From Tribonema minus (lineage: Eukaryota > Sar > Xanthophyceae > Tribonematales > Tribonemataceae): a stretch of DNA of 64,000 nt. Below the pieces are notes generated by a model. The model had not been told where the DNA came from. It did not search any database and saw only the letters and a list, made by a program, of their open reading frames with translations. Below are positions 1-64,000 of the stretch, piece after piece; position 1 is the first letter of the stretch; each line of letters opens with the position of its first letter. Both the position numbers and the translations under genes were made by a program. The stretch covers positions 186,001 to 250,000 of the forward strand of contig JAFCMP010000060.1 in NCBI GenBank assembly GCA_017506865.1, in the 5' to 3' direction.

Positions 1-2937
1 GCGGCGGCGCCGCCGGCGTGCGCGGCGGCGCCGCCGTCGCTCTCGCTAGAAGACACGTCGCCGCTGCCGCCGCCTGCGGCAATGTCCGCCGCCGGGGCTG
101 CGCGGACGGCGGGTGCGAGCCCGGCGCTGTCGCCAACGTCGCCGCGCCGCGCGGTCCGCAAGCCCTCGCCGGCGGCGGGCAAGGCTGCGGGCGGGGGGGT
201 GACAGGGGGTGCTGCCTCCGCGGGGACGGCGGCGGGGGGGGGAGGGGGGGTGCCGGGCGGCACAGCGCCGGCAGGCAGGGGGGGGGGCGCGGGCGCCGCG
301 CCGGCAGCAGCGGCAGCAGCGACGGCAGCGGTGCCGGCGGCAGCAGCCTCGGCGGCGGGAGCGGCGGCGCCAGCGGCAGCCGCAGCGTCGGCAGGGGCTG
401 CTGCGCCGCCCGCAGCGGCTGCGCCGCCCGCAGCGGCAGCGGCGGCGGCGGGGGGGGCGTCCTCGAAGGAGGACGGACGGGGGGCCCGCATGCGCGGGGT
501 GACAGGGGGCGCCGCCTCAGCGGGGACAGCGGCGGGGGGGGGAGGGGGGGCGGCGGGCGGCGCGGCGCCGGCGGGGAGGGGGGGCGGCGCGGGCGCAGGC
601 GCCGCTGCCGCGCCGGGGGTCATTCGCATGCGCGGGCTGCCGTATCGCGCCAGCAAGGCCGACATCATGGCCTTCTTCAAGGGGTGCGCGGTGGCGGAGG
701 TGGGGTTCGTGGCGCGCGCGGACGGGAGAGTCACTGGCGAGGCGTACGTGAAGTTTGCGAGCCGCGACGACGCGCGGCAGGGGCTGCGGCGCGACCGCGG
801 CATGATCGGCGCGCGGTACATAGAGCTGTTCGCGTCGAGCCCGGAGGAGGTGAGCGCGGCGCGGAAACATTTGATATCGAGTCTCATTGTCGACTTTTTG
901 GTGCTGTAGGAGGTGTTGCAGCCAGCGGCGGCGCTGCTGCTGCTGCGGCTGCTGCCGTGTGTCAGCGCTTGGGCGGTGCAGGGCTGAGTCGAAGCCAAAC
1001 CGTCAACACTTTGTTCTATGTGGTGTAGTTATCTTGCAGCTGGATTGCTTGCCAACTCATGTATCTTAACGGTACAGAAGCATGAAGCCCATCAACCTCA
1101 GGGTGCTAACGAGCTGCCTTTTGCCGGGTCACGCTCTGATATAGTGCTCCTGTTGACATCGTACCTTATGTCTCAACACCTTTTTGAGTATGAGCCTCTG
1201 CTGAGTATGAGGCTGAGGCTGGCGCCATTGATGCGTACGCCGCTGGGAAGTGCGGGGTTTTCTTTAAATAGTTCAGTATGTGGATGAAAACGAATCAAAA
1301 GATCGTAGAGCTCTAGGTGACAAGGGATGGTTAGCCGCAAGTGCCTTCCAGCAATAACCGTGGTAGCCGCTGCTGCAGCAATACCACCGTCTTCACCAGT
1401 CGAAAAGACTTCTGTGTGAATGTTGAATTGGTCAGCATCATGTGCACAGGAATACGATACCATGCATCATTAAACTGTAGGTTTCACTGCTTACTTGGGG
1501 TTGATACTTCATCTACACCTAGCAGCTAAGGTTCTACATCTACAGATCCGAGGCCACGGATGCCTGTCAGTTGCAATCTAAGGTTAGGGGTGGGGTTAGA
1601 CTACGCTCAAGTTGTCACAAGACGCCCATGCGCCGTCTGTAGTGGTGCTCAAATGGCATGACTGCGTCACACTAAAGGTGGGGCGACATCAAGAAGTGAA
1701 CAGTTCTTCAAGTTGAAGTATGCATGTACTCTGTACATATGATGGTAACGTCCATCAGGTCTGCGGCATCATGATTGGTCGTTTACTCTGAGAGCATGGG
1801 CTCAGTGGCCACAACCCCCCCTCTTGTAGCATTCCTGTGAAGCTTCATCACAGCATGTAATAATGATGCCATGGCACACTTGACGAACCGGTAACAGCAG
1901 CACATGCTGTCAAAGACCTGAAAGTTCTTTTCAGCCTCACAGCTGCGTCCTTGTGGCAGCATCATCACAACATTCATGCACCACTGCAACGGCAGTTGTC
2001 ACGAGAACCCCACGTTGATGCTATGGCAAACACCAGAGTCTCGAAGATCGGAAACATCTGTGATCACCAACAGCACATAGTACTATAAGCGCGTCAAAGT
2101 AGACGGTACCTGTAATAGTTTCGTGGCCCTAGCGAAGCGAAATGATTCAAAAGTGCATTTCCTGCGGGGTGAATGCCTACAGAATAGGATTCTGGTGGGC
2201 GTCGCAAAAGACAAAGCTCGTACTGCCGCACTTGCTGTGTCCGGTGACACTCTTGAAGTCTGCTGTTAGCAGTGATGTGTGTGCACGTTGTGTGCCCGAC
2301 ATCGACACATCGCTCAGCATTGATGTTGAATACTCAATGAGATCTGCTTATTTGGGCCAGCAGGCCTTGTGACTTAACCTGCATCAGCAGCTGTGCAATA
2401 CTTTCGGTAAAGTGTCGTCGATGGCTTTCACCAGAATGTATCAAGCACACCTGGCAATGTTTGAGCAGCGAGCAATGTTGCTGCTGATGCTTTCACCTAT
2501 GGCTCTCACAAAATGGTAGCAAGCCCATATGGCCATCTGTTCAGCAGCGAGCAACCCTATGGCAATGTCAGCTCACAATGTGCTAGGTTTACAATATTGG
2601 GTCTATTCAGACCTGCTTGGGGCCATGTCTGAACAGCGCTCACATTGTCAACCAGGAAACTTCTTTTTACTGCCATCTGTGCTCCATGCTCCGTCAGAGG
2701 AGCATGTGGTCATTGTGTCTCACACCACGTCCTGCTGCTGCAGCAGCGGATGTGTAATCAATTACACGATAATGCTGCCCTGTTTCTACAACCAACGCGT
2801 AGCTTTAAGCCTGTCACATAGTAGTACCACTGATTGCATCTACAGAGCACTGAACTGAACGCCTGCTTCCCCGCCCCATTCCGCGCTGCCGTATTGTACA
2901 CGTGCAGATGTCGCGGTATCTCAAGCGCCACTCATGA
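1..2937 (+). CDS. hnRNP F/H-type quasi-RRM RNA-binding protein, 5' end outside window
   Basis: The frame is open from the window edge; an internal ATG lies at 82. About 600 bp of Ala/Gly/Pro low-complexity sequence lead into one quasi-RRM at about 619-849. Its signatures are RMRGLPYRASKADI (RNP2-like, RGLPY type), GEAYVKFAS (RNP1-like) and RYIELFASSPEE, as in hnRNP F/H, GRSF1 and ESRP, which bind G-rich RNA. I end exon 1 at 849 (donor GTGAGC). I join it to a 30-nt terminal exon at 2908-2937 (acceptor GTGCAG), which adds MSRYLKRHS and a stop, in phase, and completes the helix after the RRM. Alternatives are read-through to the TAG at 907-909, or a 60-nt intron 850-909 with a stop at 985-987. 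The RRM call is firm; the terminal exon is inference. A ~100-bp segment at 199 recurs in frame at 499. Confidence 0.62.
199..600 (+). repeat. In-frame direct repeat in the low-complexity region, 300-bp offset
   Basis: A block of about 100 bp starting GTGACAGGGGG at 199 recurs at 499. Both encode VTGGAASAGTAAGGGGG followed by a G/A/P-rich stretch. The offset is 300 bp, so the reading frame is kept. The intervening DNA is GCN/GGN-rich and encodes Ala/Gly runs. Confidence 0.7.
1284..1425 (+). repeat. Dispersed repeat, copy 1 of 3
   Basis: AT-richer element in the intron of the RRM gene. It shares an ordered series of blocks with 5725-5882 and 7741-7832: AAAACNAATNNAAAG, CTAGGTGACAAGG, GTGCCTTCCA and AATAACCGTGGT. 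No coding potential or clear terminal inverted repeats were seen. It may be a MITE-like element or an old tandem intron duplicate. Confidence 0.65.
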
Positions 2938-3687
2938 CAGAGCCACTCGCAGCGTGTGCGCCGCCGCTAGGCCAGACGCACGGGCGGGGTGGGATGTGGG
3001 GGGGGGGCAGCAGCAGCAGCAGCTGCTGCTGCGTGGCTGGAGCGGCAACTGGCAGGCCGCGTCATGCGCTAGTCGGGGCGCGGCGCGGGCGGCGCCAGCC
3101 GCAATTACGCGGCGGGTCGGTCCGCCCCGCCGCCGTCGTGTACAGAGTCGGGAGGATTTTTGTCTTTGTGGTACTGTATTGTAGTGTCGGGTGCGCGCGC
3201 GGCCGCCGCGGCAGCTGACGCGACCCGCTGCCGTTGTACTGCCAATGGGAATCGTTCTGCTGCACTGGCCTGCTGCTTCTGGCTTCTTGCGTTTGCTTGC
3301 GCGCTGATGTCTTTGAACACGCAACGCTGTTGGACCTGGTTGTATGTGATGTCCGCCTCATATCTTGTGTGTGTTGTGTATATAGTGTGCGTGTGAGCTT
3401 TCGTGTATGAGTGTTGCCTGGCCTGCCATGTCAAGTTCGTGTGCGGTGACGTTGCGTTTGAGTGCACACACCACGAATTGCCGATGACAGGCGCCTGCAC
3501 CAGGACCAACTGATAGTATGATGCAGGTTGATGTAGTGTGATGAATGATCATGAATGCTGGGCGAGGTGATTTAAAAATAGTTGAAGTTTTTTTGTTGAA
3601 GTTAGAGGAATTGAAAGAAAAAGTTGAAGTGTGATGTCTCGTCATCGACCGCACGGCCTCACAATCGCCAACACACGAAGCAACAAG
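2938..3687. promoter_or_regulatory. Intergenic region upstream of the MTFP1-like gene
   Basis: Holds a short CAG/CTG run (about 3007-3031), a GC-rich part, then AT-richer DNA. Three TTGAAGT copies at 3582-3588, 3596-3602 and 3624-3630 lie within about 110 bp of the predicted ATG at 3688. No coding exon was recognised. The regulatory role is inferred from position and from recurrence of the motif upstream of other genes here. Confidence 0.4.
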
Positions 3688-6600
3688 ATGCGGCGACCTA
3701 TGTTGCTGTCGGCACTGAGCGCGTTGGCTCTGGTCGTTCAGCACGCAGCTGGTTTCGTCAACCCCGTCCTCCCAGCTCATCACAGGCCCCTCGCTAGCAG
3801 GTGCGTACACGAAACAAATGCCGGCGGCAAGACGAGTGCACGACATACTGATGACACAGTGCTGGGGAGCTATCGTCAGTTGATATCTGAGCATACAATT
3901 TCTCAGGGCGCACTCTGCCGAGGATCAGGCTCGTGCATGATGTCAGGTGACACTGTGAAAAACACAGAAGCGCGGTTTTGTTGACCACTGCTGTGCTGTG
4001 TTTGCTGCGATTACAGGCTCAGCATGTCCCACGAGATCGTGTCCGTTGCTGATCCAGCGATGCTGTACGCCCAGTTAGCAGGTAAGCCCAAACATGCGTC
4101 TGACACTTTGGACGATGACGCGCCAAGCAGGGACATGACAATCTTCAAGACACACAACTCTAGCAGACTTGAAACTGAGGATAGTGTGCTGCTGCGATGC
4201 TTGTCTCATTTGTCCAGGCTTTTATTCAATGCAGCAGCAGGTGTTGATCATAGGCGTGAGCGCCGAGCATTGGTGCGTTTGCTTTGTGGAGGTGTTCACA
4301 GTTTGAACAATTCTGATCGCAAAGGCCGTGCAGTCCCCCAGACGCGCTTGTGCGTCTGCGGGCTGTCAAGTAATGCTCCTGCGCTGCGCAGGCACATACC
4401 CGATGAAAGTGCTCGCAGGGGGGCATGCGGCATCAGCACGCCAACAGCTTCGCCAGTTGTGCACTGAAGTCATTGTCTGATCCACAGCAGGCCAAATACC
4501 ACGCCCGTCATGGTCGTGCGCAGCCCTTGTGGACAAACGAAATGGAGAGCTAAGATGCGTTCATTACTTGCATGCCGCAGCCTCATGTTCCTGTTCTCAT
4601 CAGCTGTCATGGTTTCTTCAAGCTGGTCGCCACCGCAGTGTGTCGCAGCGTGCGCACGCGCGCCTGCATTCGCTGCTGCAGCATGCCCCTGATGAGCGCT
4701 GAGGTGAACGCCAGGACAGGCACAAAGTAGGGTTTGGATGGGTTAGGGTTAGGGTTAGGGTTAGGGTTAGGGTTAGGGTTACAATCTGCGACCCTAAGCA
4801 CCGCTCAGCCGCAACCTGCAGCCACTTGCTGATGCACACCATAGTTGCTATGCCATGTTGAATGCTGCTCGAAGCGCATGCGTGCCGTTCACGAGCTCCT
4901 GTTCAAGTGTCATATTTTCACCATCACGCCTGCTAGTAGCACCGTGGCATACAACCCATGAGAAAAAGCCCCCACCACTTGTAGCGTAAGTGGTGCGACG
5001 CGCCTCCACTTCATACTACACGCCGCCCTGCCTTTCACCCTGTCGTGCGCCAGCACTGCGCACGTGACCCTGCAATCCTCGCGCACATTCCCTTGGGGGG
5101 AGGTGCGCATTGGATGGGGCTTGCACAGACGCCACGTGGCAGCGCTCAGGCGCTCTGCAGCAGCGCTCAGGCGCAGTGTTGCAGTGCTCTGACGCACTGC
5201 AGCAGCGCTCAGATGCAGTGCAGCAGCGCCCAGGCGCTGTGCAGCAGCGCTTATGCGCAGAGTGCGGCAGCGCTCCGGCGCAGTGTCGCAGCGCTCAGGC
5301 ACTGTGTGGCAGCGCTCAGGTGCAGTGCAGCAGCGCTCAGGCATTATGTTGCAGCGCACAGGCGCAGTCTCAGATGCAGCAGCAGCGCTCAACTGCTATA
5401 GTGGCAGCGCTCAGACGCCATGCGGCACAGCCCTCAATCTCGCCCGCCCGCTGCTGCCCGCTGCCGCCGCGCCCGCACGCAGGGTGCGGTAGCCTGCTCG
5501 GCGCAGGCTTCAAGCTTATAGGGGACGAGGGGGAGGAGGACGGCGCGGAGGGGGAGGGGGCGGGGGAGGAGAGGGAGGTGGACATTTTCCGGGACACACC
5601 GGTGCGGTACCTGGGCTACGCCAACGGTGAGTGAGGATGAGCATGTATTTGAAGGCCCTCCTCAAGACATGCCAGCGATGTAAAAAACCTAACGGTTGGA
5701 GCCTGTCAAAAATATCATACTTCTAATGAAAACAAATGAAAAGATTGTAGAGTTCTAGGTGACAAGGAATGGTCAGGTGCATGTGCCTTCCACCAATAAC
5801 CGTGGTCGTTGCTGCTGCAGCAATTGGCCATGAGTCAAACGGTACCACCGTATCCACTAGTCAAAAAGGCTTTTGTGTGCTAGCTTTTAGCGTTTGAGGC
5901 ATGGGTGTTGAGTGTTGAGTATTATATATATGTAATACAATTTAGATGTTTTGATAGAGAATTCTCGATACGCGCGTAAATGACAGAGGCACTGCTGAAC
6001 GCATTTATCACAGAGAGAGGGTTGGTCATCTGCCGTGATGATGGTGTTGTCGGCATGCCGTAACAGTGTGCTGCTGCTCGCACCGGCACGAATAGTCAAG
6101 AGCAAGGCAGTGCAAAGCTTTGCATTGCAGCGCGCGCGCCGCACGTACCTCTCTGCTGAACAGACCAAATGTGCACTTGTAATATGTATTTTAAGTTGCT
6201 GCGCAACTATCACATGACCCAATTGATTCAGTTGAAGTTCACATGGTTTGGTTCACATGCTACACATTGGAGCCGCAAGTCATGAGCTGGGGGGGATCTG
6301 GCTCCTGCAGCATCACGAGTTTGTAATACGTCAAGAAGTACGCCAAAAGCATGTTGTGGGGTTTGAATTTCCTCAATCTAGCCGCACTGCTCAACCCAAA
6401 CCCTAGTAACCCTAACCCTAGGTGTGCGAATCGGCAGGCGCAGTCTCACAGCGCAGTGAACATCGCACCGCACAAGCTGCAAGCTGCCACCTGCGAGGGC
6501 CCCTTGGTTGTGTTCTCAACTTCGTACCCACGTCCTCATCGCCAACAGCCGCGCGCTGTATTCTGCTGCGTGAAAGCAAAAGTACAGCACATGAAAAAGC

Positions 6601-9600
6601 GGACATCATTCTTCGCGCGCCTGGTCGCGTGCGGTGCACAGCAGCGCTCGCCTTCGCTTCCACCGCGCATCATCATTTGCAAAGGGCCCTGGTGTTGTCG
6701 GTCGCACGGCGGCGCTCAACTTCAACTGCCAGCGCTCAGCAACCCTGCTGCGCGCTCGACGTCCAGCTGGCCAGCCCGCAGCCGTCAGCAGCAGGTCTGG
6801 CGCCGCGCGCCGCCGCTCCCGCGCGCCGCCGCACAGCGCAGCTGCGAGGCGTTGTTCAAATATGCATAATCATTCGCAGGACCCCGGTGCGATCGGTCGT
6901 GCAGCAGTGCTCAACTTCAAATTGCCAGTGCTCAGCAGTCGCCTCCAGTAGCACGGCAGTGCTCTGTACTCGATTCCGCGTCGTCAGAGCAGGGAGGCGT
7001 TCGCAGGCCACTATGTCCCTGTTGAGGCTGCTGAACCACTGGAGAACTCCGGTGAACCACTGATGAACTCACTGTGGATTGTCGCTTTCATCTTCAAGTG
7101 CCGGCGCTCAGCAGAACGCGTAGCGGCAGCTTCCTGCTGCGCGCTCGACGTCCGGCCGGCCAGACCGCGGTCATCGGCAGGTCTGGGGCCGCGCGGCGCT
7201 GCTCTCGCGCGCCGCTGCACAGCGCTCGCGAGGCGCTTTTTTAAATATGCATCACTACTCGTAGGATCCTGGTGTGGTTGGTCACACAGCAGTGCTCATC
7301 TTCACAGCGCCAGTACTCAGCAGCTGCCTCCGGCTTCGGGCTGCTGTGCGTGGCACTAGCGCATGTCAAGTCTCTGACGCCGCGCGCTGCTGCTGTCGAG
7401 CACTGCTGCTCTTGCGCGCTGCCGCCGCAGAGTGCGGCGAGGCGTTCCGGCCGCTGGTCCCAGGGATCGTCGTGACGCTGTCGTACGCCGTGGCGATCGC
7501 CTACGTCAGGTGCGCCACATGCGTATGCATGTATATGCATGATGTACATCGAGGGCCCGGTTATACTGCATACTTCGAAGTATGATGGCAGACATGGAGG
7601 CATGGGACAGCTCTTTGAGACGTTCCGGTTGCTGTTGGCGGGGCTCGTCGCGACGCTGTCGTACGCCGTCGCGTTTGCCGTCAGGTGCGCTGCGTGCATG
7701 TGAATGTTTTATACGCAAGGTTCCAAATGAACTATACATCAAAACAAATGGAAAGCGCTCTACTTAGGTGACAAGGCGTGGTTAGCCGTCATATCGAACG
7801 CCTTCCACCAATAACCGTGGTCGCCGCTGCGACATATCGGCAGCAGACATCAAGGGATGGGACAGCTCTCTGGCCTTTTAAAGTACGTCCGTACTTGACG
7901 ATGTCCATCGTGATGCTGTTGTGCGCCGTGCCGAGTGCTCCGCGTCGCGCGCTGCACACGCCCGCGTCGTCGGCAGCGGGCGCGGCCGCCAGCAGACTTG
8001 AACATCGAGTTGAAGTACCTTGTGCATCATGGCTCAGCGCTCAGCACCCCCCCCTGTCACGCGCGTCGCGCCGTCAACGCGCGCGGCGCGGACGCCACTA
8101 AGCTGTAACATCTCCTCGAAGTGCCTTCAAAAATTCGAATCAACACATGGCGCTGTGCTCAGCGCTTAACAGTTCATAAACCGCAGCTGCGGCGCTGACC
8201 GGCGTGCCTACACTGTTTCTGCTGCCCTTTGTCCGCTGCTGCGCGCGGCGCTCGCGCCATCGACGCTATGTCATGCAGCGCGGACGCCATCGCCAAGGGG
8301 TACTCGTGCGCCAAGGAGAGCAGCGCGGCGTGCAAGGCGCAAGGCAAGGCAAAGTGAGTGGTGCAGATCCGCACGTACGCGTCTGCGCCAGACGATATTT
8401 CTCCAAATCTGGTTTCCATGTGTGATGATAAGTTTCAGATCGCTGGTGCTGCGCGAATCTCGTGACGACGCACCGGCACGTCGCTGCGCAGCGAGTCGAA
8501 GCGAGTCGTGTGTCCAGCTGTCTGTGTGCGGTGGTTTGGTTCACAAGTAATGGACAATTTGTGACATCATTGTGTCCCCTCCGAATCCTGTTTGAACTTA
8601 CAAAAACCACTCAACTGGTGTGCTTTGTGCATCGGCGCTTCCGCCACGGCGTTCCCGTCAACGACAAGCACAACGTGCACACGGTACACACACGTGTTCA
8701 CGCGCATACATCACGCCAGCGCCCTGCCTGGCCATATAAAAGGCGCAAGCGCCAGGCACGGACATCACATGATGGTAGACGTGGCGCTGGCCGCTTGAAG
8801 CGTGACACTGAGCGTCTCGCCATACTTTTTTGACCCTCGCCCTTACCTAACCCCTATATTGAGCAGGCACTGCGGCGACCTGCCATCGCGCCCTTGTCCC
8901 TGCGCCAGTGCGCATCACTGCGCATCACGTCGAATACCGAATGACCCCTACCCCCCCAAACTCCCCCCCCACACCCCCCTACAGCCCGTGTGCCTTCCCG
9001 GGATGCTGGTGCTTGAAGCTCTGTCAGCCGCCTCATGCCCCCCCCCCCCCCCCCCCTTCTGCCACCCCCCCCCTGCAGCATGGCGCCTTCAATCACCTCA
9101 TGCCCTCCCCCTCCCCCCCCCCTCTGCCACCCCCTCCCCTGCAGCATGTGCGCCTTCAGTCGCCTCATGCCCCCCCCCCCCCCCCCCCCCCCCCCCATTC
9201 CCCCCCCCCCTCCTCCTGCAGCATGTGCGCCTTCCCCGCGACCCTGGACGTGCTGCTGTTCCAGATGCTCGCCTCGGTCATCTTCCCGGGCTTCACCATC
9301 AACCGCTGGGTCACGTTCGTGGGCTTTCTCGAGTCATCGCTCAACCTGCAGGACACGCTGCCGCCGGTTGTGTACGAATACCTACCCACCGCCGCGGGCC
9401 TCGCCCTGATACCCTTCATCGTCAAGCCGCTCGACGTGCTTGTGGAGAAGGTGCGTGCTTGAAGTTGAAGGGATTTGGGCGCGAATGTTCACTTGAAGTT
9501 GAAGTTGTCCCACGGGGAGTGGTGTACAAATACCTACCCACCGCCGCGGGCCTCGCCCTTGTACCCTTCATCGTCAAGCCGCTGGACGTGCTGGTGGAGA

Positions 9601-10478
9601 AGGTGGGTGCTTGAAGTTGAGAAGGATGGGCGCACATAGTTGTGAAGTTTGACTTGAAGTTGCCCACCACATGGGATTGGAGGCGCAGAGGCCGCCTGCG
9701 CAGGTGCAGGCGATGCACACATGACGCGAAGTCGGACTTGTAGCGCGTCGCAACGCGCCAGCTGATCAGCTGGAGAGAGTTACAAAAGTGTGCGGAGAGA
9801 GAGTTACAAAAGTGTGCGTTTGAGGTTGGACACGGAGGCCGCCCGTGCAGCTGGAGGCTCTGTACACATGCGCTTGTAGGCGGCCGCAACGCACGTGGCG
9901 ATGCACCTGCTGAACAGCTGGAGAGAGAGAGATACACAAGTGTGCATTTGAAGTTGGACCGGCAGCGCGCCGCGGCGCATGTGGCGCCCTCAGGCCTTGC
10001 AGCACCGGACCAGCAATACGTCTAGCGCTCAACTCGGCTGCAATTTACACTGCCAGATGCTAAGCTGTCTTTCAGGACGGGAGCCGCTGGCGGCTTGACT
10101 GTGGAGTCAGGTTTTGATGGATGGTGTCCTTCACACGTGCTTGGAAAGGGTTGTCTCGTTCTGCGGTGCGTCAGTGGGGGGCGGTGATGAGTAGGAGACG
10201 GGGGGGGGGGGGGGGATACACAGTGCAAGAAGAATACGTGCAACCTTCAACTCCTTGTACACTATTGATGCTGGGCCAGACCTAACGTGCATGCTTTACT
10301 CACATAAATCGCTGCCATACTACTGCCTCACCAGCGCTGCCTGCCCTTGGGTTTCGATGCGCCTTGTTTGCCTGTGCCGCAGATGCTGGACGTGACCGTG
10401 CGGCCGCTGCTGGTGCAGCTGTTCCCGCTCTGCGACCTCGAGGTGAGGCGATGCTCCGCGCGCATACTTGAAGTGTAA
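3688..10478 (+). CDS. MTFP1: MTFP1/MTP18-like fission process protein with a plastid-type leader
   Basis: Seven exons: 3688-3800, 4017-4081, 5507-5626, 7431-7509, 8279-8353, 9222-9450, 10383-10478. They total 777 nt (258 aa) and every junction is in phase. MTFP1 is an inner-membrane protein that promotes mitochondrial division. Family marks are IFRDTPVRYLGYANE, CGEAFRPLVPG, SYAVAIAYVSADAIAKG and MLASVIFPGFTINRW, followed by a last hydrophobic segment (TAAGLALIPFIVKPLDVLVEK). The N-terminus MRRPMLLSALSALALVVQHAAGFVNP is a signal peptide running into AAGF, like the ASAF-type plastid leaders of red-lineage complex plastids, so plastid rather than mitochondrial targeting is possible. Exons 3-7 rest on homology. 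Exons 1-2 rest on phase and leader shape and are less certain. The stop at 10476-10478 assumes the GTGAGG at 10443 is not used as a donor. Confidence 0.85.
4739..4782. repeat. Interstitial telomere-type repeat (TTAGGG)n
   Basis: About seven uninterrupted TTAGGG units in intron 2 of the MTFP1-like gene. Ordinary-looking sequence continues on both sides, so this is internal and not a chromosome end. Confidence 0.9.
5141..5420 (+). repeat. 21-bp minisatellite, about 13 units
   Basis: Units begin GCAGCGCTCAGGCGC and are mostly 21 bp long, with a few length variants near the end. As 21 is a multiple of three, the array stays open in two frames (AALRRSV-like and QRSGAVQ-like), but it sits in intron 2 of the MTFP1-like gene just before exon 3. 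I regard the open frames as a by-product. Confidence 0.85.
5725..5882 (+). repeat. Dispersed repeat, copy 2 of 3
   Basis: Lies in intron 3 of the MTFP1-like gene, in the same orientation as copy 1. It shares AGTTCTAGGTGACAAGG, GTGCCTTCCACCAATAACC and a matching 3' part (CACTAGTCAAAAAGGCTT against CACCAGTCGAAAAGACTT in copy 1). Confidence 0.65.
6819..7940 (+). repeat. Degenerate copies of MTFP1 exon 4 edges flanking the real exon
   Basis: Upstream copies of the acceptor edge lie at about 6819-6857 and 7208-7245 (CGCGCCGC..GCACAGCGC..GCGAGGCG against the native CCGCCGCAGAGTGCGGCGAGGCG). Downstream copies lie at about 7612-7690 and 7850-7940. The 7612 copy still reads ETFRLLLAGLVATLSYAVAF and keeps the GTCAG|GTGCGC donor, but lacks an in-phase acceptor. 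Confidence 0.7.
7741..7832 (+). repeat. Dispersed repeat, copy 3 of 3, shorter
   Basis: Lies in intron 4 of the MTFP1-like gene. It keeps AAAACAAATGGAAAG, TTAGGTGACAAGG, CCTTCCACCAATAACCGTGG and TCGCCGCTGC, but lacks the 3' third present in copies 1 and 2. Confidence 0.6.
9022..9221 (+). repeat. Repeated acceptor edge with C homopolymers before MTFP1 exon 6
   Basis: CTGCAGCATG..GCGCCTTC recurs at about 9074, 9138 and 9216, the last being the native acceptor. The copies are separated by pure C runs and CCTCATGCC; a weaker copy is near 9025. Each copy keeps a usable CAG acceptor. Confidence 0.75.
9514..9624 (+). repeat. Tandem copy of the 3' part of MTFP1 exon 6
   Basis: About 90 bp encode VVYKYLPTAAGLALVPFIVK followed by PLDVLVEK and a GTGGGT donor. 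This nearly repeats the native VVYEYLPTAAGLALIPFIVK end at 9370-9450, and the GCTTGAAGTTGA after the donor is copied too. No clear acceptor in the right phase precedes it, so it is probably a non-coding echo. Confidence 0.85.
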
Positions 10479-13117
10479 CTTCATTCATTGTGTTTGAAGT
10501 TCTCGCTGGATACAAATCCCAGGCTGCATACGAGCCGATGATGCGGCGTACCAGCATTGTGTTCTTCCACCCCGAGTATTAGTTTTTCGATGTCATGAGT
10601 GTGGGGCCCTCAGACGGTCGCAGCACCTGCACGATGCGCTCGGCATAAACTTCAACTCAGCAAGGAAACGCTCAGCAAGACCGACGAAGCAACGGGGGGG
10701 GGGGCGGAGCTGGCACATCCGCCCGCACGCCTGCCTGCACTGGCACCGTCTTGCCGCTTGCTGCGGTGAAACAAGGACAGCTGCCTATGTGCAAGCAGAG
10801 GCTGAACTTCAGCTCGCATTAGCCACATTGGCGGGCCAACAACAAGGGAACCGAATCCTCGATGCCTTCATCTACTGATGTGCGGTTCTGAAACGGGCTG
10901 GCCTTGTAAAAGGGCGTTGCCTGTGCAGCGCGTGCGCTGGTGCGTGTCACATGATGCCATGTCATTGCCGGCAAACCGTTGCGATGCGCTACTTGTATTC
11001 CTCTGACCAGCGTTGGCACTGAGTGTTGTTGCCTGGGTTTGCACGACAATGTATTTGGCCACACCAACACGGCATATTTGGGGCGTTTTTGGCAACCAGG
11101 TATACGTCTTGAGCAAACCTCAACATGATAACGTGCTGCACGAAAAACGTATTATGTGGAGCATGTGGCGAGTCTGCTCGATTCCAAGCATACACTCCAC
11201 CACAAAAGGGGCACTTGAACTCAGAAATAAACTTCTAAATGCGCTTCTGTGCAACCCTGTTCTTGCCCCCGGCCGCTTGCGTTCCACGCAGCCTATATTT
11301 GGCGCGGAGCCTCTTCCTTGAGCAAGCCGGTCACCGACCTGCCTCTGGGGAAAAAAGGCATCACGAGATCATCGGGTCGTTCAGTGTGTGCAGGCTGCGG
11401 CGCGTGCGTGCCGCGCTTACATTCTTACATAATTACGTACGCTGGGCGAATCTGAGGCAGTACAGATTGCAAGGGGGCAGGGGGGGGCGGGTTAAGGGGA
11501 CATGGTCCTACGAGGACCAGTACCGGGACACACACATATCAAACAGGGGGGTGCACAAAGGCGTACCCACGTGACGCCGCGTTTGTGTCGGCTCACAACT
11601 TCTGCATAAAGGCTGTGGAACACAAACGCACATGACATGAGCTTTTGTGTGTATTCTGCGCACTTTCTGCCCCCCTGCCTGTGGAAACCACCCCCCACGT
11701 GTCGTGGTGAATCGCAAGTATTTGTGCCTGATGCCGACAAACCTGCAGGGTCACGACATTGTGCCGGCAACCCAAAAACCTGCTGCGCCGATGGTGAATG
11801 GCTGTCGAATGGCCCGCCGCAGCACAGCATAAACGGCCCTCCTGAGCTGATGTATGTATGCACTGACACCATGCCATGCGTTTAGGTACACCACGAAGCC
11901 AGGGACGATCGGGAGCAGAACATCCTTTTGTGTAGCACGTGGTGTATGCCACGCATTGTTTTCTTTACACTGGTATGCGCAGGTATGCGCAGGCGTTGCT
12001 GTGCGCATGCGCATGAGCCTGCTTTGGTGTGCCATGTTAGGGTAAGGGTTGGGGTTACGCAGCGGGCATGAACCAGTGCGATGCTGCTGCCACCTGGAAA
12101 TGCCTGTACCATGCTTGCTTCCAAACGCTCGCGTTCCCACTAGCGTCGGCTCAAACAAAGTGAACCAACACCCCCCAGAGCCAATGGGGCCTTGACAAAT
12201 GCTCAGTTGTAGGCAATCGTGCTGACCATGACAATGTGCTTATACAATGGTGCCTGAGTCAGCGGCTGCGCAGCTCGTGCGCAGTCTTCACATCACACGG
12301 AGATGGGTGCACAGCGAACCAGCATTGGACATGCAACAGCACCTAAAAACAAAGCGCGCACTGCTGTGTCTGTACACGGTTTATTTGATTTTTGTGCGTT
12401 TTTGTGATGATTGCGGGCGCCCACACAGCACAATGCAATATACGCGCCCGGCCGCTCGAAAGAGGCGCAGCAGCAGCAGCACGAAAGCGAGCGTGCTCTC
12501 GCACACCCTGCTGCACTGCGCTAGTCATGCGGCATTGGATCAGCCCAGCGGAAGCGACCAGAGCAGGGTGCTGCGGCAGCGGAGAGGCGGTGGGGCCACT
12601 GCAGCGTGTTGTGCGAGGCGCATGAGCCGTGCTCAGCAGCGACGCAGCACGTGCAGCAGCTGCGGTGCAGCGCACTCAGGGGCATGCGCGCCGCTGCAGC
12701 CATCTAGGCGCTCGGGCAACGGCCACGCAGCAGCGGCGCGCGTGCGCAGCTTCGTTGTCGGCAGCAGCGCCGCGCCACCTGCCGCCATGCAAAATACGTA
12801 CGCGACAGAGAAGTCCAAGCTGCAGTGCCGTCGATGTGCGCTCGCAGAGTGATGTAGGAGAGACGCCACGCCGCAGCAGAGGCGCATCTTGACACGCCCC
12901 TGGCCCCCAAAGAGAGCAGCAGCGGCGGCGAGCGCAGCGGCGGCGGCGCACGCCCACCGAGCGCTGCCGCCGCCGCCGCACGCAGCCGCCGCTCTGGCCG
13001 CGATTGCTGACGCTCAGGCCGTGCGCGTGCAGTGGAGCGCTGCCGCCAGGGCGCCGCCGCCGCGGCAGCAGCAGCAGCAGCAGCAGCAGCGGCGCGCGCG
13101 CAATACCTACCTACCCC
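10479..13117. other. Intergenic region, no gene recognised
   Basis: Lies between the convergent 3' ends of the MTFP1-like and CDK11-like genes. It holds G runs (10201-10215 lies just upstream; 10694-10704), an isolated telomere-like stretch near 12033, CAG-rich patches (12466-12480, 13067-13091) and AT-richer DNA. No open frame matched a family I know. Confidence 0.6.
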
Positions 13118-16100
13118 CTACCGGTGGTGCGCGCGCTCGTCCGGCGGCGCCGGCATCTCGTCCTGGCGCTTGGGCAGCGGGAACTCGTCGAACCACGCGT
13201 GCGCGAGCGCGCCGGCGGCGCTGAGGCGGCGCGTCGGGTCAAGCGTCAGCAGCCCCGTCAGCAGGTCGAGCCCGAGCTTGCTGAGCACTGGCTTGCCGCT
13301 GAAGGACGTGGAGGGGAACATCTCGGCGAGGCGCGAGGTCGCGCCGCCGCGCCACTTGAGCGTCTTGGCGCCCGAGAGCTCGCTCCAGCCGGGCCAGCGC
13401 TCCTCCGTGGGCGCGCCGAGGAGCGAGAAGATCTTGCCGAGCTGCTCGATCTCGCCCTGGCCCTGAGGGCGCGGTGGGGGTGGGGGGGGGCACGGGGGTT
13501 ATGGAACTGCCACCAGGGGGGGAGGGGGGGGGGGGAGTTGGGTGCGCTACGATGGTGAAGGAGCCACAGCAATATCTGAAGCGAACATCCATAATGACGC
13601 GAGCACCTGTGTTGGCGCTGGTGGGGTTCGCGAGTATCGTGTTGAAGTGTCTTGTTCACAATGCTGGTGTGTGCTTGCATGCGGCAGCCCAGACACCGCC
13701 GACACGAGCAGACGCGCTAGTGCGTGCTGCGTCCATCGCCGTGATGGGTGTACGCGTTCGCCCCGCAAGCGACGACATAGAACCAAGCGTAAGCGCGCAC
13801 ATCATAACTTCACTTGAGGAGCCCACTGACACAGCGACTCGCCGAGCTGAGGATGCAGCCGACGCTGCGCATTTCAACCTCCGGAAGTACTAGAGTACAA
13901 GGGGGGGCGCACATCAGAACTTAAACTTCAACTGCAACAAAAAAAACTGTCAGGAGCAGCTGCTGCGGACGCTCACACACGCCGGCCTCCCAAAACACCC
14001 AAAGTACGAGGCGACGCACTCACGCACGCACGCACGCGCCAATTGCAACTACAACTTCCGCACCTGGAACAGCGGCTCGCCGAGCAGCAGCTCGCCGAAG
14101 ATGCAGCCGACGCTCCACATGTCGACCTCCGTCGCGTACGTGCGCGCGCCGAGCAGCAGCTCGGGGGGGCGGTACCACAGCGTGACGACGAGCCGCGTGT
14201 AGGGGCGTATCGGGTCCTCATAGCGGCGCGCGAGCCCAAAGTCGCAGATGGCGAGCTTCCCCGCGCGGTTGTAGAGGAGGTTGGACGTCTTGAGGTCGCG
14301 GTGGACGTACCAGCGGCGGTGGAGGTGCTCGACGGCGCGCAGCAGCTGCAGCATGAGGCACTTGACCTCGGCCGTGCCAAAGGCCTCGCCGCGCGCCTTG
14401 AGGTGCGAGATGGTGGACTTGAGGTCCGCGTCGAAGTACTCCATGACCATGTAGATCTTGTCGAGGCTGCTGCCGGTCACCATCTCGTACACCTGCGCGC
14501 GCTCGCGCGCATTTGCACATGGTGGAGCGGCAGGAGTGAGAGACGGCGGGCGTTGAGTCGAGCGGGCGGACATGTGCATTGGGGGCGGAGGTGGGGGGGG
14601 GGGGCAAGCGGGTGTGAGGAAGCCCCTGTGCAAGGCGGTTAATCGACGCGCGAGGTGTAGAGGGTGAGCTTGTCATGCGCTGAGGTGTTGAGTGGCAGCA
14701 GAGCGCAGCGTCAGTCAGAGTGGCAGCAGACGTCATGAAGAACAATGCCGCCGTCCAACTGCGGGCAACGCAAGCGGCAGGCACAGAACGCAACTATGGT
14801 CAGTGAGCACGCGTGATAACGTTACCCAGCGGAGTTCCGCGGCACAACTGGCGGTTGCCGCAGACGTCTTGCTGTCAACTGAATGCCCCCGCGCAATGTG
14901 ATGGTGAACTCGGCGGGTGCCAGCGCTGCACGCACTCTGCGTCCTGCGTGCTGCACTGATGCGCACGGGGGGGGGGGGGGGGGGGGGGGGGGGGAAGGTC
15001 CAGCAGAGACTTGTGCGCTGCCTGCTCCCTGCGCGTTGCTCACACTAGCCTAGGTCTTACTTACCCTAGCCCCTCAATGTACAACCCTACCAGCAAGAGT
15101 CTCGAGCACTCGAAGCGCTGCAACCCCCCCCCCCCCCCCCCTTTACTGCCTGGACGCACTGTCTACCGACTAGTTCGGCGCGCTGGGAGCCTGCGCAGCT
15201 GGCTGTCGGCGCCAGCACCAGCGGCAGCGGCGCTCGAAGTGGTGCTGCGGCGCAGCTGGACAGCGGATAACGCATCGAGTGCTCCGCCGCCGCCGCAGCA
15301 GCACGGACCACGACAATGATCTGACAGGTCAACGGGGAACGGTCAGCGCAAGCAGGCGCTTGCGCGTAGCGGGGAGCGCTGGCGCGGCAGCGCTCCACAC
15401 AGTCAGCAGCAGCGCTGCGGCCGCCGCCTTGCGCTGCGCGCCAGTGGCAGGACAGAGGCGACGGCGCGCGCTGACTGTTGTGCACTTTTGCACACGGCGA
15501 AATCGCAGAGGGGTATGCAGAGCGTCGCTCGTACCGCTCTATTACTTCAACGTTGAAGTACTTTTACCAGCGCGGCGGCATTCGCCTGGAGGCGGTGCCT
15601 GGGACCACGGCGATTTGTGCGCATGTGAGGCACCGCTCAACGGTCGGCAAGAGCGCATGGCGGAGCTATCGGCAAGAGCGCATGGCGGAGCTTGCTGGAG
15701 TCAGGACTGGCAGCCGCTGGTCCGCAGAGTATGCGACGGTGACTCGGCAGCAGCAAACCACGGACGAGGCGCTGCCCACCAGACAGCACGTCGTGAGCGA
15801 CTGCACAGGGCTGGCGCACTTGCAGACGGCCAGCAAAAGCGCATACGCGCATGCCTCGCTACTCCTCAACATGCAGCCAAATGACCAGCGCACCATTTGC
15901 CACTGCCGCAAGGAGGGGGGTGGGAGGGGTCTCGCGCGCACTGAGGCGCGCGCGCGGCAGCAGTGCACAGCGCCGCGCGTGCCGCGCGTGGCAGGGCTTG
16001 ACGAGTGTGGCAGCGCGCCGCGGCGGTGGCGCCATGACGTCACAACGGCGGCACGGGTGCACGCGTACAGCAGAGGCTGATGCCTGCGCGCCTGCGCTGG

Positions 16101-19100
16101 CGCGAGTCGGGGCGCGGGGGGGGGGGGGGGGAAGAACTCACTGGCGCGCAGCTAGCCCTAGCCCTAGCCCTAATAATCACATGTACATATCACACATGTC
16201 GGATGGAAGGCGCTACTCGTGATCCCGTCTTAGACGCTACAAAAGCGTTGCCGAGCCGCAGCAGCACAGGAACCCCCTTGTTTGCGCCCCAGGAAGCCGC
16301 CGCTACTGGCAGTTTCAAGCTCAGCAGCTGTGCTCAACTTGCACCACTGTGACTACGCTGCAAGGGCGGTCAAGAGCAGCTGCGCTCGTGCCGCAATACT
16401 GCAGAGGCAAGCGCTACACATGCCGCGTAGCCGTCCCACATGCCTGCAGGCATCCGACAGCTGCACGGCGGCGCAGGTGCGGTGCTGGACCCATTCTGCA
16501 CGGAAAGGTGCCACCCGAGCAGCGTTTGCGTCTGCAAATTGCGGTGATAGCAGCGGTGCTATGAGCTGTGCACGATGCCTACACCACCCATCTTGAATCT
16601 GACCCTGCCTCTGACTCTGACAGCAGAGTCAAAGGGACTTGTCACCCCCCGCAGGATCGCCTCTGCTCGCCACCGTTGTGGTACCGAAAACGGCGACACA
16701 CGTAGAGAGTAGCCCACAATCCCCGCGCGCGAACAAGAAGGCGAGCCGACTACCACTGCAGTGCTCAGCTGAGGGCTCCGATGATGTGAAACACACCTCT
16801 CCGCCATGGCCACGACTTTGGAACCCTAGCCATAACCCTATCCCTAAATCTAACCCTACCGCTAAGCCTAACCCCATGGCCACGGCGGCTAGCCACACCA
16901 CCTTCGTCGAGTCAACTGTGACGACGCGTGCACTGGCGCGTACTGCTGATGTGCCGTTCGTGCACAGCCGCGGCAGTCTGCTGCATGTCACGGCCGCAGC
17001 ACAGGTCAGCGGCGCGGCGCGGCGCAACACTCAATGGGGGTCATAGCTACGACCCGCAACATCTATATTGCGGCCAAGAGCTGGAGCCCCCTGGGCCCTT
17101 AAACTGCAGTGATGCGAGCCCGGATTGGCATGCGCCGCTCCCGCGCAGCAGCAGCAGCAGCGCAGCGCCGCGCTAGCGGTCAAGCGCTGAGACCGGCGGC
17201 GCCTGCGCACTGTGGCGCTGCCGCTGCGATGATGCGCGCGCTGGACACGCATCAGCGCCATCGAACGGAGCATCGCTGCAGTTTCTACTGGGGACATGTA
17301 TGTACGTACGTGCGCGATGCAGCGCGCCGTCGCAAAGAGCACGTCACTAAGCGCTCGCGCACCGGCGTCTCGTGCCAGCCTGCCGCTGCAATCATGCGCC
17401 GTTTTGCCGTGACCAGATACTGCAGATTCTCTCTCTCTCTAATGCGCGTCCAAGAATCTGCAAGAGCTGGCGCTCTGGCAGTGCTGAATAGTGTTGGCAC
17501 TCGCAGCGCGCGCCCAGTGCATCCGCTAGCAACATAGCCAACAAGCCTTACATGGTTATCCGACTTCAACATTGCAGTACACCCACGCAAACAAAACGGT
17601 ACTTGCCCCGTGTTGGCAACCCCAACCTCCGGCCGGTAATTGGAGCCACCGCCACGGGGGTAGCGCGGGGGGGGGGGGGGGAGATCGCGGCGCGCGCGAC
17701 TCACACTGTCTGACTCACTCACTGACTCACTCACTCCGTTGGCCGGTGCCAAGCCGGCGCAGCCTGGTGTGGGGGCCAGAGGGCGGGTGGGGGTGTGAGC
17801 GTCGCGCGAGGGGTTGTTTGCAGAGCGCTGATTTCAAATGAGATCATCGATCTGAGCGCTTGATCTGAGCGCGACCGGCGCATCGCAAACGTCAACGACG
17901 GCACAGCAGCGGCGCTCACGTGCGAGTGCCAGAGCCGCGCACCGGTGGGCGCTGCGCGGCCCCTGCTGTGAGGCGACGCGGCGACTGAGATTGAGGCTAG
18001 TCAAGCGGAACGGTAATCATGGTTCCAGTGGCGGTTGAGACGTCGCACGTGCTCGTGAGCGCGCAAGAGGTGCGCCGCAGCGCACCGCGGCAGCGGCGCG
18101 GCAGCGGCAGCGCGCACGGCGGCCGGCGCCTCGTTGCGCAATCCTGCCGGTATTAACTTCAACTCCAAAGTCTCAGCGTCAGCGTCGCTTGCAGCGCTGG
18201 GCGCGAACGCAAAGCGATAGCGCGCCGCGCTGCGGGCTGCGAGTGACGAGGTGTCGGGTGACACGCGACAAGTTTTGTATAAGGTGAGTTGAGCGCTGCT
18301 GCTAGCCGTGCATCGCTCGGCGGCGCGCGCACGCAGCCGCGGGGCTGCGCCAGCCCGCCATCACAACTGCCGGCGGCACAGCCGTGCGAGCGGTCATCAA
18401 AGCTGCAGATCGCTCCGTCAGGCATAGAGGGACGCGGTCAAATTGATGCCAGCCAGGCACTTGAGAGCGCTGCCGCCTTGCTGGCCTCACGCATGGACGA
18501 GCACTGCTGCTGTCCAACGTTCGGCCGCAGCCACTTGGCCGGCCTGCATCCCTCGATGCCCGTCACTTAGTGCCAGCCGTGTCAATGGCACTGGGTATTG
18601 GCCTTGCGCAATGCATGTCCCGACCGTCTGACTGCCATGCGCAAACGCACATGTCCCCCACCGCAGAGTGCACCGTTATCTCTGTCGCAGGAAGCAATGC
18701 ATGGCCTCCCCCTCAGCAAAATCGAAACCCGTTACCATTCGCAAAGGCGCAGGCGTGCGCCTTGGCCGTCATCGAGAGGCAAACATGCGCGCGCATCGTG
18801 CCAAGCGCTAATGCGCAGCGATGCTCAGCACGGCGTCCAACGCGGCCGCGTCGCACACCCTCGTGGCATGTGCACATGAGTTTTGCAGTTTGTGGCGAGG
18901 GGCCGCGCGGCAGCGTAGCTCTCGGGCTTTTATGGCGCGTCTGCGGGTACTGCGATGTAACTGTTTACAGTTACCATCAAGTGGCGAGCATGGTAACCCC
19001 CTAGTCTATTCCCAACGCGGTCAGCCGCTGATGCGAAGCGGGTGGGCACGCGCAGCAGCAACGCGCGGGCACCGTGGCCCATCATTTGCGCTGTGCTGAC

Positions 19101-22100
19101 AGGAGTGTTGACCCGTATATGCCGGCACAGCGCGCCGCTGAGATGGAAATGACTGGTAAAACAGGGCACAGTGCCCATGCATTGCCGCTCTAAAAGCGAC
19201 AACAGCCTGTCGAGCTGTGGCCCACGCTCCATACAATAAGCGCCCACCCCTAGCTGCTGAGATTTGTTGCGCGACAATTGCGCAAGGCAGCGTGGTCTGT
19301 TGCGGGCGCAATGAGCGGCATGATACAAAGGTGATAGATGAGGCCCGCCGCAACGGGGTGGCATGCGAAAGTTGCGTTGGCCCAAGAACGGCAGCATGAC
19401 CTGTAATGCGTCCCCGCGCGGGCCCGGAACAGTACTGCAAGTGCTTAAGGTGCACCGCCTTGGCTCATACGGCTGGACGTCGCCCTCACTCTTGTACTTC
19501 ACACGCACACTTCACCTTTGTCGCTGAGACCCTTATCAGCGGCGCGCAGCAGCGCAATCGCACAAGCGGAGCGCGGCCGCTGCCGGAGCGCCAGTCAAGC
19601 GGCAGCATGCGAGAGGGGGCGTGACTGCCGACTGTGACTCACCCGCACGATGTTGGGGTGATGCAGACTCAGCAGCACATTGGTCTCGCGCAGCGCCGTG
19701 ATGGGGAAGCCCTCCTTCTGCGACTCCTTGTTCATCTTGACCTGGCAAACAGGGGGGAGGGGGTGGAAGAGGGGGGGGGGGGGGGAGGCAGCAGCGCACA
19801 GCAGCGAGCGGCCTTCGTCAGATGCGGCGTTCAACTGCGCGAATCAGACAGCAGCGGCGGTCGGTGCTGCTGCACGACGTTGGCGGCAGCTGCGCAGTTG
19901 CTGGCGCGTGGACGCATGCATGTGAACCGTGCTATCATCGGCAACAGCTCGTGCATTCCGTCACAGTGAACATCAGCGAACCAACACTCAGCATCCGAGG
20001 GACGCACTGAATGAGGGGGGCGGCCTGAACCACCAGTACATGGGCATATGGGCGTGCTCACTTGCGCACGGTTTCCAGTCCTGGACCGATGGCGGGCAAG
20101 CCCCCAAGCCAGATCATGTGCCGCAGGTTTGTATGCGACGCGGCGTAACGATGTGTTGCAACACCGAAACCTGTGCCCGCGGGGGGGCGCGACCGCCAGG
20201 GACATGTACTGATGGCAATGGCGCCGCCAACAAGCGACAACGACGCTTCTGAGCGTTGTGACAGCGCAACTTCACTATTGGTGAGCACAGTTCAAGTATT
20301 GAAAGCACGACGCGCCCCCATCTTCGTATGTACATGTGACATTGCGCGCTGCCCGCAGGGCGTCCATGGATTGGTGCCTCGAGCACGCGCCGACGGCGGC
20401 ATGATTGCCGCACCCAGACGTCATTATGGTCTCACGCCTCTCCACCACCGACTTGAAACAAAGATCGCCCGCCTCACGCTAGCGTCGCAGCTGCGGTCGA
20501 TCCCCTGAGCGACGTGCAGCTGAAAGCGTGACTGCAGGGAGCACAGCCAAGAGCATGGCAGCCGCCGCCGCCAGGCTGCCCCTGTGCATGTCCTCCAAAA
20601 ACGACGAGCACTGCTGCACTGCACATCATCTCCCAGCAACCCGTCACAGCACTCACAATCGCTGCCGTAATCGTCTTTGCTGCACTGCAGCAGCGCGGCC
20701 TGTGAGCGCAAACTGCGTGCCACAACCCTCACCCCCCCCCCCCATCCCCCTCCCAAACCACCCGCAACACAGCTGATACCGCGGACTTCTACTGGGATGC
20801 AAAGAGCAGCTCAGCGCTGCCCCCATCGCGCGCGCATACGGTAGGTATCGCGCCCCATGTACGTGCTCGATGGCGACCACGTCCCCCGTGACCTCGTTCC
20901 GCGCCACAGACGCCACGCCGTACTGAGCAGCGCTGCCCCATCGCGACGCATACGGTACGTATCGCGCCCCCACGCGTACCCACAAACACCATCGCGCGCG
21001 CATACGGTACGTATCGCCCCATGCCCCATGCACGCACCTGCTTGATGGCGACCACGTCCCCCGTGACCTTGTTGCGCGCCATGAACACCATGCCGTACGC
21101 GCCCTCCGAGATGTAGTTGATGCGCTCGTAATGCTCCACGCTGCGGCACCCCTGCACCAGCGGGTTGTACACGTCCAGCGGCTTTGGCGCCTCCTGCGGC
21201 TCCGGCTCTGCTGCCGCAAGCGCCTGCGAGATGCTCGTTCTGCCCTGGTCTCGCGAGAACGCGCTCCTGGTGGGGCGCGCAAAGCATACGAGTGCGATTT
21301 CAATACGTGTACCGTAATGAAGTACACGTGTACATGCTGGTGATGCGCGAACGCGCTCCTGGGTGGGGCGCAGCGCACTGACGCAACTTCAATACGCATA
21401 CCGTATACGTACATAGTGCATGTGTGTATGTTGGTCATGCGACAGCATGCGCCAGCCGGGGTTTGAGCCCAGACATGACGAAAGTACGGCATTCGTTGCC
21501 CGTGGAAGCAGATCGGCAGCGACTGATGCGTGTAGTGCAAAACATTGTGGGCCGTGACTGGCCCGCTGTGCACTATACACCTGTCACTGATGGCAGCAGC
21601 GGACCCATTGGACAGCGGTGACGGGCAAAGCGTGCAGCTATGCTGCGGCTGCTGTGTAAAGTCCAACGCACGTGACGTGCCGTATGCTGAGTTGAAGTCG
21701 TAAGCACAGCCCCCCAAGGCGGCGGTGGAAACCAGGCAGCGCAGTGCGGCGCTGACTGCAAGCTGTACATAGCTTGCCGCAACCGCAAGAGCGTATGCGC
21801 CTCGCACATGACGCTGTACGCACAGGCCTACAGGCATGTGTGTCGACGAAGAGCTGCGGACACGACTCGCGGGTGACTCGCCGTGCGCGCACCTTCGATG
21901 GCAGAGGGGCAGGTGTCACTGCTGGCACTACAGAGGGGGTGAACACTCCAGAGCGGATCGCGCTGTGCTCAGTGCGCGCTGCTCAGGCTGTCGGGCGCAC
22001 AAATTGACTGCAATCGACCAGCTTGAAGTTTCGATTGCGTGTGCTAGGTGTTTCGGCTGTCGACATCAGTGCTCGGAATCGGCCCCCTCCGTCGCTGCAC

Positions 22101-23622
22101 TCTGACGGTCATTGATGGTTCCGCAGCAAGGTCGAGCAGCTGCTACCTTTGTCTACAACAACCCAAATCTGCTATTTGGTTTTGTTGTGTTGAAGCACGA
22201 CGCCCATATACAGACCAGGTGCTGTATGTCAGAGCGTCAGTGCTGATGCTATGTGCCACGCTCAATCACATGACATGCGCGATATTGACGCTAAAGCCCT
22301 CCCCCCCTGCGCGTGCCAATAATCGAACCCCTCACCCCCGAAAACGCCGCCGCCAGGTGCACCCAGCGAGCGCAACGCCAACGCCCCCCAAACCGCCGCC
22401 AACACCGCCCAACTCACTTGAGCTCATCAATGGCGTGGCCCAGCTTCCGGCCCGCGCTCGGCGGCTCATCGTCTCCGCCCTCCGCCTCGCGCCGCCGCGC
22501 CGCCGCCGCCGCTGCCGCCGCCGCCGGCGTCCGCGGCGTCTCCGCGTCCCCGTCCCCCTGCGCCGCCGCGGCCGTCTCGCCCGCGCGCGGCGTCGGCGGC
22601 GTGTTGGGGGGGGCGTTCTCCCCCCCCTCGCCGCCCCCCACTATCTCGCCGTCCTCCGCCGCGCCGCCGTCACCGCCGCCGCGCCGCTGCTGCTGCCACG
22701 GCCGCGCGGATTCCGGCGAGCTCGCGCTGCCGCCCCCGCCCCCCCGCCCCTCCTCGTCCGAGTCCGCCCACCGGTCCTTCTTGCGCCGCCGCTCGTCTGC
22801 GGACTCCGCGGCGGCGGCGGCGGCTCGTCTCGGCGGCTCCTCCGGGCTCTCGTCCGCCCAGCGGTCCTTTTTCCGGCCACCGTCGTCGGCAGCGTCTGCA
22901 GGACGCCGCCGCGGCTCCAGCTCAGGACTTTCGTCTGCCCACCGATCTCTCCCGCGCTGTCGGTCGTCGGCGGGCTCGCCGCCGCCTCGCCGCCGCGAGT
23001 CCTCGGGGCTGGGCCTGCTGCTGCGGCCTCGAACGCTGCTGGCAGCGCTCTCCCCCCCTCTTCGCATGGATTCTGCCAGAGCTGCAAAGGCGGGATCCTT
23101 GCTGAGTGGCCCCAGGCTAAGAAGCCCGCTCCCCTTTATACTCCCCTTGCGTGCCGCAAGCTCTGATAGCTCCGAGAGTAAGGCAGAGCCCTTCTTAGCG
23201 GGGCCTGGGGCAGTGCCAGCGAGTGTTGGAGCTCCAGAGGGCTTCCCTGCAGCAGCTGCAGCGGCCATGGCCGTCGGCAGCAATGGGTTTCTTTGCCGCT
23301 CCCGTGAGTCCAGCCTCCGGCCCTGAGGAGGTTGCAAAGCAGAGGTGGCGCCATCACCTCTGGCATCCCTGCCGCGCCCTCGTTCCTTATACTTGCCACC
23401 TCCAGCGTCTCTATCCCTATCAGCACCCCGCCCGAGGTACTTGGCGCCGTTATCTCGCCTTTCTCTCTCCCTGCTGCGTGATCTGCGAGGTCGCTTGGGG
23501 TCGGGAGCTGGAGGCTCTGCTCGCCGCTTCAGGTCACCAGACTGCCGGGGGAGGTCGTCGGCGGCATCGAGGCTCTTCTTGCCGCCGCTGCTGCGGCGAG
23601 CCACCTCCCCCCTCTCCTTCAT
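13118..23622 (-). CDS. CDK11: CDK11/PITSLRE-type cyclin-dependent kinase
   Basis: Five exons in transcript order: 23622-22418, 21239-21038, 19741-19643, 14492-14064, 13462-13118. They total 2280 nt (759 aa), all in phase. Residues 1-402 are a charged, disordered arm with [10 protein letters not shown] and three [13 protein letters not shown] repeats. The kinase domain then shows the G-loop SEGAYG (about 446-451), catalytic K468 in VAIK, the cyclin-binding helix PITALRE (482-488), HRDLKTSN (catalytic D568), DFG (D586), T-loop T601 in [14 protein letters not shown], and the CMGC-type [29 protein letters not shown] and DLKTSNLL point to the CDK11/CDKG group, nuclear kinases tied to splicing and transcription. 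The helix reads PITALRE, as in CDK9, instead of PITSLRE. The start is the ATG at 23622 facing DRC5. Confidence 0.94.
14493..19642 (-). other. Intron 3 of the CDK11-like gene (5.15 kb)
   Basis: No gene recognised on either strand. It contains a 28-nt G run at 14967-14994, a G run before exon 4 near 14596, GCCCTA variants at 16152-16173 and degenerate CCCTAA units at 16822-16872. Several long open frames here are products of high GC content and show no family similarity. Confidence 0.6.
20820..21037 (-). repeat. Downstream copies of CDK11-like exon 2 3' edge
   Basis: On the minus strand the exon end ([14 protein letters not shown] plus donor) is followed by a decayed copy at about 20936-20868 reading [34 protein letters not shown] block recurs three times (about 21020-21000, 20965-20945, 20850-20826). 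The copied coding part has substitutions but keeps its frame locally. Confidence 0.8.
21249..21445 (-). repeat. Tandem duplication in the intron upstream of CDK11-like exon 2
   Basis: A unit of about 100 bp (GAACGCGCTCCTGG, GGGGCGC, TTCAATACG..TACCGTA) occurs at 21249-21345 and 21349-21445, directly beside the exon 2 acceptor. Confidence 0.75.
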
Positions 23623-23885
23623 CCTGCTGAGTAAAAAAAGCCAAGGGTTCAGGCACAGATTTGTATGGTAAACAAGTAGGGTTTGAAGTTTTTGACGTGA
23701 AACGTTTGAAGTTCAAAAAACGGTGAGTTGAGTTCTTTTGTTCTCTCGAAGCAGCTTAGCTCTACATACACGATCGGCGGCAGCTGGTGTCTTGACCACA
23801 AGCGGAAACGTATCAGTGGCCGATTTGCAACAATGCTTGGACCGAAGCGTCATTGAGAGCTGCACTGTGGTGATCCCCTGTCAGC
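23623..23885. promoter_or_regulatory. Bidirectional promoter candidate, kinase / DRC5
   Basis: The 263 bp between two divergent ATGs (23622 minus, 23886 plus) are AT-richer than the flanking exons. They hold TTGAAGT at 23683-23689 and 23706-23712, and an A run (23633-23639). An in-frame TGA before 23886 fixes the DRC5 start. The promoter role is inferred from geometry. Confidence 0.55.
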
Positions 23886-26043
23886 ATGGCGATCCGCATG
23901 GGACTGACCGTGGGTGGCACCACAGATGTGTCGTCCCTCAAGGATCAGGTGCAGAGGTTCGTCCCACGAAAATTTGAGGCACCGCCAGAAGGAACCAGCG
24001 CTTTCTTAAGGCCGGCTCTAGACGGCCTGGCGAAGGAGCAGCTGTCGCACAAGTGCGTGCGAACGATAGTAGACAACTTCGAGAGGATACCGGTCTACAA
24101 TGGGGTGCCAGCGAAGTTCTTGTCGGCCATCACCACAAACCTTAGCACCTCTCTAGACCCTCAGGTATGTTATCATGTGTCCTTGAACGAGCCACCATCG
24201 AATCCTGCCATTGCGTAGGCCGGATCGCCATCAGCACCTGCCGACTGCTGCCAACCCTCAAGCCATGGATTACTCAACAGCCGTCAGCTGAAGTGACATC
24301 TATCCCCTGCTCGCTTCTGTTACATCCTGCACCTGCGTGTTCTGCACCGCTCATCGCAGGTGGCGGCCCTATATGTATTTGACGAAAACTACTGGAAGCG
24401 GCGATGCGTGGAGCAGCTGGGCTGGTCGGCGTGCCAGCTCATAGAGCACGGCCTGACGTGGAAGCAGCTCTTCTTTGAGAATTACGTCGCACGCAGCATA
24501 GAGGCATTCAAAGCGCCACCGCCGCCAGGTGATTTCCGCCCGTAGGCAGCTGGTAGCCATGGCGAGCGATATGTGTTGCTGGTGATCTGGGGGCAGCACC
24601 GGCCATGCGTAATTTCCGCTGGTTAAATTGCACAGACATGTGAGCAGAGGTGCCACAGCGCTGACATGAGTGGCGGTGCGGTTGAGCCTTGTCAATGCTA
24701 GCATGTAGATGATACTGGTGTGCGCCAGATGATGCAAACATGACCCAACCGCACGATGCCATCTGCAGCACAGCATAGTACCGCGGCAGCTGGGAAGGTG
24801 TGCTCAGCGTGCTCCGCTGCCTTCAGCAGCTGCAGTGCATGAATGCTGCAATTCGTCCACAAGTTGCAGGACACACCACTTCTGAGTACTGCACCTTACT
24901 TCTGGTCTCTTGACTGGCGGCGCAGCGGCTGCTGCCGCGCTGCAGGGAGCGCAGGGCAGGTGACGTGTGCGCGGCAGTGCGCCTGCAGCCATCACGCATG
25001 CACGTCCTGCAGCCGTGCAACAAACGTATTGAGCTCACGGGGCGCTGCGCGACAGTTGCACATGCATACCGGCAGCAGCCGCACGGTAGTATTGACCGAC
25101 ATGTAAAGCAGCCGCCAGCTCTGTTCACCGCACGCGTTCAGTCGCTGTGCCACCACGCCACCCTCTTCAACTGCCTCCCTGACAGTGCCCCCCCCCCCCC
25201 CACCCCGCAACTGCGCCCCCCCCTCTTCAGACCCCGACGGCGGCGGCGGCGCGGAGGCGAAGCAGGACGGCGGCGACTCGCTGGAGGCTCTGCTGCAGCT
25301 GCTGCGCTCGTGCCAGGACTACGTCTTCACGCTGCAAGTGGGGCAGATGCTGGGGCACCTGGACATGGAGCGCGTGTGCGCGTGCCTGCCCAACCTCGCG
25401 TGCCTGGACCTCACGTACGGCGTCAGGAACATAGGTGACGCAGGGGCAGGGGCGCACGCACGCGGGGGGGGGGGGGGGGGGGGGGGAGTCTCACTCCAAA
25501 CCAAAAGCTGACGGGCCTGGCACGAAACGTATATTTTCCCCCTGCCTGTATCCTGTTTTTTGCCTCGGGGATGCGCGATGCAGCAGTGCTCATCCCGTGC
25601 AACGTGTTCAATATCAACCTCAGCAGTGACCTCGAGTTGACGTGCCCTAGCGCAGCAGGCAGCGGGACGCGCAAGCACCCCCGCATGCAACGAACCGCAT
25701 TGCGCAACCTCAAACTCCCCCATCGCACGCCTGCCCCACCCCCATTTCGTCTCCCAACCTCAACCCCCCCCCCGCCACCCCCCCCCCCCCCCCCCCCGCC
25801 CCCCAGGCATGAAGTACGAGCGCATGCTGCTCGGCATGAAGATCAGCGACGCGGCGGCGCTCGCGCGCGCGCTGCCCGCGGCGCCGTGCCTCACGACCCT
25901 CGCGCTGCGCGGCGGCCTCGTCGACGACGACCTGCTGCGTATGCTCGCGGCGGGCCTCGCGCGCGCCGCGACGCTCACGCACCTCGACCTCTCCCACAAC
26001 CGCATCGCGGACCACGGCGCGCGGCTGCTGGCGCGCCTGCTGT

Positions 26044-26080
<37 letters not shown>

Positions 26081-27888
26081 GCTCACGGCGCTGAGCCTCG
26101 CGGACAACGCGATCCGCGCGGAGGGCGCGCGCCACCTCGGGCGCGCGCTGCGCGAGAACGACGCGCTGCAGGCGCTGAACCTGCGGCTGAACCGGCTCAC
26201 GGACGACGGCGGGCGCATGCTGCTCGAGGGGCTGCGCGACAACGCGACGCTCACGTCGCTCAACCTCAGCGGCAACTCGCTCGGTGAGCGGCCGCGCGCG
26301 CGCGGTGTTGTGTTTTGCCTGACAGCGCTGCCTGCGCCTGGCTGTGGATGTTCGGTGGTCAGTGTGTCTTTGCGCGATGCCTTCGACGCGCGCATGCCTG
26401 CGTTGCCGCAAAGTGGTGTGTCGCACGCGCTACTGTGTGTTCTGCTTGGGCTTTTTGCCTGCGCCTGGCTATGGATGTTCGGCGATCAGTGCATCTCTGT
26501 GCGAGGCGTGCATGCGTGTGTTGCCGCAAAGTTGTGTGTTCACCGCCAACTGCAGCGGTACGCAAATTCTTCGCTGCCAGGTGCCATGTGACGTGTGCTC
26601 TGACAGTTCCACCCCGCCATCGCCCCCGCTGCGGCGTAGGGTCCCTTCCCGCTCTGCACACATTGCACGGAGCAGCATTCCTTCTTGGTTTGCCGCGGCA
26701 GGGCCATGAAATGCGCTATCTTGCCATTATCAGTGATGCCCACAAATGCCGCCACAGCATTGGCTCTAGCAGTGCCCTCGGCACTGCCACCTCCGCTGAC
26801 GTTGGGCACACAACATATCAGCAGCGGTTTGGTGGAATGCTGCTACATAGCCGTGCGATGCGCAAAGCAGCGTTCCTGCCGCCACCGCTGCTGCGCTAGC
26901 GCCGGCGCGCGACAGGGACTCCCTGCCTCGCGACGTAGCTCCTCAACACACATGTGTGGCGATGTTCGCCCATGTTTTCATGGTCGTTTCATTGGAGCGC
27001 TGCTGCAGCTGCGTCACATGCCCAATCAGCACACAAGTGCGCCTGGCCGTTTGCGGGCGCCTCATGCATGGCTGTACTGCGTGCGGTGACAAGCGTCACC
27101 CACGGTGGCACGGGCGCCGGAGCCTCGACGTCACAGGCGCCAACGTTGCGCTGATGTCTGGAATCGGCTTCGGTGCTTGACAACAAAGATGCAGACACCC
27201 GCCTTCATCTGCCGTTACTTGTGAGCTCGTCCGGGCACTGTTGTGACCCTGCTGCCGCACTTGCCTGCTTGACCTGTATCTCCTTCACCGCGACGTGCGG
27301 CAGCGCCGCCTCCGCCGCTGTCTCCACGGGCCGCGCCGGTCCGCGCGCGACGCGCATCGATGACGCGCGCGGGTACAAAACCCTTCCAGTCACTCCCACC
27401 CCCCACCCACCCACCCCCCTGCCCCCCCCGGCCCCTCACTTCTGTCCCCCGTCCCCCTAGTTTGCAGGGCGCCGTCGTCCTCGGAGCGCTGCTGCGCAGC
27501 CCCGGCACAGGCACTTCACCCCCCCCCCACCCACGCTCCCGCCCCCCCGGCCCCTCACTTCTGTCCCCCTTTCCCCTAATTCACAGGGCGCGAGACCGCC
27601 GTCGTCCTCGGAGCGCTGCTGCGCAGCCCCGGCCACGGCCTGCGCGTCCTCGACCTCAGCAGCAACGAGCTCACGGACGACGACGCGCGCACGCTGCGCG
27701 CGGCGCTGGAGGCGCGGCCGGCCGGCGGCGGCGGCGGCGGCGGCGGCAGCAGCGCCGGCGGCGCTCCCATCGTGAGCCTCGACCTGCGCGCCAACCGGCT
27801 GTCGGCGGGGCTGGAGGACCTGGAGGCGATCGAGGCGCGCGTGCACGCCAACGAGCTCGCGGAGCGCGGCGAGCGCGGCGGTGCGTGA
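23886..27888 (+). CDS. TCTE1: DRC5/TCTE1-like LRR subunit of the nexin-dynein regulatory complex
   Basis: Five exons: 23886-24164, 24360-24528, 25231-25434, 25807-26283, 27587-27888. They total 1431 nt (476 aa), all in phase. The N-terminal part has FLRPALDGLAKEQLSHKC and VAALYVFDENYWKRRC, then LTWKQLFFENYV, typical of TCTE1/DRC5. A leucine-rich repeat domain follows across exons 3-5, with LTYGVRNIGMKYERMLLGMK, LTHLDLSHNRIADHGARLLA and LRVLDLSSNELTDDDA. This protein bridges outer-doublet microtubules in motile axonemes, so the organism should be flagellated. Two Gly runs (about 26045-26081 and 27722-27748) interrupt the LRR domain. A TGTAA occurs 37 bp past the stop, a possible poly(A) signal. 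Confidence 0.9.
26309..26550 (+). repeat. Tandem duplication inside DRC5 intron 4
   Basis: Two copies of about 125 bp share TTTTGCCTG, GCGCCTGGCT.TGGATGTTCGG, ATCAGTG..TCT, GCATGCNTGNGTTGCCGCAAAGT and GTGTG. They are non-coding and follow the exon 4 donor. Confidence 0.75.
27415..27633 (+). repeat. Tandem copy of the DRC5 exon 5 acceptor and exon start
   Basis: Copy A (about 27423-27511) and the native sequence (about 27541-27633) share CGGCCCCTCACTTCTGTCCC, a CAGGG acceptor and CGTCGTCCTCGGAGCGCTGC plus GCAGCCCCGG. Copy A lacks 8 nt after the acceptor, so using it would shift the frame. Confidence 0.85.
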
Positions 27889-29527
27889 CGCTCGCGCCTC
27901 TGCTAGGACGCACGCGCACTCCCTTGTAAATGGAAGCATTATGTTCGGTGCGCCGCGGGCTCGGTGAAGTGCGCCTCGTGCTGCACGGCCCACTCTTTCG
28001 TTTGTCGTGTGTGTGTGCGCCGGCACCTGCGGGTTCACCTGCCGGCTAAGGCGCGCGCGCGGGCGTGCGCACGCCGCGGGAGCGGCTTCATGATTGCGGT
28101 TGCCTTGAAGTTCCGCATTTCCGTCGCTGTGCAGCGCGTGAGGCTCATGACACGAGGTGCGACATGACAGAGTTCATGGCGAGTGCGCGCCTCTCACGCG
28201 CTCGTCGGCATCGCATCGCATCAAGCGACGCTCCAAGCGGGGTTCCGTTTCCGCGCCCACCGCCAGTCGCTGGCGCTGTGGGCGCGTAGTGACGGGTGAG
28301 GGGGTTAGGGGTAGAACTAGGGTCAAGGGATCTGGGCGCGTACTACCGGCAGTGCCCGGCAGTGCGCGCAGCGCGCACTGTGTGCGCGAGTCGCGTCTAT
28401 GGCTGGTGCGCTGCGGAGAGACGCGGCTGCAGCCGCCGTTTAAACCCCAACCCCGAGCGCCGCCCCTCTCGCAACTCCGACTGTGCGTTTTGCAGCGTCG
28501 GCGAGCTTCGGCGCGCCTCTGCTGTCTATTTCTACACTTCTAGTTACAAGGAAGGCCCTGTCTAATCCTCCGGAGGCAGGGGGCGAGGGGCCCCTTAGGC
28601 TTCTCATAGTGGAGAGGAGGTAGCAAGTATGTAGTGTAGCAAGCAGTGTAGTTATATAATCTAACCCCAAGTCAGCGCACGCGCAAGGCGACCTCATGCT
28701 GCAGGTTTGCAGCAGGCGCTGGTGGGCGGAGGCGCGGTGCATGGCGCCGGGCCTGCGCTGCGCCGCTTTCCGCCTGCGCCGTTGAAATCTGCCAACGTTC
28801 GTTCGTTCAGTCAACAGAATGGCCGCCGCCGCGGGCTGTCGAGCGTGCGTGGCCCATCCTGACGCCCGCGCTAGACCAGCGCATGCGCGACGCCGAAATA
28901 TGTATATAAGGCTGATCTGTCACTGTAGAATGGGATGCGCAACACTGAGTGAGTATGAGAGAGAAGAAAAAGAGTTGATCGCTGCTGGTGGAGCATCGCC
29001 AACCGGCGCCTGCATTGCAGTTGCACAATCACAGATGGAAATTGCCTCGTGCCGAGCATACATGGCGCGGAATCAAGCGCAAAAAACTCTGCATTCGTGC
29101 AGCTCTATGCCTGCCGCCGCAGCTGTGGGGGGAGGCCATCGCTTCCAACATGACATCTGATGTGATGTATGCCACGCCATCTGCGCTAGGCACGGGATTT
29201 TGTAAGGGTCCCTCAAGGGTGCAGGTGCGCTCTGGGGGCCTGCAACGGCCGCCGGCGTGCCCCCCATGCTCATTTATACATTGTACCATCGGCTGGGTCC
29301 CCTTTGGGCATGCACAAGCGCTGGATTGCCGTCCGACAGCCTCCGATGTTACTAGGAGCAGGGCCAGGAACACGGATTGGCGCGTCACGCAACAGCAGCA
29401 GCGCCGCCGCCGACAAAGCGCTGCAGGTGCTCACCACCCCCCCTAGAGCACCCTAACGGGCTCACCTACAGCCCCCCCCCACCCCCCGCGCTCCCGGGTA
29501 CGTAGGTATCGCTACTCTCCGCGCGCC
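27889..29527. other. Intergenic region, no gene recognised
   Basis: Separates the convergent 3' ends of the DRC5-like and WD40 genes. GC-rich near the gene ends and AT-richer around 28560-28680. A pentamer-like GTTCGTTCGTTC occurs at 28799. No RNA gene or protein exon was recognised. Confidence 0.55.
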
Positions 29528-32500
29528 TCAGTACAGCTCGCCGGCGTCCTCCTCGATGATGTCGATGATGCGTATCGACGCGTCGCCGCCCGCGACGGCG
29601 AGCTTGAGCGGCGCGCCCTCGTCCTGAGCGCTGCCGCCGCCGCAGGGCATGAAGTCGAGCGTGAAGACGCCGCGCGAGAGGCCCGCGACGGTGCCCACGA
29701 GCGCGTTGCCGTTGCGCCGGTCGAAGACGCGCGCCTCGTTGGCGCCGCTGCCGCCCGCGGCCGCGTAGCGCGCGCGCGCGTCGCCGCGCCCGCCGCTGAG
29801 CTGCGGCGGCGCAGTGCGCATGCGACCGTGCGTATGAAGATGGTAAGTATATGTACTGTTTGTGCGCGAGGCGATGAGTGTGGGGAGGGGAGTGCGGGCC
29901 CTCTTGGCACATGGTACTTCGAAGTACGAGATCTGACGTATCGGTGTTGCTACCCCTTGCCCCAGCAGCTCCCAACAAACAGCAGCAGCAGCAGCCGCTG
30001 AGCGGCGGCGGCGCGAGAGCGCACGAGAGAGAGCGCAAAAGGGGCGGAGGAGAGTGAGCGTTGCGGTGGGGGGTGGGACGGGGGGGAACAGGGCTGGCGC
30101 GGCGTGTCGCGTGGCGCGGGCAATGAGCCGCTTGGTTGCGCGCATGCGCACTGACCCTCGCAGCTCCCAACGAACAGCAGCAGCAGCAGCAGCAGCCGCT
30201 GAGCTGCGGCGGTGGCGCGCAGCGCGCGTGCGAGCGTGCGAGGAAGATCAGCATCTGTACTGTTTGTGCGCGAGGCACTGAGCGTGGGGGGGGGGTGCGG
30301 GCCTTTTCGGCACGTGGTATGAGATTTGATCCTACCATCGTACCTATCCATGTTCCTATCCCTGCACCTGGCAGCTCCCGACGAACAGCAACAGCAGCAG
30401 CAGCGGCCGCTGAGCTGCGGCGGCAGCGCGCAGCGCGCGCGCGAGCGTGCGAGGAGGGTGAGCGCATGTACTGTCTGTGCGTAAGGCGATGAGTGCGGGG
30501 AAGGGGGGCGCAGTGTGCGTCGTGGCGGGCTTGAACCCGCTCTCAGCATGGTTTCAGATCCCACTGCATCATTGCGTCTGCACCCCTACCCCTGGCCTTG
30601 GCATTGCCAACACAAACAGCGGCAGCAGCGCTGGTGGCAGCACGAGCAGCCGGCGCCGCAGAGCGCGTCTGGGCCGCTGTGACGGCACTGCATCGACCTG
30701 TCCCCCCCCCCCCCCCCCACCGACCCACCCCCAACAACTTCCCTACAATTCCGTGACAGCAGTGCTCACCTGCGCAGCGTAGAGCAGCGTCGGCCGCGCC
30801 GCGCCGCCGCCGCCGCCGCCGCCGCTGCCGCCGTTCCACGGCACCGCGGAGATGCGCTTGCCGCTGCCGTAGTCCCACAGCTCCAGTGGATCGTCTGGCC
30901 GCCAGCTGCCCGTCAGCACCTCGCCGTTGCAGACGTCCAGGGCGTCGCCGCTGCGGCAGCGACAGAGCAAACGCAGGATTGAACTTTATGTTGGGAGTTG
31001 AGGTTGACGTTGGTTACAAGCAGGATGCGTACTTGCACCCCGACAGTTTGTTGGCAGGATGAGGATAAGAATTGGGGTCGAGGTCAAGGCTAGTTGTAGG
31101 CGGGTTGCGCACTCGCCCCCCGACTACTGGTCGACGTGGCAGCAGAGGAGCTGCAGCGCTTGCGTGCGCTCGCGACGGCGGCGTGCGAGCAGGGGGCGGG
31201 GGCGCGCGCGCGGCGGAGCGGCGTCACGGTCACGTCCGCTCTCAGCTGCGCCGCACGAGGTGCTGCGCGCCGAACTGGTGAGACGTCCCAGCCAGGCAGC
31301 CGATGGCCTCGCGAACGACCCGCTCCGCTGCAGCAGAGGTCGTCGCGCGCTGCTGCTGCTGCTGCTGCGGTCGCGAGCACGTGCGGAGACTGAGGGCCTC
31401 GGGGAGCCTGGAGGCGCTCGGCCGGAGTCAGTGCTCAGCGCCATCGCTGCGCCGGGGGGGGGGGGGCTGCAGTGCACAAAGAAACAGTCTTAGGTTGCGC
31501 GCCGGCGCGCGCCACCGCCGCCCACATGCGCAGCGCGAAGAGCGCGACACGCCGCAGCCCCCCCCCCCCCGCCACCACACACACACACACACACGCACGC
31601 ACCAGGTTCCACCTTCCTGCACGCCAGCGTTGCATGAGCCGGCCCTGTGCACATCATCGCATACGATACCTACCTGATGTGCGGCCCCGTAGATGGCGAG
31701 CACGGAGTGGCCCGCGCGCGCATGTCCCAGAACTGATTACAACGCAATGCTGCTAACTTGTCCCCCGCAAGCGCGCGCGCCGCTGCCCGCGCGCGAAATG
31801 TGTCAGCGCTAGGCACCGACACCCCGCTGTGCCCCCCCCCCCCCCCCAATCTACAGCCGCACTGCTCGTATGCGATACATGAGACGGTGCTCACATGCAT
31901 GTACGCCTGGTGTGCACGGCCAATGCACCGCGCGCACGCGGCGCACGAACCAGCGCTGCTGCGCACGCACCTGATGTGCGGCCCGTAGATGGAGCGCACG
32001 GGGGGCCCCGCTCGCGCGCGCGTCTCAGAACTGACAAGAACGCAATGCGCGCAATGCGCGCTGAAGTCGTACCGCACAAGCGCGCGCCGCTGTCCCCGTG
32101 CAAATAGTGCCAGAGCCAAGGCGACACCCTGTTGTGCGCCCCCCCCACACAAATTTACAGCCCGCACGGCTCGAACATGCCTTGCATGAAACAGTGCTCT
32201 CATGTACTTGCTTTGCATGAAACAGCGCCCCCATGCCAACCGCCCTCCCCCCCCCCCCCCACCCACAGCCCGCACTGCTCGCACTACTCGCTTGCCATAC
32301 ATGAGCTAGCGAGTGCTACAGTACCCACATACCTGATGTGCGGCCCGTAGATGGAGCGCACGGAGTGCCCCGCGCGCGCGTCCCAGAACTGCACCGTGTT
32401 GTCCCAGCCGCCCGTGAGCACCATGTCGCGCTCGCGCGGCACGTACTTGAGCGCAAAGACGCGGTTCGAGTGCCCCGCGGTGGCGCTCGCGCCGTAGCCC

Positions 32501-35500
32501 GCGCCGCCCTGTGATTGCGGAGGGTCACCAGGTGAAGTAATGCCAATGCGCCTGTACTTCAAGTGCTCGTGCCGCTGACCTGCAGCAGCAGTGCTGTCAC
32601 AGTTTGAGTGGCCCGCGGTGGCGCTCGCGCCGTAGCCCGCGCCGCCCTGCACCAGAGAAGAGTCACGCGGGCGAAGTTAACGCGACTTCGTCTGTACTTC
32701 AAGTGTATGTGACACGCTCGTGCCGCTGACCTACAGCAGCAGTGCTGTCACAGTTTGAGAGGCCTGCGGTGGGTTGAGCGCAAAGACGCGGTTCGAGTGA
32801 CCCGAGGTGGCGCTCGCGCCGTAGCCCGCGCCGCCCTGTGATTGCGGACGGTCACCAGGTGAGGTAATGCCAATGCGCCTGTACTTCAAGTGCTCGTGCC
32901 GCTGACCTGCAGCAGCAGTGCTGTCACAGTTTGAGTGCCCCGCGGTGGCGCTCGCGCCGTAGCCCGCGCCGCCCTGCGATGCCGGAGGTCACCAGGTGAG
33001 GTAACGGCACTGCGCCTGTAGTTCAAGTGCGCAGGGCGCAATATTGCGCGCTGAATGTAGACCTACAGCAGCAATACTGTCACAGTTTGACGATGCCACA
33101 GTGTGAGTGCCTCGCGGTGGCGCTCGCGCCGTAGCCCGCGCCGCCCTGCGATCGCGGAGAGTCACGGGGCGAAGTTAACGCGACTGCATCTATACTTCAA
33201 GTGTGCAAATCCTCCCCTTAACACCACAAGCCCCGCGCCGCCCTGCGATCGCGGAGAGTCTCGGGAGGAAGTGACGCAATCGCATCTGTACTTCAAGTGC
33301 GCACAGGCGCAACGTCGCGCGCTGATGCCGACCTACAGCAGCACTGCTGTCACAGTTTGAGTGGCATGCAGCGGCGCTCGCGTTGTCACCGGCGCCGCCC
33401 TGTGCGGTGGGGTCAGGGCGCTATGGAGGCGGAGGGTAACGGGATTGAGCAAACGAAGCCGCAGCCGTACTTTGAGTGCACGTGGCGGCGCGGCGCGTGC
33501 GCTCATGCCGCTGAACCTGCAGCGGCGGCGCTCTCGCTGTTCGAGTCACAGAGTACCATCGCGCGCTGATGCTGCCCTACAGGCTCTTCCAAGTACGGTT
33601 ACGCCTCCATCGAGCGCCACTGCCATACTGGACACGAGCTGCAGGTGTAAGAGTAAGAAGAGCAGTTGTTATTCTTTTCCAACATTATCTGGCTGGAGTG
33701 GAGTGAACAAGAGGAACAGCACTGCCTCTCTGTCGCAGTTCAAGAGGCCTGCGGTGGCGCTAGCGCCGCAGCCGGCGGCGACCTAAGTGGAGCGTAACAG
33801 CGGCGGAGAGTCACGAGAGCGATGTGCGACGGCATCCATACTTCAAGTGCGCGCGCCCGCAGCCAAGTGCGTCACGCGTGTGCCGTGGCCGCGCCCCCCC
33901 GTTTCGCAGCCCGCCTGCTGCCCACTGCAACGAACCCAAAAGACCACAACGCCAGCGGTGCGACACCAAACTACAAGGCGCAACGACTCTGCTGTACTAC
34001 GCTGAGGCCCTGCCGGGCCGTTTCGTTGAAATCTGCGGCGCAGCCCCGTCGGTGTGGCAGGCGTGCCACCTGACCCTGGCGCTAACCCCAATGCCACGCG
34101 AACGGCGGAGCGCACCAGCGCTGAGCCATGCTGTATTGTGCTGGTGCTGTTGCTGCTGCTGCCGCCGCTGCTGCTGCCGCCGCTGCTGCTACCGCTGCTG
34201 CGCTTGACACGCTGCACGCCACGTCTGCGCAGCGGCGCGGGCGACTGTGCACGCGGTGCCAGGCGTTGTCGCGCGCAGTATCTGAGTGCACCGCGGCAAA
34301 TGTGGCGCCGGTGCCCGCTAGCGCACGCTGCGTGCGGTCGTGACCGCGGTCCCTCTTGGTCGGCACGACTCCAACCCCTGACTCTGGAAAACCCTAAGTC
34401 AGACGCCTTACCCTAGCCCCTGACCGTGACCACAGGCGTGCGCCGTGAAGCCCGCTCGTCTCTCGGCCGCAACATGCCCAGATTCCGGCTGCACCCCGTC
34501 TCACTCGGATCTGGCTCTTGCCCTAACCCGTGTCCGCCTCACCTTCATGCGCGCGACCTCCTGCTTGGTGGTCTCGTCGTACACGCGCACCGTGTGGTCC
34601 TTGCCCGCGGCGGCGAACGCGCCGCCGTCGCCGCGGTAGTCGAGCGCGTACAGCTGCGTGTCGGCCTCCAGCGTGCTCAGGCACTTGCCGCTCGTCATGT
34701 GCCAGTGCTGGACGGTGCCGCCCGCGCCGACGGCGACGAGCACGTTGCGAGTCTTGCTCGCGGCGGTGGCGGGCCTGCAGAAGGGGGGGGGGGGGCGTTT
34801 CACTGGAAAAGCACGCAACTTCAAGGGCAAAAGCTGCACTTTGTGCGCTTGTGTGACAATTGGCGACGACGCCGACGGCGATCAGGACGTTGCGCGTCTT
34901 GCTCGCGGCGGTGGCGGGCCTGCGGGGGGGGGGGGGGGGTGCGTGCGTCAGCGCTGTTGAGTCAGCTCGCGACGTTCGGGCGAGCTGCACTCCCTGTGCC
35001 TTGCGCGTGCTTGTACGACGATTGGCGTCGACAGTGACGGCGACCAGGAGGTTGCGCATCTGCTCGCGGCGGTGGTGGCCCTGAACGGGAGGGGAGGGGC
35101 AATGCTGCCGCGGCGCGTGATGCGCGCGCGTGCGGCAGCGCTGCCGAGGCACCTCTGCTCGAGTAGTACTTGGAGGTGCAGTGAGGCACGTGGCTTCAAG
35201 GCGCACTTGGCTAACCCTAACCCTAACCCTAACCCTAATCCTCACCCTCACCCTCACCCTAACCCTAACCATAACCCTAACCCTAACCATAACCCTAACC
35301 CTGTGTCTCAGAGATACTGCTGTGACAAGGCACAGCAGTGCGGTTGTAACGCGTTGCGCAGTCGGCGATCATCGACGAGCGCATTGCGCGTCTCGCTCGC
35401 GGCGGTGGCGGGCCTGCGCGCCGGGAAGAGCGCGCGTGCCTCGACGCTGGTGAGTCGGCGTCTGCATGAGTACACCAAAGTACCACGTCGACTGTGGCGG

Positions 35501-38500
35501 CACCAGGCTTTTGAAAAAAGCAAGAAACATAGTTCCACGGCATCGTCTGCGCGACACAATGCGCAGCGCACAGCAGTGCGCCTGTGGAGCCGCTCAAACT
35601 CTAACCCTTACCCTAACCCCAACCCTTACCCTAGTCCTGACCCCGACCCGACACATATGGGCCGCATGCCCGAAGCGCAGCGCGGTGCACAGCAGTGCGC
35701 TCGCGGCGGCGCCCCGGCCTTAATGCCAGCACTAACCCTTGCCCTAATTGTAGTCCCAACCCCCAATGCGCACCTCCCCTGAAGCGCATCGCGGTGCACG
35801 GCAACGGCGCCCTAGCCCTAACCCTAACCCTCACCCTAGTCCTAACCTCAGCCGCGCGCCTGAAGCGCAGCGCGGTGCACGGCAGCGCGTTCGCGGAGCC
35901 GCCCTAACCCTCACTCTGCCCTAAGTACCCTAACCCCGACCCTAAACCTGACCGTAACCCTATTTCCAACCCAAATCCCAACCCTAGACCTAGTCCTGAC
36001 CCAACCGCACACCTGAAGCGCCGCCCTAACCTGAATGCTTACCCTCACCCTAACCCTTACCCTACCTCTAACCCTAATTCAAGTCCCACTCCTTATCCTA
36101 GCCCTCGCCTCAACTGCGCATTTAAAAAGCAGCGTGGTGCATGGCAGCGCGCTCGCGGAGTTGTCCCAACCCTAACTTTAACCCAATCAAACCGTAATCC
36201 TGACCCTGACCCTAACCCTAACCCTAACCCTAACCCTAAAACTAACCCAATTCTCAACCCTAACCCTAGTCCTAACCCTAGCCGTGCGCACCTGAAGCGC
36301 AGCGCGGTGCACGGGAGCGCGCTCGCGGAGCTGCCCTAACCCTCGCCTCGCTACTCTAATGCTAACCCTAACACCCCCCAACCCCAAAGTCCCAGCCCTA
36401 ACTTCAACCCTACTTCTAACCCCCCGCCGCGCACCTGAAGCGCAGCGCGGTGCACGGCAGCGCGCTCGCGGAGCCGCCCTGCAGGTTGTACGCGAGGCGC
36501 CCCGTCGCGACGGCGAAGACGCGCACGGCGCCGTCGCCGCACCCCGCCGCCAGGAACTTGCCGTCGGGCGAGAAGCGCACGCAGAAGATCTCCGACGAGT
36601 TGTCGCTGACCGTGAGGCTCGCCTGCAGGCGCGGGCCGCCGGCGCCGTGCTTGCTGCCCGCCGCTGACGCTGGGGGGGCAGGGGGGGGGGGGGGAGAGGG
36701 GGAGCGGGGGAGAGAGGGGTGGTGTAGCGACGTTAGGGGGGGAGGGGAGAGAAGGTTGTGCTGTAGCGGCGGCATGTATCTGGCCGGCGTGCTCGCTGCC
36801 CTTGCCGCTGATGCTGCCGGGGGGGGGGGGGCGATGGTGGATGTAGCTGGGATATGAGCGCACGCGGCTGCATGGCAGGCGAGAGAATGTTCCGCTGCTG
36901 CGGCGGCTCTCCGTGGTGCCGGGGGGGGGGGCGGGCTGGAGGGAGGCGGGGGGAGGAGGGCATCGCTGTAGCAGCATTGGAGGGGGGGGTGGGGGAAAGG
37001 GGGCTGGTGCAGCCACGCCATGCACTTTGTGAACAGAATGCATCACGCCGCATGGCGCGCGCGAGGCCATTCTGCGCAGTGAGACGGAAGGCGGCGCGCA
37101 CGCGCTGGGGAGGTGGGCAGGGAGGGGGCTCTCGTTGCGAGGCGGGTCGCCAGAGCCGTGGCGACGTTGGAGCTCCCTGCGCCACCATTGCTGTCACGCC
37201 GCAACAGCGCGGCACTACAAGATGCATGCTACTTCGACTCAGGAGATACATGCATATGTCTGTATGTGCCTGACACACAACCCTAACCCTAACGCTAGGG
37301 ACCTGGCGTCCACCTGAGGCTGTTGCGGACGGCCACGTGACCCTCAGCGCCGTCGTGCATTTGCAGCTAACCACACGTTGTCGCCTAGAGCTCTACAAAC
37401 CTTCCATTTTTCTTGCACCACAGGTGGGACGGCGGCGGCGCTGTTTCGGCAGCTTTGCGGTGTAGCATGCATGGCATCCGCCTGGAGTGATTTGCAGGGG
37501 GTAACCCTGACCCTATCTAAATCCAAAGGCCAGGTGCCCCCACCTTATGAAAACTGTCCCACAGCCCCCCCCGCAACAGCAGGGGGCAGCACCAGCGGCT
37601 GCCGAGTCAATGCACAGTCTAGAGTTTGCCATGGATCATGAGTGGATGCATGACATCACCGTGGCTTGCGTCTGCGGTAATTCAGTGCGTGCGGTAGGTA
37701 GGGGTATCAGGAGCATTTGCCGCTGACGGAGCTGCTTCCAGCCGACGTGCGCGCAGCCATAGTTGAGGCCACTTTGTATGCAGGGTTTGCAGGTGTACAG
37801 AGCTTGCGACTCGAAAAAGCCCCCCCAAGGTGAAAGGGACGGGCATTTGTACACGAGCACAATGCTATGATTCAACCACAATTATTAGTTGATAAATTAG
37901 TGACGTGCCGAGCCTGAGTGTTGCAGATTCAGCGATTTGTAAGGCCCTGGACCGCCGCAATGGACCTGCCGGCACACGGTGACTGCATGCTAAAGATCCG
38001 CCTTGGTTTAAGCAATTGAGTCATCTTCAACCACTCTGTGCAGCACAAGCGGGTTAGATGTGCATGAGCTTCAACAGCCTGTTCTCGATCTTGTCTTGAC
38101 ACCGTGCGGACTGGCAACCAGATATTGCCAACTCACGGGTCGTAACACCGGCCAGGTTCAATTTGGCCAGAATCGCCTGCTACTCCAAAGCCTTCGCTAG
38201 TAAGAACCTACCGCTATTGGTTTGAGTGCAGTGGTGAAGCTTTTGTCAGGATTAATTGATACCTGTTGATGCTCACAAAGCTACCAAGAGAGCCAGGCCA
38301 ATTGGCGTGACTTGCAGCTAAATATTGCTGTTAGCTCAGAGTACATGATGCCTCAACACGCGTACAGCTTTGTGGCTTGCTGTTCTACTGGAGAAGTTCG
38401 TGTTCGAAGTTAGACGTCACGGAAGCCTGCATGAGATCCCATGGCGCGACATACATCCAGAGCCCTGAGGAGCAGCCATATAAGCGTGTCACTATGCATG

Positions 38501-38870
38501 ATTTGAGTGCGTGCCATAGTAGTTCTTGCTGTTCAGGAGAAAACTGCTGCCTGCCACGTCAACAGGACGAGGCGCAATCGAGCTCCCAGCTTCAACTTAC
38601 AGTCGTTGAGAAGATATTTGTTCGTGTCTGTGTCTGGACACAATGACAGTAAACTTCATGCATCTTCTAACCGTCACCCTAGCAGTGTTTATTGAAGACG
38701 GTGTTCGACATACCTGCACCGCTCCTGCTGTCTCTTCTGCCTGCTGCAGAAGTTGGTGAGTGCGCGACATCGTGCAGCTTATAGTCCCCCCCCAGCTTTG
38801 AGTCAAACATCTCGCTTTCGTTGATCTGCAGATGCGGGTACGCGCTCCCTCCCTTAGCTTCCGCCGCCAT
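29528..38870 (-). CDS. WD40-repeat (beta-propeller) protein
   Basis: Six exons in transcript order: 38870-38714, 36669-36435, 34774-34543, 32508-32333, 30950-30770, 29800-29528. They total 1254 nt (417 aa), all in phase. The first exon (MAAEAKGGSAYPHLQ, strong GTATGT donor) was assigned by phase and start codon; the rest by WD repeats. Seen are SSEIFCVRFSPDGKFLAAGC, DGAVRVFAVATGRLAYNL, LYALDYRGDGGAFAAAGKDH, DMVLTGGWDNTVQFWDAR, SIYGPHISGDALDV, NGEVLTGSWRPDDPLELWD and LKLAVAGGDASIRIIDI. The GPHI..GDALD and LTGSWRP..LELWD phrases belong to a conserved protist/ciliate-type family that I cannot name. It is presumably a scaffold, with no enzymatic residues. All five introns are long, and four carry exon-edge copies. 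Confidence 0.88.
29960..30492 (-). repeat. Three copies of the 5' edge of WD40 exon 6
   Basis: The acceptor-side block CAGCAGCCGCTGAGC..CGGCGGCG plus downstream GTACTGT.TGTGCG..AGGC.NTGAG recurs at about 29960-30060, 30165-30290 and 30370-30492, a period near 205 bp. The native edge is at 29790-29890. Copies retain the CTGCAG-type acceptor in antisense. Confidence 0.85.
31676..32028 (-). repeat. Two copies of the 3' edge of WD40 exon 4
   Basis: ACCTGATGTGCGGCCC..GTAGATGG, GAGCAC and CGCGCGCG..TC.CAGAACTG occur at 31676-31732 and 31970-32028, copying the native exon end at 32331-32390 including its donor. Both are in the intron just downstream of the exon. Confidence 0.9.
32509..33790 (-). 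repeat. Array of about seven copies of the 5' edge of WD40 exon 4
   Basis: Copies of CGCGGTGGCGCTCGCGCCGT followed by AGCCCGCGCCGCCCTG lie at about 32605-32650, 32778-32836, 32936-32973, 33112-33149, 33230-33246 (short), 33361-33404 and 33745-33782. Each is joined to intronic sequence with TACTTCAAGTG and GCTGTCACAG. The copies furthest from the exon are the most diverged. The 32778 copy is longest and closest to the native edge and flank. Confidence 0.92.
34866..35421 (-). repeat. Three copies of the 5' edge of WD40 exon 3
   Basis: GACGAGCACGTTGCG.GTCT-like sequence followed by GCTCGCGGCGGTGGCGGGCC recurs at 34866-34926, 35034-35084 and 35370-35421; the native edge is at about 34733-34776. 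The copies lie in the upstream intron. Confidence 0.88.
35212..36420. repeat. Interstitial telomere-type CCCTAA domain, degenerate
   Basis: Runs of CCCTAA with many one-base variants (CCCTCA, CCATAA, CCCGAC, CCCTAG) fill much of WD40 intron 2. The first block is at 35212-35304. Later blocks alternate with exon-edge copies. Flanking genes continue normally, so this is internal. Confidence 0.9.
35545..36434 (-). repeat. Six or seven copies of the 3' edge of WD40 exon 2, alternating with CCCTAA repeats
   Basis: The native edge CCTGAAGCGCAGCGCGGTGC plus ACGGCAGCGCGCTCGCGGAG is copied at about 36284-36334, 36114-36172, 35853-35905, 35764-35812, 35664-35712 and 35545-35592, with a short copy near 36006-36026. 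In several copies the exon-like part ends at GCCGCCCT and passes directly into AACCCT repeats. Confidence 0.92.
36670..38713 (-). other. Intron 1 of the WD40 gene
   Basis: G-rich tracts at 36670-36710 and 36820-36980 are polypyrimidine in the sense direction. A short AACCCTAACCCTAACG stretch lies at 37280. The remainder is AT-richer and featureless. No exon was recognised besides the flanking ones. Confidence 0.5.
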
Positions 38871-40567
38871 TATAATGTCCTAATGCGGCCGTGCAAGAGC
38901 TGCAGCAACGGGCGCCTACAGCGCCTGATCTTTGTATCCAAGCCTGGTACACCTTGCGGAAGATCCGCAGATCGGTGGCAGCACAGTGGGCCTGGAAATT
39001 GTTACGTTGTGTCAGCTGTGATCAGCACACATCTGCTGTGACACGTATCAGCACTCCCAGAGAACAACCACCACCACACCACCACACCACCACCGCTATC
39101 TTCTCTTTTGCCGTTTTCAACTTCAACCGTTTTCGTGAAGGACTTCAAGTGTTTTTTGTTTATGCAGTTGATGCAGTACCAACTGATGTGCTCAACGCTC
39201 TCTGATGGCGTACGAGGATGCCCTTAGCGGCGTGCATGGTGCCCCAATGCCCGACATCAGCGATGCAGTCGGTGGAGGCATCATTAGAGTCATGGCTGGC
39301 ACCGTGCCGGCCGTCGTACCGTGCGCTGCGAGGTCAACTGCCTCGGTGCCCCGGTTGATCCGTCAGGCGCGCCTTCAAGCAACGGCATGAGCAGCGGCAT
39401 GAAAGCCTCAGCCAGGACTGTGTGCCAGTCCCACAGCATATTCCTGCCGTCAAAGGTTGCTGTGCAACGATTTTTCACCCCGAGGCAGTACACCTGCAGT
39501 GCACCTGCAACCCTGTCAGAATCACTGCCATGGCGCACCGGCCGCCTTCCTATGAACCACCCCGTGTGTGTGGACGCTCATCTGCTATTGCAGCGGTGTT
39601 TTCAGAGCTGCAGCCGGTGTCTCACTAAGTTGTAGCACGCCCACCATGATGTCAGAGCACAACATTGTGCCCTGCTGGCAATGGCTACTTCCTCCTACCA
39701 CCTCCTCGCCCACGCTCCACGCAAAAATTGTTGCGACTGACCGCTGTCAAATCAGCACACCTGCAGGCCGCCTGCACATGCTAAGTAGCTCTGCAATTGC
39801 TTAAGCCATGCTCCCTATGGCCCCACTGGCACACATCGCAACACAGCGGCGTTGCTCACATTAAACGCATACACTATTCACTCTGCAATGAGCTTGTGAT
39901 CGACACCCGGTCAAAGCGAAAGGCCGTGCCGCCAGCGGTGCTGCCGCACTGCAGTGACGAGGCGGCGCGCAGGCCGCACAACTGCATGTCCTGCGCAGCG
40001 TTGGTCAGGATTGTCTGAGCCTTAGCAGGTTGGAGCGCGCTGCACGGCCTTAACAAGCGCGTAGCGCTGCTCACCTGGGTGCAGCAGCTTAAGATTATCC
40101 CAGGCCACAGCTGTGGTCTGAAATAATGCAGTGTCAACGAGCAGCTGGCGCTCAGCAGAGTATACCGCAGGCACGTGGAATGTGCCATGCCGCAGCAGCA
40201 TGCTGCAGAGTAGCTGCTGAAGCGGCGCATTGAGGTAGCAAGGACAGCCTACAGGTGCCGATGCGCTACGCAAGGCAGGCGGTGCCGAGGATGCTGTGCT
40301 GATTGCTGCGAGCAGTGGCGAACATGAGTATGCGTGGGCTCATGAGCGCTGTCTTTCAAAGCAGCGTCAACATGATGGCAGGGATGAGCCAGAATTATGC
40401 AGTTCCTGTTGTCATGCAACACCAATTATGTCCAATTGCAAATGCAGAGCAACAACGAGGTGAAGACGGAACAAGGCTCACAAGCATCATCAGGTCTTAA
40501 TACGGTGCTGATATCATTTGTGCATGTGTGGCTATGTATATGCCAGCCTACCAGTGTATATGGTCAC
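38871..40567. promoter_or_regulatory. Upstream region of the WD40 gene and spacer to the LRR gene
   Basis: AT-richer DNA. ACTTCAA at 39120-39126 and 39142-39148 is the reverse complement of TTGAAGT, and so lies in sense 5' of the WD40 start at 38870. A CCACCA microsatellite occurs at 39067-39093. No gene recognised. Confidence 0.4.
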
Positions 40568-42340
40568 TCAGCCTCTGGGACGTTGAGTGTCCGCGTGCGA
40601 CACAAGCGCTCTTGCAGCCTTGCTCACAACCTCACAACACCCGCCAGCATTGATGCGCGTCAGCAGCGTCAGCTGGCGCAGCGTCGATGGCAGGCTCACG
40701 AGCCCACTGCAGCACGTGACGTTGAGCGAGCTCAGCGCCGCAAGATTGCCCATGGAGTCGGGCAAGCGCGACAGACTCGTGCAGCGCCCCAGATTGAGCA
40801 ACGTCAGTGCCTTGAGATTGCCGATAGAATCTGGCAGAGCGGCGAGCCGTCTGCAGCCCGACAAGCTGAGCATCTGCAACGCCTGCAAACTGCCAATGCC
40901 ATCTGGCAGCTGTCGCAGATAAATGCAACAACTTAATTTGAGTTCTGTCAATGCGGTCAGATTGGCGATGCCATTAGGCAAGCCAGTGAGTTCTGTATAG
41001 CTGAGATCAAGCTTCGTCAATTCGGCCAGGGTGCCAATGCTGTCTGGCAGGCTATCAGGTTGAAGCAATGGCTCGCATGGAGACTTGTCAGTGCAGCAAG
41101 GTTGCCAATGGTCTCCGGTAGTGCCTGAAGCGTGCTGCAACCGCGCACATCTAGCTCAGTCAGCGCTGCGAGGTCCGCGACGCTCTCTGGCAGGCAGTCA
41201 AGGCTTGCACACCGGCTCAGGTCAAGCGTCGCTAACGCGGCCAGTTGGCCGATGCTGTCTGGCAGGAGAGTGAGCTGCCAACAGTTACTGACTCTGAGCG
41301 CTGTCAACGCGGTCAGACTGCCAATGCTGTTGGGCAGGCCGGTGAGCATGATGCAGCCGCTGACATCAAGCGTGGTCAGCGTCGAGGCCAACCTGCCAAA
41401 GCTGTTGGGCAGGCCAATGAGTATGGTGGAATCGCTGAGATCAAGCTTGGCCAGCGTCGACAGGTCGCGGATGAAATCTGGCAGTGTCAGAGCCTCAACT
41501 TTCAACGTGAGCGACTTGACGAGCGTCATCACATCTGCCTGGGGGCCCGAATCTGTGGTGCGGAGGAGCGTGCGCAGCAACTGTAGCATCTGCACGGGGT
41601 TGCACTCTACGACATTCACCTCCTGCAATGAGCTCGGGACGCGGGTCAGCACCCCCTGCAGCTTCCGTAGGGTAATGACCTTGACGTCCTTGAACAGGCT
41701 GTCAAATCTGTCTGTGGGACCATTGCTAGGTGGAGGGCTAAGCGACAAGGCGAGCAGCGGGTCAACGTCAAAGCGCCCGCAGAGCTCAAGGTGGACGACC
41801 TTATTGCTGATGAAAGCCTGGGCAGCTGTAACTGGTGGCCACGGCCCTGTGAGGATGAGGCGTGCGACCGGCCTCACCTTCTGGTGCATGGATGTGCACA
41901 AGCCCCAAGCGGACTTGGGCAGAAGGCGGGTCTGCGCCATGACCGTGAGCACCTGCAGTGCATCTAGCTTCGTCTCCTCACAACCTCTAGCCTTGCTGCG
42001 CTTCTGCATCGGCGACGCCGCCAATGTGGCCGGTTTCGCCGTCCTCACCGCTGCCTCCGACTGGCAAGTCAACGCCAGCTGCACTCCCGCCAGGTCGACG
42101 CTGTTGAGCCGGATCCTGCAGTGGGGCTGATGGCATCGCTTCTGGCGAATGTAGCCGGCCCTGTGTAGCGCTGCTCTCATCCATGGGATTCTTCCGTGCT
42201 ATAGCTGCGTCCAAAGCGGCCAGCTCCTGCTCCTTGCACGCGAAGGCTTCACGCCGAACATCAACTTCTGCCGCAACATGCTCTCTGCGAGACAGCAGAG
42301 CTGTGATGTCTAAGGCGTCCAGTCCGTCGACGCCATCCAT
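40568..42340 (-). pseudogene. Intronless leucine-rich-repeat protein with two frameshifts
   Basis: Three open segments on one strand: 42340-41987 (ATG, charged helix with RREAFACKEQELAALDAAI), 42180-41017 and 41140-40568. About a dozen 23-24-residue LRRs of the LPDSIGNLAALTTLDLSGC type run across the last two, and the protein ends at a stop at 40568. The first and third segments share a frame and the middle one is shifted. The break near 41050-41070 looks like one lost base inside an LRR (FNLI then LPDSIGTL). The break near 42000-42180 could be a gained base or a short intron. The gene lacks the C-run introns of its neighbours and is less GC-rich, suggesting a retrocopy or foreign origin. A sequencing error could mimic the frameshifts. 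LRR type resembles plant and protist ligand or scaffold proteins; function unknown. Confidence 0.72.
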
Positions 42341-43136
42341 TTCGTTTCAGCAATGGGGCTGAGCCCGGTGGCGCAGGCAGGCTTGCGGATCTTACTTCTA
42401 GTTGAAGTATGTGCGTCACATCACCTCTGAGCGAGAAACGTATTGCAAATGCAGTACAGGCGCGCGGCATTGTAAAGTTATTCCAGGGACGGCCGTGCAG
42501 GAAACGAGATTGCCCAAGATATCGCAATGCCCGGCGTGCGATCTGGGGCTGCGCAGCATCGTGGACGCTGCGACCAAGTGAAAGAGGCAGGCACCGGAAC
42601 ATGACAGGTTTTGAGTGCTTGACAATGTCAAGGTCGGGGGTAAACCAGGTCAGCAAGTTCAGTCAAAATCGGGACAGCAGCTCAAATCCTTTCTGATTGC
42701 ATCACTGGGGCTTGTGGGTCGCGCACTGTGCTGGCAGCCAGTCCAAGTGCTCTGCACACACTGAGATGGAGCCACTCTGAGGGTTGACACAGCCCTCCCT
42801 CACCCCAACGCTCGGCTCATTATCAACATTTCACCTTTCTATCATGCGCACCTCCCTGGCACCCCTCACAGCACCCAGTGCACCATGCGCAACTGCGCGC
42901 GCGGGCACCATCGAACTCTCCGAGGCAGGACCCTCAGCGCAGCTGCCTTGACCTGCAGCCCCCCTTGCCGGCCTGGGAAAGCGGACGCGGCTCTCTCTGC
43001 ACAGCGCACGGCTCATGCCGCCGCCCCCGCGTAAAATACACACATTAGAACAGCAAAACACACATACTTCACAGGCACACACAGTCGCGGCGGCGCGCCG
43101 CTCGGCACGCGGGCCCGTAGCGCACACAGGCCCCCG
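42341..43136. other. Intergenic spacer, no gene recognised
   Basis: Moderate GC. TTGAAGT at 42402-42408 lies about 62 bp upstream of the LRR start. No coding exon or RNA gene seen. Confidence 0.5.
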
Positions 43137-46100
43137 TCACGTGAAGGGCGAGAACCCCTCTTTCAGCAGCGTCCTCAGCGGCGAGAACAGCGCCGACGCC
43201 TCGGACCGCTCCTGCGCCAGCACGCGCAGCTCCGCCCACGGCGTCCACGCCCACCCCGTGCACTTGTGCGGCTCCATGAGGCGCGGCTCCGCGCCCGCAG
43301 GCGCATCCGCCTGCGAGGGGAGAGCACGCGCGTCGATCAAAGCGCGCGCTGATTGCGTGCGCCTGATGATGCAGGCGCGTGTGAGCGGCATCGTTCGTCC
43401 GACATGCGGGTGTGCAGGAACACGCAGCAGCTGCGGCATCCGAAATGTGACAAATACTGTAGTGGTCCTGTAGCGGGCGCATCCGCCTGCGAGGGGGCGC
43501 GCGGCATCCCTCGTCGATCACATCGCTCGCTTGTGTAACATTTGCGCGCAGTGTGGCTGCCGTGGCGATGCGTGCGGCAACGCCAGCCCCGGCCACGAGT
43601 ACCTGTTTACACGAGTTAGAGTCTGCAGCACTTCAACCTCGCGCCGTTCCGGCATGGGAGAGAGCGGCGACGGCGCAGCCACTTCGCATCCGCTGGCGCC
43701 AGTGGGCACGCGTCAGAACATCGCCGCAGCAGCTGCAACCGAGCCTTGCTGCCGCCAGCTCGCGCTCAGCAGGCGCTTACATAAGCGTTTGCGCATCTCC
43801 CGCCGCCAGTGCCGAGCACCCGCTCAAGCTTTCGAGGCACTGAAGATCAGACCAGCAGCGGTGCCAAACTGCTTGCTGGCTACACAACGGCGGGCGAAAG
43901 CGAGCAACATGCAACATGCGGCATGCGACGCCCCCCCATACGCGTCAAACCCGCCCCTTGTGCCCCTTGACTGCCACCGCTCTTGTCCTGGGGCGTGCCG
44001 CGCCACGGCCGCAACTCACCTTCATGAAGATGGTCACGTAGTGCTTGCCGCCGCCGCAGTTGAGGTCATTGGTCGTCGCGACGTACGCGCAGTCCGCCAG
44101 CGCCAGGCCCGTCTCCTCCTGCGCGAAGCATGACCATCACGTGCACGCGCGGAGCGTCACCATCAATTGCACCATGCGCAGCGTCGCCATCACGTGCGCG
44201 CACGGAGCGTCACCATCCATTGCACGCATGGAGCGTCGCCATCACGTACACGCGCGGAGCGTCACCACCAATTCATGTGCGGAGCGTCATCATCAATTGC
44301 ACGTGCGGAGCGTCACCATCACGTGCATGCGTGGAGCGTCACTGTTCACGAGCACGTGCAAAGCAGCGTCACCATCAGTATGCCACAAGGGGGGGAGCGG
44401 GGCGGGGGTCACGCAGCAGGACGCGCTGCCGCAATGTCATAAATGCTGTCATTCTTGCTGCTGCAGCATGGTCAAAGCCCCCGAGTCCTCACTCTAATGT
44501 CCTCAAGCATGCGTCTCCGCATTTGCAGCGCGCAGTAGGCATACTGAGAAATGTGGGGATACTGAGAGCGGTCGCAACATTTACAGTGCGAAAGCGCCTG
44601 CAGTGCTGCGAGGCCGCATGCGCGCCATCGCGTCGCTTTGCGCCGCAGTGACTGGACGTTGGGTGACAGCAGCCTAACCTAAAACGTGACATCTTCACAA
44701 CAGTGCTTTGTCTGGAGCAGTGTCAATGCGGCGACTCAGCGCACGCCCGCAGTGATCGGTGACATCAGAGCGCAGGCCACAGGGCAGCGCGTACGGGCGC
44801 CATGCCGCTCTATGTACCTACCTACCTACCCCGGTGCAGGGCGCTGCTCGCCGCATGACCGCTTGCGCACCGTGATCAACGCGCCTGAATTGTGCGTGAG
44901 CGTGCCGGCTTCAGCACTGCCATACAGCCGCCCTGAGTCCACGATGCATCAGCGCCATCGACCATGGTTGCCATGTCAGATCAGATCTGGGTGTGATAGG
45001 TCCTCCTTTGCAACCCTCCAGTGCCTCTGTGAGTACATCAGCTCGAGGAACGTACCTCAATTTCCCGGAGCGCACATTGTTCGAAGGTCTCCCCGACTTC
45101 CAAGTGGCCTCCGGGCAGGGCCAGCAGTCTGAGAGCCCGGCAGCACAGGCGGCAGCAGCAGCAGCAGCAGCAGCAGGAAACGGCATTCTCGTCAGCATCA
45201 GCAGTAACAGCCAGGCCATGCAGTAGCATGAAATGAACCGGGGCAGAGCTGCTGACTGCCTGGCCCTCAGGCTGACAAGCGAGAGCACGGATGCACAGAG
45301 CCGAGGGCGTGGCCATGGGGCGCATACAGTGCACGCCCCCGCCACGCAGCAGGAGTTGGCGCGCACGCGCGCAGCATCCCGCTGCGATGCGTACACGGCG
45401 CGCGTTTGCGCATGCGTCAGACGAACAGTGCGCCTCAAAGCCAAAGAACCATCAACAATCATTCTCAGGCGACAGCGCGGGGGCGCCCGGGACGCCTGCA
45501 GCGCCGGCCCGCCCCCTCAGATCAAGCCGGACGCAGCTGCAGCAGCGCTCACCCTGCGCCATGGCTCCCTTTCCGCTGCCCGACCAGCACGCAGCCGGGG
45601 TGCCTGGCGTCCCCGATGACGATCACGCCCACCCCCACACCGACCGCAGCCTGCTGTCCGGCCGCTGCCGTTGCTGCTGCTGCTGCTGCTGCCGCTGCTG
45701 CCGCCGGCGCCGGCGTCGCCGCTGCAGACGCTGCTGGGAAGCCGTTCAGCGGCGAAGCACCCGCAGCGCCCGCCGCTATCACAGCGGCGGCTGGCGGCGC
45801 ATCTGCAGCCGCCGCAGCTGCCGCCGCCGCGCCATTGACGGGCAGCTGCTGCACGGCGCCGGCGGCGTCGGGGCCGAACAGCGTGGCGCCGGCGCCGCCT
45901 AGCGCGTCGCCGCCGTCGTCCGCGCTCTCGTCGTCAGCCTCCACGAGGGCGTCCAGCTGCGGCAGATACGCGTCGTCCCTGCGCGCAGCGGCGGCGGCGG
46001 CGGCGTGCAGCAGCGGCGCTCAGCGGTTGGCGGCGGCGGTCATAAAGCATTGAGCGGAGCGCTGTTGAAGGCGGAGTCGACGCCTGCAGGAGCATGCGCC

Positions 46101-47977
46101 CATTTCGCCGCAGCCAGTCTCGCCTGCCCGCTGAGCCCGGGGCCGGGTATCTACGCGGCGGTTGCAGCAACCAGACGCAGTCAAGGCATCACATCGCCTG
46201 CAAGGCATCTCCAGATGTGGGTGGCACTGATGCGCAGCCGCCACTGCCTAGCCCTGCTTTGACTCTAATAGCCCCTGACACGCGATGCCTTCGACAGACC
46301 ACGGTGCTGCGCACGCGACGACTCGGACTCTTACCTGTGGGGCGCCTCGGATGACTTCTCCCAGCCCAGCAGGGTCTCGTCGTAAGTCGCGCTCAGCTGG
46401 CTGAGGAAGTTTAGCTCTTCGTCCAAGTTGCCCTGCCGACGACGCAGCGCAGGCAGCGCTCATGAGAGTCACGAGTCATGAGTCGCGTGCACAATGTGGC
46501 GACAGCTTGCAACGCGATGACCTGCACCTGCAGAGTGAAATGTGTTGGGGGCGAAGGACGCGCGCGCACACACCACGGCGCTTGCTTCCGTCCGCTGATG
46601 AGCGACAGGACGGGCGCACGTCGCAGCGAATTGAATCCTCAGTTTGGCTTAACTGCTCGAGCAGATGAAAGTCTGCATCGTGCTTCATCCTGGTGTGTGG
46701 GTGTCAAGCCCAGCATCACGTCACAATCTCAGCGCTTTCCAAAGAGCAGCGGTACCTTTTCTACCAGTTGGCGGTCACACTCACCCGGACAGCTCTCACA
46801 TCCTCACCCCCTCGCTCTACAATACGCACGCTATTCTACGCAGTTGTCAACCACGCTCCTCAAGCAAGTGTACCATGTGAACCCCGCAACCAATTGATCA
46901 ATTGTAAGGCTCACACTGCGACAGCGATAACTTACCATCCCCAAGCTCTCCTGGCTCTGCATGGCACCCCCCAGCACGGGGTCACCCTGGCTCATGCGCA
47001 GCAGCGGCTCCCCCTGACTCAGCCCCTGACTCTGACTTCTGCACAGCAGCGAGTCATCGTTTTCCTGCGCGGACGCAGGGCGACACATGCGCATGCGCAG
47101 GTGCGACGACTAGCGGGTCAGAGCGACACACGTCACGCGCAGCCGTTCGCATGGTCCACGTATCCTGATAACATATGATTGCACAAGCGCGTGCGCCTCC
47201 TACTGTCTGCGTGTCGCGCGCTTGCATACGGCACGATCACAGTGCATGCGCTGGGACCGCAGCCTCCGTCCCAGCTGATGCGCAGCATAAATTGCGCTGC
47301 TGCCTCTCGCGAATGCGTGTACGCTCGCTGAGCAACTATGGCAACACGCCTGTGTTCATGTGCAATTCACCTTGTAACTCCGCGCCACCACCAGCAGCCT
47401 CTTGTAGTTCTGCGCCAATTCCAGCAGGCTTTCCTGCGCGTCGCCCATTTGGCAGGTCAGGGAGTGGCAAGTGCAGTTTGTTAGTGGAAAGCATCAGCTG
47501 TGGCACCTGCTGCAGGTGCGTATGTTGGCAATCTTGCATGATGACATCACAGTGCGAGCGCGAGAGCAGGTTCGCTGTTGAAACAGTGCACACAACAGCG
47601 CGGCAGCACAGCGTGTTTGTCGATACTCTCATCACAGTCCACCTTTTATCAACATGAAAGTCCGCTTTCCTCCATGATCCTCAGCATGTACCCCTCTACA
47701 ACGAGCCAACTGTACACAGATTGGCGCAAAAGTATGACGTAAGGAGACATTGCTGCGCCTATGTGCGTACCATCTTTCTCTTGATATCCTCGCGAAGGCG
47801 GCTGTTCTCCTCCACCAGACGAACGTTCGCTTGCTTCAGCGTCTCATTCCTCATTTTGGGCGTCCCCGTGTCGTCTCTGCTGGTAGCAGCAGCAGCACGC
47901 GCGCGCGCCGGAGGCGTCTTGGCGGCGCTGCCCGCGCTGATTGCGCTACTTGTGCGCTGCCGCTTGACGGGAGGCAT
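43137..47977 (-). CDS. Coiled-coil / Nudix hydrolase fusion (NUDT15-like Nudix domain)
   Basis: Eight exons in transcript order: 47977-47771, 47433-47371, 47064-46936, 46432-46335, 45978-45553, 45128-45056, 44118-44020, 43310-43137. They total 1269 nt (422 aa), all in phase. Residues 1-165 start MPPVKRQRTSS (possible nuclear signal), contain a leucine-zipper-like helix (LKQANVRLVEENSRLREDIK) and LLELAQNYKRLL, then acidic Ala-rich linkers. The Nudix domain follows: VGVGVIVIGDARHPGCVLVG, the box G315-x5-E321-x7-R329-E330-I-x-E333-E334-x-G336-L, KHYVTIFMK and PHKCTGWAWTPW, as in NUDT15/MTH1-type nucleotide pyrophosphatases. The box is complete, so metal-dependent hydrolysis of a nucleoside diphosphate derivative is expected; the substrate is unknown. 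Exon 5 carries both the linker and the first Nudix strand, arguing against two separate genes. Confidence 0.87.
43465..43540 (-). repeat. Copy of the 5' edge of Nudix exon 8
   Basis: GCGCATCCGCCTGCGAGGGG and a following CGCG..TCGATCA..CGC match the native acceptor region at 43300-43355. The copy is in the upstream intron. Confidence 0.75.
44130..44372. repeat. 26-27-bp minisatellite, about 9 units
   Basis: Units alternate between CATCACGTGCACGCG and CATCAATTGCAC starts, each ending GGAGCGTCAC or GGAGCGTCGC. The array lies in Nudix intron 6 just upstream (sense) of exon 7, about 12 bp from the acceptor. Confidence 0.85.
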
Positions 47978-48252
47978 GGTGCGCCTGGAGGTCAAAAGTG
48001 TTTTCAAAAACGTGCAGTGTCCGCCCCGTGTCTCTATGCTCCTCGCGACTAGCTGTCCCGCTGAGCACGTGCGCCGATACGCCCCAGCCGCTGCTGCAGC
48101 AGCTATTCCGCCACCATCAGCGCAATACTGCTGCACCTTGTCGCCGATGTCGCTACTTGAAGTTTGTCTTGAAGATCCATTCTGAACGCTCGAAGGTAAA
48201 TACCAGTAGGAACGACTTCAAAGCTGGAGCAGGGGAGCAGCCAATCAGCAAG
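47978..48252. promoter_or_regulatory. Bidirectional promoter candidate, Nudix fusion / capping enzyme
   Basis: The 275 bp between divergent ATGs contain TTGAAGT at 48157-48163, a second TTGAAG at 48169, an antisense ACTTCAAA near 48217, and CCAAT at about 48240, 13 bp before the capping-enzyme ATG. Spacing is close to the other divergent pair. Function inferred. Confidence 0.55.
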
Positions 48253-51200
48253 ATGGCGGAGCCGCCAGTGAAGAAACCGAGAGTCAAAGGATCCGATGCC
48301 GTCAAGCAGGCCATGCAATCAGCGGTCAGTGTACGATTACACAATCAGCCCGCCTCTGTGGGCATCGATTGCACAGTGCAGCTGATCTCACAACTAGATT
48401 CGTCCAGTGCCAATCGTCAGGCTACTGGTGCTACTGCTCTAGCACGCCATCTTCGCGACACTGACGGAATACGATGGCACCGATCAAGACGCTTGTGCAC
48501 ATTGAAAAATTCACAGTTGCCATGCATCATGTGGCTTGGACGCAGCTCCATCATGACATCCACCTGCGTGAACCCGCCGCTGGCGCTGACACGATGTCTG
48601 ATCGCTCGTGTCACAGGGCGAAATGAAAATAGCATCTGCGCCAGTGCACATGCTAGCGACGATGGCGCCAGTGGGTGACCCCGTGGACAAGGAGATATAT
48701 ATATTCCTGACGCAGGTGAGCGCGAGTCAGTGCTCAGAACCGGTGTGCACGCAACAAACAACAACGAAGAAGCACTTAAAATCTGCAAGGAACTATAAGC
48801 ATGCTGTGCCTTGCTTCAATGCGGCGGCTGTCTGGTCTCTGCAGGGGTGCTGTCCGTTCAATGCATGCCACCAAAGCGCACCTTCATCGTCAACATCTAC
48901 CTGCCCCGTTGTTGCCGCTCCCGCGCACGGCAGCAACTCCGTGCTCAAATCGCACGTGCACGCGCAACAACGGACTTCTGACACGCGCGCAAGCTGTAGG
49001 CCATGGCCATGCGCCATTGATGATGTACGGCGCAACGATGCACCTCGCGCAACGTGACGTGTTGAGCCCCTGCTCCGATACTGTGTTGCTGAGCGCTGTG
49101 TCTTGCCACAATATCTATCTGCAGGTGCGGCGCGGCATCATGCGGACGCTCACCGAGGAGCAGACGGCGCGCCTGGCGAGCAGGAAGGCGAACCTGGAGG
49201 TGGAGGCGCGCCTGGGGCTCATCCACCCGCTGTAAGCCGCGCGCGCTCTACAATGTGCACTGTATCATAAACTTCACAAGAGTTGTGGTGACTGCCAGCT
49301 GCGCGCGCGCTCCACACGCACGCGCTGCGATACGCTGCTTATCGATTACTTCGTGCAGTACTTCACAAGCGTGCTGGTGACTGCCAGCTGCGAGCGCGCT
49401 CCACGTGCATGCACGTACCGCGGTCATCCGCCCGCTGTAAGATGCGCGCTGCCGCATGACCTGGTGTGTGCAATCGCATGCGCGCTCTCCGCTATAGAAG
49501 ACTCGCGCCTTTATGCGCTGGCGACTGCCAGCTGCGAGCGCACCTCACGCACCGCGCTACGATATGTGCTGATAACGGCCAGCTGCATGCGCGCTTCACA
49601 TGCATGCGCGCGCCGCGGCCATACAGGCAGGGCAGCAGCGCGCACGCACGCGTGTGCACAGCTCAGTTGAGCCGTCGGGGCCGCGCGGGCCCCCTCCTTT
49701 CGCGCCGGCCAGCTGCGGCCTCTGTCTTGCAAGCACGCGTGTGTTGCCCGCCGCTGAACGCGGAGTCCACGCCACCGCCGCCGCCGCAGCGGGAGCAACA
49801 CGCGCGCGACGCACACCGTCCCGGGCTCTGGCGCCATCTCGCGCGACATGCAGGAGATGAAGCAGGCGCAGTACGAGTTTGTGGGCGGCGTCAGCGGGCC
49901 CGCGTTCAATGCCATCAAGGGCGGCGCCGCGGCGCTGTACGCCGTCGCGCCGGCGGCGGCGGCGCCGGGCGCGGACCCCGCCGCCGCCGCGCTCGCCGCC
50001 GCCGCCGCCGCAGCGCGCATCAAAGGCGAGTGCCGCGTGCGCGTTGGGGCTGCGCCGGGGGTTGGCTGCGCGCGTTTGCAGTTGAAGTTGAAGTTGCGCT
50101 GTGCGGAGGGGGGCGTTGGGCGGCGCGTAGGCCCTGCGTGCGGAAGCGTTGTGTGTGGCGGCGACGTCTCCTGATGACACGCGTGCGGGCCTCACAGTGT
50201 CTCCTTGGTCATCTGGGTGCACTGGCGCCTTGCGCGACAGTGCCTGGACAGGGACTCGCCCAGTGCAGTGTTTGAGGCGACCGCAATCACCAGCTGGTGA
50301 CCCGCACGCGACGCTGCGATGCATAGGCAGCAGCAGCCTGGGATGGCGTGAGATGTTGATTCACGCGACGGTACGACCTCGTCTTGCCGATGCATGCAGG
50401 ACACCCTGCGTTGCCCCCCCGCATGCACTGCGCAGCAGCAGCTACAGCTCTGTGTACACGCGCGTGAGGCCGCCAGCGTTTCCCCGTGCCCCCCCCCCTC
50501 CTCTTGCTCCCGCTTACGTGCACCCTGCCTTGCCCCCCCCCCCCCCAACCTCCTCTCAGAAACGCTCTCGGCGGACACCGTTTACACGTACGAGGACGGC
50601 GCGCGCGTCGTCGTCGCGGATGCCGGCACCGTGCGCCGCGAGACCAAGGACGCCAAGCTCACCATGAACTTCCAGCTGCCCTCCGCGCCGTACGACTTCC
50701 GCGTCATGGTGAGCGTCGAGGATGCGCAGGAGCCCGCGGCGGCGGACGCGGCGCTGGCGGCGGCGGTGCGCGCGGCGGCGGCGGCGGGGCCCGCGGCGGT
50801 CGCGGCGGCGGCGGCGGCGGCGGCGCCGCCGGGGTGGCGGCAGCGGAGGCGGCGGCGGCGCGCGACGTGGCAGTCGCCGCGCGAGGCGCCGCCGGAGGCG
50901 GCGCTGCACTGGCGGCTCGACGCGAGCATGGTGGACGTGTCGGAGCAGCTGCCGGGGGGGGAGGACGCAGGGCTGACGGAGGACAGCCAGGTGCTGGAGG
51001 TGCGTGAGAGGGGGGCATGGGGGGGGGCGGGGTGCGGCCGATGCGCAGCAGCGGGGGAGGGAGCGGGGGGCGCCTGGCGGCAGCACGTGCGCGCGTGCGG
51101 GCAGGAGCGGGGGAGCGGACATCCACCAGATGTGCACAGCACGTCACGGATTGACTCTTGGGGGGCGTATCCTGTCCCAGAACTTGACAGAACCTGCCAG

Positions 51201-52589
51201 CACTAGCGGAGAACCTCCTGAGAGCAACCTGTGCTTCTGAGAGCAACCTGTGCTCCCAAGAGCAAAGTTGTGAAGGCTCTTGCATCCTCCTGATGTATGG
51301 CCGAAATGCTTAATGTGTCCCAAACGGGGCATGCCATGTGCGATGCGCGGCGTGCTGGGTCTCTGCTGCCCCATGATTGGTTGGGGACAGGGGGGGCTCA
51401 ATGAGAACGGCGGTGGCGCTGACGTCACGAGTGTTCATTGAGACGCGCATGCCACACGTGCAGATCCGTGTCGCACGCGCGCGGCGCAGGGGGCTTTTCT
51501 GACTGTCGCCGCGCGCAGTGTTCCTCCCAATGCGCCTCGTCCCACGTGCACAGCACGGCGCACGCGAGCAGAGACGCGCACCGCAGCGCTCAGCGCATGT
51601 TGCCGCCGCGCGATGCGACTGCAGGGCGGGCGCACTGCTGCCGAGCGTCACGGCGCGTCTCCAACGGCAGCGCTTCCCACCGTGTCTGCGCGCCGCGCCG
51701 TGCGCCGCCGCCGCCGCAGGTGGAGCTGGAGCTGCAGCCGCACATCCAGGCGCAGTGGCTCGGCGCCGCGGACGAGGAGCAGGCGGACCTCATGACCAAG
51801 CACCTCGCGCTCGCGCTGTTCCGCCTCATAGGCGGCATAGACCCGCTGGAGCCGCTGTCGCTCATCGCGGACCCGCCGCGGGAGACGCGCCTCGACGTGA
51901 GTGCGCGCACGCGGGCATTGGGAGCAGGGGCCGCCGCGGCGGCGCGCAGCGCGCACGCGTGGGCCAGTGCGTACATGCTTGTCGAGCGCTGTACGAGGTT
52001 TTTATATAGGGGGGGGGGAGGGGGGGGAAGCTGCGTGGCGTGCAGTGCGCGGCGGTGCGGTCCGGCGCTCCTCGCAGATGCAGACGATGTTGCAATGCGG
52101 TGACGCGCCGTCCTCAGCGCTAAAACCGCGAGATGCGGTTCTCTCCTCGCCGCCCTCCTGCTTCTGGCAAACGTTTGTCAAGGCATTTGCGGTCCTCGTG
52201 GACATCCGGACTGCCAGTTTTGAGTGCTAGGTGATCCAGACTTGGACGATGCTGTTCAACCCTATCCGCCCTGTGATGCCAACAGATTCAGGCCGTGCCG
52301 CCAAGCAGCTGGCATGGTGCATCAGCAACACTGCTCAGTCTTCACAGGGTGGCTGCGACACGACGAGCGCGATGTTTCGCGCAATATGCAGCAGTGCTCA
52401 GTAATGTCAGCGCCGCCGACGCGACAGGGTAGGTACACCGGGCCCAGCAGGGCCCCTCAGTAGGTGCGACGCCGCCGCACGCGCTCTCTCACCGCGCGCG
52501 CCGCGCCTCTGCGCCTCCGCGCCGCTGCGTCTCCGCGCAGGTGGCGGCGTCCGCCAAGAGCAAGTGCCAGGCGCTGCGCAACCTCGGGC

Positions 52590-52623
<34 letters not shown>

Positions 52624-54623
52624 CGGCTTCCCCGGCGCGATGCCCGTCAACATGTGCCGCGCGGACATCGCCGCGGTGCAGGGCGGAGCCTACTTCATCA
52701 GCGAGAAGACGGACGGCGTGCGCTACCTGCTGGTCGTGACGGAGGAGGGCGAGGGCGGCGGCGCGTGCGTGCTCGTGGACCGCAAGATGGGCTGCTTCGC
52801 GGTCGCGGGCGGCGCGGCGCTCGCAAAAGTGTTCGGCGCCGGGACGGTGCTGGACGGGGAGCTCGTGCACCGCAGCGGCGCGCACGGCGCGGGTGAGCTG
52901 CCGCGTCCATCGCGCACGGGGCGCGAAGTAGCTGTGCTGCTGTTCTGGTGCAGAAGCGCAGATGTGTTTTGTCCACTTGCAATGGTCACGTAGGTGCGGC
53001 GCTCGCTAAGGTGTTCGGCGCGGGGACGGTGCTGGACGGGGAGTTGTGCACCGCAGCGGCGCACCCGGCGCGGGTGGGTGGGGCATGCGTCGTTGTGCTT
53101 GCGGCGTGAAATGCCGGCGCCGCTACGCTCGTCCAGCAGAGCGACGTGCTTTGCGCAGCCGCCATGGTCATATGGTTGTCGTATTCCACCATGGTCATAT
53201 GGGCGTTGGATTCTACAAGCAGAAATGATGCGTGCGAACTGATTGTAGCTTCCCTGGCAGCATTCCACCCAATACCAATGCGACGCGCAATGCTGTGCGG
53301 CCTTCAACGGATGCCGTCGCTCTCAAAGGCGCAGCATATGCGCACCCAGAGTCTCCTGGAGACGCACTCTCGCGCTGAGATCCGCACAGGCGCGCTGCAT
53401 CTTTGCGCGTGGCATCGGCGGCCGCGGAACCCACGCCTCGAGGCTTTTCCAAGCCGCCTCGGCACCTTGGCACAGGCGCCACCGGCACTCGCCTGCTGCG
53501 CGAGCACGCTCGCCTCAGACGCGAAACTGCCACTCGGACTCAGCGCCGCTGCCGCCGCCCCCTCCCCCCCCGCCGCCGCGCCGCGTACGCACGCGCATGC
53601 GCAGACGGCGCCCCCGCGGCGGACGCGACGTTCATGGCGTTCGACATGCGGGTGCTGCGCGGGCGCCGGCACTCGCCTGCTGCATATGCGTGCTCACCTC
53701 GGACGCGGACACTTCCCTCGTACACGCGCATGCTCACCCCAGGCGCGACCGCCTCACTCAGACTCAACCCCGCATGGCTGCTGCTCGCCCCGCCGCGCGA
53801 TGCGTACGCGTACGCGCGCGCAGACGGCGCGCCCGCGGCGGAGGCGACGTTCATGGCGTTCGACATGCTGGCGCTGCGCGGCCGGCCGCTGCTGGCGGCG
53901 CCCTTCAAGCTGCGCTTCCAGCAGGTGGCGAACCAGATCACGGCGCCGTACCTGGCGGCGCTGGCGGGCGCGGAAGGCGCGCCCACGTCGCTCAAGGGCG
54001 TCCCACACCTGCGCTACGCGCAGAAGCGCTTCTTTGCGCGCTCGCAGGTGAGCGCGGCGGCGGCCGCGCCTGAAGCGTGTGGTGGGGCGCGGGGGGGGGG
54101 GGGGGGGGGGGGCTGCGTAGAGCCGGACCGTAGGCGCAGCATGTAGTTACTGGAGTGCGTGTCGTGTGTTTGTGCGGGGGGGGGGTGCAGCCACTGTCGC
54201 GCTGCACAGATCCTGTCGCAGATGCATGCTGCGTGCAGGCGCGCTTTCTTGCGGGCGCTCAAGCAGCAGTCGGCCAGTGACTTGAAGTTCATGCGCATTG
54301 AAGTCCGCACTGACAGGAAGCAGCGGCCGTCCCCTGCGCCAGCCACTCGCAATGCGTAACACGTCATCAGAGCACGACCGCCGTCATACCTCTCCATCTG
54401 CGTCACATCTTTACATGCCAGAGACGAAATCACGTCACCTGCAGTGACTGGCAGCATAGCGGCGCGTGCTGCCGTGCCCACGCGAGCCACTGCGCTGTGC
54501 GACTCGCACGTTCGGGCGGCACGCAGAGCGCCCGCACCGCCGCGCTGCACAGCAGCGCCAGCAGGCCTCTTGCTGACCGCAGCGCCTCAGCCTGCGACGC
54601 CGCTCACGGAGCGCTGCTCCCAT

Positions 54624-54656
<33 letters not shown>

Positions 54657-55345
54657 ACCAGGTGGGCGACCTGCTGCGCTGCGTGGCGCGGCCGCCCGGC
54701 GCGGCGCGCGAGCGCCTGTACCTCGACGCGCGCGACGGGCGCTCGCACCGCACGGACGGCGTCATCTTCCAGCCCGACGCGCCGTACGTCGTCGGCACGC
54801 ACCGCGCGCTGCTCAAGTGGAAGTGGCTCGACGTCGCGTCCGTGGACCTGCGCGCGGCGAGCGCCGAGGGCGCGCTGCGGCTGACCACGGAGGCGCAGGG
54901 CGGCGCGCCGGTGGACGTGACGGGCGTCGTCGCGCTCGCGCGGCACGACGCGGCGCGGCTGACCGCGGACATGCGCGCCGCGGCGGCGGGGCGCGGCGCC
55001 GTCTTCATCGCGGAGGTCGCGCACGACCGCGCGACGGGCGCGTGGGTGTACCTCGGGCGCCGCCCCGACAAGGACCGGCCGAACTTCGTGACGACGGTCA
55101 TGGCGACGCTCGTCGAGCTCGCGGAGGGCATCGGCGAGGAGGAGCTCGTGTACCGCATGGCCGTCGGCGACGCCGCGGAGGACGAGTGGGACAAGCAGTC
55201 GCGCAAGTACGCGCGCGTCCTGCGCGACTGGCAGCTCGAGGAGCAGCGCAAGAAGGCGGCGCGCCTGCAGCAGCAGCAGCAGCAGCGCGCGGGCGCTGCT
55301 GCCGCGGCTGCGCGGCCGCCCGGCGGCGGCGGCGCGCGCCCGTAG
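48253..55345 (+). CDS. Bifunctional mRNA capping enzyme: tunnel-type RNA triphosphatase plus guanylyltransferase
   Basis: Nine exons: 48253-48324, 48617-48715, 49125-49231, 49790-50025, 50560-50999, 51720-51896, 52541-52892, 53824-54047, 54662-55345. They total 2391 nt (796 aa), all in phase. The N-terminal half has the two metal-binding glutamate strands of Cet1-like triphosphatases, ANLEVEARLGLI (E82, E84) and QVLEVELELQP (about 316-325). The second half is a GTP:RNA guanylyltransferase: lysine nucleophile K433 in EKTDGVRYLL, motif III TVLDGELV, motif IIIa ATFMAFDMLALRG, motif IV HRTDGVIFQP, motif V LLKWKW and motif VI RRPDKDRPNF. The protein should convert 5'-triphosphate RNA to GpppN caps in the nucleus. 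Intron 4 uses a GC donor (AAAG|GCGAGT). A poly-Ala stretch and an R-rich insert lie between the two triphosphatase motifs, and the C-terminus is Gln- and Ala-rich. Confidence 0.94.
49232..49640 (+). repeat. Repeated units in capping-enzyme intron 3, with a copy of the exon 3 end
   Basis: ACTGCCAGCTGCG..CGC occurs at about 49290, 49380 and 49527, with a weaker copy near 49577. At 49421-49450, GGTCATCCGCCCGCTGTAAG copies the native exon end and donor (GGCTCATCCACCCGCTGTAA at 49216). Confidence 0.75.
52993..53075 (+). repeat. Copy of the 3' edge of capping-enzyme exon 7
   Basis: About 80 bp repeat GGCGCGGCGCTCGC, GTGTTCGGCGC.GGGACGGTG and CTGGACGGGGAG up to a GCGGGTG donor. Two bases are lost relative to the exon (GAGTTGTGC against GAGCTCGTGC), so the guanylyltransferase motif III copy (TVLDGEL) runs out of frame after it. 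Confidence 0.88.
53605..53672 (+). repeat. Copy of the 5' edge of capping-enzyme exon 8
   Basis: GCGCAGACGGCGCCCCCGCG followed by GCGACGTTCATGGCGTTCGA copies the native acceptor and exon start at 53820-53885. It still encodes DGAPAADATFMAFDMRVLRG and keeps an acceptor in the same phase. If spliced, it would run on into intron sequence. Confidence 0.88.
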
Positions 55346-57718
55346 CCGCGGGGCCGCGTGCGACGCCGTCGCAGTGTCACACATTTAGTGCAGCTTTCCG
55401 GCCCTGGTCATGTCATCACATTTAACCCGGCACTGGTTTTGGCCTGTAGTGTGTTGTTCATGTACCGCGGCTCACAAACAAGCAGGATTCTGTTGCGGCC
55501 GCCCAAGTTTTTTTCTTCAATGCAAGTTGCTAATGTGGTTGAGGGTCTGAGCTGCTGAGCTATGACGGGTTGGAAATTTCTCGAGGTCTGAGGAATTTTC
55601 GGTACTCACTCAACCAAGTCTGCTTTATTGACCTGTGCGGTCGATTGGTGCCGGCGACAGCGGGCGGGAATGAGCAAAAGGGACGAGGAACCGCTCTGCC
55701 CGGTGGGGCAGTCTGTACGGCAGGCGAAGAAGGTGGTTCATCATGGTGAGCTTCGATGATGATGAAAGTCTCTCACTCACCCACACACCGTAATTGTGTC
55801 AGATGACTGTGCTCCGGACCAATTCGAGGCTGCATTGATGGTAGCGCCATTACGGGCATCATCAGCTCTTCGTTGAAGCGGCTGCAGTGTGCCTCCGGTG
55901 CGTCAGTGGCTGGCTAGCCAATTATGGTCGGTCATCTCAGAAACCTTGCCACCGTGCAACTTGTAGGCACAGTCACTCACGTGATACTCACGTCTCGTTC
56001 ATGATCAGACAGTCTGCTCACAATATTGAGTCATTGCACGCCGGCAGTCGCACACCTCGGAGCGGGCAACATCACCAGTGTGTACCATCTCTGATGTGTC
56101 CAGGACTTCAAGTTTAAGATTTTGGTGCCAAATAGAGGGCAATTTGAAAGTGCTCAATGAAATTCATGTGACCTGCCAGTGGTCAATCAGATTCATGATA
56201 TGCATGGTCAACAGATTCGTATTTTCATCGATGCAGTGCAACCTTCTTGTCCATGCTTGCGCTTTCAAGCCTGAGGCACGATGATCTTGGGTGTGCACCT
56301 CAGGCTGCTTGGCAGTAATTGCATAATGCATAGTATTTAATTTACGGTAGTGCTAGCTTCAAGTTAGCCTGTTCATGAAAAAGCTGCAAGTTTAGGCTAC
56401 TTTGGTTGCCAGAACGGATCCTCACATTGAATGGCCAGATTTGGTTCAACAGATTTGAAGATGGCAATCAAAGCTCAGCAGAACTTGGACTAAGCTCACG
56501 GTCGCCGACCCGACGGACCGCAACTGTTACAGTTGACCATGATGATCATGTGTACATCATATTCATGATGCTCACTAGGTGCTGTCGATGCAGCGGCGTG
56601 CATACCTGGTATGAGTAGTACCTGCATGCACTGTACGACACAGCCGTGGCACATAAACTCAGGCCGTTAGTTGCCTCAACAGTTGCTTCTGCAACGCCTG
56701 GCCGCACAATCATCATGATTGCACCACATGTGACATGATGATCATGATGTCTGTCAGCGAGAGTCAGTTGTAGCCAACAGTCATCATGACAGCACAGTGT
56801 GTGCAAAGTTTGACTTGAAGTTCGCCACAGTCACATCATCATCATTCCTGCAGCAGCATCGTGTACTTTTTATTAATTCTCGCTCAGGGCGCGAAAATCG
56901 TGTACTCCAAATCTCAAATCAAGGCCCTCAAACCATTGAATAAGTTAGTGCCAGTGGCAGAGTCACTCAGGAACTTTTTCAGGTTGAAGTGGACAACGAT
57001 CACCCAGGCGGACTGAGCCATGTGTTGGCTGATGGGTCGTAGATTGCAGTCATGGTGGCATGATCGAGGCCGCGGGTGCCAGATGACCTCAGAGTCTGGC
57101 ACCTCTAAGTTAAAGTTTGCTGCAACTTGGACGACGCTGTGCTATCTGCCCATCAGCGCGCGCGCTGAACGCCATGAGGTCATCGGCGCATGTATCGCAG
57201 ATGCAGCTCACACCACGCATGCCCCGGCGTCTGTTTCAAGCTGTGGTTCGAACTGTGCATGCGCCGCACGCGTTGGCGGTCTGGTTTTGTACAGCGTCGG
57301 TCACTCTTTCTGGAGGCTCGGTCGCTCTTTCCAAGTTTCTGGGCGCACCGCGTGTTGTCGTGAGCACTGGCTGCACCGCAGTGGCGTCACCTCTGTGCGC
57401 GCATGCAAGCTTGAAGTTCGCTCCACACCAGGCGTGGAGGCGCGGTTGCGCAGCGCAGGCGGCCAGTACAGCGGCAGTTCAGCCGCAGCACACTGCACAC
57501 GCGAGGGTACACAGCCACGGTCGCATGCACAGGCAGAACACGCACGATAATCGTGCCTGAGAGTGCCTCAGAGGTGATGGAAGGTTGAGGGCACCTTGTG
57601 CACCGTGGAAGAGCTCTCTGGGGCACTGCATGCCGTGTGACACTGTCCTGTTGCTATCAAGCATCGTACAAGCGGCCCAGTATCGGTACGGTAACAGTTG
57701 CACTCGAACTGACAGTTG
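55346..57718. other. AT-richer intergenic region, no gene recognised
   Basis: Clearly lower GC than the genes. Palindromic ATGATCAT elements recur (about 56540-56553, 56733-56745). TTGAAGT occurs at 56815 and 57411. No exon, tRNA or other RNA gene was recognised. Confidence 0.55.
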
Positions 57719-60700
57719 ATGAGCATTACCGCGACGGAGCGAGAGCGCCCTGGCGTTCTTCGTGGTCGTATCGAGAGCCGTTTCGTGCACATGCTGAAAA
57801 TCCTTGCGGGTGCCACATACTACTTCAATGGCGACGACATCACGCGCGCGCTTGCCGCATTCTTAGTTGTTTCCAATGCCTCTGCCAAATTTAGCACTGC
57901 CGTCGTCGCTGCGGTATTGCCGCTCGAGAACGGGATGCACGGGAACTCGCTGCGTCGCGCTCATCGTCGCCGCGCTGTCGCAGCGGATGGCCTCGTTTGC
58001 TGAGCACTGCGCGCTCAGCGAGCTACTGTCTGTGTAGCAATGTCTGATCGCTGCTGCTGACTCGTCAGCGGCAGCGACGCAGCGGCCGTCGGCATGCAGG
58101 AGCGCCACCTGAGACGTCACGGTGTTACTAGGGTTAAGGCCGGCGTTACGGTTGGGTTTTGATCAGAATCAGAATCAGAGTCGCTCTCATGTCCGGCGGC
58201 ACGTCGCAGAGGACGTCGGCGCTGTCGCGGTCGCCCCGCTCCCTCAGCTTGCCGTTGTCGTCCAAACCGCAGCGGGCTGCTCCACCAGCACATCAGTCAT
58301 GGCACGAGCAGTTCACACCATGCGGCACGCACACGCCACTGCAATGCCGCTGAATGACTCGTCATCCTTGATTTCCGTTCCAGCGCGGCGGCGAACTGCC
58401 GCTTGAAGGGCTCCGGCACGCTCCCTCAGCTTGCCGTTGTTGCCCAAATTGCAGCAGGCTGCTCGACCAGCCTTTCGGTCCTGGCATGAACGGTTCTCGA
58501 AGTGCAGCACGCGAGCGCCGCTGCACTGCCGCTACTAGCTCATCAGCTGCAATTCCCATCCCGCTTTGGCGGCTGATGGCCTTGTGAGGAGCGCTGCATG
58601 TCACCGGGTCCCCAGCGCCCCGTCTCGCCTGTCGCAATGCTCTGACTGTCCGCGCATGATGGGTGTTGTCAGTGCCTTGAGAGCACACCTCACCGCTCAG
58701 CGCTGCGCGTTTCATATCCGCGCCGCCCGCGGCCGTGAACCGCCTTCCGCACGTCATAGGCCACAATGTGCAGCACCCGCAGCGCGGCCCCCCCTGCGCC
58801 TCGCCACCCCGACCCCCGAACGATGTCACGTGAAGGCCTGTGATGCGATGCACGACACCACCGCACGCTACCATACTGCCGCAAAGAGGGCGCGTCGGCG
58901 CGATGCTGAGCTCCCACAGTGCCCCCCCCCCCCCCCCCCTCTCAACCCCGCCTTGAGCGACCACGCTGGCCTCGTCAGCACGACACCGCTGAGCACTGCA
59001 CTTGCCCGTCGCCCCCCCCCCCCCTCCCCACCCTCCCCCATGTGCATCAAACGCCGCTGTCAGGGCATTGGCGCAATGCCGAGCTCCCTGACTGCTCACT
59101 TCTTGTCACCTTCACCGAACCGCCCACACAGCGATCTATGCACCTGCTAGCCCACAAAGCCTTGCACAACACCACTAACGACTACCCTCAACCCCCCCTC
59201 ATCCCCCCCCCCCCCCCCCCCCCCCCGCGTGTGCACCGAACCGCCTCTGGAAGGGCATCGGCGCAATGCCGAGCTCCCTGACCCCCACTCCTTATCACCT
59301 TCACCGATCCACCCACACCCCAACCCTTGTAGCATGCTCGCCCATAACCCACAACAGCATTGCACAACGCCACTGAGCACCACCATCAACCCACCCCCCA
59401 CACGCAGCGAACCGCCTCTGGAAGGGCATTGGCGCGATGCCAAGTTCCCTGAGCGCATTTCCCCTCCCTTTTGACCTACACATCGACATCATGGCCTAGA
59501 AAGTCAGAAAACCTCCGAGCACCCCCCCCCCCCCCCCCCTTCCCCGCCCCCTGCAGCGAACCGCCCCTGGAAGGGCATCGGCGCGATGCCGAGCTCCCTA
59601 TTCCCCCCCTCCCCCCCCCCCTTGACCTGCATATTGACAGTATGGCCTATAAAGCGCGCCGCCGCCGAGTATTACCCTCAAGCCCCCTCCCCCCCCTTCC
59701 CCCCCGCCCTCCACAGCGAACCGCCTCTGGAAGGGCATCGGCGCGATGCCGAGCTCCCTGAGCGCGCGCCCCTTCACCTTCTCCGGCACCGTCTTCGAGC
59801 TCCTCCTCTTCGACGCCAAGGTCTGGGTGCTGCTCGGCTGGATGGCCATGTGGTTCTCGCTGCGCATGGCGGGCGTCGTGCAGGCGCGCGTCATCCCCGA
59901 CGTCGCCGCCAAGTACCTCGCGTACATGCAGGCGATCCTGTCGTTCCTCCTCGCCTTCTTCTTCAACAGGTGCGCGCGCTCGCGCGTGCGTTGAAGTTTG
60001 GCGAGAGCCGCTCCCCTGCACATACTCTGCGCGTTCCTGTCGCGACGTGCTGATGGCGGATGACACCGCCGTCCGCAGCGTGTCACTCGCATTCCTCCTC
60101 GCATCTTCAACAGCTGCGCGCGTGTTGAGGTGCGGTCGCGCCGCGCGGAGCGTCCCTCGGTGTCGTTCCCTGCACTTTTTTCTTCAACTGGTGCGCGCGC
60201 GTTGAGGTATGGGGTGACGCCGCGCTCTGACGCGCGTACGCAGCGTGTCACTGTCGCCACGTGTTGATGGCGGATGACAACGCTGTGGCGTGCGTTCGCA
60301 GAGTGTCACAATCATTCCTCCTTGCCTTCTTCTTCGACAGGTGCGCGCGCACGCATGTGTTCGAGGTGCGGTCGCGTCGCGCGGGGCGTCACTTGCTGTC
60401 CTCCCCTCTCGTTCTCTTCTCCTGCGCGTTGCAGCTGCGTGTTGAAGATGGATTGTGACCGCATTCGCAGCGTGTCACTGCCGTTCCCCCTCGTCTTCTC
60501 CTTGAGCAAGTGCCCCTGGTGCTGACCTGACCCCTGCAGCAGATACCTTACCTGTGCTGGCGCTGATGAAGCAGATGGCCGCAGTGCGGTGACTCCGACA
60601 GGGGGAAGGGGGGCTTTTTTTGGCTTCGATGGGGGCACATTCAACGACCCTCTCGATGCGCGTGGGTTGGGTCAGCGTTAGGGTTAGGGTTAGGGTTAGA

Positions 60701-62215
60701 GTTGAAGGTGAAGGCTCATTTTTGCCGCGTGCACGTCCCTGCAAGCGATGCGGACATTTCTGCAGCTTGTGTGCCATCAATCGGCACATGATGTCCTCCA
60801 TTCAGGAGATTGCCGCTTGCGGCGCTCCGCATCTGCAGCCACTGGCATGAAGTGTGAGGGGGGGTACTGCAGTATGCCCATGCAGTCAGCCTCTTGCAGC
60901 ACCAGCGCCTTTACTTGTTGCATTTCACAGCGCTTACGAGGTTTTGTGCTCTTTGCCATCGTGAGGCGGTGGGCATGCGCCCAGCACAACGGGTCAGGGT
61001 CAGGGTATGGGTCAGGGCTAGGACTGCTGCGCATCAGGGCCTGTGAGCCCCTTCCTCTTGGTGCCGCACATTTTCCAGCCACGGAAGTGTCAGCCACCGG
61101 CCAGCTGCGGGCAATTCAGCAGCATCCGGCTATTTTTGCGTCGTCTCACTTCCCTGGACGCTGCTGCCGCGCGCACATACATACCTACATACATGCCGTC
61201 TGCGCTCATTGGGCTACTGCGGTCCCGGCGCTGACTGCCGCTGCCCCCCCCCCCCCCCCCCTCCCCTCGCAGCGCGTACAACGAGTTCAAGGAGCAGGGC
61301 CGCGCCGCAATCGCCGCGTCAGACCCGGCGACCACGGTGAGCGTGGACTGAGCGCTGATGCAGTTCACGATTGATCCAGCGGTGTACTCGCGCCGCCGCC
61401 AATGTCACAGTTCATGAAGCTTGTGTAGGGGCAAGTTGATGAACTTCACGTCAGGTCCACTGCGCTGCGGGGGACCGAGTCGTTTCGCGCGCGCAGGCGC
61501 AGCCTGATTACACACGGGCGCGCATTTTGCTGTGGTGTCGGGTAAAGGTTAGGGTAAGGGCATCCTGGTGACGGCGGCGAGCACGCTGAGCGCTGACGCG
61601 TCGGGCCGCGAAAAAACAAAGAAAAAAGAAAAAATGAATATAACTTCAGAAAACAATAGTCTAAAAGACTTGTACCTAACTGTAAACTTTTCGTACAGAG
61701 TTATTCCTTAGATTTGATTTTAATGCCTACAGGTTCTCGTTCTCTGAAGTTTTTGGAACTTGAAATATCATTTTTATCTTGATGCACGCCCTGCCTTGTA
61801 GCGATTCAATGGTGGTGCGCAGCGCGCACTCCCAGACATGAGAGAGCGGGCCTGTTGGGAGTAGTGGCAGTGCGCTGCGGCAGCAGCGAGTGGGCAGCGC
61901 TCGGCATCAGAGATGGGCGAATGCCACGACTGGCCGCCCACCACGCAGCTCGTTTTGCAGGTTCCCGCTCGGACAGTGCCAACCTGCACCTGCGGCGCGC
62001 GCCGTACGTCCAGGAGTCCACTTATGTAACCTCACATGCGACGCTCCATAAACAAGTGACTCTCCACCGCCCGCCCCCCAGGCGGTCGTCACGGCCAAGC
62101 TGTACCTGCAGCACGCGCCGGACGTCCAGGAGCGCATCGTGTGGCCATTCATCTAACCTCACGTGTGACGCTCATTGCGGCCATCTATCGCAACCTCACG
62201 TATGCCGCTCCCCCC

Positions 62216-62246
<31 letters not shown>

Positions 62247-63536
62247 CGCCCCCAGGCCGTCGTCACGGCCAAGCTGTACCTGCGGCACGCGCCCGACGTC
62301 CAGGAGCGCATCGTGCGGCTCATGAACGCCGCGCACTACCTGAGCTGGATGGACCTCGCCGACTTCTACAGCTGGAGCGAGCTGAGCGAGCGCGGCCTCC
62401 TCACGCAGGCCGAGATCGACGTCCTGCGCAGGCTGCCGCACAACAAGAAGTGCGTCATGGTGGTCATCTGGGCGTGCGACACGGTCGTCGCGTACAAGCG
62501 CGTGGAGGTGAGCGCTAGGCGCAGTTCTCAAAGTTTGTGGTTTTCGTTGGCCCCCCCCCCACGTCCCATTTCCACGCACGGCGCCCATGATTCTATTGAA
62601 TTCGTAGTTCTTGGTGGTTTCGTTGGCGGGGAGCGGGGGGGGGGTACCCCTCCCCCCCGCCCATATCCACCGCCCGTGGCGCCCATGATTTCTTTGAATT
62701 CGTTTGGGTGGTGTGGAGGGGTGGGGGCTTCCCTCTGCTCGTTTGCCGCTTTGCACGCGCTCACCGTGTTGGACCGCCTGTACACACACCACAAATGCGC
62801 CATACTTTGAAGCTGCAAGGCCAGCGCACGACGCGCTGCGCCAGATCTGCAGATAGCGCAGACGGTCAGGTGTGAGCAAACACACGCGCGCCACCCGCCG
62901 CCGCTAGTGACGCAAGTGTTGCAGTGAGGCGCACGCCGGCTACGGTCCGTGTGTGCCAGGATACCAGCGCACTCTTTGCCGTCGATATGAAAACGTCATT
63001 CTCACGCACGCTGCGTGGACATCTGTCTTGCTGGCGCAGATCGATCAGCTATGCATCAGTCGCTTCCGTGAGGCACATCGCGTGGTGGAGCCCACAAGCT
63101 GACATGTGTGTACTCATGGACTCTTCTTCATGAAGGCCCCAAAGGGGGCCGGCGCTTCCGTGTCTTCCTAGGGTTAGAATTATATGCAGCCCTCACATCA
63201 ACCCAATCATCAACAACAAGTGCAGTATTGAATTGCCGCGCGCTTGCATGGACATCCGTCTTGGTGGCGCAGATCAGTCAGCGACAGATCAGTCACTCGC
63301 TGTATGATCGGTGTGCAGAGAGCGACGCAGTTGTACAAACGACTTGCACAAGCTGATGTGTACATGGGCTTATCCCTCACAGCTGATGTTCCGATGTTCA
63401 ACGACAACTGTCGAATCGCCACGCCTGCTGCCACAGGATGCGCGCCTCCAGGCGTACAGCGCGCTGCCGAAAGAGCAGCAGACGCCGGAAACGAAACCGC
63501 CGAGCCTCAACGGCGAGGCCCTCAAGGGCTTGCAAT
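57719..63536 (+). CDS. Polytopic membrane protein, bestrophin-like, 3' end outside window
   Basis: Exons: 57719-57809 (tentative first exon), 59717-59969, 61273-61336, 62256-62507, 63437-63536, then an intron runs to the window edge or beyond. All phases agree and 253 codons are visible. Two or three hydrophobic spans are seen (VFELLLFDAKVWVLLGWMAM, AILSFLLAFFFN). A soluble part follows with AYNEFKEQGRAAIAA, DVQERIVRLMNAAHYLSWMD, SERGLLTQAEIDVLRRLP and CVMVVIWACDTVVAYKR. The order (membrane span, short loop with an N.AYNEF-type stretch, helical domain with an RGLL..AE..xLR motif) resembles algal bestrophin-family anion channels. I assign this by general pattern only. Exon 1 uses a weak GTGCCA donor; its reading frame also stays open past it, so the start is uncertain. 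Confidence 0.6.
58896..59605 (+). repeat. Five copies of the 5' edge of exon 2 of the bestrophin-like gene
   Basis: GCGAACCGCCTCTGGAAGGG followed by CATCGGCGCGATGCCGAGCT and CCCTGA recurs at about 59555-59600, 59405-59453, 59230-59282, 59052-59093 (partial) and 58896-58920 (short). The native edge is at 59714-59762. Period is about 150-180 bp. Copies are separated by C runs and become shorter and more diverged with distance from the exon. Confidence 0.92.
60083..60512 (+). repeat. Four copies of the 3' edge of exon 2 of the bestrophin-like gene
   Basis: TCCTCCTCGCCTTCTTCTTC followed by AACAGGTGCGCGCG is echoed at about 60083-60118, 60160-60205, 60300-60347 and 60468-60512, each preceded by GTGTCACT-like sequence. 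The native edge is at 59941-59990. The 60300 copy keeps a complete CAG|GTGCGC donor. Confidence 0.88.
60677..60700. repeat. Short interstitial TTAGGG repeat
   Basis: Four adjacent TTAGGG-type units in the long intron 2 of the bestrophin-like gene; a GGGTCA variant array lies at 60991-61021. Confidence 0.8.
61962..62146 (+). repeat. Two copies of the 5' edge of exon 4 of the bestrophin-like gene
   Basis: CAGGCGGTCGTCACGGCCAA followed by GCTGTACCTGC and CGGACGTCCAGGAGCGCATC at 62087-62146 is nearly identical to the native exon start (62253-62312). An older copy at 61962-62014 keeps ACCTGCGGCGCGCGCCGTAC and GTCCAGGAG. Both are followed by CATNTAACCTCAC-type sequence. Confidence 0.9.
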
Positions 63537-64000
63537 GTGAGTCTCGCAGCGGCGCGCACATCACCTACATACCATGTACTTGGAGTTTACTCAGTACTTT
63601 CTGCAGAAGCATACATTTGTTCGCGCAGTGCTGCAGGGCTTTGCTGCCGCTGGTCTGCAGGCCTGCTCGCACAGAACATCCGCAGGCGCCTGCACGGCGT
63701 TGCCCGCGTTGCGGGGGTCGCACGCGGTGCGGCGTGCTTCGCGCAGCGCGCCGGCGTGAGCGAAGGCGCGAAGGTGCAAGCACTCTGAACGCAACCGCAA
63801 ACGCACGGCGCGATGCCATGTGCGGCGCCCCCCGCATAGTACAGTCCCAGGCCCCTCAAGCCTGTGCACCTGTCGCGGTTCCGCCAGCCGCATCGCAAAA
63901 GCGGAGCTGCGCATGCTGCAGTTACGGCTGCGGATATTGTGTTGCGGCACGCGTGCAGATGCTGCAATGTTGGCGCGTCGGCGCAAGGAGCGTCTTGGTG
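63537..64000. other. Terminal stretch of the window, probably intron
   Basis: Follows the GTGAGT donor at 63537. CAG sites at 63634 and 63660 could start a further exon, but none gave a sequence I could match to the family, so no exon is called. Confidence 0.45.

Follow-up and report, generated by a model that had tools for sequence, protein, structure and literature searches.

Tandem copies of exon ends in introns of the yellow-green alga Tribonema minus

Exon-edge copies in the genes of the window

The window analysed here is a stretch of 64,000 nucleotides of T. minus (contig JAFCMP010000060.1), in which self-comparison revealed 86 local repeats in direct orientation lying no more than 4 kb apart. 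A first-pass annotation had proposed that introns of at least six genes contain decayed copies of the neighbouring exon end, and copies were found in six: a WD40 gene, an MTP18-like gene, a capping-enzyme gene, a bestrophin-like gene, a kinase gene and a gene at 27387-27633, the last two with junctions placed by eye only. The WD40 junctions derive from exact spliced mapping of the annotated protein P0121 with GT-AG boundaries, and those of the next three genes from reading frame and GT-AG; the name bestrophin-like is a reading of the exon translation. When 24 window edges were scanned, 11 gave no match. The features are as follows.

9519..9602, plus strand: one donor copy of the MTP18-like exon (exon end 9450; Pfam MTP18 on the exon)
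20823..21098, minus strand: donor end of the kinase gene (at the higher coordinates) and one intronic copy, junction by eye only
27387..27633, plus strand: acceptor-like region with one copy upstream of it at an offset of ~121, junction by eye only
31674-31721 and 31971-32018, minus strand: two WD40 exon 4 donor copies (44/47 and 45/48 identical)
32602..33780, minus strand: six WD40 exon 4 acceptor copies (exon 32333-32508), at 32602-32646, 32786-32835, 32929-32973, 33105-33145, 33355-33399 (which scores only 35) and 33734-33780
34870-34919, 35036-35078 and 35373-35413, minus strand: three WD40 exon 3 acceptor copies (exon 34543-34774)
35561..36337, minus strand: six decayed WD40 exon 2 donor copies (26/33 to 45/46 identical, SW at least 30), at 35561-35593, 35672-35714, 35779-35806, 35860-35905, 36129-36160 and 36292-36337
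36435..36669, minus strand: WD40 exon 2; the array in the following intron derives from its donor end (36435)
52993..53073, plus strand: one capping-enzyme donor copy (exon end 52892)
53605..53652, plus strand: one capping-enzyme acceptor copy (exon start 53824)
58892..59599, plus strand: five bestrophin-like acceptor copies (exon start 59717), several with a C-rich tract, at 58892-58915, 59049-59091, 59237-59281, 59408-59456 and 59557-59599
60312-60340 (26/29) and 60478-60503 (22/26), plus strand: two weaker donor copies of the same bestrophin-like exon (end 59969)
61978-62015 (33/38) and 62082-62131 (47/50), plus strand: two later bestrophin-like acceptor copies (exon start 62256)

The WD40 exon 2 donor copies are separated by telomere-like CCCTAA filler, which was considered as a candidate sign of break repair.

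Frequency of the copies in 83 introns

Frequency was determined in 83 introns with checked junctions, taken from the window genes and from chaperonin, kinesin and HSP70 loci. These loci were chosen non-randomly: all 10 chaperonin profile loci were included, but the 11 kinesin and 5 HSP70 loci came from longer lists, and two kinesin loci (L042 and L043) were selected once an echo had turned up there in the profile search; the less biased subset drops both of these and the window. During exon chaining, four chaperonin and two kinesin profile matches to echoes were removed by hand. In the first junction round 12 exon pairs were skipped for lack of profile continuity and 7 gave no junction, the corresponding numbers in the second round being 7 and 1; junctions below the score cut amounted to 4/69 (plus one replaced CCT-alpha junction) and 3/9, respectively. 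One capping-enzyme donor was moved by one base before the edges were counted, the repeat-rich chaperonin locus L035 yielded zero checked introns, and further CCT-gamma introns were kept out of the counts. From 82 copies, 3 with fewer than 25 aligned exon columns were dropped, leaving 79 copies at 39 edges for the later counts.

Exon-edge copies were present in 33 of the 83 introns, or 24 of 69 when only the less biased subset is counted, within the window as well as in the chaperonin, kinesin and HSP70 loci. As the first-pass annotation had described, they lie at the 5' or the 3' side of the intron: the last 50 bp of the exon were copied in the exon's own intron at 25/83 donors, and the 50-bp exon end at 16/83 acceptors (SW at least 40). 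By comparison, the reverse strand gave 0/166 edge matches, shuffled sequence 0/3320 and the introns of other loci 23/6640 exon-end matches. These controls rule out pure chance or low complexity and confirm that the copies exist. Introner-type mobile elements, which are likewise intronic repeats bearing splice sites, deserve practically no credence, given the low count in other introns and the outcome of a genome-wide search (158 Mb, with simple repeats and frequent words ignored) for two window copies, each of which matched only itself and its own exon edge. For the same two copies, no second haplotype or paralogue that could have served as template was found.

The comparison of edges with random intron points, named beforehand as one that could refute the pattern, showed the edges to be richer, with 41/166 versus 386/2551 at SW at least 40 (1.6-fold) and 17/166 versus 38/2551 at SW at least 80 (6.9-fold). 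The less biased subset gave 29/138 versus 262/1959 (1.6-fold) and 8/138 versus 21/1959 (5.4-fold). Such ratios speak for a process directed to exon edges by splicing, R-loops or nucleosome position that makes duplications there, as does the fairly narrow spacing of the copies. So do the repeat pairs with an identity of 88% or more and a distance under 400 bp: 23 of them cross a checked edge and 3 fall within a checked intron, with 39 more in unannotated sequence. We nevertheless consider this explanation rather unlikely. The HSP70 genes alone had no edge excess at SW at least 80 (0/46 edges versus 6/577 points), and a six-fold edge-biased birth of duplications gave a ratio of only 1.4-1.9 when simulated. 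Over all simulations (neutral, conversion and edge-biased), which are toy models without the slower decay of exon-derived DNA, the edge/point ratio was 0.2-1.9 compared to the 6.9 or 5.4 observed at SW at least 80. In these models, tandem duplication spread evenly, whether alone or combined with symmetric conversion or edge bias, fell short of the high-similarity enrichment and was rejected as a candidate.

Form, proposed origin and decay of the arrays

The exon part of a copy measured 27-135 bp (median 47; 69 alignments scoring at least 60) and the spacing of copies 78-710 bp (median 161, the majority at 78-231), the long spacings probably hiding undetected copies in between. One to five copies per edge were detected at SW at least 40, and up to six at SW at least 30. 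The earlier estimates were 25-90 bp of exon, a period of 100-200 bp and one to seven copies per edge. Exon parts were 71-100% identical to the exon. The nearer copy was more similar to the exon in 48/68 unequal pairs and had the longer exon part in 38/61, and similarity fell monotonically with distance in 10/20 multi-copy arrays, so that the proposed shortening and divergence of farther copies holds as a trend. In at least 8 of the 20 multi-copy arrays, as judged by eye, the junction is common to the copies. These shared junctions suggest one founder duplication that was later amplified, and not many independent anchored events; this pointer to few founding events weighs against an edge-directed process.

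We propose, with a probability of about 0.7, that the arrays are of the mirage type known from amphioxus: local tandem duplications spanning the exon-intron boundary, whose copies are decaying non-coding passengers. Such a duplication, mostly of ~80-230 bp, would comprise tens of exon bases and, by subtraction, roughly 100 intron bases. The real exon would retain its own splice site and the other copy would land in the intron, which would become longer, and some founders would later be amplified to arrays by slippage or unequal exchange. Because the copy would decay while the exon does not, it would stay recognisable long after its intron part was lost. The tandem layout, the junctions shared within arrays and the locality of two copies are seen directly; the duplications would have arisen through fill-in of staggered breaks, template switching or unequal exchange, and the copies would be neutral.

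Exon parts and intron flanks did not decay alike. Flank divergence was judged by local alignment scores, since global alignment was uninformative (unrelated flanks scored equally). Among the 32 nearest single-period copies, 10 flanks scored above 31 versus 29-31 expected from the exon-part clock. A divergence of 7.5% for exon parts versus 16.1% for intron parts, from 32 copies, is biased, as only alignable flanks are included, and is given no weight here. Between copies, exon-derived parts fit a divergence of ~0.15 and flanks one of ~0.3. This decay of the flanks beyond the exon-part clock counts against the proposed explanation, as does the shortfall of the simulated edge/point ratios. The flank decay also weakens the case for an edge-directed process, as equally old intron-only duplications are missed when exon parts persist better: the preferential preservation of exon-derived parts may produce much of the edge enrichment. 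With exon pieces outliving the intron stretch of the copy they belong to, an edge-preferred start of duplications is not established. The original interpretation was repeated duplication anchored at exon edges, with stepwise intron growth. Boundary-spanning tandem duplication and intron lengthening are retained from it; repeated anchoring is not, since exon parts outlast flanks and junctions are shared.

The nearest copies differed from the exon by 4.4, 3.6 and 14.3% at codon positions 1, 2 and 3, a coding-like pattern (ratio of position 3 to positions 1/2, 3.3; 2.2-4.8) that likewise counts against the proposed explanation. In its favour, far copies gave a ratio of 1.92 (1.55-2.37), close to the value of 2 that a free copy compared with a constrained exon should give. 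The third-position excess of the nearest copies and the young-looking exon parts beside old flanks both favour a process in which the exon rewrites its copies by gene conversion or template switching, or in which exchange puts the copies under indirect selection; either way the exon-derived parts would be actively kept. This process is compatible with mirage-type duplication, and we regard it as unlikely. It is further favoured by a star-like relationship, copies differing from each other by 0.157 (position 1) and 0.144 (position 2) versus 0.088 and 0.080 from the exon (78 copies), and by the concerted evolution reported for an amphioxus mirage (PMC3087553 / PMC3902484). However, the differences were not patchy, the longest identical run being 23.3 versus 22.7 expected in 34 near copies and 19.9 versus 20.0 in 32 far copies; symmetric conversion left the simulated edge/point ratio unraised, and all six gaps in near copies were frameshifting. 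The idea that exons serve as master copies, through an exchange that either keeps overwriting the intronic copies next to them or lays the mutations of these copies open to selection, is put forward as improbable. Were it true, non-coding intron DNA would evolve in a coding-like manner, most of all in the nearest copy, with the flanks drifting freely, and a large share of the introns of this genome would be shaped in this way.

The splice-site GT was kept in 33/41 and the AG in 31/34 copies with both bases aligned, approximately as exon-part divergence predicts, and GT or AG was lost in several copies. The first suggestion of leftover cryptic splice sites is supported. Retention of GT or AG in most copies and the coding-like nearest copies could indicate that the copies work as alternative exon ends or as reserve splice sites, which we judge very unlikely. 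An in-register junction replacing the exon end by the copy was available in only 1/39 near and 1/40 far copies, below the controls (9.8% and 7.8%), making 2/79 versus ~7 expected by chance. Moreover, besides the losses of GT or AG, 15/16 gaps counted in the 50-bp probes were frameshifting. The exon-derived parts of the 79 copies contained 21 gaps, and some copies have visibly lost the reading frame or a splice site, which fits decaying passengers. In both the WD40 and the CCT-gamma gene, the annotated protein aligns to the exons and passes over the copies. The gene of the sole transcript-derived protein (P0001) had no copy at SW at least 40.

An assembly artefact has a precedent in one amphioxus mirage that is reported to have been misassembled in a draft genome (PMC3087553 / PMC3902484). 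Here it is highly improbable: false duplicates should be near identical throughout, unlike the identities found, and the copies are spread over many loci, the contigs reaching 1.97 Mb, with differences biased to third codon positions.

Amphioxus mirages and related systems

The statement that no described system has this pattern was wrong. The mirages of amphioxus are tandem repeats, with a unit length of 10-160 bp, that span exon-intron boundaries; they are known in globin, Adh3, troponin C and PGBD5 genes, for which splicing by RT-PCR and haplotype differences in copy number were shown (PMC3087553, PMC3902484). We class the T. minus arrays with them, although the two lineages are unrelated: as in amphioxus, the repeat unit includes the exon-intron boundary, at 5' and 3' boundaries alike. 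We take the unit size to agree with the mirage range, which includes units of 150-160 bp, the median spacing here being 161 bp and about half of our spacings exceeding 160 bp. In contrast to amphioxus, the host is a yellow-green alga, the structure was counted over a set of introns and not gene by gene, the copies are often more decayed, and their exon-derived parts outlast the intron parts. In the open-licence literature searched (titles and beginnings of abstracts), mirages were found only for lancelets.

Three other systems show partial resemblance. Intron gain through the tandem genomic duplication of exon segments that carry AGGT (PMC3443670, PMC2891723) also involves local exon duplication with splice-site-like motifs, but creates a new intron inside an exon, whereas here an existing intron is apparently lengthened. 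Neo-introns of Daphnia, attributed to staggered breaks, likewise have direct repeats joining exon end and intron, and passive lengthening was proposed for them, but their exon-intron repeats measure 4-12 bp (PMC4202315) versus the 27-135 bp of exon in the present copies. Introners (PMC9860276) also alter intron content on a genomic scale, yet as mobile families that copy into many genes, unlike the local copies described here; in the main text of that paper, neither Tribonema, stramenopile nor Ectocarpus was found as a term, and neither was tandem.

What had been described from individual genes of amphioxus is placed by these data in a distant eukaryote, among the yellow-green algae. The frequency of the structure in the less biased subset makes intron lengthening by local duplication countable, datable and comparable across species, and the well-kept exon pieces beside lost flanks offer a direct test of exon-relic recombination.

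Exon-end copies in the window and across the genome

Self-comparison of the window revealed 86 local direct repeats. Exon-intron junctions were set by exact mapping of the annotated protein P0121 for the WD40 gene, whose window-encoded product is 99% identical to it, and by reading frame and GT-AG for the MTP18-like, capping-enzyme and bestrophin-like genes (we take the last to be a bestrophin by our own reading). All four genes carry copies of exon ends, together with their splice sites, in the adjoining introns, and some of their edges (donor or acceptor ends) have none. Visual inspection added two further sites, a kinase donor and an acceptor around 27.5 kb. The copies of exon ends in neighbouring introns described in the first-pass annotation were thus found in four genes and, by eye, at two more sites.

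From the Tribonema minus assembly (158 Mb, 554 contigs), 26 profile-chosen, non-random loci were fetched (10 chaperonin, 11 kinesin and 5 HSP70), 25 of which yielded introns. Adding the window brought the sample to 83 introns in 27 sequence records, window strands being counted separately. Junctions were accepted from an in-frame join of neighbouring profile matches, from an annotated or transcript-derived protein or, in the window, from frame reading. Called junctions agreed with independent proteins in 4/4 cases for CCT-gamma and in 6/7 for CCT-alpha; the seventh had jumped over a small exon and was replaced. The chaperonin gene on contig C5 matches the annotated protein P0241. Pfam chaperonin and kinesin profiles match copies elsewhere in the genome (for example on contigs C5, C51, C135, C246 and C511). 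Such copies appear in chaperonin and kinesin genes as separate exon-like profile matches, which automatic gene callers might therefore mistake for exons in this genome.

For each edge, the outermost 50 bp of exon sequence was aligned locally with the intron that adjoins it (Smith-Waterman score of at least 40). No match was obtained with reverse complements (0/166) or dinucleotide shuffles (0/3320), and exon ends matched the introns of other loci in 23 of 6640 comparisons.

Exon edges and random intron points matching their own intron, at two score cut-offs
All, score 40: donors 25/83; acceptors 16/83; introns with at least one copy 33/83; points 386/2551
All, score 80: edges 17/166; points 38/2551
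Without the window and two kinesin loci picked after copies had been seen, score 40: donors 18/69; acceptors 11/69; introns 24/69; points 262/1959
Same subset, score 80: edges 8/138; points 21/1959
HSP70 genes alone, score 40: edges 7/46; points 47/577
HSP70 genes alone, score 80: edges 0/46; points 6/577

These counts place exon edges above random intron points, the comparison proposed by the first-pass annotation, in introns that are nonetheless rich in local repeats. The fetched loci and the window contain 337 repeat pairs scoring 50 bits or more. A checked edge falls between the members of 67 of these pairs, 33 are internal to a checked intron, and the other 237 are in sequence for which we have no annotation. 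Together, these results show that exon-edge copies are real and widespread in the T. minus genome.

Structure and state of the copies

The 82 copies, at 41 edges, have a median spacing of 161 bp, and their exon part measures 27-135 bp (median 47; 69 alignments scoring at least 60). Among 20 arrays with more than one copy, inspection by eye showed at least 8 whose copies share the intron/exon-piece junction, as if a single founder duplication had been amplified. The nearer copy is the more similar one in 48 of 68 unequal pairs, so the divergence with distance from the exon noted at first pass stands as a trend. Copies occupy 4/8 introns of the annotated CCT-gamma gene, whose annotated protein leaves them out.

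Where both bases could be aligned, GT is retained in 33/41 copies and AG in 31/34. Could the copies serve as alternative exon ends? Codon and gap counts were restricted to the 79 copies that had 25 or more aligned exon columns; these contain 21 gaps, and 15 of the 16 counted in the 50-bp probes shift the frame. Moreover, swapping the copy for the exon end gives an in-register junction in only 1/39 near and 1/40 far copies, against 9.8% and 7.8% in controls. Use as alternative exon ends is therefore unlikely.

Far copies show mismatches to the exon at 55/639 sites in codon position 1, 38/640 in position 2 and 94/638 in position 3, a pattern close to that of a free copy compared with a constrained exon. 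For near copies the corresponding counts are 31/698, 25/699 and 99/691, their changed codons being 90 synonymous and 54 other. The near-far contrast is weaker without the window and the two loci picked for their copies (27 near copies: 43/868 at positions 1/2, 65/435 at position 3; 24 far copies: 60/762 and 68/379).

Unequal decay and possible origin

In the 32 nearest single-period copies, differences amount to 3.0% at positions 1 and 2 and 13.6% at position 3, whereas the 50 intronic bases next to the splice site fit a divergence of 0.25-0.30. Only 10 of these 32 flanks score above 31, against 29-31 expected if copy and flank decayed alike; for all ages, 23/77 pass against 64-70 expected. 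Compared with one another, copies diverge by about 0.15 in exon-derived parts and about 0.3 in flanks. Sampling is biased toward copies with well-kept exon parts, a bias that we judge too weak for a twofold or larger gap. Patchiness of the exon-copy differences was looked for and none was found.

Duplication was simulated as uniform, as accompanied by symmetric conversion, and as biased toward edges; the resulting edge/point ratios ran from 0.2 to 1.9, and the real data give 6.9 (score 80). Of the earlier proposal of duplication anchored at boundaries, tandem duplication over the boundary remains likely; an edge-directed process is not established, because exon parts outlast flanks and the simulated ratios miss the observed one. 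The exon piece may simply be the surviving part of a copy. The good keeping of these pieces, still without explanation, is the most interesting part of the finding.

A small tandem duplication across the exon-intron boundary would be the likely first step, with later amplification of the duplicated units and subsequent decay. The first-pass view that the pattern had no known counterpart is contradicted by the mirages of amphioxus, minisatellites whose repeat unit spans an exon-intron boundary. PMC3902484 reports 60 and 108 bp repeats across splice sites in lancelet PGBD5, and says that troponin C carries mirages too. The algal arrays show the structural features of mirages, and on structure we class them as the same kind in an unrelated lineage. 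In the papers listed by searches of the open-licence literature, mirages appear only for lancelets.

Other repeats of the window

4740-4781, 16833-16874, 35211-35302, 36168-36280, 60664-60703: interstitial telomere-like repeats (GGGTTA / AACCCT)
9170-9210, 25764-25804, 54626-54656: long poly-C tracts
5139-5368: minisatellite, 21 bp unit, higher-order period 107 bp
44121-44342: minisatellite, 26 bp unit, higher-order period 103 bp
1284-1382, 5726-5824, 7765-7830: dispersed repeat, 60-100 bp, 79-87% identity
41020-42198, minus strand: long leucine-rich-repeat open frame with internal 75 bp repeat

Some telomere-like repeats lie within introns and between exon-edge copies; they are possibly traces of break repair. 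The first and last poly-C tracts are directly upstream of acceptors. Neither minisatellite is tied to any checked exon edge, and the 75 bp repeat is coding repetition, not an exon-edge copy.
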